Origin: Diprion similis
Taxonomy: Eukaryota > Arthropoda > Insecta > Hymenoptera > Diprionidae
Assembly: GCF_021155765.1 (NCBI RefSeq)
Contig: NC_060115.1
Span: 13,682,493 to 13,746,492 of the forward strand
Direction of reading: 5' to 3'
Length of the DNA stretch: 64,000 nt
Numbering within the stretch: position 1 is the first letter of the stretch; every line of letters begins with the position of its first letter. A program made the position numbers and the translations under genes. Positions 1 through 64,000 of the stretch are shown here, one piece after another. Under the pieces are notes generated by a model. That model was given only the letters and a program-made list of their open reading frames with translations, was not told the DNA's origin and ran no database searches.

Positions 1-1168
1 CTATTATTTGACGAGTGTGAACTCCAATTGCTATTTGTTTGTGGATATCTATTATTATTGCTATTATAATTATACGAGGGCGGTGGAACACTCGTATTAG
101 GCAAATTAAAATTAGGAAAACTACTTATATTATTCTGATAACTATTAGGATATCGATAACTGTTTGATGCTTGTTGTTGAACGCCATATCCCTGGGGATC
201 AAAATTGTTTTGTTCATTTACTTATCCCATTTTAACATTTGAACCATAATCTTTATTACTGGAAAAATTTCTTCTCCTTTGTTCATTGTCTTTTTCTTCT
301 TGTATGACATCTAATTGTGACAAGGCAGTTTCAATCAGTACTGTTTTAGAAAAATCTATTGCTATCATTGATTCTTTAACACGATATGGCATTTGCTGTA
401 CAATACTATAATTAATTTCATAATCAGACATTTTTGGTTCAAAGTATTGTGCCTCTTTTACTTGCTTTAAATAATAATCTCGCAAATTACCATCGCTTTG
501 TTTAAATCTGCGCTGTGACCATCTGTTCTTTTCTCTAATTTGTATTGCGATTGAATAAAACTCTTGAATAAACGCTATTTTAAAACCGTCATAATTATTA
601 ATTCTACCTCTTCGTCCATCAATCCAAATTTTTGCTCTACCCTCCAACGCAGTTTGTACAACCCATATTTTCTGTTCCTCAGGTACATTTTTAACCGTAA
701 AATATTTTTCCAAGTCATTCACAAATTCACGCGGATTTGTATTATCTTCTCCAGAAAATTTAGGCAATTTAATATCAATATTGAAAGCTTGTAAACGATT
801 TATCAACCCACTAACAACTCTACCCTCTACGTCACCTTGTTGTGCTGCTTGCTGAGCTCGAGTACGATCAACTAAACGCTTTTGTTCCTCATTTTCAAGT
901 CGTAACCTGTTTAGTTCTGCGTTCAATTCGTCATAATCCTTTTTTCTCGCATGATTCTCTCCAGCTCCGCACGCTGCTCGTCTATTTTCTTTTTTTCCTG
1001 TTCTAATCGTTGCCGTTCCTCCTCCATCTTTTGACCGTTATCACGACCAGATTTCAAATTCTTTGGTGTCTTTGGAATTGCGCCTTGCGATTTTTGTTGT
1101 TTTTCGCCTCGATCCGTCGTATTTTTGGACCTAGTTTGAATTGGCGAATGAATAGTTTTACCCACCAT
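1..1168 (-). pseudogene. Gag of LTR retrotransposon A (broken, 3' end outside window)
   Basis: Retrotransposon capsid-type Gag on the minus strand, directly inside the 5' LTR and primer site of element A. It aligns along its length with the E1/E2 Gag: a TRSK-type N-terminus, a Glu/Gln-rich coiled-coil segment, then the NPxEF, KGRA and W-containing capsid core. Two lesions are visible. The first 81 codons end in another frame after an A-run near 940, so a 1-nt indel separates them from the rest (222-926). A TAA at 222-224 then interrupts an otherwise open frame that continues as an Asn/Gln/Tyr/Pro-rich tail to the window edge. No CCHC zinc knuckle is seen. Pol would lie to the left, outside the window. 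A dead or sequencing-damaged copy of a family related to E. Confidence 0.75.
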
Positions 1169-1229
1169 AAATGTTACGTTATGTTCTTATAAACTAATTA
1201 CAAAATTATGAGATGTCGAGCCTTTGAAA

Positions 1230-1241
1230 CGTTGGGCGCCA
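1230..1241 (-). other. Primer binding site of element A (tRNA-Lys type)
   Basis: On the minus strand TGGCGCCCAACG follows the LTR end after two bases. It is complementary to the 3' end of insect tRNA-Lys(CUU), as far as I know that sequence; homology stops after 12 nt. Confidence 0.7.
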
Positions 1242-1243
1242 AA

Positions 1244-1856
1244 TGTAACGATATTTATTGTTATTGGCTTTTGTGCGTTAAAATTATAAATACGTTAAGC
1301 CAAATCTACAATAATCAAGAAAATATATGTATGAATAAAAGAATAAATAAATAGAAATAAAAGGGACAGAGACGCGATGTAAAAGGGCAATAGCCAATCA
1401 AATTAAATATATTGTAAAAAAGATAAAAAAAATATATGTATAAATAAAAAATAAAATCATTCACACACACACATAAAAATAATGTAGAACAACACTTAAT
1501 GAAACATGAATGATTTTAAAAGAATGACACAGTTTCATTGGAATAATCCTTGTCTCGTTATAACTTATCTTTCGTTCTTGTCACCGTCTTGTGTCGTCGA
1601 GTCGGTCCGTATTATTTTTATTAATTAAAAATGTAAAATCCAACAGGATTGTCGAGATTATAATGTTTTTCGTAGATGATTGACTAAATGTTGAGTGCAC
1701 TCGAGATTATACAGTGAGGTTGCTTGTTCAAGCTTAAAATTGATAGTCGTGCTCTGTATGACGTCTATGGACCGACTGCCAATAGGCCGTGAACCTTAAC
1801 GTGTCGCACACATACACTTCAAAATTCGTTTCGTATATTACACCTAGGTTCTTATA
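1244..1856 (-). repeat. 5' LTR of element A
   Basis: The inner edge is TGTAACG on the plus strand, beside the primer site. The outer part contains blocks shared with the E LTRs (an AAGAACCT start, GAAGTGTATGTGTGCG, a CAGTCGGTCC block), which places the outer end at about 1856. There the expected terminal dinucleotide has decayed (TATAAG where E has TGTAAG). Length is about 613 bp against 596 bp in E. Confidence 0.65.
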
Positions 1857-2803
1857 CCTTCCACTGATATCGGCCAACCATCGACGAGTCTGGCGCTCTG
1901 ATATTCGAATCTCACAAGAGAGTGAATTGATATAATCTATACTTTCGATGTTGAACATAAACATTTAACGAGCCGTTGACGTTTACTAAATAACTTTCAG
2001 AGATTAGGTATAACAAGTTTTCACTGTTCAGGAGGTAAAGGTTCACATTATTCTGATTACACGTCATCGATTGATCAGTCAACGTACACGTCAATGAAAA
2101 TCATTCAATGATCACTCCAGTTACACATGACTACTATTAGGATGTGAAAGTATGAGAGAAAGAAGGTATAGAATTAATCCAAATGTTACATGCTTTCTCC
2201 CCGAGAAGATAACGACAGATGAAACAAAATGAAAAAAACATTGGGCTTACAAGTCTTTGTTTCGCAAAAAAAATATTTGCTCGTGTCGTAGCGTAGCAAC
2301 GCAACACGTTACTTCGTACTCGACCTCCAAAAACTCGAAGTAAATGTGACGCGATGTAGTCCTTGTATTCATCACAATCGTTATTGAAATAATCGTAATG
2401 CAATGTCATACGTACTGGGAACTGACGAGAGGAACAAATTCCATATTCGGAGCTACAACCGGTAATAACATCATCCCAATAATGGAAGACGCACCGATTT
2501 CATGGCGCGTGAAACGGACACTATACAGTGTATGTACAGTTATCATACACTTTTTTGTATGTAAATAAACCAAATATAATGTCAGATTTTATCAATTTTT
2601 TGAATCTCCGAACGATTTAAAATTTTATCGATTTCAGGGACACGCTTCAGGGAATAGGTAATTCCACTCGGTGATAGTGATGTGACTCCGACCTGAAGGC
2701 CGAAGCACAAATCAGTGGTTATCCAGTCAAAAGATTCTCACCTATAAAGTAATTGAGAAACTTCTGATTGGATAAACCGCAGATTTGAGTGATTTATTTG
2801 TAA
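1857..2803. other. Unassigned sequence, no gene recognised
   Basis: AT-rich flank of element A. Short ORFs of 60-90 codons occur on the minus strand but show no recognisable domain or codon pattern. Confidence 0.5.
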
Positions 2804-3557
2804 GGGGCCATTCATTAATTACGTAAGGGTGCCCAGGGGGAGGGGGGGTTAAGAAAATCTATACATGCCCTTATCATGGGGGGGGGGGGGGGGAAACCCA
2901 TTCTTACGTAATATTTTACAAGTCGAAATTTATTATTAAAAATCTATTTCTATTTCGGATGCTTAATGATTTTCTTCATTCCATAATGTGCACTTCGATT
3001 TACATTTTATTTTACAAATTTTTATTGTTTATTAAAATTTAAAAATCTTAAATATGTTCATTTTCATCCATTTCAAATGTCATAAATAATTATTATATTA
3101 TAATTAATTCTTCCTGCGCATCAATTTTATTTTAATCACTTGGAAAATATAAAATGATTCTTGTGTTATTCGTTTAAAGATTGTTTAACTGATTTATGTT
3201 TGTTCCCTTCAAGATTATTTATAAACTTACTTTTAATTATAATAATAATATTCCAAAAACTAGATAGTTATCTCATAATATAAAGATAATCTATACCTGA
3301 TAGCAATGATAAAGTATAACCTAAATTATCTGCTAAAAAATGAAAATCTTTGATTTACGTCAAACTGTGAGTTTTGGTGTAACTGATCCTTTTCTAACAA
3401 CGTTTTATTATTCAGAAAAACGAGATTGAATCTGACGTAGGAATAGGGAGGGGGGGGGGGGGGGGGGTTGAGAAATCTTATGTATCCTTACATGGGGGTA
3501 GGGGGGAGGGGGTCAAAAATCGTCAAAATCATCCTTACGTAGTTAATGAATGGCTCC
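2804..3557. mobile_element. PIF/Harbinger-like MITE, 754 bp
   Basis: The ends are GGGGCCATTCATTAATTACG and the inverted complement GGAGCCATTCATTAACTACG, about 24 bp of terminal inverted repeat with 2 mismatches. A 3-bp TAA stands on each side (2801-2803 and 3558-3560), the TWA target duplication expected of PIF/Harbinger. There is no coding capacity. Two long G runs lie just inside each end. Superfamily is inferred from TSD and TIR only. Confidence 0.65.
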
Positions 3558-3717
3558 TAATATGCTTGTCCGAATTTTGCTATTTCTAATATATGTTAAG
3601 AACATGACTATATTTCTTTACCAATACAGTTCTTGTATGAACTGCCACAAAAGAAATTGAGTGTTATTTATTTGTTATAAAATCTCAATACCAACAAAGG
3701 TTCAAAGTTACAGAAAA

Positions 3718-3721
3718 TATG
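3718..3721. other. Target-site duplication TATG, left copy of element B
   Basis: TATG directly precedes the 5' LTR, and the same TATG follows the 3' LTR at 8704-8707. Four bp is the normal Ty3/gypsy integrase footprint. Confidence 0.85.
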
Positions 3722-4048
3722 TGTAAAGAAAATCGCGACTCTCGTCTACTCGTATCGCCGCTTCTCTTACGGTTGCGATCTATGTTACCGACGTTAGGAG
3801 GAGGAAGACAGAAAGTAAACAGAACGAGAAAATCGCAGAGTAAAACCTGTAGGAATTAAAACTGTAAAAGGAAATACACCGATTGGAATAACAGCTTTAA
3901 ATGTTGTTTCTTTTGATTCTACAGGTAAGATTTAAGGAAATGAACCATATTGTACATAGTGTAAATAAAAAAAAACTTTTGATTCTACAGAGAAACGCAG
4001 TTGAGCCTTTATTCTAACCTCAAAACGGGATAAGAATAACATATTACA
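3722..4048 (+). repeat. 5' LTR of element B
   Basis: 327 bp, TGTAAAG to ATATTACA. It contains a 15-nt direct duplication (CTTTTGATTCTACAG, ending at about 3924 and 3990). The first copy is followed by GTAAG and the second by AGAAAC, so they resemble splice donor and acceptor contexts. Confidence 0.9.
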
Positions 4049-4077
4049 AAACAACATTTCTGCAAATATTTCAAAGG

Positions 4078-5208
4078 ATGGACAAACTAAGGTTTGATTT
4101 TAAGATGAGAGGATCGGCAGATGGGAAATCGACAATATTATGTCTGATCTCAATAGCCACAACAGATGGGTGCACCTACGGCGTGCCGGATGAATACCAG
4201 CCGACGAATTTACACGAGGAACTAACAACATCACAAGTATTTGCTAAGATAAAAAAGACACTAACAAAGAGGAACCAATATAGGAAAATCTGGATTACTC
4301 TAACAGAAGAATTAAGAAAAGTATACTTGGATGAAGAAGAAAATCTGCAGTTCGGAGATTACTATTTAGAGGAAATTACGGAAAAAGCAGTCGAGACCAC
4401 ACAAAGTACCGCAGATGAAACGATAAAAAAATTGTTGGAAAAAGTGCTCGAGGAAAAACAACAAAAATCTGAAGTCCAAAACTTGGCAAAAATAGCGAAA
4501 GACTTTACGATTGAAAAATTTGATGGGAAAAATTCGAACGCCCACCAATGGGTACAGGATTTTGAAAAAGAATGCGGACGATGCATGATCGTAGAAGACA
4601 GGAAAATAATTGAAATATTAAAATTTTTCCTGGAGAAAGCCGGTGTGGATTGGTACAGCCGTATGGTCTTGAAACTCACGGTGGAATCAGAATGGAGCAA
4701 GTGGAAAAGCAACTTTCGCGAAACCTTTGCCAATAAAGGGTGGTCTACAATTAGATACGCTCTGGCCTTTAAATATCAAGCAGGTCCCTTGCTGGATTAC
4801 GCTCTGAAGAAAGAAAAACTATTACTGGAGATAAGGAGATCCATAGACACCGAAACACTTATAGATCTTATAGCGGTCGGCTTACCAAACTACGTGTCGA
4901 ACAAAATAGACAGAGAAACTTTACAAGGAACTGAGGATCTCTACAACGAAATTGGCAAATTAGAACATCTGGTGGATAAAACAAGAATGGAAAGAAAAGA
5001 AAGGTATTTCGATAGGAAATCCACGAAAGTTGAAGAAAAAAAACCATGCCAAATCTGCGAAAGCGAGAAAAAAGGCAAGCGTTACCATCCGGAATCAACT
5101 TGTTGGTTTAGGGAAAAAAATGAAAAAAGTAAAAGGACCGAACAAATAAAAAGTGTCAATAATTCAGAGTTGGAAATAGAGCTAAACGGAAAAGATCCAA
5201 AAAACTAA
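4078..5208 (+). CDS. gag: Gag of element B
   Basis: 376-residue structural protein of the retrotransposon particle. The ATG at 4078 is the first in frame, 30 nt after the 5' LTR. The N-terminal 100 residues are not recognised. Residues about 140-300 show the helical gag core: a FDGKNSNAHQWVQDFEKE segment, then WYSR and FRETF. A single atypical zinc knuckle follows (CQIC, 9 residues, H, 4 residues, C; normally 4 residues before H). The frame ends with TAA at 5206-5208, immediately after a slippery heptamer, so Gag is the default product and Gag-Pol the frameshift product. Confidence 0.85.
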   Translation: MDKLRFDFKMRGSADGKSTILCLISIATTDGCTYGVPDEYQPTNLHEELTTSQVFAKIKKTLTKRNQYRKIWITLTEELRKVYLDEEENLQFGDYYLEEITEKAVETTQSTADETIKKLLEKVLEEKQQKSEVQNLAKIAKDFTIEKFDGKNSNAHQWVQDFEKECGRCMIVEDRKIIEILKFFLEKAGVDWYSRMVLKLTVESEWSKWKSNFRETFANKGWSTIRYALAFKYQAGPLLDYALKKEKLLLEIRRSIDTETLIDLIAVGLPNYVSNKIDRETLQGTEDLYNEIGKLEHLVDKTRMERKERYFDRKSTKVEEKKPCQICESEKKGKRYHPESTCWFREKNEKSKRTEQIKSVNNSELEIELNGKDPKN

Positions 5209-8200
5209 AAATAACACCATTAATAAAAATAAATTTACTACTAAATGACACACTTGTAGTTTCTGGAGTTTATGACTCGGGCTCAAACGTGTCACTGATT
5301 AATGCAAAATTGCTGAAGATAAAACAAAAAGACTCAGATACGATACAAATGGTAAATTTGAAAACTATTAATGGTGTAAAGAAGACGGAAGGTATGGTAA
5401 CACTAAAAATAAAAATCTACGATATTGAAAAAAGTATGGATGTCTTTATCGTGGATAACGAAAATTTCAATTATGATTTTTTAATCGGTCTAGATTGTAT
5501 CAAGAAATTCAAGTTAACCCAAGATGAAGATCTAAGGATCCTACAGGGCAACAACAAACAAATAAATGAGGATGCCCCAAAAAAAAAAAAAAAAGAAGAT
5601 ATAGAGAGAGAAAGGGTCGAAATTCCTGATGTACTAGGTAAAGAACCAGAAAACAAACCTGTGAACAAACACGAAGTAAATTTCAATGAACACATAAACC
5701 ATGAGGAATTTGAAATCTCAATAAATAACCTAAGTTCACAACAACAACTAGATATTGAAGAACTGATAGATAAATACAAATCAGTATTTGCGAAAGACAA
5801 GTATGACATTGGCAGGGTAAAAGACTATGAAGCTCATATTGATCTCACGGTAGACAGATACTGTTACAAACGCCCATATAGATGCACAATGGAAGATAGG
5901 AAAGAAATAGAAAACCAAATAGCAAAGCTATTGGAGAAAAATCTGATCGAGGAATCATGCAGCCCATTTGCTGCCCCGGTCACTCTGGCATATAAAAAAG
6001 AAGAGGGAAGAAGATCGAGACTATGTATAGACTTTAGAGACTTGAACAAAATCATTGTTCCTCAATCACAACCGTTCCCATTAATTGAAGATTTGATGGG
6101 TAAAACTGTAAATAGCAAGTACTTTACAACGTTGGACATCAATTCTGCATTTTGGTCGATCCCTCTGAAGATCCAAGACAGAGAAAAAACCGCATTTGCT
6201 ACACAGGAAGGTCACTACCAATGGACGTGCCTCCCATTTGGTCTAAAAACGGCTCCAGCGATCTTCCAAAGAATACTGAGCAATATTATACGGAGAAACA
6301 AGCTCTCTGGATTTGCGGTAAACTTCATAGACGACATCATAGTTTTTTCAAAAACTTTTGAAGAACACATCACGCATTTGTCGAGACTATTGAAGGCAAT
6401 ATCAACTGAAGGATTTAGACTGAAATTTTCAAAATGCAATTTCGCACAGAATCATGCAAATTACCTGGGTCACAGAATAGAAAATAACTCAGTCAAGCCT
6501 CTGAAGGATTATTTAACGGCCGTTAAGAATTTTCCAGCTCCGGAAACGAGAAAAAATATACGTCAATTTCTGGGAAAAATAAATTTTCACCACAAATTCA
6601 TACCACACATTGCAATAACTCTGGATCCACTTCACAACCTACTGAGGAAAGAAGTACCATTCAACTGGTCAGAAACTTGTCAAGAGGCATTTGACAAAAT
6701 AAAGACATTAATGTGTTCAGAACCAGTTTTGAAAATTTTCGATCCAGAAGCTGAAATTGACATCTACACAGACGCAAGCATTAAAGGAGTGGGAGCTGTA
6801 CTAAAACAAAAGGATGAAAATGGAAATAGTAAGCCAGTGGCTTATTTCTCAAAAAAATTAACTGAAACCCAAAAAAAAAGGAGAGCGATATACCTAGAAT
6901 GTTTGGCGATAAAAGAAGCCGTCAAATACTGGCAACATTGGTTAATGGGAAAAGAATTTACGATATATTCCGACCACAAACCCTTGGAACACATGAACAT
7001 AAAAGCCAGGACGGATGAAGAACTAGGGGATTTGACATACTACTTATCGCAATATAATATAAAAATAAAATATAACCCAGGGAAATTAAACCACGAAGCA
7101 GACTGCTTAAGCAGAAACCCGGTTCTGGAACCCTACGAGAATGCAGAGGATTTCTTGAAGGTAGTTAATCTAATTCATCTAGTAGATATAAAGAACGACC
7201 AACACAAAAATCTAAATAAACAACGAAAAGATACACTGACAATGAAAAATGAAATCTACTATAAAAAAACAAGAAAAAGAGAGAAAATCGTCCTATCGGA
7301 AGAGTTCAGTAGAAACCTAATAGAAAAAGTACACAAGACGTACTGTCACATCGGAAGAACTCAAACACTGAATAAAATAACACCGTTCTATACAGCGAAA
7401 AACCTCATAGCAAACATAAAAAAAATATGTGATAATTGTGAGATTTGTACTAAGAACAAATCAAGAAGAAAATCTAAATACGGTTTAATGTCCCACTTGG
7501 GTCCAGCGAAATATCCCTTTGAAATCGTATCCATTGACACGATTGGAGGTTTTGGCGGATCTCGGTCAACAAAGAAATATTTGCATCTTTTGGTGGACCA
7601 TTTCACGAGATACGCTTATATCTTGACATCAAGAAACCAAAATTCCAAGGACTTCATAAAATTAACCGAGATGGTGACACAAAGTTACAATATCAACATG
7701 ATACTAACGGATCAATATCCGGGCATAAATTCGAAAGAATTCAAAGAATTTCTGAAAGAGAAAAACACCAAAATGGTCTTTACCGCTGTTGATGCACCGT
7801 TTTCAAATGGCCTCAACGAAAGGTTAAACCAAACTTTAATTAACAAAATACGATGCGAAATAAACGAAAGTACGAAGAAAATCGCATGGACGACCATCGC
7901 ACAAAGGTGTGTAGAAAAGTATAACAAAACGGATCACACAATCACAAAATTCGCGCCAAAATACCTACTGGAAGGTGAAAATGTAAATATTCTACCGGAG
8001 GAATTAAAATCAAAAGGTACAAATGATGATCTGAAGAGAGATAGGAAACTAGCTTTGAGACACACGATCAAGTCACACAACTACAATAAAAGGAACTTTG
8101 ATCGGCATCGAAAAGAATTACAGTTAAAAATGGGAGACCGAGTCTACGTGGAAAATGGGAATCGACTAAATAGGAGAAAACTGGATGAACTGAGGGTCGG

Positions 8201-8321
8201 ACCATATAAAATACAAAAGAGGATATCAAATTCAATCTACGAAATCGACACTGGGCACAAGAAGTCGGAATCGAACCTCTTCCATATTACAAAGCTAACG
8301 CCAGTGTTAGATGAAAGCTGA
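5163..8321 (+). CDS. pol: Pol polyprotein of element B (PR-RT-RNase H-IN)
   Basis: Copies element RNA to DNA and integrates it. The frame is open from 5163 and lies -1 relative to gag; no good ATG precedes the protease, so translation most likely enters by frameshift at 5199-5205. Protease active site DSG lies at about 5274-5282. RT motifs: LCIDFRDLN, FTTLDINSAFWSIPL and the catalytic FIDD near 6324-6335 (F in place of the common Y). RNase H begins at the YTDAS aspartate near 6770. Integrase has an HHCC finger (H..H, CDNCEIC near 7430) and D, D, E residues in SIDTIGG, ILTDQYPG and LNERLNQ. The C-terminal basic segment ends at TAA-free ...LDES then TGA. No lesions seen. Confidence 0.9.
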   Translation, partial: FRVGNRAKRKRSKKLKITPLIKINLLLNDTLVVSGVYDSGSNVSLINAKLLKIKQKDSDTIQMVNLKTINGVKKTEGMVTLKIKIYDIEKSMDVFIVDNENFNYDFLIGLDCIKKFKLTQDEDLRILQGNNKQINEDAPKKKKKEDIERERVEIPDVLGKEPENKPVNKHEVNFNEHINHEEFEISINNLSSQQQLDIEELIDKYKSVFAKDKYDIGRVKDYEAHIDLTVDRYCYKRPYRCTMEDRKEIENQIAKLLEKNLIEESCSPFAAPVTLAYKKEEGRRSRLCIDFRDLNKIIVPQSQPFPLIEDLMGKTVNSKYFTTLDINSAFWSIPLKIQDREKTAFATQEGHYQWTCLPFGLKTAPAIFQRILSNIIRRNKLSGFAVNFIDDIIVFSKTFEEHITHLSRLLKAISTEGFRLKFSKCNFAQNHANYLGHRIENNSVKPLKDYLTAVKNFPAPETRKNIRQFLGKINFHHKFIPHIAITLDPLHNLLRKEVPFNWSETCQEAFDKIKTLMCSEPVLKIFDPEAEIDIYTDASIKGVGAVLKQKDENGNSKPVAYFSKKLTETQKKRRAIYLECLAIKEAVKYWQHWLMGKEFTIYSDHKPLEHMNIKARTDEELGDLTYYLSQYNIKIKYNPGKLNHEADCLSRNPVLEPYENAEDFLKVVNLIHLVDIKNDQHKNLNKQRKDTLTMKNEIYYKKTRKREKIVLSEEFSRNLIEKVHKTYCHIGRTQTLNKITPFYTAKNLIANIKKICDNCEICTKNKSRRKSKYGLMSHLGPAKYPFEIVSIDTIGGFGGSRSTKKYLHLLVDHFTRYAYILTSRNQNSKDFIKLTEMVTQSYNINMILTDQYPGINSKEFKEFLKEKNTKMVFTAVDAPFSNGLNERLNQTLINKIRCEINESTKKIAWTTIAQRCVEKYNKTDHTITKFAPKYLLEGENVNILPEELKSKGTNDDLKRDRKLALRHTIKSHNYNKRNFDRHRKELQLKMGDRVYVENGNRLNRRKLDELRVGPYKIQKRISNSIYEIDTGHKKSESNLFHITKLTPVLDES
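5199..5205 (+). promoter_or_regulatory. -1 ribosomal frameshift site A AAA AAC (element B)
   Basis: In the gag frame the codons read CCA AAA AAC TAA. The heptamer fits X XXY YYZ exactly, and a -1 slip there enters the pol frame before its first stop. This heptamer is one of the most efficient known retroviral slip sites. A strong stem downstream is not obvious in the AT-rich sequence that follows. Confidence 0.8.
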
Positions 8322-8362
8322 ACGACCGCTTTAAAACATCACGCGTAATCGTTCCACTTCGC

Positions 8363-8376
8363 GGGGGGGGGGGAGA
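8363..8376 (+). other. Polypurine tract of element B
   Basis: Eleven G followed by AGA directly abuts the 3' LTR start TGTAAAG; this is the plus-strand primer position. Confidence 0.8.
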
Positions 8377-8703
8377 TGTAAAGAAAATCGCGACTCTCGT
8401 CTACTCGTATCGCCGCTTCTCTTACGGTTGCGATCTATGTTACCGACGTTAGGAGGAGGAAGACAGAAAGTAAACAGAACGAGAAAATCGCAGAGTAAAA
8501 CCTGTAGGAATTAAAACTGTAAAAGGAAATACACCGATTGGAATAACAGCTTTAAATGTTGTTTCTTTTGATTCTACAGGTAAGATTTAAGGAAATGAAC
8601 CATATTGTACATAGTGTAAATAAAAAAAAACTTTTGATTCTACAGAGAAACGCAGTTGAGCCTTTATTCTAACCTCAAAACGGGATAAGAATAACATATT
8701 ACA
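8377..8703 (+). repeat. 3' LTR of element B
   Basis: 327 bp, read by eye as identical to 3722-4048. Followed by TATG at 8704-8707. Confidence 0.9.
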
Positions 8704-8707
8704 TATG

Positions 8708-9663
8708 TATATTCAGAAGCTATCTACTAATTTACGCTCCAGCTGTAAGCACCGATATATTACAGGCAAGGCAGTATACAGGTCCATTTTTATGCCTATA
8801 ACAATAATGTATAGTGTCATGTGATCACAAGGGTCGCATTTCAGGTCCAGATCCTTAGCGTACAATGCAAGTTCAAAAAATGATAATATGGTTTAGTATA
8901 TGAACTAAATTAATAAATTACCTCAAAATTGAATGAATACAATTACAGTTTTTACGTGAAAGCAATAAATATCTATCACTTGCGGTAATGGTATCACATT
9001 TATTATCTACAAATTATGTCAATTGTTAGCTACTCATTGCCGTGCGAATGAGTATTTCCAGGAGACGCCACGCGAAGGCCAATTGACTTGTTACTAGAGT
9101 TAGATTTTTATGAAGCATTGTTTTTTCTATGTGCTCAACTTTGGCAACAGTCATTTACGACTGAACAAATGCTCGCATGTAAGGACATTCTAGTAAACTG
9201 TCTCCCTGCATACGTAGTTGAGTATTCCTAATGTAATTCAATTGTGAGAATTATTATACTGCAACTGCCGTATACTAGTTCGTTAACCGCTCCGCAGAGC
9301 GACGAACTTGAGAATTCCGTACGCTAACCGCTCCGAAGAGCGAAGAGCGAAAGAAAAAAAAATTGGACAACTGGTGGTAGAAACGAAGAGCAAATAAAAG
9401 CTCGATTCGTAGATGAAAAGTGGTTCATTCAATATATTTATCATTCCAGTGGATACTTTGACGAATTCAACTCAATAACATATAATACGCCTTATCAAGA
9501 TTCATGCAAATAATCATTTCCTTCCGTAACGAAAGTGTCTTTTGTTTAATACTAGAGTACAAAGAATATTCATTAGATATTGAAAAGAATAAAAACTTTT
9601 GTATTAAAGTGAAAATGGTTCACACAAAGAAAGCTCTCTCGAAAATATGATTTTAAAACCTTC
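8708..9663. other. Unassigned sequence, no gene recognised
   Basis: No long ORF. Two copies of an AACCGCTCCG(C/A)AGAGCGA block at about 9286 and 9328 are the only visible structure. Confidence 0.5.
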
Positions 9664-10211
9664 CTACGCGCTTCGCAAATTCGTCAACTTTTGGGAAGGC
9701 TTCGGTTGTAAAGGACGGTTGACCTCATTTCGGTATTTTTCACCCAACCACTTCACGTCTTTGTTGATTTTTACCTTCATGAAGTAATATGCAAGTTGTC
9801 GGCGATGAGCACCGCACGTGCCATGGTCGAACCACCCGCTATATCTCCTGTGTACCGCAGTTTGTATGTAGGAGAACAAAAGATCTTGTGTGCTATACTT
9901 GTCTCTTACTTGCGGATAACCAGCATCGAAAACAGCATTCATTATGTGAAAAATGAATGATAACTGTTTCGTTGCTACGCACAGATTACCAAATTCTTTA
10001 GCGTCTTTAGTTTCATACGCTCTAAAGCATGTCAAGACCTGGCGTGGGTACTCGAGTATAGGACTCGATTCGATCAGTGACGTTCTGCATTGGTCACATT
10101 TCGTGAGCTCGATAGATCTCTTCGCAATGTAACCTGCCACGTATTCGACCGCAGATGCAACCAAGGTTTCATCAGTGGTGTGCGACGCATCTGCGTCAAC
10201 GACTATTCTAT
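9664..10211 (-). pseudogene. C-terminal fragment of a P-element/THAP9-like transposase
   Basis: About 183 codons on the minus strand. The diagnostic segment is VEYVAGYIAKR followed by a CDQC pair, then an L/F-rich helical region with a FIFHI stretch and a short basic end; this is the layout of the last part of P-element and THAP9-type transposases. The THAP DNA-binding domain, leucine zipper and most of the catalytic core are missing. Upstream (higher coordinates) the frame runs into an inverted-repeat arm with a TTTCAG splice-acceptor-like site, so this may be one exon of a broken copy. Family assignment rests on short motifs. Confidence 0.5.
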
Positions 10212-10442
10212 CTAGGCAAAAACATCTGAAATGTAAAAAAATCCGCCAAGTTACCGAAACCACAATCAAAATTGAAGAATAACTTAGATATTGCCGGTCT
10301 CTGTCGTGAAATCAGGAATGAACCCCAAGCTCTACGATATCTCAGCAAGTAGGTAGGTATACGTCGTGAAGTCGGACCTCGCTGTTTCGTGTAGTGATAT
10401 CGAAACATCATTCCAAGCGCTACGTACTTGGCGGGCACATTT
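10212..10442 (-). repeat. Inverted-repeat arm 1 next to the P-like fragment
   Basis: About 230 bp nearly identical to the reverse complement of 11443-11683, with about 1 kb between the arms. It carries a pyrimidine tract and CAG ahead of the transposase exon. Confidence 0.75.
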
Positions 10443-11442
10443 GCTCTGTGTTTTTAATCGAAACGGTCATACTTATTCGTGACGTGTGTGATTCCGTGTA
10501 ATAATTGCGTCTCTAAGACCAGCTGTTATCGTCAAATAAATTCACTGAATTTTCTTCTTTCTTTTCAACAAAATTAATTGTGCATCGGAACCACTGATTC
10601 AATATTTGCATAATATCGCTTAGTCTCAGTAACGTCTCGAGTTTGTAACTTTTTTTGCTACTTACAGTTTAAGTTGATATTTTATAGAATTGATACTTCA
10701 TGGGATTTGGTCTATCGATCAGTTAGCTTTGAACAGTGATATTATTATATATTTTCAATTTTAGACTGGACATGTGCATTTAATAACATTTTTTTTCACA
10801 TCATTTATTGTTGATGGCAGTCCGAAAATGTATACTTATCGTAACGAAGTAATGTTCACACCCCTTATACAGGGTGTATAATCATCATATTATATAGGGT
10901 GAACTGATACCGATACAATATTCGGTTATGAAATGTTTAATCATTTGTCTTCGAATGAATAAGGTTACTGCGTCAATATTATTGTAATAATAGTCAGTCT
11001 TCAGACTCCAGTAGAAGTCCTTCGATGCTGAATACATCCGCATTTTTCATACATATCCTACTGTGAAATTTCTTTCTACGTTGTTCATGACGCACCGAGA
11101 ACCCATTCATTACTTTAGATGCAATTTCTAGATTGCCCTTCATTACGTTATTATAAACGTCTTCGGACATGGTTGGTGAGAATAAAAATATATTTTTAGC
11201 TAGTAGGCAAAGACAAGATATTGGCCGGCAAGTTGTACATATTAAAGCTTTGGTTGATTGTACCGTATAATGTATTCATGCACACTGTTTTCATACAACG
11301 TCAAGTTTTTATTCTGCATGATTGAATAAATATTATCCCACACTGTGAGTACATGTTCAATTCGTTAATCCGCGAAATTGTGCGACAGATCAAACTCCGT
11401 GATTACATTGTCGCTATAGCATTCATAATTGATGTTTCACAA
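10443..11442. other. Spacer between inverted arms, no gene recognised
   Basis: AT-rich; contains the short palindrome ATACAGGGTGTAT near 10869. No coding sequence seen. Confidence 0.5.
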
Positions 11443-11683
11443 AAATGTGCCCACCAAGTACGTAGCGCTTGGAATGATGTTTCGATATCACTACACGAAA
11501 CAGCGAGGTCCGACGTCACGATGTATACCTACCTACTTGCTGAGAGATCGTAGAGCTTGGGGTTCATTCCTGATTTCACGACAGAGACCGGCAATATCTA
11601 AGTTATTCTTCAATTTTGATTGTGATTTGGTTTCGGTAACTTGGCGGATTTTTTTACATTTCAGATGTTTTTGCCTAGATTTC
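11443..11683 (+). repeat. Inverted-repeat arm 2
   Basis: Mirror copy of 10212-10442 with scattered differences (one 9-bp gap and several substitutions). Beyond the arm the sequence diverges, so the transposase exon is not duplicated. Confidence 0.75.
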
Positions 11684-14600
11684 ATGACTTTTTGTAAGTA
11701 TGCGGCAATGATACTGCTATACCGTAGTGATAACCAACCAAATAATTGTAAGCGAACCACAACTCTTATACCTGTTGTGATGTGTAGCATTCGTAATTGA
11801 TAACTGTATGACTTATTCATCATGAGAAATCAAAATAGTAATGCGGCTAATCCAATTTGAGCACGATTACGTAAATAATAATGATAATAATCACTACCAA
11901 TATCTATAACACCCGGTGGGATATGTCCCCAAAAAGTCTTTCGGAAACTTGCGCGGGGCAAGCGAGCGGATGGGATTAGTGACCATGATTATGTGTCTGC
12001 ATACCGTTTGAATATGTTCAATAAAAACACCCGCATTCGCACGAGGAACAAGGATAATTGTAGGAATCCTTACTTAGGTGTAACTGGACCGAGTTCAAAC
12101 CTCAATTCGTCGATTCAGCGCCCGAACGACATAATCCGTGACCATATATGTCGATCTCAATTTTGTAACAAGTAATGAATACATTGCGAAGTGAAAACGA
12201 TAGACGACAATTTTTTTCCTCATATTTTATTTTTTTAACCTCCTATCACAACTGGTATAGCTAAAATTTGTCAGTCTCATTATATAATCCTATTTCATAC
12301 AGTCCTGAATTCTTAACACTAATTTACCAATTAATAATACACGGCGAATGCACAGACATACGTTGCAACATTTTTGATATATTAATTCGGGGAATTTGTG
12401 CAAATTTGTAAGTAAAAGATGTAATCAGCAACTGTAACGCTCAATCACTTGTGAAACGGTAATGAAGCTTATTGATTTGTAATCATGTTGCCAATAAAAC
12501 ATAAATTTCGAGCAAATGCTACGAACATTATAAGAAACATAATCACCGATGTGAGAAAGTAGACTGACAATGTAACGTCAGCATTTTTGTCGACTGCGCT
12601 AAGTTTGTGCAAGTTAATACCATTGTTGGTGAGTATTTTTTATTTCACGAAAATACTTAGTTTGTCTAAGGTAACAGATCGTTAACACAGATAAAATTGA
12701 GATTCATCTGTCGTGCGTTCACTTGTACACACAAAATAATCTCTCTATATCTGTAAAATGTAGCAGAGTGACCCGTGATGCTGTAAAAGACGTGAAGTTA
12801 GCTTTTTACAGTTCTTATATGTCAACCACATGTTATTGTGATAGAGAAATATTTATATCTCAAAGTGAAAGTGATTAAAAAAGTTCCAAATGATATTATT
12901 TGTTCAGAACAGCATTACACTGCTCGTTCAATACTCTATACAACTATGCACAGGTAAGTATAAGTATCGTTTCACACGTTATACAAAATCTGCGAGAGTA
13001 CAAAAGTTACATTGTGGGCGATAAGACTCATATTCGCCTACTTTTGCTTTCAACTTATTAGTTCAATTTTACACCAACAGGCTCCGTAGATTATATAGTT
13101 GTTTAATGTACGGTTGGGAGTCTCTATTTGATAATATTCTATTTCATCAACTAATTTTCATTGATTGATGAGTGGTGTACGTTAAGTTCCAGAATCGATA
13201 GTTTGCACGAAATGCTGTCTTCTGTGCTTCGTGTCTTGTTGTAGGGCCTACTTCTGAACCTGAGAGTTGCTCAAGTCTATCGAGGTGCTGTTGTAATTGA
13301 AACGAAAATTGTGACACAACTGGATACATGTCTATTGACGTCCGGAGAAGGTTGACAGGCGTCATGATCTGTTTGTATTAGTAATTCGACAGCGCTACAA
13401 ATCTAAAACAATTATAGAGTTTAGAAAGATGTTAGAGCATAGAATATTAATATTGTCAAAGTGCATATGTGTCGGACTAATGTAGAAGTACACTCACCCG
13501 TGTACGTTTTGTCTCTGTGGATTAACTATATACGTTCTCGGAGCTCGATGTACTTCGTGGTGGGATGTCGATCAGGGTTCAAGTATTTGGTTTCGGTTCA
13601 ATTAGGGGTGATAATAAAATTAAACTACCTCGTCGTCAACATAGTAGGGATGCCTTGTTCGTCCGTATCTCACGTTGGAACCAATTTTCCGAATCTGTAC
13701 AGATGAACATTGATAACGATAAGCATACATTTAGATGGTTGTTACACCATGATAATTTTGTGAGTATGATTATTTGACGATTGAGTTAAAACATTGTCTC
13801 TGGATGACCAATTTTACCGAACACAAGAAGGACATGTAACAAATGCTACTTACTATATGAATCGAACATCAAGTGTTCTGCAGTTGGCTGGTACAATTAC
13901 AAAACTCCAGATTATGATTACCCCTTTCAGGAGCCGGGAACTTTTTTGTCGACATTCCAGTTTGAAGTCCTGAAACTTTGCTGTCGGTGCCGTTAGGTTG
14001 GATAGTGAAAATATAGCCTACTTCTGAGCCGACACATCGGCTCCCGGTTCTGTGGGGGTTGACAGTAAAATTTTAGGAAAAGTTGTCAAAGTAAATTTAC
14101 TCTATAGCACTAATTCTTTCACTCACAGCCAAAGTCCAGTATTATCCCAATTTCGGCAAATCAGACGTATTTTCATTTGACATTAACGCAACGATTTCAA
14201 ATTTAAACGAGTAATACTAATAGTTGTATAAATGCATTTTGTGTAGATATCTGGTTGTTTGCCAGCTAATGCGAAATTAAAACATTCATTTAATAGTAAT
14301 TAAAGAAGTGTAATGAGAAGCGACCTCAGGAATAATATCACAGATAGTTGTTACAGACTAATCGCACATATGAAAAAATACCCCTCAAAAATAATTTTAT
14401 AACTAAAACAACTATTCTTTGTGATAGTAAAGCGTAGACAGATGTCTAGATAACATAACGCTTATAATTATGTTCTCAAGTTATGGAATTTTACGAATTT
14501 TGCCTATGACTAGGTTACATTATTTCTCGACCACGTTGAAAATATTGCAGCGATTACCAAAAATATTGTTAATTGACAATAACGTAGGTATAATTATTTC

Positions 14601-15043
14601 TCTTTTAGCAACAGCAGCTGTATCTGTACTTTGACTAATGTAAGTAACGTACAGATGTACCTTAAACGGTAAAGAAATCATGTCCACATGTTAAATAATG
14701 TTGCACTCGCGATCAATATGCACGAATTTCATAAGAATGTAAATTACGTCATTTGATATCCGAAGATTCCGAAAGTGATCATGAACAATTCTCCCATCCA
14801 GTGTCGGGCACACTAACTAATTCTATCGTATGATAATTTCGTAACTTCTCTTCAGTTCAATGATTCAGTAATGATTCAGTATTGATTGATATGATTGCAA
14901 TCATACGTGTAGTACTGTGGCTTGGTGCACTATCATGAATTAATGTGATTTGAGATTTGAATTATAAGAAAATACTATGCTTGGATAATACAGCTAACTA
15001 AGCCGGACATATGCTCGTGATATAAACATTTTCATTTTACATA
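11684..15043. other. Long AT-rich stretch, no gene recognised
   Basis: 3.4 kb with only short ORFs of 60-81 codons that show no domains. A 7-bp stem with a CACA loop (GAGCCGA/TCGGCTC) occurs at about 14026-14043. The right edge is the polypurine-like end of element D. Confidence 0.5.
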
Positions 15044-15407
15044 CCGCCCCACCAAACGGAACTCGCGGGTCTCAAGACGCGAGCTTCCGCAACCGACAAC
15101 TCCACAAATTGAATGGTTTTTGAGCTCCGGTCTTCGTGTGATTGGTTCGACACCCGAAAGGAACGTTATTTAACACGAAATTTTTTGGTAGCACGAGTTG
15201 GCAACAAGGTAACAAGGTATTATACGAAATTTGACAAGGAAACGGAATGGGGATGATGAAAAGGAACATAGAATAACATGCGAAATAAAAAAGGGAGAAA
15301 CATTCGGGATTCAGATAATCAGGACAGGCATACGGGACAGACATACGGTAGCAGGAATTCGGTAACAGGCATACGGTAACAGGCATGCTAATAGGCATTC
15401 GATATAT

Positions 15408-16525
15408 TTACTGGGAGGGAGGAAGGTGTTGCGACAGGAGCCTTGTCAGGGCGATCACTAGAGGGTGGTCCTCTGTGAATAACAGCGGAGGCTGTGGGCG
15501 CGGGGTTGCCGGCGGGACAGGAACGTACACTGGATAGGGTTGTGGGACGGTAACGGGATAAGGGACGCGATAGGGAACCGGGACATAATTAGGAGTTGGA
15601 ACGGGAGGAGGGTTGTGCGCTGCCGGAGCTCGGGCAGTGGGCCTCTCCCCAAAGAGAGCCGTAAAAGTGTCCACGGCCGGCTCCGGCAGACGCATTAGTT
15701 CCGGGATGGGTACCGGAGCGGGAGCGGGAGCAGAAACGGTAGCGGAAGCAGGAACGTGAGCGGAAGCTGAATCGGGAGCGGAAGCAGGAACGGGAGCAAG
15801 AACGGGGACAGCGCACGAAGCGGCCGAGGGGGGGGGGAGTCGCTGTCCCAGGACTCCTCGTCCTCCGCCGGGGGAGCTGGGCCTGTCACCTCGGCCATCC
15901 ACCCCTCTGCACACCCCTCGTACCTGCGGCGGGTTCGGCGCGCTCTCCCGCAGGAAAAGCAGAACCCGTGCACGCGCGGGAGTGGGCAGTTCGGGTAGAA
16001 GTGCCCTGGCCGACGCAGTTCCAGCACTCCTCCGGCTGGGGATCGAGGGGGAAGGTATCGGGATCGGGAGGGTTTTGGTGTGTGATCGGAGTGGGAACCG
16101 GGTTTCCCCTGACACCGGCAGCCCCCGCCGCCATCTAGAGAGGAGGGGGGGTCTGCCTAGGGTTTATTGCTACGTAGGTTGGTTGCTCGGTAGGCTCGGG
16201 AGGGGGGGTTCGGATTCGGCACAGATAGGGGGCTACAGGGATGGTGAAGTAACTGGTGGGTTTTGACTCGGGCACACTCTCGGGCACACTCTCAGGCACA
16301 CTCTCAGTCTCACACTCAGGCATACTAATGGGGACTTGGGGGTTTGCGGGGACGGGAGGGGTGTTCGAGGCGATATCGGGATTCTGGTCGGGAGGGTTCG
16401 GGCGCCGGAGCGGGTCGTTCCGTTCAGCCCTGGAGCGCTCCCGCTCCTCGAATCTCCGCAGCAGAGGCCACTGGTCGCCCCCTCCTTCGGCGTCGGGGGC
16501 CGACGACGGTCCGGGTTTTGGATCC
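15408..16525 (-). pseudogene. Third ORF of element D, Pro/Val-rich with zinc-knuckle cysteines
   Basis: Starts at an ATG near 16525, overlapping the end of pol in another frame. Reading order: MDPKPGPSS start, an acidic/Arg-rich segment, SVPE tandem repeats near 16270, then CWNCVGQG continuing (after a 1-nt frame change near 16020) into GHFYPNC and a second CFSC cluster, then a low-complexity Pro-Val-Ala tail to TAG at 15408. The first cluster fits C-2-C-4-H-4-C. The two clusters resemble the D Gag pair at 24040-24110. Gypsy elements often carry env here; nothing membrane-like is seen. Function unknown; nucleic-acid binding is an inference from the knuckles. Confidence 0.55.
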
Positions 16526-17074
16526 ATCCTGTAAGGAAGTGTCTGCGATATTAGGTACCATCGCGTGTGGCTCTGGCTCGGGACTTTGGTTCTCATTCGT
16601 TTCCTCACTCACTCTTTCTGACTGTGGTGAAGTAGCGTCTTCTTCGAAGGGCAGGGGGACCGTAGTTCGGAAGGGTTTTAAATCGCTAACATGGATTTTT
16701 CGGTATTCTTGACCTTCGTGGTCTTCAAGATCATAGACTAACGTCGAATGAACCTTCGCAATTTTGTAGGGACCGGGAAACTTTTTGGCTAGTTTGGCCG
16801 AGAAACGTTCGGGAGCGGAAGAGAGGACGTGTTGATGTTTCGACACCTGGTCGCCTAATTTGAACGTTTCATCGCGACGGCTACGATTGTAATAGCGCGC
16901 TTGGCGTGCGGAGGCCTCATGAAGGTGTTGCGCTATTAAATCCCTCATGAGGGGTAGTCGTTTCATCCTATCTTCCCATTCGGCAGGTGTTTGCAGGAGG
17001 ATTTTCGGTGGACCTTCCTCGACTTTTGTGCCGGTCGCATTTCTCGTCCGAAATTTAAGAAGGCGGGAGTACAC
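16424..17074 (-). pseudogene. pol: Integrase C-terminus of element D
   Basis: Continues the integrase after a frameshift near 17060. Contains the conserved LGDQV and KKFPGPYKIAK segments followed by HVSDLKPF, the GPY/F-type DNA-contact domain of gypsy integrases, then a basic RRRRRGRP tail that overlaps the start of the third ORF. Confidence 0.7.
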
Positions 17075-18462
17075 TTTGTGAAAGAGTGATTAGCGGAATT
17101 CAAGGCAAAACGTAACTCGGACAAGTGTTGATCCCAATTACGGTGATCATTTTCTAAAAACGCCACTATCATAGTTTTGAGAACTCTATTCACGCGTTCT
17201 ACCGGATTGGCCTGAGTGTGATAAGGTGAGATAGTACTGTGGACTATCCCGAGTTCCGTACACGCGTCGTTAATTACGTGATTTACAAATTCGGTACCGT
17301 TATCAGTCAACAATATTTCGAGAGTCCCCCAGCGGAAAATTATTAAATCTTCGAGAGCTTGTAGTATGGCGGGAGCGTTCGCTTTTCTAGGGGTTTTTAT
17401 TTCTACCCATTTTGTAAACAAATCTTGGATTACCAGGACGTAGGTGAAGCCTTGACGAGTGGGAGGAAAAGGGCCCATGATATCAGCCGCGATAACGAGC
17501 CAGGGTTGTTCTATTACCCGACTACCCATTAGGCCTCGCGGTCCAGTTTGTTTTACCTTGCTTTCCTGGCAAATTTTGCAATTTCTAACAAAGACGGTAA
17601 CGTCGCGGAACATACCCGGCCAATAATACAGAATGGACATCCTGGCGTGAGTTTTCTCCACGCCTAAATGACCGGCTGCAGGGACAGCATGATTTTCGGT
17701 AATGACGATATTTCGGGATTCGGTCGGCACTACAAGTTCCCACGCGTCTAAGCTCGGGATCACCGGGTCGGTGACCTCGTCTTCGCGATGGTAGTAAAGT
17801 CTACCCTCCTCTATTTTCCAGTTTGGGAAACGATGGGGGGTATAAACGACGTCGGCTATGCGCTTTTTGTACCACGCATTGGTAGTTTCGGCAATTAAAG
17901 AGACGGCATCGGTAACGGCGGGAGGAAGGTCGGGATCGTTAATTTCAAGATCGGGATTGAAGCTATCGCCTTCCAGGCTTTCTTCGTACATTCGAGATAG
18001 CGCATCGGGGAGTTGGTTTTGACCACCTTTACGATGTATAAATTTAAAATCGTACTGTAGTAATTCTAACGCCCATCGCGCGAGGCGTCCGGTTGGATTA
18101 CGTAGACGATGTAACCACTGAAGGCTGCTGTGATCGGTATACACGGTAAATCGGTATCCCTCGAGATAACATCTAAACTTGCGGATTACCCAGATTTCAG
18201 CCAAGCACTCTTTCTCGGTCACGGAATATTTACGTTCGGCTTCGGAAAGAACGCGGCTCGTATAGGCGATTGCGTGTTCTACGTCGTCAACTGTTTGCGT
18301 TAGAACCGCTCCTACGCCGGTGTCACTCGCGTCGGTATGAAGAACGCACGGTATAGAAAAATCGGGACAAGATAAGGTTGGGGCGGTAATCAGGGCGTTT
18401 TTAAGGTAATGGAAGGCGCGGTTTTGGTCTTCCCCCCAATCCCACCGGCGATTCTTTTTCAA
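16963..18462 (-). pseudogene. pol: RNase H and integrase of element D
   Basis: About 480 codons. RNase H: LHTDASDTGVGAVL, EKECLAE, VYTDHSSL and the LPDALSR end. Integrase: HLGVEKTHARM with CKIC (HHCC finger), then AADIMGPFP, LLTDNGTEF and NPVERVNR supplying D, D and E. The catalytic residues are present, but this frame is separated from RT by a frameshift near 18440 and from its own C-terminus near 17060. Confidence 0.85.
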
Positions 18463-18853
18463 TAATCGCGTCAGGGGTTCCGCTTGAGTGGCAGTCTTTT
18501 ACGAATCTACGATACCAAGAGGCCATTCCCAAAAATCTGCGAACCTGTCTGACATTCTTCGGCGCGGGATAATCTATCATCGCGGCAGTTTTATCGGGAT
18601 CGGGTCTCAACCCTGGTTCGTCGACGAGAAGTCCTAGATACTTAACACTCGGACAGCAAAAGTTAAATTTTTCCCGATTTATGGTTAGACCAGCCTCAGC
18701 AATTTTCGAGAGGACTTTCCTCAGCCAGATCAAGTGTATCTCGAAAGTCTCATTGACGATAATTATATCGTCCAGGTATACGAAAACATGGGGCTCCCAT
18801 TCGGGACCTATCAATTTGTCCATGAGGCGCTGGAAAGTAGCCGGGGCTCCTTT
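18401..18853 (-). pseudogene. pol: RT palm (catalytic) part of element D, 3' of the LINE insertion
   Basis: Begins with GAPATFQRLMDKL directly at the LINE junction, followed by VYLDDIII (catalytic YLDD), the KYLGLLVDE thumb motif and FLGMASWYRRF. The matching upstream half of RT, ending RMPYGLS, lies at 22386-22716. Confidence 0.85.
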
Positions 18854-19032
18854 GATCGTGATTTATTTAGCTCATGGCTACTTATGTTCTAATTACATTT
18901 TTTTTTTTTTTTTTTTTACACCACTCTCCACATTACATAGTTTACACTACTCTCTAGTTACATAGTTTACATGCTTTATATATATATTTTTTTTTATTTT
19001 TTATTTTTTATTTTTTTTTTTTTCCACTTCGC

Positions 19033-21939
19033 TTACTGCCTTCTTTTTATGTATTCCAATAGTTTTCTCTTATATTCGTTTATATTTGTTGCTTCTTTTA
19101 CATCCGCTGGTAGTTTATTATACATCTCAAAACCAGTATATGTTACGCATTTCTGTCCGGCAGTCGTCTTTCGGTACTCAATGTTTATGTTTTTCTTTTG
19201 TCTCGTATTGTAGTTATGTGTTTCCCCCACCATCCTTATTTGTTCTCTTAAATATCTCGGCATTGTTCCTCTCATAATTTTGTATACAAATAGGCCTACA
19301 TTATACATGAGTCTTTGTCTTATTGTTAAAAAGTTAACTGCATTTAGCATGTCTCTCACTCGCGTATATCGATCACATCTTAGAATTGCACGCATCGCTC
19401 TGTTTTGCACTTTTTGCATGTTTTCAATCCATTCCGCACTAGTATTTAATAATAACGTGTTACAGTACTCGAAATGTGGGGATATTATAGCTTTATAAAT
19501 TGTCATTAGCGTATTACACGATAAGTGCCTATTTAGTCTGTATAAAAAATTTACTTTCTTAGATGTCTTCTTAACAATAAACATTGCTTGCGCATTAAAA
19601 CTCAGCTTATTATCAATTATAACCCCTAAATATTTTATTTCTCTAACCTCTTCTATTTGTATACCTGCTATCTTAAAATTACACTTATTTTCTATACCTA
19701 GTTTTCTTGGATCGTGAATTATCATGCTTTTGGTCTTTGTTGTATTTAATTTTAGCGAGTTACTATTCATCCATTTTACCACCCTTTCTAAATCATGATT
19801 CAGTTTCTGTTCAATTTCCTCAGTATTTGTACCACTTATGAATATAACTGTGTCATCCGCAAACATTTTGCATTGACAGAATTCAAGTTGTCTCGCGAGG
19901 TCATTTATATATAATATAAACAGTAGTGGCCCAAGAACGGAACCTCGTGGCACTCCGAACTTAGTTTTCCTTTTTTCTGACATTTTGTTTCCATATTTTA
20001 CCTGTTGTGTCCGGTTTTCTAGGTACGATTTAATCCATTTCCATGTTGTTCCCATTATCCCATAATTTGCTAGCTTCTGTAATAATAACCGTCTGTTTAT
20101 AGTTTCGAATGCCCTTTTTAGATCCAAGAAAATCACGCCAATCAATTTACTTCTATCTAAGCTTTTTCTCCATATTATTATCGTATTTTGTAGTGCCGTT
20201 TCACATGAATAATTTCTCCGGAAACCCGATTGTTCATCTGTTAATATATCAGATCTTTCAATGTACTCAATCAGCTGATTTTTCGCTGCTTTTTCTAATA
20301 TGCTTTCGTACAGTGGTAGCATATTTATCGGTCTGTATTCTTCTGCTTTTATTGTTTTGGTTATTTTCGGAATTGGTATGATTGTTGACGTTTTCCAGTT
20401 ATTCGGAAAAACGCCGTCCCTGAGGGATTTATTTATTAGTTTCACCGTAACTTCTTCTATGCTATTCCATGCCATTTTTATTATTTTCGTCGTTATACCT
20501 TCTTCCGTTCCCTTCTTATCTTTCATATTTTGTATTATCTTACGTACTTCCTCTCGTGTAACTTCTCTGAATTCGCTATGTTTTGGCTCCTCCTGTCCAC
20601 GTCTTTCCAACCTTACTTCAGTTATGTTTACGTGTTCATTTCCGCCTACGATATCCTCTATACTCTTTAGGAAGAATTCATTAAATTTGTTTGCTATCTT
20701 CTCTTCATCTTTTTCCTTCTCCCCATTAAAACTAATTTCTTTTGGTATTTCGTTTTTCTTTTTACTCCCTATTACTGATTTTATTGTTTTCCACATTTTT
20801 TGGGGGTCAGTTTTGACTGAGTCAATTTTTTCTTCGTAATATTTTCTTTTACTTCTTCTGAGCGTTGCCACTGCTTCGTTTCTCAACCTTCTATACTCTA
20901 ACCATTCTTCTCCCACTTTTGTATTTTCCATTCTTGTCGCCCTCTTATATGCCTCGTCTCTCCTTCTACTAGCCTCACGGACTTCTTCCCCTATCCACGG
21001 TTTATCATTCCATTGCGCCTTTTTTCGTTTTTTTACAATAGGTGCTATCTTATCTATATTTTCTACTATACATTGTACTAGATTATTTGCGAATTCATCT
21101 ACACTATCCATCTCGTTACATTTTCTGTCAATTTCTCTCGCTATCGTCTCTTTAAAATTTTCATTATCAACATTTGTGAAGTCTCTTGTATAAAATTCTA
21201 TTATATTATTATCCGTTTTGTTAGTTTTCCTTACGTTAATTCTTATTATGTGGTGATCCGAGATTTTTGGTGTTTTGTGCACTTCTGTCTCTACTTTGAA
21301 ATTTGAAAATACCAGGTCTATTATTGTTTTGGCTTCCCCTTGTATTCTTGTGTAGTCTCTCACATATTGCTTTATTCCCATACACTTTAGTTTATCTATT
21401 AACCTCTTTGAGTATTGGTTTTCTTTACTCACGTCAATGTTAAAATCTCCCGTCACTATAATATGCCCTATGTCCACTATTTTATCACATTCTTTTATAA
21501 TTTCGTCGATAAATAATCCATCACTCTTACTCGGTGAATGATAAACGTTACAGATTATTATTCCTTCGTATTTCCCCATTAGCTTTATTGTACAGATCCA
21601 TGCGTTTTTTTCCACAGTTTTTATCGTAATTACCTTATATTTAATATCTTTTTTTATGTATGTTAACAATCCCCCTGTTCTACTACTATAACTATCGCAT
21701 CGTACGGTATTGTAGTTTTGTATTTCTATTTCAAAATCCTCTATTTCCTCTTTTACATGTGTTTCGGTCACGCATGCTATTATCGGTCTATTTCTTATTA
21801 TCAAGTTTTCGATGTTGTCTTTGTTATGTATATATCCTGCTGCATTTAGTACCAAGATGAACTCATCTTTTCCGTTTGTTATTTTCCCTGTTCCTAGTTC
21901 CTCTTTATGGGCAATTAATCTCCTTATATTCGAGCACAT
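19033..21939 (-). CDS. LINE ORF2: endonuclease and reverse transcriptase
   Basis: 968 codons without interruption. The N-terminal 230 residues are an APE-type endonuclease (TETHVKEE, VYHSPSKSD, VTGDFNID, ISDHHIIR). After a basic linker comes RT: YRPINMLPLYESILEK, DEQSGFRRNYSCETAL, the LDLKRAFETI catalytic aspartate, GVPRGSVLGPLLFILYINDL and FADDTVIF. The C-terminus is the usual His/Cys-poor basic region of these elements. It works by nicking the target and priming reverse transcription there. The long intact frame in a 5'-truncated copy means the insertion is fairly recent, later than D. Clade (CR1/Jockey group versus others) is not resolved. Confidence 0.85.
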   Translation of the reverse strand: MCSNIRRLIAHKEELGTGKITNGKDEFILVLNAAGYIHNKDNIENLIIRNRPIIACVTETHVKEEIEDFEIEIQNYNTVRCDSYSSRTGGLLTYIKKDIKYKVITIKTVEKNAWICTIKLMGKYEGIIICNVYHSPSKSDGLFIDEIIKECDKIVDIGHIIVTGDFNIDVSKENQYSKRLIDKLKCMGIKQYVRDYTRIQGEAKTIIDLVFSNFKVETEVHKTPKISDHHIIRINVRKTNKTDNNIIEFYTRDFTNVDNENFKETIAREIDRKCNEMDSVDEFANNLVQCIVENIDKIAPIVKKRKKAQWNDKPWIGEEVREASRRRDEAYKRATRMENTKVGEEWLEYRRLRNEAVATLRRSKRKYYEEKIDSVKTDPQKMWKTIKSVIGSKKKNEIPKEISFNGEKEKDEEKIANKFNEFFLKSIEDIVGGNEHVNITEVRLERRGQEEPKHSEFREVTREEVRKIIQNMKDKKGTEEGITTKIIKMAWNSIEEVTVKLINKSLRDGVFPNNWKTSTIIPIPKITKTIKAEEYRPINMLPLYESILEKAAKNQLIEYIERSDILTDEQSGFRRNYSCETALQNTIIIWRKSLDRSKLIGVIFLDLKRAFETINRRLLLQKLANYGIMGTTWKWIKSYLENRTQQVKYGNKMSEKRKTKFGVPRGSVLGPLLFILYINDLARQLEFCQCKMFADDTVIFISGTNTEEIEQKLNHDLERVVKWMNSNSLKLNTTKTKSMIIHDPRKLGIENKCNFKIAGIQIEEVREIKYLGVIIDNKLSFNAQAMFIVKKTSKKVNFLYRLNRHLSCNTLMTIYKAIISPHFEYCNTLLLNTSAEWIENMQKVQNRAMRAILRCDRYTRVRDMLNAVNFLTIRQRLMYNVGLFVYKIMRGTMPRYLREQIRMVGETHNYNTRQKKNINIEYRKTTAGQKCVTYTGFEMYNKLPADVKEATNINEYKRKLLEYIKRRQ

Positions 21940-21969
21940 GATAGTATCATTCTCTTCGTGTATTCGTTG

Positions 21970-22383
21970 CTATTCTATGTCTACTTCTACCGACCTTTTT
22001 CTTCTTTCTTCGTCCAGCTTTTTACGGTATGACGGGCATTCTCTGTCTGTCGCTGCATGTTCATCCTTAATTTTATTATTATTGTATTGTTTACTTTTCC
22101 CCCAACAGTTTACACATTTCTTTTTTTCTGACGTACAGTCGTTGCCGTTGTGGTTTCCCGCACAGTGTTGGCAAACTTCTTCTTTTTTGCAATCTTTTGA
22201 CATGTGGTTGAATCCCCAGCAATTGAAGCATCTCAATACGCTGACGAAATCATACACCCTGCATTTTTTCCATCCTATATTCACTTTTTCTTTTCTTATT
22301 AGTTCCTTGTGGGTTTCTGCATCCGTTTCGATTATCAGTGTTCCCTCGCTATGGTTTTCGTTTCTCGTCTTTTTCATTTTCTC
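21970..22383 (-). pseudogene. LINE ORF1 C-terminus, truncated, fused to D RT
   Basis: About 137 codons with three zinc-knuckle clusters: CFNCWGFNHMSKDC, CQHCAGNHNGNDC and a CVNCWG...C cluster. This is the nucleic-acid-binding end of a LINE ORF1. The open frame runs without a stop from D RT (from about 22551) straight into it. ORF2 follows after about 30 nt. Confidence 0.75.
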
Positions 22384-22385
22384 TG

Positions 22386-24060
22386 AGAGTCCATAAGGCA
22401 TACGTACGAATTGGTATAGGCCCTTTCCCGATGCTGTAAAAGCGGTAACTTCGTGACTCGCGGTATCTAACGGTACTTGAAAGTAGGCTTGGCTAAGGTC
22501 CAAAGTCGAGATGTAGCGGGCTTTACCTAATTTATCTAGAATGCCTGACATGAACGGAAGGGGGTAGGCATCCTTTTAAGCAACCTCGTTGACCTTACGA
22601 AAATCGAGACAAAAACGGTACTTCCCATTCGGTTTCTTTATCATTACAATGGGACTCGACCAGTCGCTACGGGAGGGCTCTATAACGCCTGAATCTAACA
22701 TTTTGTCTACCTCCTAGTGCATTGCCTCGCGAACCACGGGAGATACTTGGTAGTATTTTTGTTTGATCGGCGGGTGCCCCTGCACGTCAATCGTGTGAAC
22801 TGCTAAGTCGCTAACACCGGGACGATCGGAAGGGTTCGGGAAACAAGTTTGGACCACCTCGTGTAGGCGGGCCTCCTGCAGTGCAGACAGTTCGGCAAAT
22901 CCGGCTACGGCGGAAAGTTCAGACGGCAGCGGGAATTCTAGCGAATTTTCGGGGTTGATCGAAAGCGCTGACGATATTTTTAAACTCGGCGTAATCTGCT
23001 CGGCTGGAGCGAGAGACGTGACGGGAGGATTTGTTTGAACGGGACGCAATAGAATCTGATTCGCTAAAACGGGATACGGCACAGCGTGCCTCGGTAAAAC
23101 GGGAAGCGTTACGTCGGGGTTCGGAGTGTCGAACCTCGGTATGAACGGCTCGGTCATCGGCATTCGATAGTTCGAGGGATTCTGCAAGGCATGGTTCGAT
23201 CCGACGGTATGCGGTACGGGAGGATGCGATACGACGGTATGCGGCACGGGAGGATGCGATACGACGGTATGCGGCACGGGAGGATTCGATACGACGGTAT
23301 GCGATACGGGAGGATTCGGTACAACGGTATGCGGTACGAAAGGATTCGATACGACGGTATGCGGTACGGGAGGATTCGATACGACAATTTTGGGCGAGCG
23401 GTTTTTGAACGGGGTTACTAGGGTATTAACGGCTTGCGGCGTACCGCGGTGAGAGCCGGCATGCGGTTCTCCGGACGTCGTTTCGAAAATTTCCAAGGAC
23501 CAATCCGGAAGTAACCAGGAATCTCCGACAAAATCAACCGTGAAACCAAAAGCTTTCGGGAAATCCATTCCCAAAACGCATTCATATTTGAACGAGGGGG
23601 CGAATCGTACCACGAGATCTTCCCTAGAATTGGAGAATTCGAACGGCAGAGCTAATTCACCCCGTGTTTTGTCGACTACGCCGTTGGGATATAAAATTTC
23701 CGGTTGCCGATTGCGGGCCGCCAAGGCAAGCGCTTCGGGAAAATACTTGAAAGCCGGTTTACCGATATACGTTCGGCACGCCCCAGGGTCAAATAGACCC
23801 TTTAATGGTTGCCCGTCCACGATAATCTTCAAGTAATACCGCGGGTCGCTGTCAAATTGTCGAACGGGATTACAAAAAGCGGAAGAATCAAAGGTAGGGT
23901 TGGATCGCGACGGGTTCTTTGGCAGGGAACTATCAGCGATCCCGTCTTTTAGTTCCCAGGTTCGTTTCCCGACGGTATTGCGGTACAGGTGGGACAGGTA
24001 TTTTTGAAATAATTTTTGGTTCCGCAACCGAAACAATAGATTCGGCGCTCCTGGGTGCAT
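22386..24060 (-). pseudogene. pol: Protease and first half of RT of element D
   Basis: Protease region: GLFDPGACRTYIG near 23780 (Pro where DTG/DSG is usual) and VLGMDF. A Pro-rich linker holds 10-residue tandem repeats. RT starts with VHTIDVQGHPPIKQKYY. It is stopped by TAG at 22714-22716, then continues in frame (WSSPIVMIKKPNGKYRFC...) to a second stop, TAA at 22576-22578, and on through YISTLDLSQAYFQVPL to RMPYGLS. Beyond is the LINE. The start of this frame overlaps gag by about 110 nt. Confidence 0.85.
23190..23390 (-). repeat. 30-bp tandem repeat inside D pol linker
   Basis: About 6.5 units of 30 bp encoding variants of NPPVPHTVVS. The frame is kept in all units, so copy number changes would be tolerated. 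Confidence 0.85.
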
Positions 24061-24437
24061 TGTCGGTGGCTATGACCCGCTTGGTCACAATTCCAGCATT
24101 TGCCTGGACGGGCCTCGGGACTAGTTTGGTTCCCGACAGCGACGGAACGGTTTGCGGCTGGAGCCGATTGAGATACCCTGCGAGAGGGATTTACGGTACG
24201 GGAGGGGGCGGTAACGGTAGACGGGATTTCGGGAGTCCGGGAGCGAGCAAGTGGGGTGACCTCTGGATCCTGAATCGTGACCCTTTTCTTGCTCTGTTGT
24301 TCGTGAACTGGTGGTCTTCGCCCACCTGGAGAAGAAGTCGGAGCTTCGTTCGTAGCCGCGACGCGACCGCGAGTTGAGTTTCGGGGTGCCCGGTAAGCTA
24401 GTTCCGGCACAGAGATTCCTCAGGCTTGAGAGGGGGA
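23949..24437 (-). pseudogene. gag: C-terminal half of D Gag with two zinc knuckles
   Basis: Basic Ser/Pro/Arg-rich linker, then CWNCDQAGHSHRQC (C-2-C-4-H-4-C) and CFGCGTKNYFKNTC, where Tyr replaces the usual His. The N-terminal half is at 50502-52006; both stop at the same 8-bp GTATAAAA site where X inserted. Confidence 0.8.
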
Positions 24438-24445
24438 GTATAAAA

Positions 24446-24998
24446 CATAGACTTATAGAGATAGACTCCGCGCTCCTTGCACCGAGTTGAAGCCCAACGT
24501 AGAAAGAGAGGGCAACAGCGGGAGTCCGACCTCTCACTTTAATCGGCGACTTGGTGGGGGGAAACAGCGTGTCTATGTACGCACCACGGCGTCCACTCCC
24601 CTCTCGTGAGTTCTTACAACTCGCGTACTGTTTTGGGTCTTATATTATTGATATCGTGCAAAAATAATTGTAGTGAGAAAATAAAATCGAATTTCAAACA
24701 AACAATGGTAAGGCGGTGCTGTATATGCAACGTGCAAGCCACAATATATTCGGACATTTCTTGATACAATTTATATAGTGACTATAATATGACTGCTGCT
24801 ATTCTCATTCTTTTTTTAAATACACACCTACGCTAATCTACTTCCGTCTTCTTCTTCTTCTTCCAGATGGCCTATTAATACCTAGTCCTATCTTGATATC
24901 TACCTCCCCGCTTGCCTTATTGCTTTTGGCGCTGCTCCGGCTGCTCCCCACTCTTTCGTCCGTGCAAGAGAGAGGTCGGACTCCCCCTGTTGCCCTCT
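24446..24998 (+). mobile_element. Transposon X, left 553 bp (cut by E1)
   Basis: Begins CATAGACTTATAGAGATAGA next to GTATAAAA. At 24966-24998 it contains the inverted complement of 24503-24535, i.e. the inner part of its other terminal repeat, and then E1 starts. The outer 65 bp of that terminal repeat are at 52007-52071. Reassembled length is about 614 bp with TIRs near 95 bp and an 8-bp duplication. The CA start and 8-bp TSD suit the P superfamily (hAT is the alternative). No coding capacity. Confidence 0.8.
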
Positions 24999-25594
24999 TG
25001 TAACGAATTTAATAAATTGAAGTGTAAGATTAAAATTATAAAATATACTGTCAAATTAATAATGAAATAAAATAAACATATAAAAAGGAATGAATGTATG
25101 TATAAATAAAAATACAAATAAATATAAATGAAAGTATAAATAAATATAAATAAAAATATAAAGAAGTATAAATAAAAATATAAATAAATATAAATAAAAA
25201 GATAGCAACACAAAATTAATAATAAATAATTAAAAAGAACGATAAAATGCTGAATAAAAATCCCTTTTAGGCGATCACTTATCTTTTTTTGATTGGATTT
25301 GTGCGTTATCGTTTGGCGATCGTCTTTTAGTCGGTCCTTGATCCTTTATTAAAAAATATATACATATATATCCCAACAGGGTCGACGAAAGAAATAAATA
25401 ATGTAAATAATTATTAAAATCACAGCAGAAGAAAAAGTAAAAGAATTTGCTTGGCCAAGCATAGATATAATGTCTTATTTCTGTGACGTTTGCGGACCGA
25501 CTGTCCGATAGCACGAACCCAACGTCTCGCCAGTGCCGCACATATACACCTCAAAATAGCGCTACATATGTGTATATACATACAGGTTCTTACA
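24999..25594 (-). repeat. 3' LTR of E1
   Basis: 596 bp, CA/TG ends. Differs from the other three E LTRs at two places by eye (near 25094 and 25130). Confidence 0.9.
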
Positions 25595-26070
25595 TTCCCC
25601 CGCCAATTTTGATGACCAGGTTGCTATGCAATTAATTTCATCAAAATTCTACATATCTACATACTAAATTTTAAAATTAATACATATAAATATTATATTA
25701 GTTTCTATTTACATTTTCCCATTTTTAGTAATAAAGTAAATCGATTAAACTTGCTGTATAATGCAACCAATTTTTTAGGTCTTTCAAAATTTTCGTCGAG
25801 CTCAAATTCAATTTTAATCCTAAATTACAATGTCTTCCTCGACGGTTTTCTTGATTAACACTGCGTCACATACTACGTATAGCCTATTTATCATTATGAA
25901 CATGTTTGCATCGTCATACGGCATAAGTTTACCTTGTCTGGATAAAAATTATGAAAATCTCATACATCACATTTTACGCTATTCTATTTACAATATTTAC
26001 AAATTCTTTTAGCATTGAACAGTATAGAACTTCTCAATAAGGGATTAGCGAAGTCAAATATCTATCTATA

Positions 26071-26105
<35 letters not shown>
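25595..26105 (-). other. 3' untranslated region of E1
   Basis: About 510 bp between pol and the LTR. It contains a long T run on plus (A run in the element) next to the pol stop, and a TTCCCCCGCC polypurine complement at the LTR edge. No env ORF. Confidence 0.7.
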
Positions 26106-29100
26106 TCAAGTCGATTGGTAGTATCTACGCAGACTCATTCGATTATATATTCCTATTACCATGGAGTTGTCATTTATATCAGCTAATTTATAAGCATTGT
26201 CGTTTATTTTTTCTATAATATTGTAAGGTCCTTTATACAGATGAAAAAATTTATGCGTAGTTTTATTTAGAGCTGATGATGGGTATGGCACATGTAATAA
26301 TACTTTATCGCCTACATTTAAGATTATAGATGATTTTGATTTTTGTTGGCGTTTTCTTTGTTCAAAGTTTTTTTTGAGATTTTCATTTGCTAAAAAAATC
26401 TTTATTTCGTGTTTTTCTTCGATCATTTCTGGAAATTTAATTATTTGTCTAACTTTACTATATACTTGTTCTCCAAAATGCAATTCATAAGGTACATATC
26501 CTGTGCTATGGTGGGTAGTTAAATTTAAAAAATTTTCAATTTCTTTTACACTCTTGGCCCATTTTGTATGTTTATCAGAACAAAGCGTACGAAATAATCT
26601 TCCAATCTCTCGCATAACTCTCTCAGTTGGGTTAGACTGAGGATGACGTATAGAAGAGTAACAAACCTTAACATTTAATTTTTCCAATTCTACTTTCCAT
26701 TTGTCGGCCGTAAATTGTGTGCCATTGTCAGATAATATTCTTTTTGGTTTCCCAACGTTCACAAAATAATCATTAATTAACCTATTTAGCGCAGATATGG
26801 TAGTTGCTCTTTTTAAAGTATATATTTGACAGTATTTAGAAAAAGCGTCTATCGCGACTAGAAGATATTGTACCCCACCTATAGATCTTGGCAATGGACC
26901 ATAAAAATCAACCGTCAACAGTTCGTTCGGCTTTTCAGCAAGCACTCTCATAAATTCACCTTGCATACTATATGATAAAACTTTAACTCGCTGACACAAA
27001 TCACAAGACTGCACGTATTTTTTGATATGATCTTTCATTTTACGCCAATAATAATATGTACTAATGTATTGAAATGTTTTATATACTCCCATATGACCTA
27101 TTTTTTCATGAACAGACTTGACCAATAATCTTACCAAACAATCTGGAATAACTAAACACCAATATTTACCATGGGGTGATTTATAAAATAAAATGTCATT
27201 TTTGAGTTTATACGATACATTATGATTTGCTAATTCAGATTTACACGATACTATAATTTTATTCAACTGTGGGTCATCTATTTGCAAATGTTTTATATTT
27301 TTCAGTTCTCTAAGTAAAGATACATCAATTTCTATTGCTTTTGACTTTATAACTTCTAATCGGACATCTATTCTATTGATCAAAATTTCATTCAAATTTG
27401 CAATTAGTATTCTATTGGTTTCAGGTTCAGCTTGTTTACCATCTATATTTCTACTAAAAAAATCAGCTACTAGATTGTCTTCGCCTGTACAGTGTTTAAT
27501 TTCAAATGTATATTCTTGGAGTAGTAAACTCCAACGTATAAGTCGCATGCTTTGAAATTGAGCAGTTTTTAAAAATGTTAGTGCGTGATGATCAGTGATT
27601 ATTAGAAATGGACATCCTATCAGATAAATTCTAAACTTTATTACTGCAAATACTATAGCAAGTAATTCTTTTTCTGTTGTATTATAATTAAGTTCGGCTT
27701 TCTTTAAACATCTACTTACTAACGATATTATTCTATGATCTCCCGCGGAATCTATTTGATACAGAATACCACTTATTCCGAGATTGCTGGCATCAGTTTG
27801 TACACGGAATTCGGTATTCGGAATGTAGTGATTTAACGTAACATACTTTAAAAACATCTCTTTCAGCTTATTAAAGGCTTTTGCATGCTGGCTTTTCCAT
27901 TCCCAGTGAACATTATCTTTTAAAAGGTTACGAAGCGGTGTTACTTGATTTGCATATCTAATACTAAATTGCCTGTAATAATTACATACACCTAAAAATT
28001 GTTGAAGTTGTTTTTTATTAGTAGGAGCCGGAAATTTCTGTATTACTTCTAACTTTTCTGGCTTTGGATATACGCCAGTGGGTGTAATTATAAAACCTAA
28101 AAACGAAATCGAATCCCTACATAACAATGTTTTCGTTAAACGGATAGTGAAATTGTGTTGCATCAAACGGCTAAATACTAAATTTAAATGTTGCATATGA
28201 GAATCAAAATCAGGAGACGCAATAAGCAAGTCATCTATGTAACAAGTCAGAAAAGCAGAATATTCATTACCAATTGCTAAATTAAGTGCACGAATGAACC
28301 CACTTCCTGCCGTTTTAAGACCGAAAGGTATCCTACAAAATTGATATACAGTACCATTATGAACAAAAGCAGTAAATTGACGAGAATTTTTCTCAAGGGG
28401 AATTTGCCAATATCCGTGTGTTAAATCTGTTGTCGTCATAATTTTAACACCATGATGTTTTCTCATAAGTTCTTCAATCAACGGCGGTGACTCATTATCA
28501 GCTTCAATAATATTATTTAAATGACGGGCATCTAAACAAATTCTCACTCCACCTTCTTTTTTAGGTACGATCCGAAGTGGATTACAAAAAGGGCTAATAG
28601 AACGTTCTATTATTCCTTCTTGGATCATATTTTGTATCTCTAAATCCACAGCTTCTCTATATTTTAACGGTACGGGGTACGATCGTTTCATAAATGGTCT
28701 ATCAGTTGTAAGTTTGATTGAATGTTCATAAATTTTAGCACAGCCTGGTTTATCAGAAAACAGGTGCTCATATTGACATAACAATTTTTCAAGAACTACT
28801 CTTTGCTCACCGTTCAGACCCATAAGACTTGTCACGATCGTTCGGACATCCTCACAAAAACTTTGATCATTATTCTTACGTATAATTGCTCTACTAAAAC
28901 AATTCAAAGATTCCTCAATGAAATTATCTTCACACAAATTATAATCCTCTTTTAAAATTTGACCATTCCAATCACTTTGATTTATATCATCAATTACTAA
29001 TGCATCAAATTCATCAATTTCATCACAATCAATAGTTACATTTTCTATTTCTAAATGGACATTTTCATTAATTTTTTCTACAACGATATTATAATTTTCT

Positions 29101-29951
29101 TCAATACGACACACGTCATCATTATCTATCTCTTTCTCTATGCTCCTCCTCTCATCATTAATATTCATAATGTTTAAATCATTTTTACATTTTACAGAAA
29201 TATTTTCACATACATTTTCATATTGTTTGACATTATTTATCACGTTATTGCTCACGATTGTCATATTATCATCATTGTTTTCATAAACTTTCGAAACGAC
29301 TATATTATCAATATCAAATCGATTTCTATTATCTAATTTGATTGGGTAATTATTGCATTTTATGTTAACAATTTGTATATACGTTTTTTGATCCCATGCA
29401 AATGATTTTAGCTGTTCTGAAGATTCCCGACCGTACGAGCAGAACGACGGTGCAACGAGCGTTCCATTTATTTCAATAGTTTTGCATCCATAATCTAACA
29501 AGACTCTATTTATGAACAACCAATCATTACCAAAAATAATATCATTTACTAAATGTGGTACGATTAAAAAGACCGTACGTATAATTTTGTCTCCTATACT
29601 AACATCTACAAGTATTTGTCGCCTGACTGGAGTAGTTTTTTGTCCTATAGCCGATAATACTAATACATTACTAACAGGAAGTTCATTTAAATCATGATTG
29701 TTTTTTAAGTATTTATAAAATTTTTCCGACATGCAAGTTATTTGGCTTCCGGTATCAATCAAAGCTGAAACTTGATTTTTTAAAATAACAACATGTATGT
29801 GCGGTCCCTTAGATAAGTGGTTTTCTGTATCTTGATTCTTTGCTATATACGGATTATCATTCATATCATTTACAAGGTCCTTAGCTAAATTTATATAGTC
29901 ACAACACGATGCGGGACCCACTCGCAACGCGTTGTTATTTAGTTTAAATGT
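26106..29951 (-). CDS. pol: Pol polyprotein of E1 (PR-RT-RNase H-IN)
   Basis: 1273 codons from the first usable start and open slightly further to the frameshift site; identical in translation to the E2 protein. Protease has ALIDTGSQIT at about residues 55-64. A 200-residue acidic, Asn-rich linker follows. RT: CLDARHLN, TTDLTHGYWQIPL and YIDD at about 563-566. RNase H begins near QTDAS (about 711). Integrase has HEKIGHMG with CDLC, then TVDFYGP, LSDNGTQF and NPTERVMRE giving D, D and E. No lesions; with intact gag this copy should be able to make all its proteins. Confidence 0.92.
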   Translation of the reverse strand, partial: TFKLNNNALRVGPASCCDYINLAKDLVNDMNDNPYIAKNQDTENHLSKGPHIHVVILKNQVSALIDTGSQITCMSEKFYKYLKNNHDLNELPVSNVLVLSAIGQKTTPVRRQILVDVSIGDKIIRTVFLIVPHLVNDIIFGNDWLFINRVLLDYGCKTIEINGTLVAPSFCSYGRESSEQLKSFAWDQKTYIQIVNIKCNNYPIKLDNRNRFDIDNIVVSKVYENNDDNMTIVSNNVINNVKQYENVCENISVKCKNDLNIMNINDERRSIEKEIDNDDVCRIEENYNIVVEKINENVHLEIENVTIDCDEIDEFDALVIDDINQSDWNGQILKEDYNLCEDNFIEESLNCFSRAIIRKNNDQSFCEDVRTIVTSLMGLNGEQRVVLEKLLCQYEHLFSDKPGCAKIYEHSIKLTTDRPFMKRSYPVPLKYREAVDLEIQNMIQEGIIERSISPFCNPLRIVPKKEGGVRICLDARHLNNIIEADNESPPLIEELMRKHHGVKIMTTTDLTHGYWQIPLEKNSRQFTAFVHNGTVYQFCRIPFGLKTAGSGFIRALNLAIGNEYSAFLTCYIDDLLIASPDFDSHMQHLNLVFSRLMQHNFTIRLTKTLLCRDSISFLGFIITPTGVYPKPEKLEVIQKFPAPTNKKQLQQFLGVCNYYRQFSIRYANQVTPLRNLLKDNVHWEWKSQHAKAFNKLKEMFLKYVTLNHYIPNTEFRVQTDASNLGISGILYQIDSAGDHRIISLVSRCLKKAELNYNTTEKELLAIVFAVIKFRIYLIGCPFLIITDHHALTFLKTAQFQSMRLIRWSLLLQEYTFEIKHCTGEDNLVADFFSRNIDGKQAEPETNRILIANLNEILINRIDVRLEVIKSKAIEIDVSLLRELKNIKHLQIDDPQLNKIIVSCKSELANHNVSYKLKNDILFYKSPHGKYWCLVIPDCLVRLLVKSVHEKIGHMGVYKTFQYISTYYYWRKMKDHIKKYVQSCDLCQRVKVLSYSMQGEFMRVLAEKPNELLTVDFYGPLPRSIGGVQYLLVAIDAFSKYCQIYTLKRATTISALNRLINDYFVNVGKPKRILSDNGTQFTADKWKVELEKLNVKVCYSSIRHPQSNPTERVMREIGRLFRTLCSDKHTKWAKSVKEIENFLNLTTHHSTGYVPYELHFGEQVYSKVRQIIKFPEMIEEKHEIKIFLANENLKKNFEQRKRQQKSKSSIILNVGDKVLLHVPYPSSALNKTTHKFFHLYKGPYNIIEKINDNAYKLADINDNSMVIGIYNRMSLRRYYQST

Positions 29952-31141
29952 TTATTTAGCACATTATTTACGCCTTGTTGTCCCATAACTTGATTATTTG
30001 TATTTAATAATGGAGGTGGTGGATAGCTAAAATTAGGTAATACTATTTGATTATTTGCAGATGTTGAGAAATTATTCGAACTTTGCCCATTTGACATTAC
30101 ATTGTTTGTATTCGGATTTTGCGGAATATTCTGGGTATAATTTTGGCAATTGAAGTATGATTGAGGAATTGTTTGGTAATTAGCAGGTTGATAATTTGTA
30201 TCTTGACTATTATTATGTTTATATGTTGTGTTTTTAAAATTTTGAGATTGAGTTATAGAATTAGTAATATTTTGATTTTGACGTCTTTCATTGTCTCGTT
30301 CTTGATACGTACTATCTAAATGCGATAAAGTCTGTTCTATTTGTTTCGTATCAGAAAAATTTACTGTTGCCAATATATCGCGAACTCTGTTCGGCAATTG
30401 TTGAACAATTGTGTAATTAATTTCAAATACATCTAATTTTGGCGTAAAGTATTTAGCTTCAACAACTTGCTTGAAAAAATACATTTGCAATGATCCATCT
30501 TGTGATTTGTATTTTCGAGAACTCCACTTGTTTTTTGCCTTTACTTGTATAGGAATCGAGTAAAATTTTTCCAGAAATGCTCTCTTAAAAACATCATAAT
30601 TTTCGATTTGCTGCTTAATTGAATCCCACCACAATCTAGCTCTACCTTTTAATTTATTTTCTATAATTCCTAATTTCCATTGACCAACAATATTTTTTAA
30701 ATTAAAATAGCTCTCCATATTATTTAAAAATTCTATCGGATTTGAAGTTTCTTCGTCATAAAATTCAGGAGTATTTATCTCGATATGAGTTCTTTGCAAA
30801 CTAGCTACCAATCCACTTACCAATGTTTCATCATTATTTACTGTATTTGTTTGTTGTGGACGAAACGTTTCTAGTATTTCCCGTTGCTCTCGATTTTGCG
30901 TTTTCAATATTTGAATCTCCCGTGCTAATTCTTCGTTTCGTGTTTGCTGACTTTGTAGCTGAACCACGCATTCTCTTAATCCAGATAGACTCGCTAATTC
31001 CTCCTTAAGACGTTCCAACTGTTCTTCCATGTTCATATTTATTGTAGGTTTTTCTGAGCTCGCCTTTGTCTCTGTCCTCGTCGCTATCGGTGAATGTACA
31101 ATTTTGGACCTGGTTTTAATGGTCGAACGATTAGCCATCAA
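29939..31141 (-). CDS. gag: Gag of E1
   Basis: 400 codons. N-terminal basic TRSK segment, a predicted coiled coil at about 35-100 (Glu/Leu/Gln heptads), a capsid-like core with NPIEFLNNMESYF, KGRARLWWD and FLEKFYSIPIQ, and a 120-residue Asn/Gln/Tyr/Pro-rich tail. No zinc knuckle, unlike most gypsy Gags. Stop TAA lies at 29939-29941, just after the slip site. Confidence 0.88.
   Translation of the reverse strand: MMANRSTIKTRSKIVHSPIATRTETKASSEKPTINMNMEEQLERLKEELASLSGLRECVVQLQSQQTRNEELAREIQILKTQNREQREILETFRPQQTNTVNNDETLVSGLVASLQRTHIEINTPEFYDEETSNPIEFLNNMESYFNLKNIVGQWKLGIIENKLKGRARLWWDSIKQQIENYDVFKRAFLEKFYSIPIQVKAKNKWSSRKYKSQDGSLQMYFFKQVVEAKYFTPKLDVFEINYTIVQQLPNRVRDILATVNFSDTKQIEQTLSHLDSTYQERDNERRQNQNITNSITQSQNFKNTTYKHNNSQDTNYQPANYQTIPQSYFNCQNYTQNIPQNPNTNNVMSNGQSSNNFSTSANNQIVLPNFSYPPPPLLNTNNQVMGQQGVNNVLNKHLN
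29942..29948 (-). promoter_or_regulatory. -1 ribosomal frameshift site T TTA AAC (E1)
   Basis: Minus-strand codons CAT TTA AAC TAA at the gag end; a -1 slip enters pol. Same site as in E2 (53985-53991), where the downstream stem is described. Confidence 0.8.
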
Positions 31142-31249
31142 TATATGTTAAATTTATTTTACGTAATTTTCCTGCATTTCAACGCCATAAAACAATTAAC
31201 ATAAAAACGAAAATCACAAATATATATATAAAAAGATAAAGAGACTTTT

Positions 31250-31261
31250 GTTCGGGCGCCA
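31250..31261 (-). other. Primer binding site of E1 (tRNA-Lys type)
   Basis: TGGCGCCCGAAC on the minus strand, 4 nt inside the 5' LTR; complementary to the 3' end of tRNA-Lys(UUU). Confidence 0.85.
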
Positions 31262-31265
31262 ATTT

Positions 31266-31861
31266 TGTAACGAATTTAATAAATTGAAGTGTAAGATTAA
31301 AATTATAAAATATACTGTCAAATTAATAATGAAATAAAATAAACATATAAAAAGAAATGAATGTATGTATAAATAAAAATACAAATAAATATAAATAAAA
31401 GTATAAATAAATATAAATAAAAATATAAAGAAGTATAAATAAAAATATAAATAAATATAAATAAAAAGATAGCAACACAAAATTAATAATAAATAATTAA
31501 AAAGAACGATAAAATGCTGAATAAAAATCCCTTTTAGGCGATCACTTATCTTTTTTTGATTGGATTTGTGCGTTATCGTTTGGCGATCGTCTTTTAGTCG
31601 GTCCTTGATCCTTTATTAAAAAATATATATATATATATCCCAACAGGGTCGACGAAAGAAATAAATAATGTAAATAATTATTAAAATCACAGCAGAAGAA
31701 AAAGTAAAAGAATTTGCTTGGCCAAGCATAGATATAATGTCTTATTTCTGTGACGTTTGCGGACCGACTGTCCGATAGCACGAACCCAACGTCTCGCCAG
31801 TGCCGCACATATACACCTCAAAATAGCGCTACATATGTGTATATACATACAGGTTCTTACA
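31266..31861 (-). repeat. 5' LTR of E1
   Basis: 596 bp. Differs from the other E LTRs by T for C in the TATA-rich repeat near 31632. Confidence 0.9.
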
Positions 31862-33561
31862 ACATTGTAAATGCACCTTGACAGGCATTACTGCTAACAA
31901 GCCATCAAAGAATGCCGATGTTCGGATGGAAGTGCTGTGTGGCAGGATTTGATCCGGCGATTAAACACGTCAAGAAACGACCTTTGAATGGTGAAAAACG
32001 AATCGAAGTGACTGAATCATTGGCAACTGCTTCGGCTACCATTTGGCGCAGAAATTTTGCTAGAGATCATATGGATATGTATGACGGTGAGCCTCCGAAC
32101 CTTTACAGGGCAGCGACTTTGCGAAAAGGAAAGCAGGAGAGACGGGATAAATTTTCAAAAGTGAAAGGGACGTGTGCCATTTCCAGTTTAAATAATATGA
32201 AATATACCGACTACGCAGGTTCTATACACGCTCTAAGTCACGATCCTTTTTTCGTACACCATTGGACCACCACACAAATAGCGGTGTATATAGATCACCA
32301 CGACGTCGTAGATATCGATGCTACCGGTTCATTAATAAAGAAATTTCTCTTACCAAATGGTGAACAATGTCCGCACATTTATCTGTACCAGGCACTTGTG
32401 GATACCGGGACCTACAAAATGCCGGTATTTCAAATGTTGAGCGCCGCCCAGAACTTAAATGCCATTCAGTATTGGCTTTGCGAATTTCTGAGAATCGGCG
32501 AGAGACACAAATCCGGGTTCCCCCTACCACGAACAGTGGTATGCGACTTTGATAAAGCAGTACTTAATGCCATTGCCAAAGCATTTGGTTAAAACGCGAA
32601 TCTCAAGGCTTACTTGTCGACATGCTCTACTCTTGAAAGAAGCCGAAATTCAGATTCCTAATTGTTTTATACGTTTAGATATTTGCCATTATATGCACTT
32701 TTTGTCACGATGGAAATTTTTTTCAGCACTACAAAATCCCACAGTAAAAAATTTTTATCGTTCTGCCTTCGCATTACTAACAAAGCAAACAGTTTTTGCA
32801 CAATTTGTAGATTTAGCAAAAAGCATCGCTATTTTGTCCCTCAGTGAAGATATCGGAAAGAACAACCTGGGAGAGGAAGTGCCAGCTGAACGCGCACGCT
32901 GTATGATTACTGGAAAGATCAAAGGTATCGATGATTTACAAATCCCAGAAGAACTTCCTGATGATAACGGTAATTGTATTCACGAGCATGAAACTTCGTT
33001 AGACGATTGTAGCATCGTGTCCTGGGCCCATGGACTATTAGATGAATGTCGCCATACGGTAGCGTCGTCGAGTACGGGTGATCAGCCGAACCCTTATTAT
33101 GTCCCGGAAATCAGCAAAAAATTGAAAACTTTATTATACTATTTTCCCTTATATACGGGCGTGATGATTGGTGTTTTCGGATACGGGGAAGTAAATATAA
33201 GCTCTGCACCTGTCGAGTCGGAAATGAATGACGTGAAGCACGTTATGTTGCGCAACGAATCCCGACCAATAAGGGCAGACAAATATGTCGCTACGCATTT
33301 GTTGTCGTTCGAAGGCAGAGCAAAGCTAGCTGTTGCCTCACAGGAATGGGCAATGCAGGATGACAGTGCAAAAAAAGATGCATCCTGTTCCATCCAGAGC
33401 GTAAAACAATCACCGACGAGGTTGACTCCGATTCTTTTTAACGATGACGAAGAATTGGTTAATATGATGGTACCGGAAAATATACCAAATGCGATGAGTT
33501 CGACTCCAATTGACGATATGAATACGGTTGTACCTCAAAATATAGCAAACACTGACGACTA
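31862..33561 (+). pseudogene. C-terminal half of transposase-like gene T
   Basis: Reads in frame from the ACAT flank of E1 (CKCTLTG...), shifts frame near 31950, and runs to TAA at 32590-32592. About 20 codons later it shifts again into the frame that ends in the 76-bp repeat. Motifs: KKRPLNGEKR, PPNLYRAATLRKGKQER, YIDHHDVVDIDATGS, PRTVVCDFDKAVLNAI, PNCFIRLDICHYMHFLSRW and SAPVESEMNDVKH. IDAT, VCDF and VESE look like the D, D and E of an RNase H-like (DDE) transposase. I do not assign a superfamily. The N-terminal half is at 58932-59462 on the minus strand. One nonsense and two frameshift lesions in this half. Confidence 0.65.
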
Positions 33562-33637
33562 TTTAACGATCAAACGAACTTACCTGTTGTGAAGTTCGAT
33601 CGTAATTATATGTAGAGTCTCGTTTGAGATGATTACA
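33562..33637 (+). repeat. 76-bp inverted repeat, left arm (end of DIRS-like C)
   Basis: Perfect inverted match to 33851-33926. The last 40 bp also resemble, in direct orientation, 33927-33963 (GAGTCTCGTTT...GATTACATCGTAG). Terminal and internal complementary repeats of this kind are the hallmark of DIRS elements. Confidence 0.8.
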
Positions 33638-33850
33638 TCGTAGTACCGCCTACTTCACACGCTAGTGTCACGAATATTCAGAGCTTAACAAAAAAGACCG
33701 CCCGGCCTCCGTGGCGCTGCGGTCGTTCCCTCTCCAAGTCATATTGTTCAAAGTAACCCCAGAAGGATTAAAATAATAAAACCAACACATTTCAATAAAT
33801 GAAGGGGAGGGAATAGTAACAATGGAACGAAAAACGTTCTAAGGGTGGGC

Positions 33851-33926
33851 TGTAATCATCTCAAACGAGACTCTACATATAATTACGATCGAACTTCACA
33901 ACAGGTAAGTTCGTTTGATCGTTAAA
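33851..33926 (-). repeat. 76-bp inverted repeat, right arm
   Basis: Reverse complement of 33562-33637, separated by 213 bp. Confidence 0.8.
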
Positions 33927-34126
33927 TTATATTACGAGTCTCGTTTTCGAGATTACATCGTAGATGTTCAGAAACAACTCATTTTATTATTTTCAAACAG
34001 CCTTAGGCAACACAAAATACAACCGTATCGAGACCAACGGTCTCTCGAGAAACAAGGAAATACGGTTTTTTCCGTTTTATACTAATAAAATTCAAACAGT
34101 ATTATCTTAACAAATATCGATTAGAT

Positions 34127-35038
34127 TTATGCGAACACGGTCGCTGCAAACTCTTTTCTGCCCGACTTAATCGGCCGATTATAATATTTTGCGAATACCT
34201 GTGAATCCTCAGACCAACCCGCGGTATTCCTTATCGCACTGATATCTAAACCCTTTGCTAAGGCCGCCGACGTAGACGCGTGCCTTGTACTGTATGCCGT
34301 AAACTCGGGACCTATGCCACTCTTCGCCAACACTGATCGGATCCATCGACTTATTGTTTGTGTACTTGCCGATCTAAAGGGCCTTCTTGATGTGATTAAC
34401 ACATTATTACAATCGCCTTTAAGCGGTTTCGTTATTTCCAAATACCTTTTCAACGTGCTCGCTATGCACAGCCTGGGCTGTTCACGAAAGTACGGCAGCA
34501 ACAAAAGCAGCTGAAAAGCCCCGGGGCGCGACGTTTTTACAATGTCCGAGATCTTTATCTCGAAGCCCTGTGCCGAATGGAAAATATTATCGAGTCTCAT
34601 AAGCGAGAAGGTCTGCATTCGATGAGCCGTACCCAAGGCTAACAGCGTAACTAATCTCTCCGACAACTGTTGAATGCTCAACGATTCTAGTGGGTATAAG
34701 TTCGCAATGAACGCAAGTACTATACCGACATCCCATGTTTCGTCGTATCGAGGTTTCATTGGTCTAAGCCGAAAAATACCCTTGAAAAATCTACTGATAA
34801 CCCGATCGTTAGTCACGTCGTTCGCTGATATTAATGAAATTGCTGATCGCGTCGAGTTTAATGTACCATAGGAGGCTCCTAGACTAAATCTTTTCTGTAA
34901 AAATTCGAGGACGCCGTTCGCGCTCGCTTCGTAAATGTCCGTTTCCGTCTCGTGACAGAAATTCACCCATAGTCTAATAGATCCCGCGTACTGCTTCCAC
35001 GTACTCTCGGCGAGTGAGGCCAACAACGTCTCGATCAC
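34127..35038 (-). CDS. Tyrosine recombinase of DIRS-like element C
   Basis: 303 codons, intact. It would integrate a circular DNA copy by site-specific recombination. An N-terminal SAM-like helical domain (STWKQYAGSIRLWVNFC) is followed by the catalytic domain. Visible residues: Arg in TAHRMQTF, the YSTRHASTSAA block carrying the second Arg, and AGWSEDSQVFAKYYNR with the C-terminal Tyr nucleophile. The block is normally H-S-T-R; here the His is Tyr (TAC), which may weaken catalysis. The start is a GTG-like position inside the end of the RT ORF, so the two frames overlap; an upstream start or re-initiation is possible. Confidence 0.8.
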   Translation of the reverse strand: MIETLLASLAESTWKQYAGSIRLWVNFCHETETDIYEASANGVLEFLQKRFSLGASYGTLNSTRSAISLISANDVTNDRVISRFFKGIFRLRPMKPRYDETWDVGIVLAFIANLYPLESLSIQQLSERLVTLLALGTAHRMQTFSLMRLDNIFHSAQGFEIKISDIVKTSRPGAFQLLLLLPYFREQPRLCIASTLKRYLEITKPLKGDCNNVLITSRRPFRSASTQTISRWIRSVLAKSGIGPEFTAYSTRHASTSAALAKGLDISAIRNTAGWSEDSQVFAKYYNRPIKSGRKEFAATVFA

Positions 35039-36880
35039 TGAGTCCGAGAATTTCTTGCGGCGGTAAGATTCGCGGACAACTTCCCGGCAATCAACACCAG
35101 TGACCTCTGTAATGGGTGTTGGAGAGACCTACAAGGAGACAATAAAAGCCATTTAGCGGGAGTAAAGATTATGGGTTCCCCCACTAGAAGATCCATAAAT
35201 AGAGGAAACCATGGTTGCGAGGGCCAATTTGGCACTATCGCAATACCACAGGCGCGATCTGCTATAACCTTTCGAAGAAACCTGAGCACTAATGCAAACG
35301 GTGGGATTGCAAAAAAAATAATCGGATTTCCAGTTTATCGTGAACGCGTCAATAGCTAGGGCATCAGGATCTCTGTGCCACGAACAGTAAGCTTGACATT
35401 TTGCGTTTATCCTGGATGCGGACAAATCCAAATTTGGTTCACCGAATTCGAATATTATTTTCTCGTATGCCCAACTCGACAGTTCCCATTCCGTATCTAT
35501 ATTTTTTATCCTCGACTCCCTATCCGCCTCAACGTTCTCTTTGGACGCTATATACGACGCGAAAATCCAAATCTTTCTACACTCGCACCACTGCCAAATC
35601 TCTTGGGCTATCCCGTGAAGCGCGGCATATTGAACACCTCCCATCCGATTAACATAGGCAATAGCTGTCGTGTTATCGATACGTAATAAAATTTCACAAT
35701 CATATAAATCGCTTGCAAAACATTTAAGCGCCATCAAGACAGCGATAAGTTCGAGCTGGTTAATGTGCAACTCCCTTTCCGTGTCGCTCCAAAAACCGTG
35801 TGTACCCTCGTTATCACAATACGCGCCCCAGCCCGTTTTGGACGCGTCCGAGTAAATCTCCTTAACAAACCGGAAACTTCTTATCGGCCCAAATGACGTT
35901 TTAATATTTCGTTTCCACCAATCAAATTCGATTTGCAAATATGCGGATAATTCAAGCCGTGCATCGTAATTCCCCCCGCTAATTAACAGGCCGAAAAACT
36001 TTTCTCGTTCAAACCTCTTGGTGTATAGCCAACCGTACTCAATTGCGCGACAACAGTCGACTAACTTCCCGATAAAATGAGCGAATTCTCGGATCGTACA
36101 AAACTTGCGATGACTAAAGTCGTCGATCAAATCTATCATTTTTCTTCTTTTTACTTCCGGTAACTCTAATCTCATTCTATGAGAGTTAATAACAAATCCC
36201 AGAAAAGTACAATTCTTCTTGGGGACCAAGCTACTTTTTTGATAATTTACTATAAACCCCAGAGCCTGAAGTTCTCTGAGAGTGCATTCTGCGTTTCTGC
36301 GACACGCGTTCGAGTCCGAACCGATGCAAAGGATGTCGTCTAAATAGACCGTCGAGATGAATCCCTTTCCTCTCAAATAATTTACTACCGGTTTCAGGAT
36401 TTTCGTAAAAATATACGGCGCCGTGCAGAGACCAAACGGGAGGCATACAAATTCGTAAATTATATCCCCGAAAACAAACCTTAAATATTTTCGGCTTTCC
36501 GCGTGCATCGATACCATAAAATACGCGTCTTGTAAGTCTATGTTACACATATAATCGCCCCGTGAGATTAGTTTTATCGCCGTTCTGATGTCCTCCAACT
36601 TAAAATGTTGCGTGACTATAAAACTATTCAGTTTTTTCAAGTTCAATACAAATCTCATTTTCCCGTTTGACTTTGGTACTAAAAAATACGACGAAATGAA
36701 TTGTCCCGGACATGGCAGACAGGGTCTGACTGCGCCCAGTTCCAGCAGCTTGGTGATCGCGAGTTCCATATCCTCGCGATCAAACGAAGAAATAAATCTT
36801 GGCTGAGGAGGAGGGATAGCCTGATATACCGACTGGTCAAATTCGATTCTATACAAATAAAAATACAACGAACGTTCAAA
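35035..36880 (-). pseudogene. RT/RNase H of DIRS-like element C (one frameshift)
   Basis: DIRS-type RT: FLVPKSNGKMRFVLNLKKLN, CNIDLQDAYFMV, LPFGLCTAPYIFTK, VYLDDILCIG. RNase H: EIYSDASKTGWGA, HINQLELIAVL, IDNTTAIAYVNRMGG and ENVEADRESR. Near 35306-35313 a run of eight T throws the frame. The expected C-terminus (ACGIAIVPNWPSQPWFPL...) continues in the next frame to 35035. A single homopolymer indel, either mutation or sequencing error, is enough to explain it. Confidence 0.8.
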
Positions 36881-38013
36881 AATTAATGATAATGAGAGCA
36901 AAGAATTTGGAAAGAGAATCTAAAAATAAGAACATGGTAACAGTAAAAACACAGGTCAAAAAAAAAAGAAATAAAAAAAAAAGAAGAGGAACCAAAATCC
37001 AGCCACGTCCACGTCGTTGGTTCTGGGTCATGCCGAGAGTGGGAACACGGAATAAAATGCGAAATTCTGAAAGTGCATAAACACCATTCTGGCTGTAAAC
37101 CGTTATATCCGCTGATAAGTTATCTAAAATTCGATCACAAATTATTTCTGGAAAATATGACGGTCGAATTAATTTTGGTAGGAGATTGAGTCTGAATATA
37201 ATCATTATAATTCATTTTTCACAATATGTATCGATCAAATACTACAACTCTCCTGGAATTTTCAGGCTCCTCCCGGGACTAGTAATCATTCATCCAAAAA
37301 AAGAAGTTGTCTGATGTACGAATGTAAGGGTCCTGATGAAAAGCTTTTCAGAATACCGTATAAACTACCAATTTTGAGCATGTTCATTATTATAAACAAG
37401 ATGCAGGACACATAGCAGTACATTATATTGCTGTGAAAAACGTTTTTATAACCGTAATCAGGGTGAGCACCCTCTGAAATAAAGAAATGAGAATTGGAAT
37501 GAGTTTATAGAGTTTCGGTGCGAGGCCGATTTTGCAAATTTTTTTCTCAAATGCACCAGTTGATATTTTCGCTGGTCAAGGCTGTCAGTAATCAAGTTTC
37601 CAAGATCTACTGGCTGTCAACATTTGTGTTTATCTCTCACGAAGTTTTTGTTTTTCCTGAACAATTTAAAATCTAGCACTTTGATTGTTTCGGCAAACTG
37701 CCCTTTGAATAACATACACGTTTGATATTTTCACTTTTCAGAAAAAACATTATAGAAGTCATTCCGGAAATGAATAAAATTTATCAGAAAACGAATGTAA
37801 AGTGTTTATTTAGAGTTTATAGTAGAATTGAACATCAGAATTCGTTTTTCTCGTCTATTTCGAACAAAGTTTCGGAGTTATTCGAGCCTTGTTCGAGTTT
37901 TCAGAAGAACGGGCTATGGCACAAGTTGGCACAAGCTCGGAACAACTTGGAGAAAACGATTAATTTTGAAAATTTCGAAAACTCGATTGTCACCTTGGAG
38001 AAAAACTCATTTT
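36881..38013. other. Unassigned sequence, no gene recognised
   Basis: Contains a Lys/Arg-rich plus-strand ORF (36886-37080) and a short open stretch around 37090-37200, neither of which I recognise. The last 100 bp grade into the 145-bp repeat family. Confidence 0.45.
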
Positions 38014-38822
38014 TACGAGTGCAAGGGTAGGTCGGAGAGATTTTTGTGAAAGGGAAAAGTTCACGTACTCGCCTAGCAGAACTTAGCACAATTCGTGGAT
38101 TTTCGAAATTTTGAAAATTTCGGAAATTTGAAAGTCAGCCGGGATAAAAATTCATCTTTACGAGTGCAAGTGTAGGTCGGAGTCATTTTTGTGAGAGGGA
38201 AAAGTTCACGTACTCACTTAGCACAACTCAGCACAATTCGCGGATTTTTGAAATTTTGAAAATTTCGGAAATTTGAAAGTCAGCCGGAATAAAAATTCAT
38301 CTTTACGAGTGCAAGTGTAGGTCGAAGATATTTTTGTGAGAGGGAAAAGTTCACGTACTCGCTTAGCACAACTCAGCACAATTCGCGGATTTTCGAAATT
38401 TTGAAAATTTCGGAAATTTGAAAGGTAGACGGAATAAAAATTCATTCTTAAGAGTGCAAGGGTAGGTCGGAGGGGTTTTTGTAAGAGGGAAAAGTTTAGG
38501 TACTCCCCTAGCACAACTCATCCCAATTCGTTAATTTTATTTAAATTTTTTTTTTTTTTTTTCTCTACCCCCAAGTACAGATTTTTGAAAAAACTGAATA
38601 CGGCACAAGGTAGCACAAATCAAGCACAATCTAGCACAATTTTTATTTTGCCGATTTTCCAAAAGTGCTGGGCTTATCACATTTTCGATTTTTAAGATTT
38701 TTTCGAAAACCGTTGAAGTTAAGAAAGGCGCGTAAACGGCACAAGTTAGCACACGTTTAGCACAACTTGGCACAATATTTATTATCACAATTTTCAAAAA
38801 GTGCTGGGCCAACTTCACACAC
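38014..38822 (+). repeat. 145-bp tandem repeat family, copy 1, with unique tail
   Basis: Units begin TACGAGTGCAAG at 38014, 38159 and 38304, and with a variant at 38449: exactly 145 bp apart. After a T-rich stretch comes a 250-bp tail with many (T)AGCACAA/GGCACAA heptamers, ending GTGCTGGGCCAACTTCACAC. The tail is nearly identical to 60150-60404. Confidence 0.85.
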
Positions 38823-40742
38823 ATTCAACTTGATCTCCGCAGTCACGGTTCATTCGAACCAATCGAATATGTGGTATCTACAAACGTGTCCGTTCGTTAT
38901 TCTGAATTCACCGGCAGTTCGGTCAAACAGTTCAATTTGGTCTTCGCAATCGTCAAATATTTGCAATTAAACGAATCTTTAGTCCATACAACTGTGTATA
39001 TTCAACACAATTTAAGTTTGAAATTGATTCAATAAAGTAATTCAATTCAATTTAACTATTTGTTTCACTGAACGATATATGTCAATCGTTTCAACCAGAT
39101 GATTGATTTTGATTTGATTGATATGATCACTATATTTATTTCAATGAACAATGTATTCACTCCATTCAAATATACGCATTCAAATGTACCAACAACCTAC
39201 TTTAATCAAACGTATTCAGTCAATCCTACTAAGTAAAAGTTGTAACAATTAAAAATTTAGTCAGTTGAACCAAATATTTGAAATAACTCATTTGATTGAT
39301 TCAAAGTGCTTAGATTTGTTATGGTGATTACGGTTTATTTATTCGAACAAAATGATGATTGAGGCAACTATTTTTTAACCGACAAAATCAAAGTGTTTGA
39401 TTCAACGATTTTTTTCTCTCAGTGTACTGATAACACCTAACCAATTAATAATAATATACCCATTCACGATTACAAATGTATTATAATAAGCATACGTAGT
39501 TATCAACAAAAAAATGATCAAATCTAGACATATATGTGTGAAATCGCTGTCAGCTATACATCAAGGCATCAACAGAAAAAACCGCAACTACCTAAGGCGA
39601 AAGACAAAAATTGTAAAATACGCTGCACCAATGATTCCATCTGATGATCATTAATTTCTGATAGTCCTGTGATAGATTAATAATCACATAAAACCAAAGC
39701 TAAAATACTTACATTTTCAATTATCACGATGCATATATATAGGCAAACTGATTCGTGAAAGTCCCGCAACGATCTCAAATAGCACAGGTATGCAAATTTT
39801 TTATTTCTTAGAGTTATTGTACTGGAATGTCAATATTCGCGATAGTAGTCCTGAATGTAATCCAAGTCGGAATTCGTAAGATATACACTACTCCGCATAA
39901 AATATATCCACACGCAGAGAAAGGATTTCTTGTACTGACCAAACATATTTAGTCGGGTAAAATTTTTTTGTGTCAAATACTCCTAATTCAATTCAAATAT
40001 CACGCGCTCAATTGAACGATTGTAGTATGGTTATTACGATAAAATAATCTAGTCAGGGAAATTTGTCAACCGAAGTAAAGAGCTGTTTGATTCAATAAAA
40101 ATATTTCATTTGTCCAACAAAACCGTGTATTGGTTGTGAAGTGTCGAGTCAACTACCTGCGTTTCGACCTAAAACGCATGTATAGTTCACGCAACTTCCA
40201 AATTTGTCAATCCAAACTTTTTGGTGGTTCGAATGACACAAGCCACTTTTGCAACATGAGTAAAATATTTTTTTCATCGAAAAGAGATAGATTTGGTACG
40301 CCTAAATAGTTTATTCAATCGAATTTATCGGGGAAGTCATATAAACGTCGAGCCTGATGTTGTTTAAAATATTATGGCCAGTTGTCCTAAAAAATTTTAT
40401 AGTAAATTTCAATATCTCATTTGGTTTTTATGGTTGATCGCGGATTAATCCATTTAACAAACTATATCATTCAATCAAGTATCGGTTTCAATACATCAGC
40501 GGTAAAATAATTTATCGGAACTGAAATTGCAGAGCACATTTTTATGAGATTATATTCCACGCTATCTCGACAGATGATCATCACAGAATTTTCTCCCCAA
40601 CAGTTATTTTTTAATATTCCCTCTCAGTCAAAACACAACATCATTCTGAAATTTAAAAAAAAAAATCACCAAAATTCTTTGATTATCTAATTGATATGAT
40701 GTAAACTTCATAGATTTCTATTTGAAGCCCATAGCGTGTGTA
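38823..40742. other. AT-rich stretch, no gene recognised
   Basis: 1.9 kb rich in TTCAAT/ATTGAA words; no ORF above about 60 codons and no repeat structure that I can define. Confidence 0.5.
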
Positions 40743-41775
40743 TATGGGGCATTCTATGCGATTTCGAACGGTCAAAAAAATGTTCACTCTGAAAAAAATT
40801 TAAATTATGTCAAATTTCTTGAATATATGAAAAAAACCAGTGTGAATTTTTTCAACATTTTTGAATCACATTTTTTCGAGTTTTCCAAAATTTTCTAATT
40901 TCTGTTATATCTTGAAAACGTGGGATCAGACAGAAAAATGTTTCAGACGAAAAAGTTGCAATTTTAGATAAGCTCTGTGAAAACATTTTTCTTTCAATTT
41001 TTTGAGTTTCAAAAATGACCATTTTGATCAAAAATATACTAAAATAATTTTTTTTGGTCGGTATAACACTCTCGATTTTTCTCAAAAAATTCACGAAAAT
41101 ACTCTGAAGTGTGTACAATTGACACATATTTTTTTTTTGAGATGGCTTGATTAGTTGTTTCAAAGCTATGCTTCGTTTTGTTGATAATATTTTTGGGTTT
41201 ATTTTTTTTAGGAAAATTTATTATTATGGAAAATGATACTCTCCTAAATTGTTTTTTTTCCTGAAAAATGTCGAAGGATAAAATTTTCCATAATAATTGA
41301 CTTTTCTGAAAAGAACCACAAAATATTATCAATAGAACGGAGCATAGCTTTGAAACAACTGATCGAGCCATCTCAAAAAACTATGTGTTAATTGTTCACA
41401 CTTCAGAGTACTTTCGTGAATTTTTCGAGGAAAATCGAGAGTGTCATACCGACCGAAAAAAATTATTTCCGTGTATTTTTGATGAAAAATGGTCATTTTT
41501 TAGAACTGGAAAAATTCCATAAAAAATGTTGTCACAAAGTTCCTGTGAAACTGGAACTTTTTTGTCTGAAACATTTTACTGTGTGATCGCAAGTTTTCAA
41601 GATATAACGGGAATTAGAAAACTTTCAAATTTTGGAAAACTCGAAAAAATGGGATCCAAAAATTTTGAAAAAATTCACACTGTTTTTTTATATAGTTGAG
41701 AAATTCGACAAAATTTCAATTTTTTTGAGATTGAACATTTTTTTGACCGTTCGAAATCGCACGGAATGCTCCATA
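40743..41775. mobile_element. Foldback MITE, 1033-bp near-palindrome
   Basis: The halves mirror each other around about 41259. Ends are TATGGGGCATTC and GAATGCTCCATA, with the shared inner block GCGATTTCGAACGGTC. TA flanks both sides (40741-40742, 41776-41777), which suits a Tc1/mariner-type 2-bp duplication. No coding capacity; long minus-strand ORFs are by-products of the palindrome. Confidence 0.8.
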
Positions 41776-41777
41776 TA

Positions 41778-42456
41778 GATTCTAACCTGAATACTGATCA
41801 CATTATAGATCACCTCATACATTATGAAATCAATTATGTGTTCATAGACACTATAAAAAATATATATATAACATAATATTCGTATAAAAAATCACATACT
41901 AAAGTACCCAATAAATCATAGATAATGAACTAGCAATGTACATGCCGGTATTATTGGTCGTGAAATCATGTATAATTCAACTTGGGATGTAACAAATCAT
42001 TTTTCACTCGATTTATCATATGTGTATAATAATCATTTTTAGTAGGATAATCGGATTGATTCGTGCAAAAACTATATATATTTTTCCATAAATGCAAGCG
42101 AATAATCAGTTTACCCGGCATGTGATATGAGGCCCAAGTACTGATTATTTCACGTTGAAAGTTGTAAGCAGCAGTTTCCCCGCGAAATTTCAAACGAGAT
42201 TCCGGAACGCAACGTGAAATGTATGAATAAGTATTTTTCGCGCAGTCAATCACGTGCGACCGAAGCATAGCCTGCCGCCGAATTACACAGCTCCCGCAGC
42301 ACGCGGCAGCGTGGCGATAAAGTCGTTACAGGAACGTGCAATTATACGCAGGGTGCTCATGGCAAAGCTTGCAGGAGCCAGCAGCGAATCCGTTTTAATC
42401 GTCGACCGTCTAACCTAGTGGACTGAAAATTTCGTGCGTAATAAATTTGTGACGCC
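41778..42456. other. Upstream region of the SAM gene
   Basis: AT-rich until about 42240, then more GC-rich up to the ATG at 42457, as expected of a promoter or 5' UTR. No TATA box could be assigned with confidence. Confidence 0.4.
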
Positions 42457-43433
42457 ATGGCTGACGAAAACTGTGGAAAAATTTTGATGCCACGGGATCT
42501 GGAACCTCTAATCAAGGATTTCAAAGGTAGGTCCGTTCTGAACATTATGCATGCGGACATTTTGATCGTTTCGTCATCTGTCGCAAGTCAATTTACTAAT
42601 AATTGATTGTTGTTTTCCCATATTAACTCAACCGTTATTGCATTTATATTTTTTCGTACAGCAGTTTAGCAAGTAAATTATTTTCAGTATTAACCTTTCG
42701 AGCGCACATGGGGACATGCTAATCAAAAACTTTTAATGAGAAATAGTGTACAGCTTAGATTTGAAGCACGTTTTTAAGACATCATTTTTGCCCCTAAAAT
42801 GAAAGTTGAACAACCTTGCTGACGAATTGTAAACGTGTAGGATGAGAGACATAAAATATCGGTTCTAGATATTCAATTTTGATTTTCACACGTAGTCGTA
42901 AGTAATAGAAAAAGAAATAGTTTGATTAGATAAAGTTAATTTTTTATCTGAACGTGCTGCTACCTGTTGCTTATATCATTCACCGAGACATCGAGAATTA
43001 TTTATCAACATGAAAAACACCGAAATAAACTTAATTTGATGCATAGAATCAAAACTAGTGATTTAAATATAAGTCCAACAAAAATGTTTGTTGGGCTCTG
43101 TTATTGGTGTATAGTAGGGTGAACCAAAAAAAATCTGTAAATGTTTCAGCTCTCAATATTGATATTAAGTGGTATCTGTTTGCGATTTTCTCTTTCCCAT
43201 TAAAATAACACGGATAACTTTTTTTTTTTTTGAACTTTATTATTCAACAATGGATCGGAGTATTGTAAAGATCAATACATATTTTCACAGGGAATTGAAC
43301 AATCTACAATAAAGGTCTATTATCATTTCACGATAAATGCACTCTTTCAATTGTTATTTAGGGTCAAAAATCAACAAAGGACCACAAATAACTTTTGAAA
43401 AAGTAGATTTAGCGTAAAATGACAAGAGACCTT

Positions 43434-44034
43434 GTAACGCCCAAAAGACGTTATGTATTATAATCCACGGAAGCAACCCACTTCCTTCGAGTCAACCACT
43501 CCGCGAATTAACTTTAGCCGCCACAAAGCACGAATATAACATATAAAAGACTGAAACTAGTCCTATAATATTCAAAAACGAGCAAAGCCAAAGAGAATAG
43601 AATAATATGTATATACTAAGAAATATACCTATAGGAGACACGCTAATCCGGCACAGCAAGCAAAAACCCATATCTATATAACGCACGGCGTCCGAGCCTC
43701 GCGCGCCGACAAAGAGGGGGAAGGAACCAAAATAGTATATAAGCCGGCACCTCGGACACAGGAGGATACTCTCTTCTTCAAGCTCTCCTTTGGAGAAGCT
43801 AATTCGCAAACAAAGGATCAACTAAGACCGCTCAGTTGATCCAATTATATACATTGTGTTCTAACCGTATAACGGCTATTTAAAGTATTATATTCTTCTA
43901 TTTCGAAATCTCAGACCATTCTAAACAGCAAACCTACATAAATTTATATTATCTTTATTTACTGCTCTGCAGCACGTCAACGACTCGTAACGACTGTCAT
44001 TAATTACAACACACGCATTTAATCAATTTGTTCG
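43434..44034 (+). repeat. Possible LTR fragment with TATA box in SAM-gene intron 1
   Basis: Starts TGTAACGCCC. It has TATATAAGCC near 43737, a 9-bp stem GGATCAACT/AGTTGATCC about 80 bp later (TAR-like position), and TGGCGCCG near 44040 that could be a primer site. No second copy or ORF is present, so this is weak. Confidence 0.3.
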
Positions 44035-44249
44035 GTAGCTGGCGCCGATATTAGGCCACACAACTTTCTGTATTATTTCACTATTAATATTTATCATTAT
44101 TATTAGTTTATCACCCAACATTGGTTGATTCTTTATTTTTCTATTTTTTTTTGTATAATGTTAAACGCCGCAGGCGAAATAGATTAAAATTCTTATTTTA
44201 TCCAGCACGCGCAAAGAGAGATTCTGTCAATCACCCACCCCTTCATCCC

Positions 44250-44860
44250 ACCGGCTGCATCTTATCACTATTGCAGTGAAGGATTCATTGCTGACACCCA
44301 TACGCGGCTGCGGTCGTGCGCTATTGCAGCGCACTCTGCATTGCTAAATCATACATCCATCCACAACACCGGCTGCGTCTTCTCACTATTGCAGTGAAAG
44401 ATTCATTGCTGACGCACACACACACACGGCTGTGGTCGTGCGCTATTGCGGCGCACTCTGCATTGCTAAATCATACATCCATCCACAACACCGGCTGCGT
44501 CTTCTCACTATTGCAGTGAAAGATTCATTGCTGACACACGCACCCACACCTCCGGCTGCATCTTCTCGCTATTGCAGTGAAAGATTCATTGCTGCGACAC
44601 ACACACACGGCTGCGGTCGTGCGCTATTGCAGCGCACCCTGCATTGCTAAAGTACACATTCACTCACCCCCTCGGCTGCATCTTCTCACTATTGCAGTGA
44701 AGGATTCATTGCCACTACACACGCACACACGGCTGCGGTCGTGCGCTAATGCAGCGCACCCTGCATTGCTAAATCACACACCCATCCACCTCGCCGGCTA
44801 CGTCTACGCACTATTGCAGTGGTGGATTCTTCGCCGCTTCACCCATGTAAATCCTCATAC
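44250..44860 (+). repeat. Dimeric 2 x 60-bp minisatellite
   Basis: Higher-order unit about 120 bp. Half 1 is CGGCTGCRTCTTCTCACTAT then TGCAGTGAAGGATTCATTGC. Half 2 is CGGCTGCGGTCGTGCGCTAT then TGCAGCGCACTCTGCATTGC. TTGCAGTGA recurs at 44271, 44389, 44511, 44572, 44692 and (as TTGCAGTGG) 44813; the 61-bp step marks a lost half unit. Confidence 0.85.
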
Positions 44861-47800
44861 TCCCGCGCACAGCGTTGCACCTCCGCATCGAAGGACGAGC
44901 AGCACCCTTGGGCAGGGACCGCCCACACCAACACTTATCGACATAACCGCCCTTGGAAAGGGGATAAAGTACGTCCATCGCGTCTGTGACAGCCACAGAA
45001 AAACGAGACGTTACAACCTTTTGTGTCGATCGTTCAATTTTCAAAAGAAAAAAAGGCAGGCAACTCACATTATTTGTTAAGAGGTCAAACTTTTAGAGAA
45101 TTTTTTTTCGTCATCTTGAACGATATTTTCATAGTGTAATACTAGAAAAAAACAGTCATTTTCTTTGGCCCACCCTACTTTATAGTAATCATTGTCAGCA
45201 AGGTTACACAAGTTATATACAGTTACTCTTCTTATTACGGACAAGAACTTTTCGAGCCAAAAATGTGTTATCGTGAAGTTAAAATTTACATGTATCCATT
45301 TGCGATCATAACGTCGAGTTAGAAAAACCTTATGTCTGCGAAAGACTACATTTGATGTGTGTATTTAATTTCAATAAATAGGCTGTGCAAAAAAGGCTTC
45401 AAAATATCAATGACAATATAGTTTTTTTTACAAATATTTATACAGCGAACTTAGTCGACTCAACGGCATTGGAACTACTGACACCAGACTTGATAAAGGA
45501 AATGATACCACAAATTGGACTTCGATTGACTAAAAAATGGCGGGAACATTTTAAAGACAAATCCAGCAATATTATAGCGAATGTGGTATGTGTCAGATAA
45601 AGCGTACCAGTATTATACGATTAGCTTGTAACACATATATACAAACTTCAAATCTTTTGTAATACATTATTATCAAAAACACTATGTTCGTACAATGTAT
45701 CATGTCATTCTAACATTGAGCCACATAAACATTTGCTAGAATATTACCAGGAGAAATTCACATTTTAATCTGAATTTTCAATCTTATCTTCTTAATTGCG
45801 TTCAACTGGCAAACTAGGTGTATTTCGTACAAGTCGTACATCAAACACTTGCTATTTACGTCAGAAGCTTAGCGTAATGTAGAACTTAGCTGACGCTGAA
45901 GTACAGGAATTATATGCTAACCTAAGAAAGTGCTTTATTGTTGCTTTTGTTAATATAATTGTTATTAATCGTATTATTATTATTTTCATCACAGAATAAC
46001 CTTTGACGAATGAAATTTCAGAATATAACCCAATCCAATATTGATGCAGACGGCGAGGATACTGTCAGCGACACCGGCGACGAATCAACCTCCTCCTACG
46101 ATTCTTCATCGTATACTCTAAAAAGACAAAATGCTTTCGCAGTGCAGTCCCCATTTCAAAAAAAAAATTGAAGGTCACAAAACCAGCTTAAATGTGCACG
46201 TGCTTCTAAAAAGTTCAGTACCTGGAAGATGTCTGTTGAAATTTCACAAAAAAGGTCAAGCTCGGTCAGAAAGGTCCAGAGAATTACTCAGTGATTTAAT
46301 TGTCACAGAAACTCTCGAAAACTTCAGCGGATATATGGGTAAATTTTCATATATACATATCTTATGACGTACATTATCTGTGATTCTAGTTCAATAGAGT
46401 TGAGGTGCATAATCTCTTTTTAGATGTGCAATATCTGTGGACTTTGAGAACATTGCAAAACAAATTGTACAAATATTCGATGGAGAGTGTATGGCAACTT
46501 ATTACATTCCTGCAGTGAAAAAACGTTACACTAGGACAAAGCAGCCAATTCCGAGCAAAGGAAAGCTTCTGAATAAATACAGAAACAAAGTGCGAAATTA
46601 TCGAAGGCTCTCGGGATGTGATGTCTCATTTGAATCCTCTGCTACTGAAGAAAGTGCAACAAGTGAGGGGCCAAGAGATGAAGATGAGGTGCAGAATAGC
46701 GTGGTATGGCTCAAACACAACAGAGAACCGTGGGAATCAGTCCTGAAACATTGGGAAATAACGGCACCTACTCGCCATGAAATATCAAACAACAGTGTAA
46801 TTCCAACAGTCAGAAGTTTTCTTATGACATGGCCGGCTCTGCAGCATACCAGTGGCCATGTGTTAATTGAACTCGACTACAAATATCTTCACAAACTTAC
46901 AAACCAGACTATATTCAATAATTGGGATAAATTCTTGTCACATGTGAGAAACCGCCGTCCTATCAGTAATGAAAAGAATGCAGCAGCTTTGGTGGAACTT
47001 TTGAAACTGGAAACATTGTCACGTGGTAAGAAAATTTAAAGTGCTTTCTCATTCACGCATGTTTGGGTGTACCTATGTTCAGGGTTGTGAAATTTTGAAT
47101 GAAAAAATAATACATTGAGCAATAAATTTAATTTTGTTATGTAGATTTTTTCTATTCAAAAAATTGATGTAATGGTTGATGAAAATTTATTTCCTTACAA
47201 AAATAAGTTTAGTTGTTAATCGAAATTCTTTGCATTAAAAAATTGAAATGAGTGGTTAATGGAAATTTTGTTTCACTTATAAATAAGAGTTAACGATTAA
47301 TCGAAATACTAATCGATTGAAACGTTTAATGCATTATTTAGAATTCTGTTATGCACACATACTGCCATGAAGGAAAATTGTTTCAATACAAAAACCCAGA
47401 TGTTCAGTGAATAATAAGTTAATGCAGTATGTGGTCACGCATAGCGCTTGCTATTATGTCATATATAATAGCTTTTTAACTTCACGTTAAGTAAAGAAAT
47501 TGAAAATGATCAGAAACAATTATTTATTTATATTCAATAAAAAAAAATCAGCATATAATGAAAATTTGCCTGATTGACAAATCAACTTCAGTGGTTAATA
47601 AGTACCATTGCTATTGAAATATGGAATTTAATGGTGAATCAAAATTTTTCCTACTGAAAAAATTGAAAGTAATGATTATTGCAAATGCTAATGCATTAAT
47701 AAATTTCATGCATTATTAACAACCTTGCCTATGTTGAACTGATTTCTCAAAAGAATAATGATATTTAATCACAGATTGCAAGGTTATCATTCAAATGTTG

Positions 47801-48189
47801 CTACTTCCACATTTGATCGCACCACGAGGCAGGATTCGAATACAGTAGCAGCATTGGAAACCTTCGATCGCTGAATGCCAGAAGAGTCTGATTTTGCATG
47901 TTAAGGTATGATATTGTGAAAAAATAGCTTCATAACAAAGTTGTACACATAAAGAACGAGTGGATTCACACTTAATTAACAAAATTTAATTTTAAAATTT
48001 CATGACTTGTAGATACCAGGGGATATATCAACAGCACAGCAATCACGAATTCATGAAATGAAAAAACTGAAATTGACTGTGCAACCATACATTATCGTCG
48101 TGGGTCCTACATTGGATGCAATTGAGGCTTTCTACGTTTCTCTGAATTCCACACTATATCAGCTGCCAACGGCCTTGAAAGCTATAGAC

Positions 48190-50277
48190 TGTAACATTGC
48201 GCTTATAACGCATGTTATAGGCCGCCACCTCCACCCCAAATTCTCTTATATAACGGCAGCGACGAGAAGTCATGGCGTACAATATGGGCGGAATTGAAAT
48301 TAAATATAATATTTTCCTCATCCTGTTTGTTTTAAATATCTCTCCCTATGTCGCGACTACCTCCAATCCCTTCCCATGAACGGGCAACCCGAGAGCACGT
48401 CGAGGAGGAGAACGCCGGCAGCACCTAACCTCCCGAACGATCCTAACAACCTGGGCATGCGAGCATCTCCTTGGATTCACCCCAGGCAGGTTCCTCAACG
48501 CCTCAGCCGAGTACCTGGGTCTCTGCTACCGAACTCCCGAGATATCTCCAGGGCTGCCGCCTATCTACTGGACTGTGTACATCAACCAAAGGAAAAGAGC
48601 ATCTCCGTACGACTGCCGCCGAGACCGAACGACGTTTAGCCAATTCCGCCAATTCCAATACCGCTAATATTACCTGGCGTCAAATTGGTGAACCGCAAAT
48701 CCTGATGGTCCAGCATCGCAGTTCCATCTGTATCGAAAAGACGCAAACTCTTCCTCGGCCCCGACTACCACCGGTGAACGTAACCACCCTCGCTCGACTC
48801 CGCTCAACCTGACGGTTAGCCGCCTATCGCACAACGAGAGGGACCCGGAGAAACAGCTGAGAGCCGCGAGCCCTGCCCGAACACCTACCGGCCGGCTTCT
48901 CCAGAGACAACGCGCCAATGCCATCTCCCGATTGTCTTCTGTTACTGTTTTGGCAACGCTGACGAAGCTAGGGGAAGACCGCCATGATAGCGTCACTTTT
49001 CGTCCTGCTATCATAGTGACCTGACGTGCCTTATCTGCATCACTGAAATTACCTCTGTGTTTTTGTGTTTAGTTGTTATCGTTTTCCCACGGATTACTAA
49101 CTCCTGTATTTTGTGAGTAAGCTTCCATTCCCGCACGACTCCCCGAGTTATTACCTTGACTCTCTCCTGAATATATGTCTTGCCGATTTAGACGCAACCG
49201 ATCGAAGCCGCCATTACCGGTACTTCCATCCGTTGCTTTTCTCTCGGGTTTTCTTGTGCTTATGACCTTTAGATTAACTACCTTTTAATTTCTTTACCTG
49301 GTGTGTTCTAATACTTTGTTAATATTCTCATCCCCATTTCATTTCTATTGTATTTTCACGTGTATCAACTCCTCCTGAGTGAGTGTGTGTGTGCATGTGC
49401 GTGCGATTCTTTATTTGTATTAGTAGCGTCTCTTCATTATTCCGGCCATATCTAGTCCATATACTCCGTGTCACAGTATAGTTTGTTACAGACATCGCGT
49501 ATAGTCGACCGCAATTGTTAATATAAAATAACAAGGACCGAGAAAATAGACAGTATTCGATAAATATTCGCGACAACTACCGAGTGTTGTCCCTTTTGTA
49601 TAATATCTTCCTGCCTGTTTGTGTTATTCATATCGTTCTAACTATTGTGATCTTGTAATATTATATCAAATAAGTCCTAGAGTAGTTGATATTCAATTTC
49701 CGCGTTTGTGATTGTCGATAAATAATTTGTTGAAATATTGCAGGTCGATTTAGGTGTTCTAGTTTGGCCATTTTGTGCCGCTTAGCTTGGCGTCACCGTC
49801 CATTAATTGTATCCCTGATATTAATTCTTTTGTTAAAACATTGTTACCCCCCCCCCCCTGCCCCCGCGTTTCCCGTCGCCTTCCGCGACGCGTCACGGGG
49901 ACCTATCTGTACTCTGTTTTACCGATGAGGTGGCATGTTCAAGGTTGCGTAGTTGAGACCTTCCTTATCTACCTCAAATAAATCCCTCTTTTACCGACTA
50001 ACCTACGGTGCTTTGTTTTACGTGTTTTGTTTCACTCTTGCTGAGCATCCCGAGGTCAAGGACCGCAGCTGAGAGCAGCTGTTTACCTCCTTTTTTTTCT
50101 ATCGATCTGCTTCAACGTATCACTACCTATATCGTGGTCATTGCGACCTGGCGCCCAACAGCTCTACCCTTTCGGATTTCAATTAAATTTTATAATTATT
50201 CCTGGTGCACGTTGCGAGCGTTTGCTGGCGACCTAGCTTATCCTTAGATTCCCCGTAAGGTGAGTGTGGCCGTTACA
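48190..50277 (+). repeat. 5' LTR of element D (2088 bp)
   Basis: TGTAAC at the point where SAM-gene exon 6 is cut, GTTACA just before the primer site. Very long for a gypsy LTR. Several ORF-like stretches exist, but the only similarity I see is to the LTR at 62685-64000 (shared CAGGTxxCTCAACGCCTC core near 48485 and 62946). Confidence 0.75.
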
Positions 50278-50281
50278 AATT

Positions 50282-50299
50282 TGGCGCCCAACGTGGGGC
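50282..50299 (+). other. Primer binding site of element D (tRNA-Lys type)
   Basis: TGGCGCCCAACGTGGGGC, an 18-nt match to the complement of the insect tRNA-Lys(CUU) 3' end as known to me, 4 nt after the LTR. Confidence 0.85.
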
Positions 50300-50501
50300 C
50301 CCGAGTGAAACAATTTACATCGGGGAAAAATAGCCAAATAAATTAAAGTCAAAATTCCAATAAACTAGTATTACCGTACCGCATAAAGCAGTGTTTCTTT
50401 TTTTTCTTGCCGATATTGATTCCCTTTTCACGTAGGTTAAATTCTGTCGCTAACGTAATTTGATTATTGTTTGTGGAAAATACCGATTGTAGTTCGCCAT
50501 T

Positions 50502-52006
50502 ATGTCTCAGTCAGGTAATAATAACGATTCATCCGGAACCTTTCATTTAATCTCGTGGTTAAGCCATTTAACCGCAAATGAGATCGATCAGCTGTTACTC
50601 GCGGAGTCTCTCAGCACGACCGGCAATACTCACGATAAACGCTGGCGTGTAGTGCGATATCACGAGCGTAATAAGGGTAGACAGGTACCGTGGAATCCCC
50701 AAACGGACGAGCTACCACCTCCCGTACCAGAAGTACGAGCAGACGGCATACCTATTCCGAATTCTTGCTCAATGCCGACCAATACGACGTATTCTATAAT
50801 TACGACTCCGAGTCCGGTCTATTATTCTACAGCAATCCCGAGTCATGCCGACGGACGTCAACCCGCCGCGACGGTTCCAATGCGTTCACGCCTCGACCCG
50901 TTACATGTAAACACGACCCCTCTCCAAGTAAAGTTTCCCGAAAGCTATTACAGCCCTTTTCCTGAACGATCCCGCGTACCGACACCGATCTCACCAATCG
51001 AACGTAGTTTCGGAGCGTCGACTGATTACCATTCGTTTACGCCAATTCCTACCGAGCTTGGCCTCCCGAGTTACGCGCAGCCGCTATCCGCGCCACAACC
51101 CGCGAACCCCGCGCGCCCGTCCGTAATCCCGTACTGGGATACGCTGTCCCCGATTGCCGGGCCAGCTTCCGTACCTCCTTCCGCTGCCGCATATCCTACC
51201 GTACCGCCGCCGGTATATTCCGGCATATCGAGCGCTCTTCCGGATGTACCGACTTCGCTCCCGTCTGGGAGAGTTGCTTATCCCGTTCATCCCGTAATAT
51301 CGAGCGCTTCCGCTACCCTCCCGATTCCTCCCGGTTTCGCGTCTACCGCGGTACCGCCCGCGCGGTTCATTCTACCAGACTCAGTTAGCCTTCCCGCACA
51401 TACCTTGCCGCTAACAGGAGTAAATTCCGCGACTTTGCCAGTTACTGAAAATAATCGCCTTGGCTTCCGTGCGCACGTAAATGAACGACCCCGTGATTTA
51501 GACGATATCGTACGTAAATGGTCAATCAAATTCGTCGGCAAGCGAGATAGCAGTGCCGAGGAATTCCTTAAACGACTAGACGAATGCCGACAGGGCAGTC
51601 ACTTATCCGATACCGACCTATTAGAAGCCATACCGTTCCTACTTACCGACAAAGCGTTACAGTGGTACCGCTTGCACCGTGCCGCCTGGACCAACTGGTC
51701 AGCGTTTGTCACGGATTTCCGCACGCGCTTTGACGGAATCAATTTTCAGTACCGAGTGCGAGACGAGGCTCGCCGAAGAACGCAAGGCTCTGAAGAGCCC
51801 GTAGCCGACTTCCTACTAAACTTGAGGAGTTTATTCAATTACGTCACTTCGCCTTTTTCCGTGAACGAACAGTTAGAGATCGCGTTTTCGAACCTGCTCC
51901 CGGAATACCGCCTCCTAATTCACCGCTACAGCTTCGATAGTTTCGAGGGACTAGAGAGAATGGGCGAATTATTAGAATCTTCCAAGGCCCTGAGCCACTT
52001 TTATAC
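50502..52006 (+). pseudogene. gag: N-terminal part of D Gag (cut by transposon X)
   Basis: About 500 codons from a well-placed ATG (GCCATTATG). Residues 1-310 are Pro/Ser/Tyr-rich. Residues 320-495 form a recognisable retrotransposon gag core (DDIVRKWSIKFVGKRDSS, EFLKRLDECRQG, ALQWYRLHRAAW, VADFLLNLRSLF, LLPEYRLLIHRY). The frame runs into X at 52007 and stops a few codons later. Its zinc-knuckle half is at 23949-24437 on the other strand. Confidence 0.85.
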
Positions 52007-52071
52007 CATAGACTTATAGAGATAGACTGCGCGCTCCGTGCCCCGAGTTGAAGCCCAACGTAGAAAGAGAG
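52007..52071 (+). mobile_element. Transposon X, outer 65 bp of its other terminal repeat
   Basis: CATAGACTTATAGAGATAGA start adjacent to TTTTATAC (complement GTATAAAA). Matches 24446-24510 with about four differences, then is cut by the E2 LTR after AGAG. Confidence 0.85.
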
Positions 52072-52667
52072 TGTAAGAACCTGTATGTATATACACATAT
52101 GTAGCGCTATTTTGAGGTGTATATGTGCGGCACTGGCGAGGCGTTGGGTTCGTGCTATCGGACAGTCGGTCCGCAAACGTCACAGAAATAAGACATTATA
52201 TCTATGCTTGGCCAAGCAAATTCTTTTACTTTTTCTTCTGCTGTGATTTTAATAATTATTTACATTATTTATTTCTTTCGTCGACCCTGTTGGGATATAT
52301 ATGTATATATTTTTTAATAAAGGATCAAGGACCGACTAAAAGACGATCGCCAAACGATAACGCACAAATCCAATCAAAAAAAGATAAGTGATCGCCTAAA
52401 AGGGATTTTTATTCAGCATTTTATCGTTCTTTTTAATTATTTATTATTAATTTTGTGTTGCTATCTTTTTATTTATATTTATTTATATTTTTATTTATAC
52501 TTCTTTATATTTTTATTTATATTTATTTATACTTTTATTTATATTTATTTGTATTTTTATTTATACATACATTCATTTCTTTTTATATGTTTATTTTATT
52601 TCATTATTAATTTGACAGTATATTTTATAATTTTAATCTTACACTTCAATTTATTAAATTCGTTACA
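52072..52667 (+). repeat. 5' LTR of E2
   Basis: 596 bp; private difference GAGGCGTTGG where the other three read GAGACGTTGG (52137-52146). Confidence 0.9.
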
Positions 52668-52671
52668 AAAT

Positions 52672-52683
52672 TGGCGCCCGAAC
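52672..52683 (+). other. Primer binding site of E2 (tRNA-Lys type)
   Basis: TGGCGCCCGAAC, 4 nt after the LTR, as in E1. Confidence 0.85.
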
Positions 52684-52791
52684 AAAAGTCTCTTTATCTT
52701 TTTATATATATATTTGTGATTTTCGTTTTTATGTTAATTGTTTTATGGCGTTGAAATGCAGGAAAATTACGTAAAATAAATTTAACATATA

Positions 52792-53994
52792 TTGATGGCT
52801 AATCGTTCGACCATTAAAACCAGGTCCAAAATTGTACATTCACCGATAGCGACGAGGACAGAGACAAAGGCGAGCTCAGAAAAACCTACAATAAATATGA
52901 ACATGGAAGAACAGTTGGAACGTCTTAAGGAGGAATTAGCGAGTCTATCTGGATTAAGAGAATGCGTGGTTCAGCTACAAAGTCAGCAAACACGAAACGA
53001 AGAATTAGCACGGGAGATTCAAATATTGAAAACGCAAAATCGAGAGCAACGGGAAATACTAGAAACGTTTCGTCCACAACAAACAAATACAGTAAATAAT
53101 GATGAAACATTGGTAAGTGGATTGGTAGCTAGTTTGCAAAGAACTCATATCGAGATAAATACTCCTGAATTTTATGACGAAGAAACTTCAAATCCGATAG
53201 AATTTTTAAATAATATGGAGAGCTATTTTAATTTAAAAAATATTGTTGGTCAATGGAAATTAGGAATTATAGAAAATAAATTAAAAGGTAGAGCTAGATT
53301 GTGGTGGGATTCAATTAAGCAGCAAATCGAAAATTATGATGTTTTTAAGAGAGCATTTCTGGAAAAATTTTACTCGATTCCTATACAAGTAAAGGCAAAA
53401 AACAAGTGGAGTTCTCGAAAATACAAATCACAAGATGGATCATTGCAAATGTATTTTTTCAAGCAAGTTGTTGAAGCTAAATACTTTACGCCAAAATTAG
53501 ATGTATTTGAAATTAATTACACAATTGTTCAACAATTGCCGAACAGAGTTCGCGATATATTGGCAACAGTAAATTTTTCTGATACGAAACAAATAGAACA
53601 GACTTTATCGCATTTAGATAGTACGTATCAAGAACGAGACAATGAAAGACGTCAAAATCAAAATATTACTAATTCTATAACTCAATCTCAAAATTTTAAA
53701 AACACAACATATAAACATAATAATAGTCAAGATACAAATTATCAACCTGCTAATTACCAAACAATTCCTCAATCATACTTCAATTGCCAAAATTATACCC
53801 AGAATATTCCGCAAAATCCGAATACAAACAATGTAATGTCAAATGGGCAAAGTTCGAATAATTTCTCAACATCTGCAAATAATCAAATAGTATTACCTAA
53901 TTTTAGCTATCCACCACCTCCATTATTAAATACAAATAATCAAGTTATGGGACAACAAGGCGTAAATAATGTGCTAAATAAACATTTAAACTAA
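52792..53994 (+). CDS. gag: Gag of E2
   Basis: 400 codons, same protein as E1 Gag: coiled coil, capsid-like core and Asn/Gln-rich tail without zinc knuckle. The ATG used is the first of two in tandem across the codon boundary (TTGATGGCT), 110 nt after the primer site. Confidence 0.88.
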   Translation: MMANRSTIKTRSKIVHSPIATRTETKASSEKPTINMNMEEQLERLKEELASLSGLRECVVQLQSQQTRNEELAREIQILKTQNREQREILETFRPQQTNTVNNDETLVSGLVASLQRTHIEINTPEFYDEETSNPIEFLNNMESYFNLKNIVGQWKLGIIENKLKGRARLWWDSIKQQIENYDVFKRAFLEKFYSIPIQVKAKNKWSSRKYKSQDGSLQMYFFKQVVEAKYFTPKLDVFEINYTIVQQLPNRVRDILATVNFSDTKQIEQTLSHLDSTYQERDNERRQNQNITNSITQSQNFKNTTYKHNNSQDTNYQPANYQTIPQSYFNCQNYTQNIPQNPNTNNVMSNGQSSNNFSTSANNQIVLPNFSYPPPPLLNTNNQVMGQQGVNNVLNKHLN

Positions 53995-56900
53995 ATAACA
54001 ACGCGTTGCGAGTGGGTCCCGCATCGTGTTGTGACTATATAAATTTAGCTAAGGACCTTGTAAATGATATGAATGATAATCCGTATATAGCAAAGAATCA
54101 AGATACAGAAAACCACTTATCTAAGGGACCGCACATACATGTTGTTATTTTAAAAAATCAAGTTTCAGCTTTGATTGATACCGGAAGCCAAATAACTTGC
54201 ATGTCGGAAAAATTTTATAAATACTTAAAAAACAATCATGATTTAAATGAACTTCCTGTTAGTAATGTATTAGTATTATCGGCTATAGGACAAAAAACTA
54301 CTCCAGTCAGGCGACAAATACTTGTAGATGTTAGTATAGGAGACAAAATTATACGTACGGTCTTTTTAATCGTACCACATTTAGTAAATGATATTATTTT
54401 TGGTAATGATTGGTTGTTCATAAATAGAGTCTTGTTAGATTATGGATGCAAAACTATTGAAATAAATGGAACGCTCGTTGCACCGTCGTTCTGCTCGTAC
54501 GGTCGGGAATCTTCAGAACAGCTAAAATCATTTGCATGGGATCAAAAAACGTATATACAAATTGTTAACATAAAATGCAATAATTACCCAATCAAATTAG
54601 ATAATAGAAATCGATTTGATATTGATAATATAGTCGTTTCGAAAGTTTATGAAAACAATGATGATAATATGACAATCGTGAGCAATAACGTGATAAATAA
54701 TGTCAAACAATATGAAAATGTATGTGAAAATATTTCTGTAAAATGTAAAAATGATTTAAACATTATGAATATTAATGATGAGAGGAGGAGCATAGAGAAA
54801 GAGATAGATAATGATGACGTGTGTCGTATTGAAGAAAATTATAATATCGTTGTAGAAAAAATTAATGAAAATGTCCATTTAGAAATAGAAAATGTAACTA
54901 TTGATTGTGATGAAATTGATGAATTTGATGCATTAGTAATTGATGATATAAATCAAAGTGATTGGAATGGTCAAATTTTAAAAGAGGATTATAATTTGTG
55001 TGAAGATAATTTCATTGAGGAATCTTTGAATTGTTTTAGTAGAGCAATTATACGTAAGAATAATGATCAAAGTTTTTGTGAGGATGTCCGAACGATCGTG
55101 ACAAGTCTTATGGGTCTGAACGGTGAGCAAAGAGTAGTTCTTGAAAAATTGTTATGTCAATATGAGCACCTGTTTTCTGATAAACCAGGCTGTGCTAAAA
55201 TTTATGAACATTCAATCAAACTTACAACTGATAGACCATTTATGAAACGATCGTACCCCGTACCGTTAAAATATAGAGAAGCTGTGGATTTAGAGATACA
55301 AAATATGATCCAAGAAGGAATAATAGAACGTTCTATTAGCCCTTTTTGTAATCCACTTCGGATCGTACCTAAAAAAGAAGGTGGAGTGAGAATTTGTTTA
55401 GATGCCCGTCATTTAAATAATATTATTGAAGCTGATAATGAGTCACCGCCGTTGATTGAAGAACTTATGAGAAAACATCATGGTGTTAAAATTATGACGA
55501 CAACAGATTTAACACACGGATATTGGCAAATTCCCCTTGAGAAAAATTCTCGTCAATTTACTGCTTTTGTTCATAATGGTACTGTATATCAATTTTGTAG
55601 GATACCTTTCGGTCTTAAAACGGCAGGAAGTGGGTTCATTCGTGCACTTAATTTAGCAATTGGTAATGAATATTCTGCTTTTCTGACTTGTTACATAGAT
55701 GACTTGCTTATTGCGTCTCCTGATTTTGATTCTCATATGCAACATTTAAATTTAGTATTTAGCCGTTTGATGCAACACAATTTCACTATCCGTTTAACGA
55801 AAACATTGTTATGTAGGGATTCGATTTCGTTTTTAGGTTTTATAATTACACCCACTGGCGTATATCCAAAGCCAGAAAAGTTAGAAGTAATACAGAAATT
55901 TCCGGCTCCTACTAATAAAAAACAACTTCAACAATTTTTAGGTGTATGTAATTATTACAGGCAATTTAGTATTAGATATGCAAATCAAGTAACACCGCTT
56001 CGTAACCTTTTAAAAGATAATGTTCACTGGGAATGGAAAAGCCAGCATGCAAAAGCCTTTAATAAGCTGAAAGAGATGTTTTTAAAGTATGTTACGTTAA
56101 ATCACTACATTCCGAATACCGAATTCCGTGTACAAACTGATGCCAGCAATCTCGGAATAAGTGGTATTCTGTATCAAATAGATTCCGCGGGAGATCATAG
56201 AATAATATCGTTAGTAAGTAGATGTTTAAAGAAAGCCGAACTTAATTATAATACAACAGAAAAAGAATTACTTGCTATAGTATTTGCAGTAATAAAGTTT
56301 AGAATTTATCTGATAGGATGTCCATTTCTAATAATCACTGATCATCACGCACTAACATTTTTAAAAACTGCTCAATTTCAAAGCATGCGACTTATACGTT
56401 GGAGTTTACTACTCCAAGAATATACATTTGAAATTAAACACTGTACAGGCGAAGACAATCTAGTAGCTGATTTTTTTAGTAGAAATATAGATGGTAAACA
56501 AGCTGAACCTGAAACCAATAGAATACTAATTGCAAATTTGAATGAAATTTTGATCAATAGAATAGATGTCCGATTAGAAGTTATAAAGTCAAAAGCAATA
56601 GAAATTGATGTATCTTTACTTAGAGAACTGAAAAATATAAAACATTTGCAAATAGATGACCCACAGTTGAATAAAATTATAGTATCGTGTAAATCTGAAT
56701 TAGCAAATCATAATGTATCGTATAAACTCAAAAATGACATTTTATTTTATAAATCACCCCATGGTAAATATTGGTGTTTAGTTATTCCAGATTGTTTGGT
56801 AAGATTATTGGTCAAGTCTGTTCATGAAAAAATAGGTCATATGGGAGTATATAAAACATTTCAATACATTAGTACATATTATTATTGGCGTAAAATGAAA

Positions 56901-57827
56901 GATCATATCAAAAAATACGTGCAGTCTTGTGATTTGTGTCAGCGAGTTAAAGTTTTATCATATAGTATGCAAGGTGAATTTATGAGAGTGCTTGCTGAAA
57001 AGCCGAACGAACTGTTGACGGTTGATTTTTATGGTCCATTGCCAAGATCTATAGGTGGGGTACAATATCTTCTAGTCGCGATAGACGCTTTTTCTAAATA
57101 CTGTCAAATATATACTTTAAAAAGAGCAACTACCATATCTGCGCTAAATAGGTTAATTAATGATTATTTTGTGAACGTTGGGAAACCAAAAAGAATATTA
57201 TCTGACAATGGCACACAATTTACGGCCGACAAATGGAAAGTAGAATTGGAAAAATTAAATGTTAAGGTTTGTTACTCTTCTATACGTCATCCTCAGTCTA
57301 ACCCAACTGAGAGAGTTATGCGAGAGATTGGAAGATTATTTCGTACGCTTTGTTCTGATAAACATACAAAATGGGCCAAGAGTGTAAAAGAAATTGAAAA
57401 TTTTTTAAATTTAACTACCCACCATAGCACAGGATATGTACCTTATGAATTGCATTTTGGAGAACAAGTATATAGTAAAGTTAGACAAATAATTAAATTT
57501 CCAGAAATGATCGAAGAAAAACACGAAATAAAGATTTTTTTAGCAAATGAAAATCTCAAAAAAAACTTTGAACAAAGAAAACGCCAACAAAAATCAAAAT
57601 CATCTATAATCTTAAATGTAGGCGATAAAGTATTATTACATGTGCCATACCCATCATCAGCTCTAAATAAAACTACGCATAAATTTTTTCATCTGTATAA
57701 AGGACCTTACAATATTATAGAAAAAATAAACGACAATGCTTATAAATTAGCTGATATAAATGACAACTCCATGGTAATAGGAATATATAATCGAATGAGT
57801 CTGCGTAGATACTACCAATCGACTTGA
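53982..57827 (+). CDS. pol: Pol polyprotein of E2 (PR-RT-RNase H-IN)
   Basis: Open from 53982 to TGA after 57825, in the -1 frame relative to gag; identical in translation to E1 Pol. DTG protease near 54177, YIDD near 55692-55703, integrase DDE residues near 57020, 57200 and 57310. The C-terminal GDKVLLHVPYP and FFHLYKGPYNIIEKI segments are the GPY/F-like end of gypsy integrase. Intact. Confidence 0.92.
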   Translation, partial: TFKLNNNALRVGPASCCDYINLAKDLVNDMNDNPYIAKNQDTENHLSKGPHIHVVILKNQVSALIDTGSQITCMSEKFYKYLKNNHDLNELPVSNVLVLSAIGQKTTPVRRQILVDVSIGDKIIRTVFLIVPHLVNDIIFGNDWLFINRVLLDYGCKTIEINGTLVAPSFCSYGRESSEQLKSFAWDQKTYIQIVNIKCNNYPIKLDNRNRFDIDNIVVSKVYENNDDNMTIVSNNVINNVKQYENVCENISVKCKNDLNIMNINDERRSIEKEIDNDDVCRIEENYNIVVEKINENVHLEIENVTIDCDEIDEFDALVIDDINQSDWNGQILKEDYNLCEDNFIEESLNCFSRAIIRKNNDQSFCEDVRTIVTSLMGLNGEQRVVLEKLLCQYEHLFSDKPGCAKIYEHSIKLTTDRPFMKRSYPVPLKYREAVDLEIQNMIQEGIIERSISPFCNPLRIVPKKEGGVRICLDARHLNNIIEADNESPPLIEELMRKHHGVKIMTTTDLTHGYWQIPLEKNSRQFTAFVHNGTVYQFCRIPFGLKTAGSGFIRALNLAIGNEYSAFLTCYIDDLLIASPDFDSHMQHLNLVFSRLMQHNFTIRLTKTLLCRDSISFLGFIITPTGVYPKPEKLEVIQKFPAPTNKKQLQQFLGVCNYYRQFSIRYANQVTPLRNLLKDNVHWEWKSQHAKAFNKLKEMFLKYVTLNHYIPNTEFRVQTDASNLGISGILYQIDSAGDHRIISLVSRCLKKAELNYNTTEKELLAIVFAVIKFRIYLIGCPFLIITDHHALTFLKTAQFQSMRLIRWSLLLQEYTFEIKHCTGEDNLVADFFSRNIDGKQAEPETNRILIANLNEILINRIDVRLEVIKSKAIEIDVSLLRELKNIKHLQIDDPQLNKIIVSCKSELANHNVSYKLKNDILFYKSPHGKYWCLVIPDCLVRLLVKSVHEKIGHMGVYKTFQYISTYYYWRKMKDHIKKYVQSCDLCQRVKVLSYSMQGEFMRVLAEKPNELLTVDFYGPLPRSIGGVQYLLVAIDAFSKYCQIYTLKRATTISALNRLINDYFVNVGKPKRILSDNGTQFTADKWKVELEKLNVKVCYSSIRHPQSNPTERVMREIGRLFRTLCSDKHTKWAKSVKEIENFLNLTTHHSTGYVPYELHFGEQVYSKVRQIIKFPEMIEEKHEIKIFLANENLKKNFEQRKRQQKSKSSIILNVGDKVLLHVPYPSSALNKTTHKFFHLYKGPYNIIEKINDNAYKLADINDNSMVIGIYNRMSLRRYYQST
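53985..53991 (+). promoter_or_regulatory. -1 ribosomal frameshift site T TTA AAC with nested stem (E2)
   Basis: Gag codons CAT TTA AAC TAA. Seven nt after the heptamer, CAACGCG (53999-54005) can pair, with one G-U, with CGTGTTG (54025-54031), and inside it TGCG (54007-54010) with CGCA (54020-54023). Position and spacing are those of known frameshift stimulators. Confidence 0.8.
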
Positions 57828-58335
57828 CTAAAAAAAAAAAAAAAAAAAAAAAAAAATTGTATAGATAGATATTTGACTTCGCTAATCCCTTATTGAGAAG
57901 TTCTATACTGTTCAATGCTAAAAGAATTTGTAAATATTGTAAATAGAATAGCGTAAAATGTGATGTATGAGATTTTCATAATTTTTATCCAGACAAGGTA
58001 AACTTATGCCGTATGACGATGCAAACATGTTCATAATGATAAATAGGCTATACGTAGTATGTGACGCAGTGTTAATCAAGAAAACCGTCGAGGAAGACAT
58101 TGTAATTTAGGATTAAAATTGAATTTGAGCTCGACGAAAATTTTGAAAGACCTAAAAAATTGGTTGCATTATACAGCAAGTTTAATCGATTTACTTTATT
58201 ACTAAAAATGGGAAAATGTAAATAGAAACTAATATAATATTTATATGTATTAATTTTAAAATTTAGTATGTAGATATGTAGAATTTTGATGAAATTAATT
58301 GCATAGCAACCTGGTCATCAAAATTGGCGGGGGAA
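57828..58335 (+). other. 3' untranslated region of E2
   Basis: A-run of about 25 next to the pol stop, AT-rich sequence, then a GGCGGGGGAA polypurine tract at the LTR edge. No ORF. Confidence 0.7.
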
Positions 58336-58931
58336 TGTAAGAACCTGTATGTATATACACATATGTAGCGCTATTTTGAGGTGTATATGTGCGGCACTGG
58401 CGAGACGTTGGGTTCGTGCTATCGGACAGTCGGTCCGCAAACGTCACAGAAATAAGACATTATATCTATGCTTGGCCAAGCAAATTCTTTTACTTTTTCT
58501 TCTGCTGTGATTTTAATAATTATTTACATTATTTATTTCTTTCGTCGACCCTGTTGGGATATATATGTATATATTTTTTAATAAAGGATCAAGGACCGAC
58601 TAAAAGACGATGGCCAAACGATAACGCACAAATCCAATCAAAAAAAGATAAGTGATCGCCTAAAAGGGATTTTTATTCAGCATTTTATCGTTCTTTTTAA
58701 TTATTTATTATTAATTTTGTGTTGCTATCTTTTTATTTATATTTATTTATATTTTTATTTATACTTCTTTATATTTTTATTTATATTTATTTATACTTTT
58801 ATTTATATTTATTTGTATTTTTATTTATACATACATTCATTTCTTTTTATATGTTTATTTTATTTCATTATTAATTTGACCGTATATTTTATAATTTTAA
58901 TCTTACACTTCAATTTATTAAATTCGTTACA
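58336..58931 (+). repeat. 3' LTR of E2
   Basis: 596 bp; private differences GATGGCC for GATCGCC near 58610 and GACCGTA for GACAGTA near 58880. Confidence 0.9.
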
Positions 58932-59462
58932 ATGTGGACACGATGCGTACACCGTAAGGTAAATTCCACTCTCAGATATCGTGCACCGTTTAAACATGAA
59001 GGGACACGGCAGTTTAGTTTCCTTCGATACGAGATCGAACACCGCATTTGTCCATCTACCACGACGCAAAGTGGAGAAGTTACGTTGGATCTTAGAGATA
59101 GACTTGTAAATAATTTTTTTACAATCAATATCGTGCCATATTTTGAGCGGTATCTTGATCAAAAATTTGATGTCTGTCTCTTTGTTCGTCCGATTAAAAG
59201 ATTCGTCATCGTCGATGGATGACGACGTTATAATATTTATTGGCCGCTGTAGATTGTGATACTGAAGAAGTTCATCATGAACGCCTTATCTGTTAACTAG
59301 TATTACAGTGTATATGTACTTCGGTGACATTGCTCCCTGTAATAATTCACTAATATCTGTATAGACATAAGCTTTGGGGGAAACGGGTCTTCCGTCATCA
59401 TTTAAAATATGTCTGTATTTCGGACTTCGAAGATGTTTCAACAATTCCTCTATGGGAGGCAT
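58932..59462 (-). pseudogene. N-terminal half of transposase-like gene T
   Basis: Minus-strand frame from ATG at 59462 (MPPIEELLKHLRSPKYRHIL...) to the E2 edge (SESGIYLTVYASCPHC), interrupted only by TAA at 59286-59288. At the edge, joining one copy of the ATGT/ACAT duplication to 31862 gives ...CPHC-KCTLTG... in the same frame, a Cys-rich turn expected inside one protein. So E2/E1 sequence interrupts T, and the two halves were later separated by inversion. Confidence 0.7.
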
Positions 59463-59733
59463 CTTGGCAATTTATGTTATCAACTAATAGAATTGTCTTT
59501 TATGGACCAACACGTATTTGGCTCACACAGCACGTCCCAATTCTTTCGTTTCTCGGTTATCTACATAAGGTCACGCCACCTTCTGTCAACTCTTGCGAAT
59601 TCAGCTGGGTGCCGAGGTCTGGTTCTGGTGGAGGTTACCACTCAGTCGTTCGACTTTGATCGCGGGAGAGAACGCGACCTAGCGGCATTCAGCGGAGGTC
59701 AGACCAGTCTGGTTAAAAAGCGCGGGTAGTCGT
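59463..59733. other. Unassigned sequence
   Basis: Upstream side of T; GC content rises toward 59720. No element boundary recognised. Confidence 0.4.
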
Positions 59734-60404
59734 TACGAGTGCAAGGGTAGGTCGAAGCTATTTTTGTGAGAGGAAAAAGTTCACGTACTCGCTTAACACA
59801 ACTCAGCACAATTTTCGGATTTCCGAAATTTTGAAAATTTCGGAAATTTGAAAGTCAGCCGGAATAAAAATTCATCTTTACGAGTGCAAGTGTAGGTCGG
59901 AGTCATTTTTGTGAGAGGGAAAAGTTCACGTACTCACTTGGCACAACTCAGCACAATTCGCGGAATTTCGAAATTTTGAAAATTTCGGAAATTTGAAACT
60001 CAGCCGGAATAAAAATTCATCTTTACGAGTGCAAGGGTAGGTCGGAGGGCTTTTTGTAAGAGGGAAAAGTTCACGTACTCGCCTAGCACAACTCATCCCA
60101 ACCTGTTAATTTGATTAAAATTTTTTATTTTTTATTTTTTTTCTTCACCCCCAAGTACAGATTTTTGAAAAAACTGAATACGGCACAAGGTAGCACAAAT
60201 CAAGCACAATCTAGCACAATTTTTATTTTGCCGATTTTCCAAAAGTGCTGGGCTTATCACATTTTCGATTTTTGAGATTTTTTCGAAAACCGTTGAAGTT
60301 AAGAAAGGCGCGTAAACAGCACAAGTTAGCACACGTTTAGCACAACTTGGCACAATATTTATAATTACAATTTTCAAAAAGTGCTGGGCCAACTTCACAC
60401 ACAT
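59734..60404 (+). repeat. 145-bp tandem repeat family, copy 2, with tail
   Basis: Units at 59734, 59879 and 60024 (145-bp steps), T-rich stretch, then the same AGCACAA-rich tail ending GTGCTGGGCCAACTTCACAC. Starts abruptly after unrelated GC-rich sequence. Confidence 0.85.
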
Positions 60405-60746
60405 GACAAAGGGATATTATAAACTGAATTTGAATTCAATCGAAATAAACGCTCAATGGTGGAGATTTTCAAATTCTTAATAACAAAAGAATTTAAAACA
60501 AACAAGGTATCAACCTTGACTTTATAAAATTATACCAAAGTTATGACTTGGAAACATGGCCTAACTAATATATGAATAAATATATAAAACGAACTGTCAA
60601 TCAACTAATTACTATCCATAAAAATAATAAGCAACAGTAATGGAGAAAAATGTACAGCTAAGCAGTATACAAAGTGTGATAGGAAGTGCTGTGAAATAGA
60701 ACGACTGATATGATTACTAAAGTGAAATACGTTACGTTACCAATGT
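60405..60746. other. AT-rich spacer, no gene recognised
   Basis: No ORF or repeat seen. Confidence 0.5.
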
Positions 60747-61085
60747 CTTTCTCCTCCCCCACGTCCTCTTCCACCCCTCCTTTGTCCTCTCCCTTGTCCT
60801 CTTGCACCTGTTCCTCTTAAGTCTATCCATCCTGCTGCTCCTCTCCCTCGTCCTCTCCCGCCTCTCCCTCTGTCATCTAACCATTCTACTTCTTCTCTCT
60901 CTTGTCCTCTTCTGTCTCTCCGTCACTTTCCATCGCCTCGCCCTTGTCCTCTTTCATCCCCCCGCCATCCTTTTTCATCTCTTACTCCTCATCCTCTTTC
61001 GTTTGTTTGTCGCTGTCGGTTACCTATCCCACGTCCTTGACCTCTTCCTTGGTAATTCCTCTATCCCCACGCTTGCGAATTCCTG
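60747..61085. repeat. Degenerate polypyrimidine tract (CTCTTYC-rich)
   Basis: About 330 bp made mostly of TTGTCCTCTCCC/TCCTCTTYC variants on the plus strand. The 94- and 77-codon Leu/Ser-rich ORFs inside are by-products. Confidence 0.75.
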
Positions 61086-62684
61086 AAACACCTCAAAAAT
61101 TCTTTGTATCTGTAAAACCAAGTATGAACCGTTGATAATGGATATAATACGATTTTAGTTACTAAGTAAGGAGAGTATTAGATCACGATTTGTTTTATCC
61201 CTGGTACAGAGCATACGAACAATATAAAGTACATAATTTGTTGCATGTTCATTAAAATTAACAGGTTGAAAAGATTAAACACAGGGATCTTTGGTAAAGT
61301 CGATTCAAACAGACGTACTTTCAAACATGAAAGTATAGAGCTGCATGCACAGTCTGAAGATTCCAATGAAATATCTGTTACAAACTAACTACATAACGAA
61401 ATATGTTTAAAGTAAATGGCCCACTTGAATATGCTTTGATGTTACAATCATTCAACATTATATCATCTGGGTCATAAAATAGAAGGTTTGGTAACATTGC
61501 AAGACTATACGTACTTCGGCATCCGGCCGTCCATTCGTACGATGCACCACTTCAGGCGCTGCTGGTGCTGGATTTTCCGGAGAATCACGGTGATCGGCAC
61601 CTCCCGCAGGGATGGCGCCCAACCCGCTCAACCGGCTGATCAATGTCTATATCCGTTGCAATCGAACAAATCACTATACTAGTATACTACTGTTACGTTC
61701 TGCGAGGAATGCCACGAGTTGATTGTGATTCGCTGCGTGATTTTGGTTAATCTCTTGACTTACGTAGTTGATGTTCGGAAATCTGCTGATCAGCTCCTTA
61801 GCTCTTCTCGTTCGGCTCAATTAATTCTGAGAGTTTGTAAGGTAATTAGGCTCGTGCCAACCATCACTGTGCGTGATTGAAATAATTCTCTTTACACAAC
61901 ACTTTAATTTAGAATAAACATCTATTAATAATCAACAAACTCCTTCAACTTCTCAGTTGTCGAATTTACAATGGTTTATAAACTGGTGTTTTGCTTATCA
62001 CTATCACAACTGTTATTAAATCTTCGAGGTTCTGAGTTTGATTTTATTCACTGAGTCTAAACTTTTCTATGATTTCTGGATCAACTCTCTTCTGTTCTGA
62101 TCTCTATGATGTCTAAAACTGTTCTGATTTCTATGATGTCTGTAGTTAATCTGATTTAATTTGAATTAGGGTTGAGAAAAGAGGTGGAAAAGGTAGGAGG
62201 AGTTCGAAAGGGTTACAATTCCTCGCGGGTCTAGGATGATTGGATGAGAATATTAATTAATATGGGGGTAAGGTTTCTGATTAGTGCGTAGGATCTTGGC
62301 GGAGAATTGGCGTGAGGTGGTTGGTTTAGAAAGCAAGCGGTGATACGCTAATTGGCCGTGTGATCATTAAATAAGGGCGCTATTCCTGATTCTGCGAATA
62401 AAGGCTTTTTTATCTGAGAGCTATTTATGATTTCTCTTCCCACGTTTCCTCTGTTTAGTCTACTCGACTATCTTTATTGAGTGATAATTGCAAGTGATTA
62501 TTGACTTGAATGCAGGTGTTTATTACTTTGAGTTATTGCAAGTGTTTATTGCCCTGAATTATTGCAAGTGTTTATTACTTTGAAGCATTGCAGCTGCGAT
62601 CGTAAATTAAGGGATTTATTTTAAAGCTAATGTTGAAAAATATAACGGTCAAATGTGAGAAAAATATATGTACCATATATGTAT
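61086..62684. other. Unassigned sequence with a small direct repeat
   Basis: About 62480-62590 holds three copies of a TTGCAAGTGTTTATT unit (31-35 bp spacing), and 62090-62150 a short TTCTGATYTCTATGATGTCT duplication. A TGTTACGTTC start at 61693 and AATAAAGGC near 62398 hint at an old LTR, unproven. Confidence 0.4.
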
Positions 62685-64000
62685 TGTAACACGGCGATTT
62701 GCACCGCGTTATATGACCTCCGATATCCCCGTTATCGTGAAAAGGCAGCAAGGATTATTGGCAGTCGATATGGTCACTTATGTAATCTTAATTACTATTA
62801 CTTATTTCTTTCGATTTTGTTTCCCTTTCTTCCCACCTATCCCGAGCTATCCTGAGCGATAAAGGCGGAGAGAGAGAGTAGGGAAAAGAGCAGCTACCGA
62901 CAATCCGACTCCGAGGGTACATCTACAAGGATGAAACCATCCTGGCAGGTGGCTCAACGCCTCGCAGTTAGTACCCGTGCCTCCCCCGCATACGTTCCCG
63001 AGAGCTACGAGGCTGCCACCTACAACATCATCCACGGAGCCGAGAAATGCGAGCGAATCTGCTCGCCTGAACGACATGCCCACTCAGCTGTTTCGTCGCC
63101 CTGGTCCGAATAAATTAAAATTCGGCCAGATCATTCATGAGGGATGTCCACGGCCGTAACGTGATGATTACCAACAACTTCGGGAACATTAAAGAGCCCT
63201 CTACTGGCTCAGTACCGCTGAAAGTACCGCCAACGCATCTTGAAGGGGTTAGGCACGGCGAAAGCTGCGTGTGCTGCGAGGCCTGCCAGAAATCATGCCC
63301 AGGAGGTGCTGCCAACTAACGTCCCGCCTAAGAAGTTTGGCAGGCAACGCCGCTGCAACAACGACGCTGCGCGGAAGAGTCCCCGAACGACTTACTTCTG
63401 CATCTTGACTTGGTCTGATCAGACGTGATTTGGTCTTGCTGCCTTTTACTGTTAGCGTTACTTTATCGTATATCGTTCCCTTTCGTTTTTTATCGTTACC
63501 GTATTTTACCTTTTTTATCGTTTTTAACGTTCCTTTTTGTGCCGTTTGTGAGTCTGTGCCTAATAACCAGAACTCTAATTAGTGTTACGTGGGAGTGATT
63601 CCTGTTTCTTCTAACGTAAGTGAGCTTTTGTTACCGCTCGAACCCCCGAGACGCTGTTAATTTTACCCCGCATGGCCCCCTCTCCCCGCGTCCGCGTGGC
63701 GACGGCGTCATTCTAGCTTTCTCGTGTTTTCGGGTAATTTAACTGTTCTATCGTGAAGCAATATTGCTTCGGTTATCGTTTATGTTAATTTAAATATCGT
63801 ATCTGATTTTATTGTCTCGTTACCGCTAGTCAAAAAGTGTATCTTGTGTATTTGCGCAACAGTTGCGTAATATTGCGCAATAGCGTCGGTCGCGGCCATC
63901 TTTGTGGTGTCGTTGTTTGAATCGTCCCCGCGCTATCTCCCGCTACCGCGTGGCGCTGAATTCGATATATCGAAATATCGCGGTGAACCGAAGCTGCGCT
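62685..64000 (+). repeat. LTR of a D-related gypsy element, cut by window end
   Basis: Starts TGTAACACGGCG like the D LTR (TGTAACATTGCG), shares an internal core near 62946-63030, and a similar GC-rich CCCC(G/T)C block near 63665. Sequence similarity is moderate, so a different subfamily. Primer site and gag would lie beyond the window. Confidence 0.6.

Follow-up and report, generated by a model that had tools for sequence, protein, structure and literature searches.

Exchanged target duplications of two inverted LTR retrotransposons point to a 20-kb inversion in transposon-rich DNA

The window, by which we mean the whole 64-kb stretch of DNA that was analysed, is C11:13,682,493-13,746,492 in an assembly of 269 Mb and 60 contigs, and its count of N is 0 over the full length. 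It contains two copies of one retrotransposon, E1 and E2, in opposite orientation. The copies, their flanks and the segment between them are as follows.

24995-24998, + strand: CTCT, half of the site A target duplication, left of E1
24999-31861 (6,863 bp), main ORFs on the - strand: E1, a putative full-length Ty3/gypsy-type LTR retrotransposon
24999-25594 and 31266-31861: LTRs of E1
26106-29927, - strand: pol-like ORF of E1
29939-31141, - strand: gag-like ORF of E1
31862-31865, + strand: ACAT, half of the site B target duplication, right of E1
31862-52071 (20,210 bp): the segment that appears to be inverted
52068-52071, + strand: AGAG, other half of the site A target duplication, left of E2
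52072-58931 (6,860 bp), main ORFs on the + strand: E2, an inverted copy of E1
52072-52667 and 58336-58931: LTRs of E2
52792-53994, + strand: gag-like ORF of E2
54006-57827, + strand: pol-like ORF of E2
58932-58935, + strand: ATGT, other half of the site B target duplication, right of E2

As inverted repeats, E1 and E2 are 99.87% identical across 6,864 aligned bp. They differ by six substitutions, all of which fall within the LTRs, and by a 3-base change in the length of a poly-T run (30 T vs 27 T), and they share ~5.5 kb free of any difference. The pol ORF (1,273 aa) has matches to reverse transcriptase (RT, residues 454-614), RNase H (703-806) and integrase (927-1096), all well above the cut-off, and to a protease (47-137) whose scores are only just below the curated cut-offs. 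The 400-aa gag-like ORF matches Arc_capsid_dom with 25.5 bits, below the cut-off of 27, and the best of the eight relatives found for the capsid protein belongs to Neodiprion virginianus, a pine sawfly (80% over 91%), which makes a related hymenopteran the probable host. Among ORFs of at least 80 aa, none located between pol and the 3' LTR is env-like. The order protease - RT - RNase H - integrase is that of the Ty3/gypsy LTR retrotransposons, and so are the 596-bp LTRs, which start with TGT and end with ACA and thus have the TG..CA ends of such elements, and the 4-bp target duplications. We noted no feature of E that is unusual for this group, and by its predicted domains and its ends E is classed as a Ty3/gypsy-type LTR retrotransposon.

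The rearranged locus is transposon-rich DNA with no recognised host gene at stake. The 22 window ORFs that were scanned for domains, out of 40 listed ones of at least 130 aa, gave matches to mobile-element domains only, and no effect of the inversion on a host gene was found among them. Several other elements are visible in the window. Another gypsy-like element at 3722-8703 has identical 327-bp repeats at both ends and is for this reason probably a young insertion. Neighbouring ORFs on the - strand at 34127-36919 encode tyrosine recombinase and reverse transcriptase domains, which we take to be the combination found in DIRS-like elements. At 40741-41777, within the inverted segment, ~1 kb of DNA is 82% its own reverse complement and forms a large palindrome.

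The flanks of E1 and E2 follow the order CTCT-E1-ACAT and AGAG-E2-ATGT on the + strand, which in the coding sense corresponds to ATGT..AGAG for E1 and AGAG..ATGT for E2. Neither element has a 4-bp target duplication of its own. When the 20,210 bp of 31862-52071 are inverted back, both duplications are restored. The initial annotation had given the flanks and coordinates exactly to the base, and its claim that inverting this segment restores both duplications was borne out by the flank comparison. In the window, two 4-bp flanks match at random in 0.53% of site pairs, and both crosswise tetranucleotide matches would arise by chance in ~2-3 cases in 100,000.

A survey of target duplications in the family covered 16 further stretches with family LTRs and yielded 10 loci at which the outer flanks can be read on both sides, the count omitting five stretches that are truncated or one-sided (L017, L018, L019, L020 and L024). 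The 4-bp duplication is exact in eight of these 10 loci, one of which (C4:19.610 Mb) shares its 3' flank with a tandem-duplicated array on C4 and is not fully independent. At one locus, C10:1.905 Mb, the flanks agree at 3/4 bases, and at another, the C4 array itself, the outer flanks are mismatched, suggestive of a further recombination event between copies. Within the family, the mismatched flanks of E1 and E2 are unusual. Nevertheless, as the C4 array also has no matching flanks, duplications have been lost in other ways too.

In the C4 array (C4:19,616,100-19,634,000; L010 and L011), a tandem duplication of 10,163 bp holds two family elements, which are identical over 7,738 bp. A large tandem array was also seen at C1:10,215,638-10,267,910 (L019), where family LTR matches recur six times with a spacing of 10,268 bp and each of the six is an inverted pair 27 bp apart.

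Both target sites were found elsewhere in the genome free of E. At site A, E had entered a short transposon whose ends are CATAGACTTATAGAG and whose own target duplication of 8 bp is GTATAAAA. The parts of this transposon and of an older gypsy-like element are placed in the window as follows.

17629-24410, - strand: older gypsy-like element, RT, RNase H and other pol parts, interrupted by a LINE-like insertion
24438-24445, + strand: GTATAAAA, half of the short transposon's 8-bp duplication
24446-24998, + strand: left part of the short transposon entered by E, with terminal inverted repeat CATAGACTTATAGAG
50493-52007, + strand: older gypsy-like element, gag part
51999-52006, - strand: GTATAAAA, other half of the short transposon's 8-bp duplication
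52007-52071, - strand: right end of the short transposon, apparently moved away by the inversion

The two copies of GTATAAAA lie on opposite strands at 24438-24445 and 51999-52006, so that the breakpoints which separate the 4-bp duplications also separate a second, longer one. Ten copies of the short transposon, chosen from the best of 97 and 42 flank matches, were sampled, and all 10 align gaplessly and free of E across the restored junction A, with 120/120 bases in eight copies and 111 bases in two. Furthermore, the unique sequences on either side of the short transposon meet at C10:848 kb with one copy of GTATAAAA and no E. The paralogy to C10 (91-95%) spans kilobases on both sides of site A and takes in window segments 17627-18851 and 22383-24445, and then 52007 back to 48183. 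The older gypsy-like element has its gag and RT on one strand at C10; in the window, its gag is on the + strand and its pol on the - strand.

At site B, copies of the 800-base stretches that follow E1 and E2 on the right were both found, at ~97-98% identity, at C11 14.057 Mb. These copies lie back to back with an exact 4-base overlap, ACAT, at C11:14,057,359-362. A second E-free junction (~79-83%) was found at C2:1,006,386-389, where the overlap is again exactly the 4-bp target. All candidates of the site B flank searches were scored (5/5 and 3/3). The C11 paralog is collinear with the window from 60404 to 58927, then from 31862 to 33575 and then from 36851 to 38297, and across its empty site B runs an intact ORF of 441 aa, the halves of which were located in the window together with two sets of flanking repeats.

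31863-32634, + strand: second half of the site B reading frame, as compared with the 441-aa C11 ORF
59471-58929, - strand: first half of the site B reading frame (first 181 residues), as compared with the 441-aa C11 ORF
37962-38824, + strand: 145-bp repeats, partner of 59730-60404
59730-60404, + strand: 145-bp repeats, partner of 37962-38824

The two halves of the reading frame are on opposite strands in the window, and the two sets of 145-bp repeats are direct to each other in the window and inverted in the C11 paralog. This paralog has another ORF next to its empty site B (L053:6391-8100, + strand; window counterpart 32903-33562), whose match to a ubiquitin hydrolase domain is weak and below the cut-off.

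Present flank pairs joined without E, which the initial annotation had counted as evidence against its own reading, were looked for, and the opposite was found. In the 54 loci probed, probes made of the present pairs gave no spanning match free of E, whereas probes made of the restored pairs were spanned in 12 distinct places, 10 for site A and two for site B. In the genome-wide searches, the scored hits of the left and right flanks of E1 never lay near each other outside the window. The same was true of the scored hits of the E2 flanks, the nearest being ~85 kb apart and a weak match of 68%. For site A, 40/55 and 40/59 candidates were scored, and the absence of joined pairs holds for those. 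Each of the four flanks was found at 100% identity in one place in the genome searches, and only one arrangement is present in the assembly.

Taken together, the swapped duplications and the E-free restored junctions indicate that the order in the assembly is inverted with respect to the ancestor, and we accordingly read 31862-52071 as having been turned round since both copies of E inserted. Such an order is most simply explained by a crossover between E1 and E2, and the proposal of the initial annotation that the inversion arose by recombination between the inverted copies gains support from the E-free junctions at both sites. We infer that the flip took place in the animal rather than in the assembly, and that probably two independent insertions of E were followed by a homologous crossover that turned 20,210 bp around. 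Inverted repeats that are 99.87% identical offer ample homology for recombination. Two copies of E would have inserted separately and in opposite orientation, ~20 kb apart, into a transposon-rich stretch: copy A into the short inverted-repeat transposon, duplicating CTCT, and copy B into the repeated reading frame, duplicating ACAT. A homologous crossover between the two, within one chromatid or between sisters, would then have flipped the DNA in between. The resulting elements would be chimeras, with A's outer and B's inner end in E1 and the reverse in E2, and such chimeras would have their duplications swapped. The crossover may have occurred anywhere in E, most easily in the ~5.5 kb in which the copies do not differ. 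No marker separates A from B, and the chimeric nature of E1 and E2 is a prediction of this reading.

We also attempted to use the pairing of the LTRs as a test of the exchange. It turned out to be uninformative, because the within-element pairs differ at 3 sites each under the present and the restored pairing alike. All four LTRs are about equally diverged, with 2-4 differences per pair. A comparison with other family members shows derived bases at LTR sites 51, 90, 132 and 320 that occur in no LTR but the two outer ones, and shows that the family state is kept only by E1R at site 365 and only by E2L at site 527. Since sites 365 and 527 show all four combinations, the family state included, a repeat or back mutation or a conversion is needed to explain them. 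The interiors of E1 and E2 (25595-31265 and 52668-58335) have 0 substitutions in 5,668 bp. If changes fell evenly, the four private changes of the outer LTRs would all be in LTRs in ~9 cases in 10,000. This suggests gene conversion between the interiors, which is expected for recombining inverted repeats. An interior free of substitutions would also fit a repeat that the assembler collapsed and used twice.

A calibration in which the LTRs of the family change ~12 times faster than the interior, and which would make the homogenised interior insignificant, was considered and rejected. In the comparison of E1R with a C10 copy (L009, C10:72700-80800), all 14 of the 14 LTR substitutions fall in the 153 bp of LTR positions 375-527; elsewhere the two differ at 0/374 and 0/69 LTR positions and at 11/5,671 interior positions. 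Outside positions 375-527 LTRs and interior differ little, and the surplus of outer-LTR changes therefore stands. A U3 block that varies between lineages, as it does in the E family, has been described for crapaud in Podospora (PMC10787394). The U3 variant of E1 and E2 is absent from the other 10 of the 14 family LTRs aligned. The two elements that have this variant lie only 20 kb apart.

The initial annotation had itself allowed for an assembler flip or a polymorphic orientation. The chromosome might not be inverted at all if the assembler had crossed the loop between the inverted repeats in the wrong direction. A single wrong traversal yields exactly the picture observed, ~5.5 kb of E1 and E2 offer no difference by which to choose the path, and both the substitution-free interior and the private changes of the outer LTRs could reflect a collapsed repeat. 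However, the window is free of N, an assembly of 269 Mb in 60 contigs implies long reads that were probably longer than 6.9 kb, and the poly-T run of 30 vs 27 and the differences of the two copies in both their outer and their inner LTRs mean that one piece of sequence was not simply used twice. We regard a biological event as probable and an assembly flip as unlikely, given how contiguous the assembly is, that the window has no N and that the copies differ from each other at both of their ends. Pure coincidence, in which two insertions lost their duplications by mutation or trimming of their ends and the flanks happen to match crosswise, can draw on the existence of mutated duplications such as that at C10:1.905 Mb with its 3/4 bases. 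However, the odds of the tetranucleotides alone are ~2-3 in 100,000, and the paralogous E-free junctions would be left without an explanation; it is these empty sites that refute chance, whose probability we put at practically nil. Aberrant transposition by hybrid ends, a route of DNA transposons, was set aside.

Two further possibilities were considered. Two sister cDNAs of E might have inserted crosswise and simultaneously into two breaks, each linking one side of site A with one side of site B; the inversion would then have come with the insertion, and no homologous crossover would have been involved. The U3 variant exclusive to E1 and E2 among the 14 family LTRs aligned, the spacing of 20 kb, which is odd for two independent insertions, and the nearly equal divergence of the four LTRs (2-4 differences per pair), as a single event would give, all fit such an origin. 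However, it requires two coupled half-site integrations, and we know of no case of this kind for an LTR retrotransposon. Furthermore, insertions may also lie close together because of a shared preference for transposon-rich DNA, and the near-identity of E1 and E2 could also come from gene conversion, so that we find this origin highly improbable. We assign a similarly slight probability to an orientation that is polymorphic, where the inverted repeats recombine again and again and the assembly has caught one of two states. This would follow from inverted repeats of 6.86 kb at 99.87% identity, and a homogenised interior fits repeated exchange; against it stand the single arrangement in the assembly and the occurrence of each of the four flanks at one place with 100% identity. 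In a bolder reading, which we consider rather doubtful, E1 and E2 would be a live recombination pair that still exchanges sequence and flips the 20 kb, with both orientations coexisting, or, bolder still, a pair that arrived jointly by the crosswise integration of two sister cDNAs. If the pair were indeed live, continued exchange would have wiped out the differences of the interiors, while the outer LTRs kept theirs.

The reading that we prefer, a crossover between two separately inserted copies, has known parallels. In the Galileo inversions of Drosophila buzzatii, e.g. 2z3, copies of a transposable element lie in opposite orientation at both breakpoints with their duplications exchanged, the non-inverted state has one copy of each target, and both copies of the element were shown to be chimeric (PMC2775673). 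E1 and E2 resemble the account given there in that homologous copies in opposite orientation lie at two breakpoints and in that the target duplications are swapped between them. The single-copy targets were seen here in paralogous sites only (C11 and C2 for site B, C10 and 10 transposon copies for site A), whereas for Galileo they come from a real non-inverted chromosome (PMC2775673). The chimeric nature of the copies was established for Galileo (PMC2775673); for E1 and E2, in which no marker separates A from B and both LTR pairings are equal, it is a prediction. Moreover, Galileo is described as a DNA transposon of the P superfamily with 7-bp duplications (PMC2775673), whereas E is by its features an LTR retrotransposon with 4-bp duplications, and the segment between its copies is 20 kb long. 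Chimeric centromeric retrotransposons of maize CEN10 are complete and have mismatched target duplications (PMC4806543). E1 and E2 are like them full-length LTR retrotransposons in which mismatched flanks betray recombination between elements. The CEN10 account, as far as it bears on this point, concerns mismatched duplications as such (PMC4806543), whereas E1 and E2 present a reciprocal exchange between two sites together with both empty junctions. The literature on LTR-retrotransposon inversions with exchanged duplications led to Galileo and related work, and does not show the present case to be unpublished.

In summary, E1 and E2 add a well-documented case to a type of event already known. 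They provide a base-precise record of a probable inversion mediated by an LTR retrotransposon, and since the junctions that preceded both insertions are still present elsewhere in this genome, the ancestral order can be read without a sister species. Searching any assembly for swapped target duplications together with paralogous empty sites could likewise reveal inversions or assembler flips.
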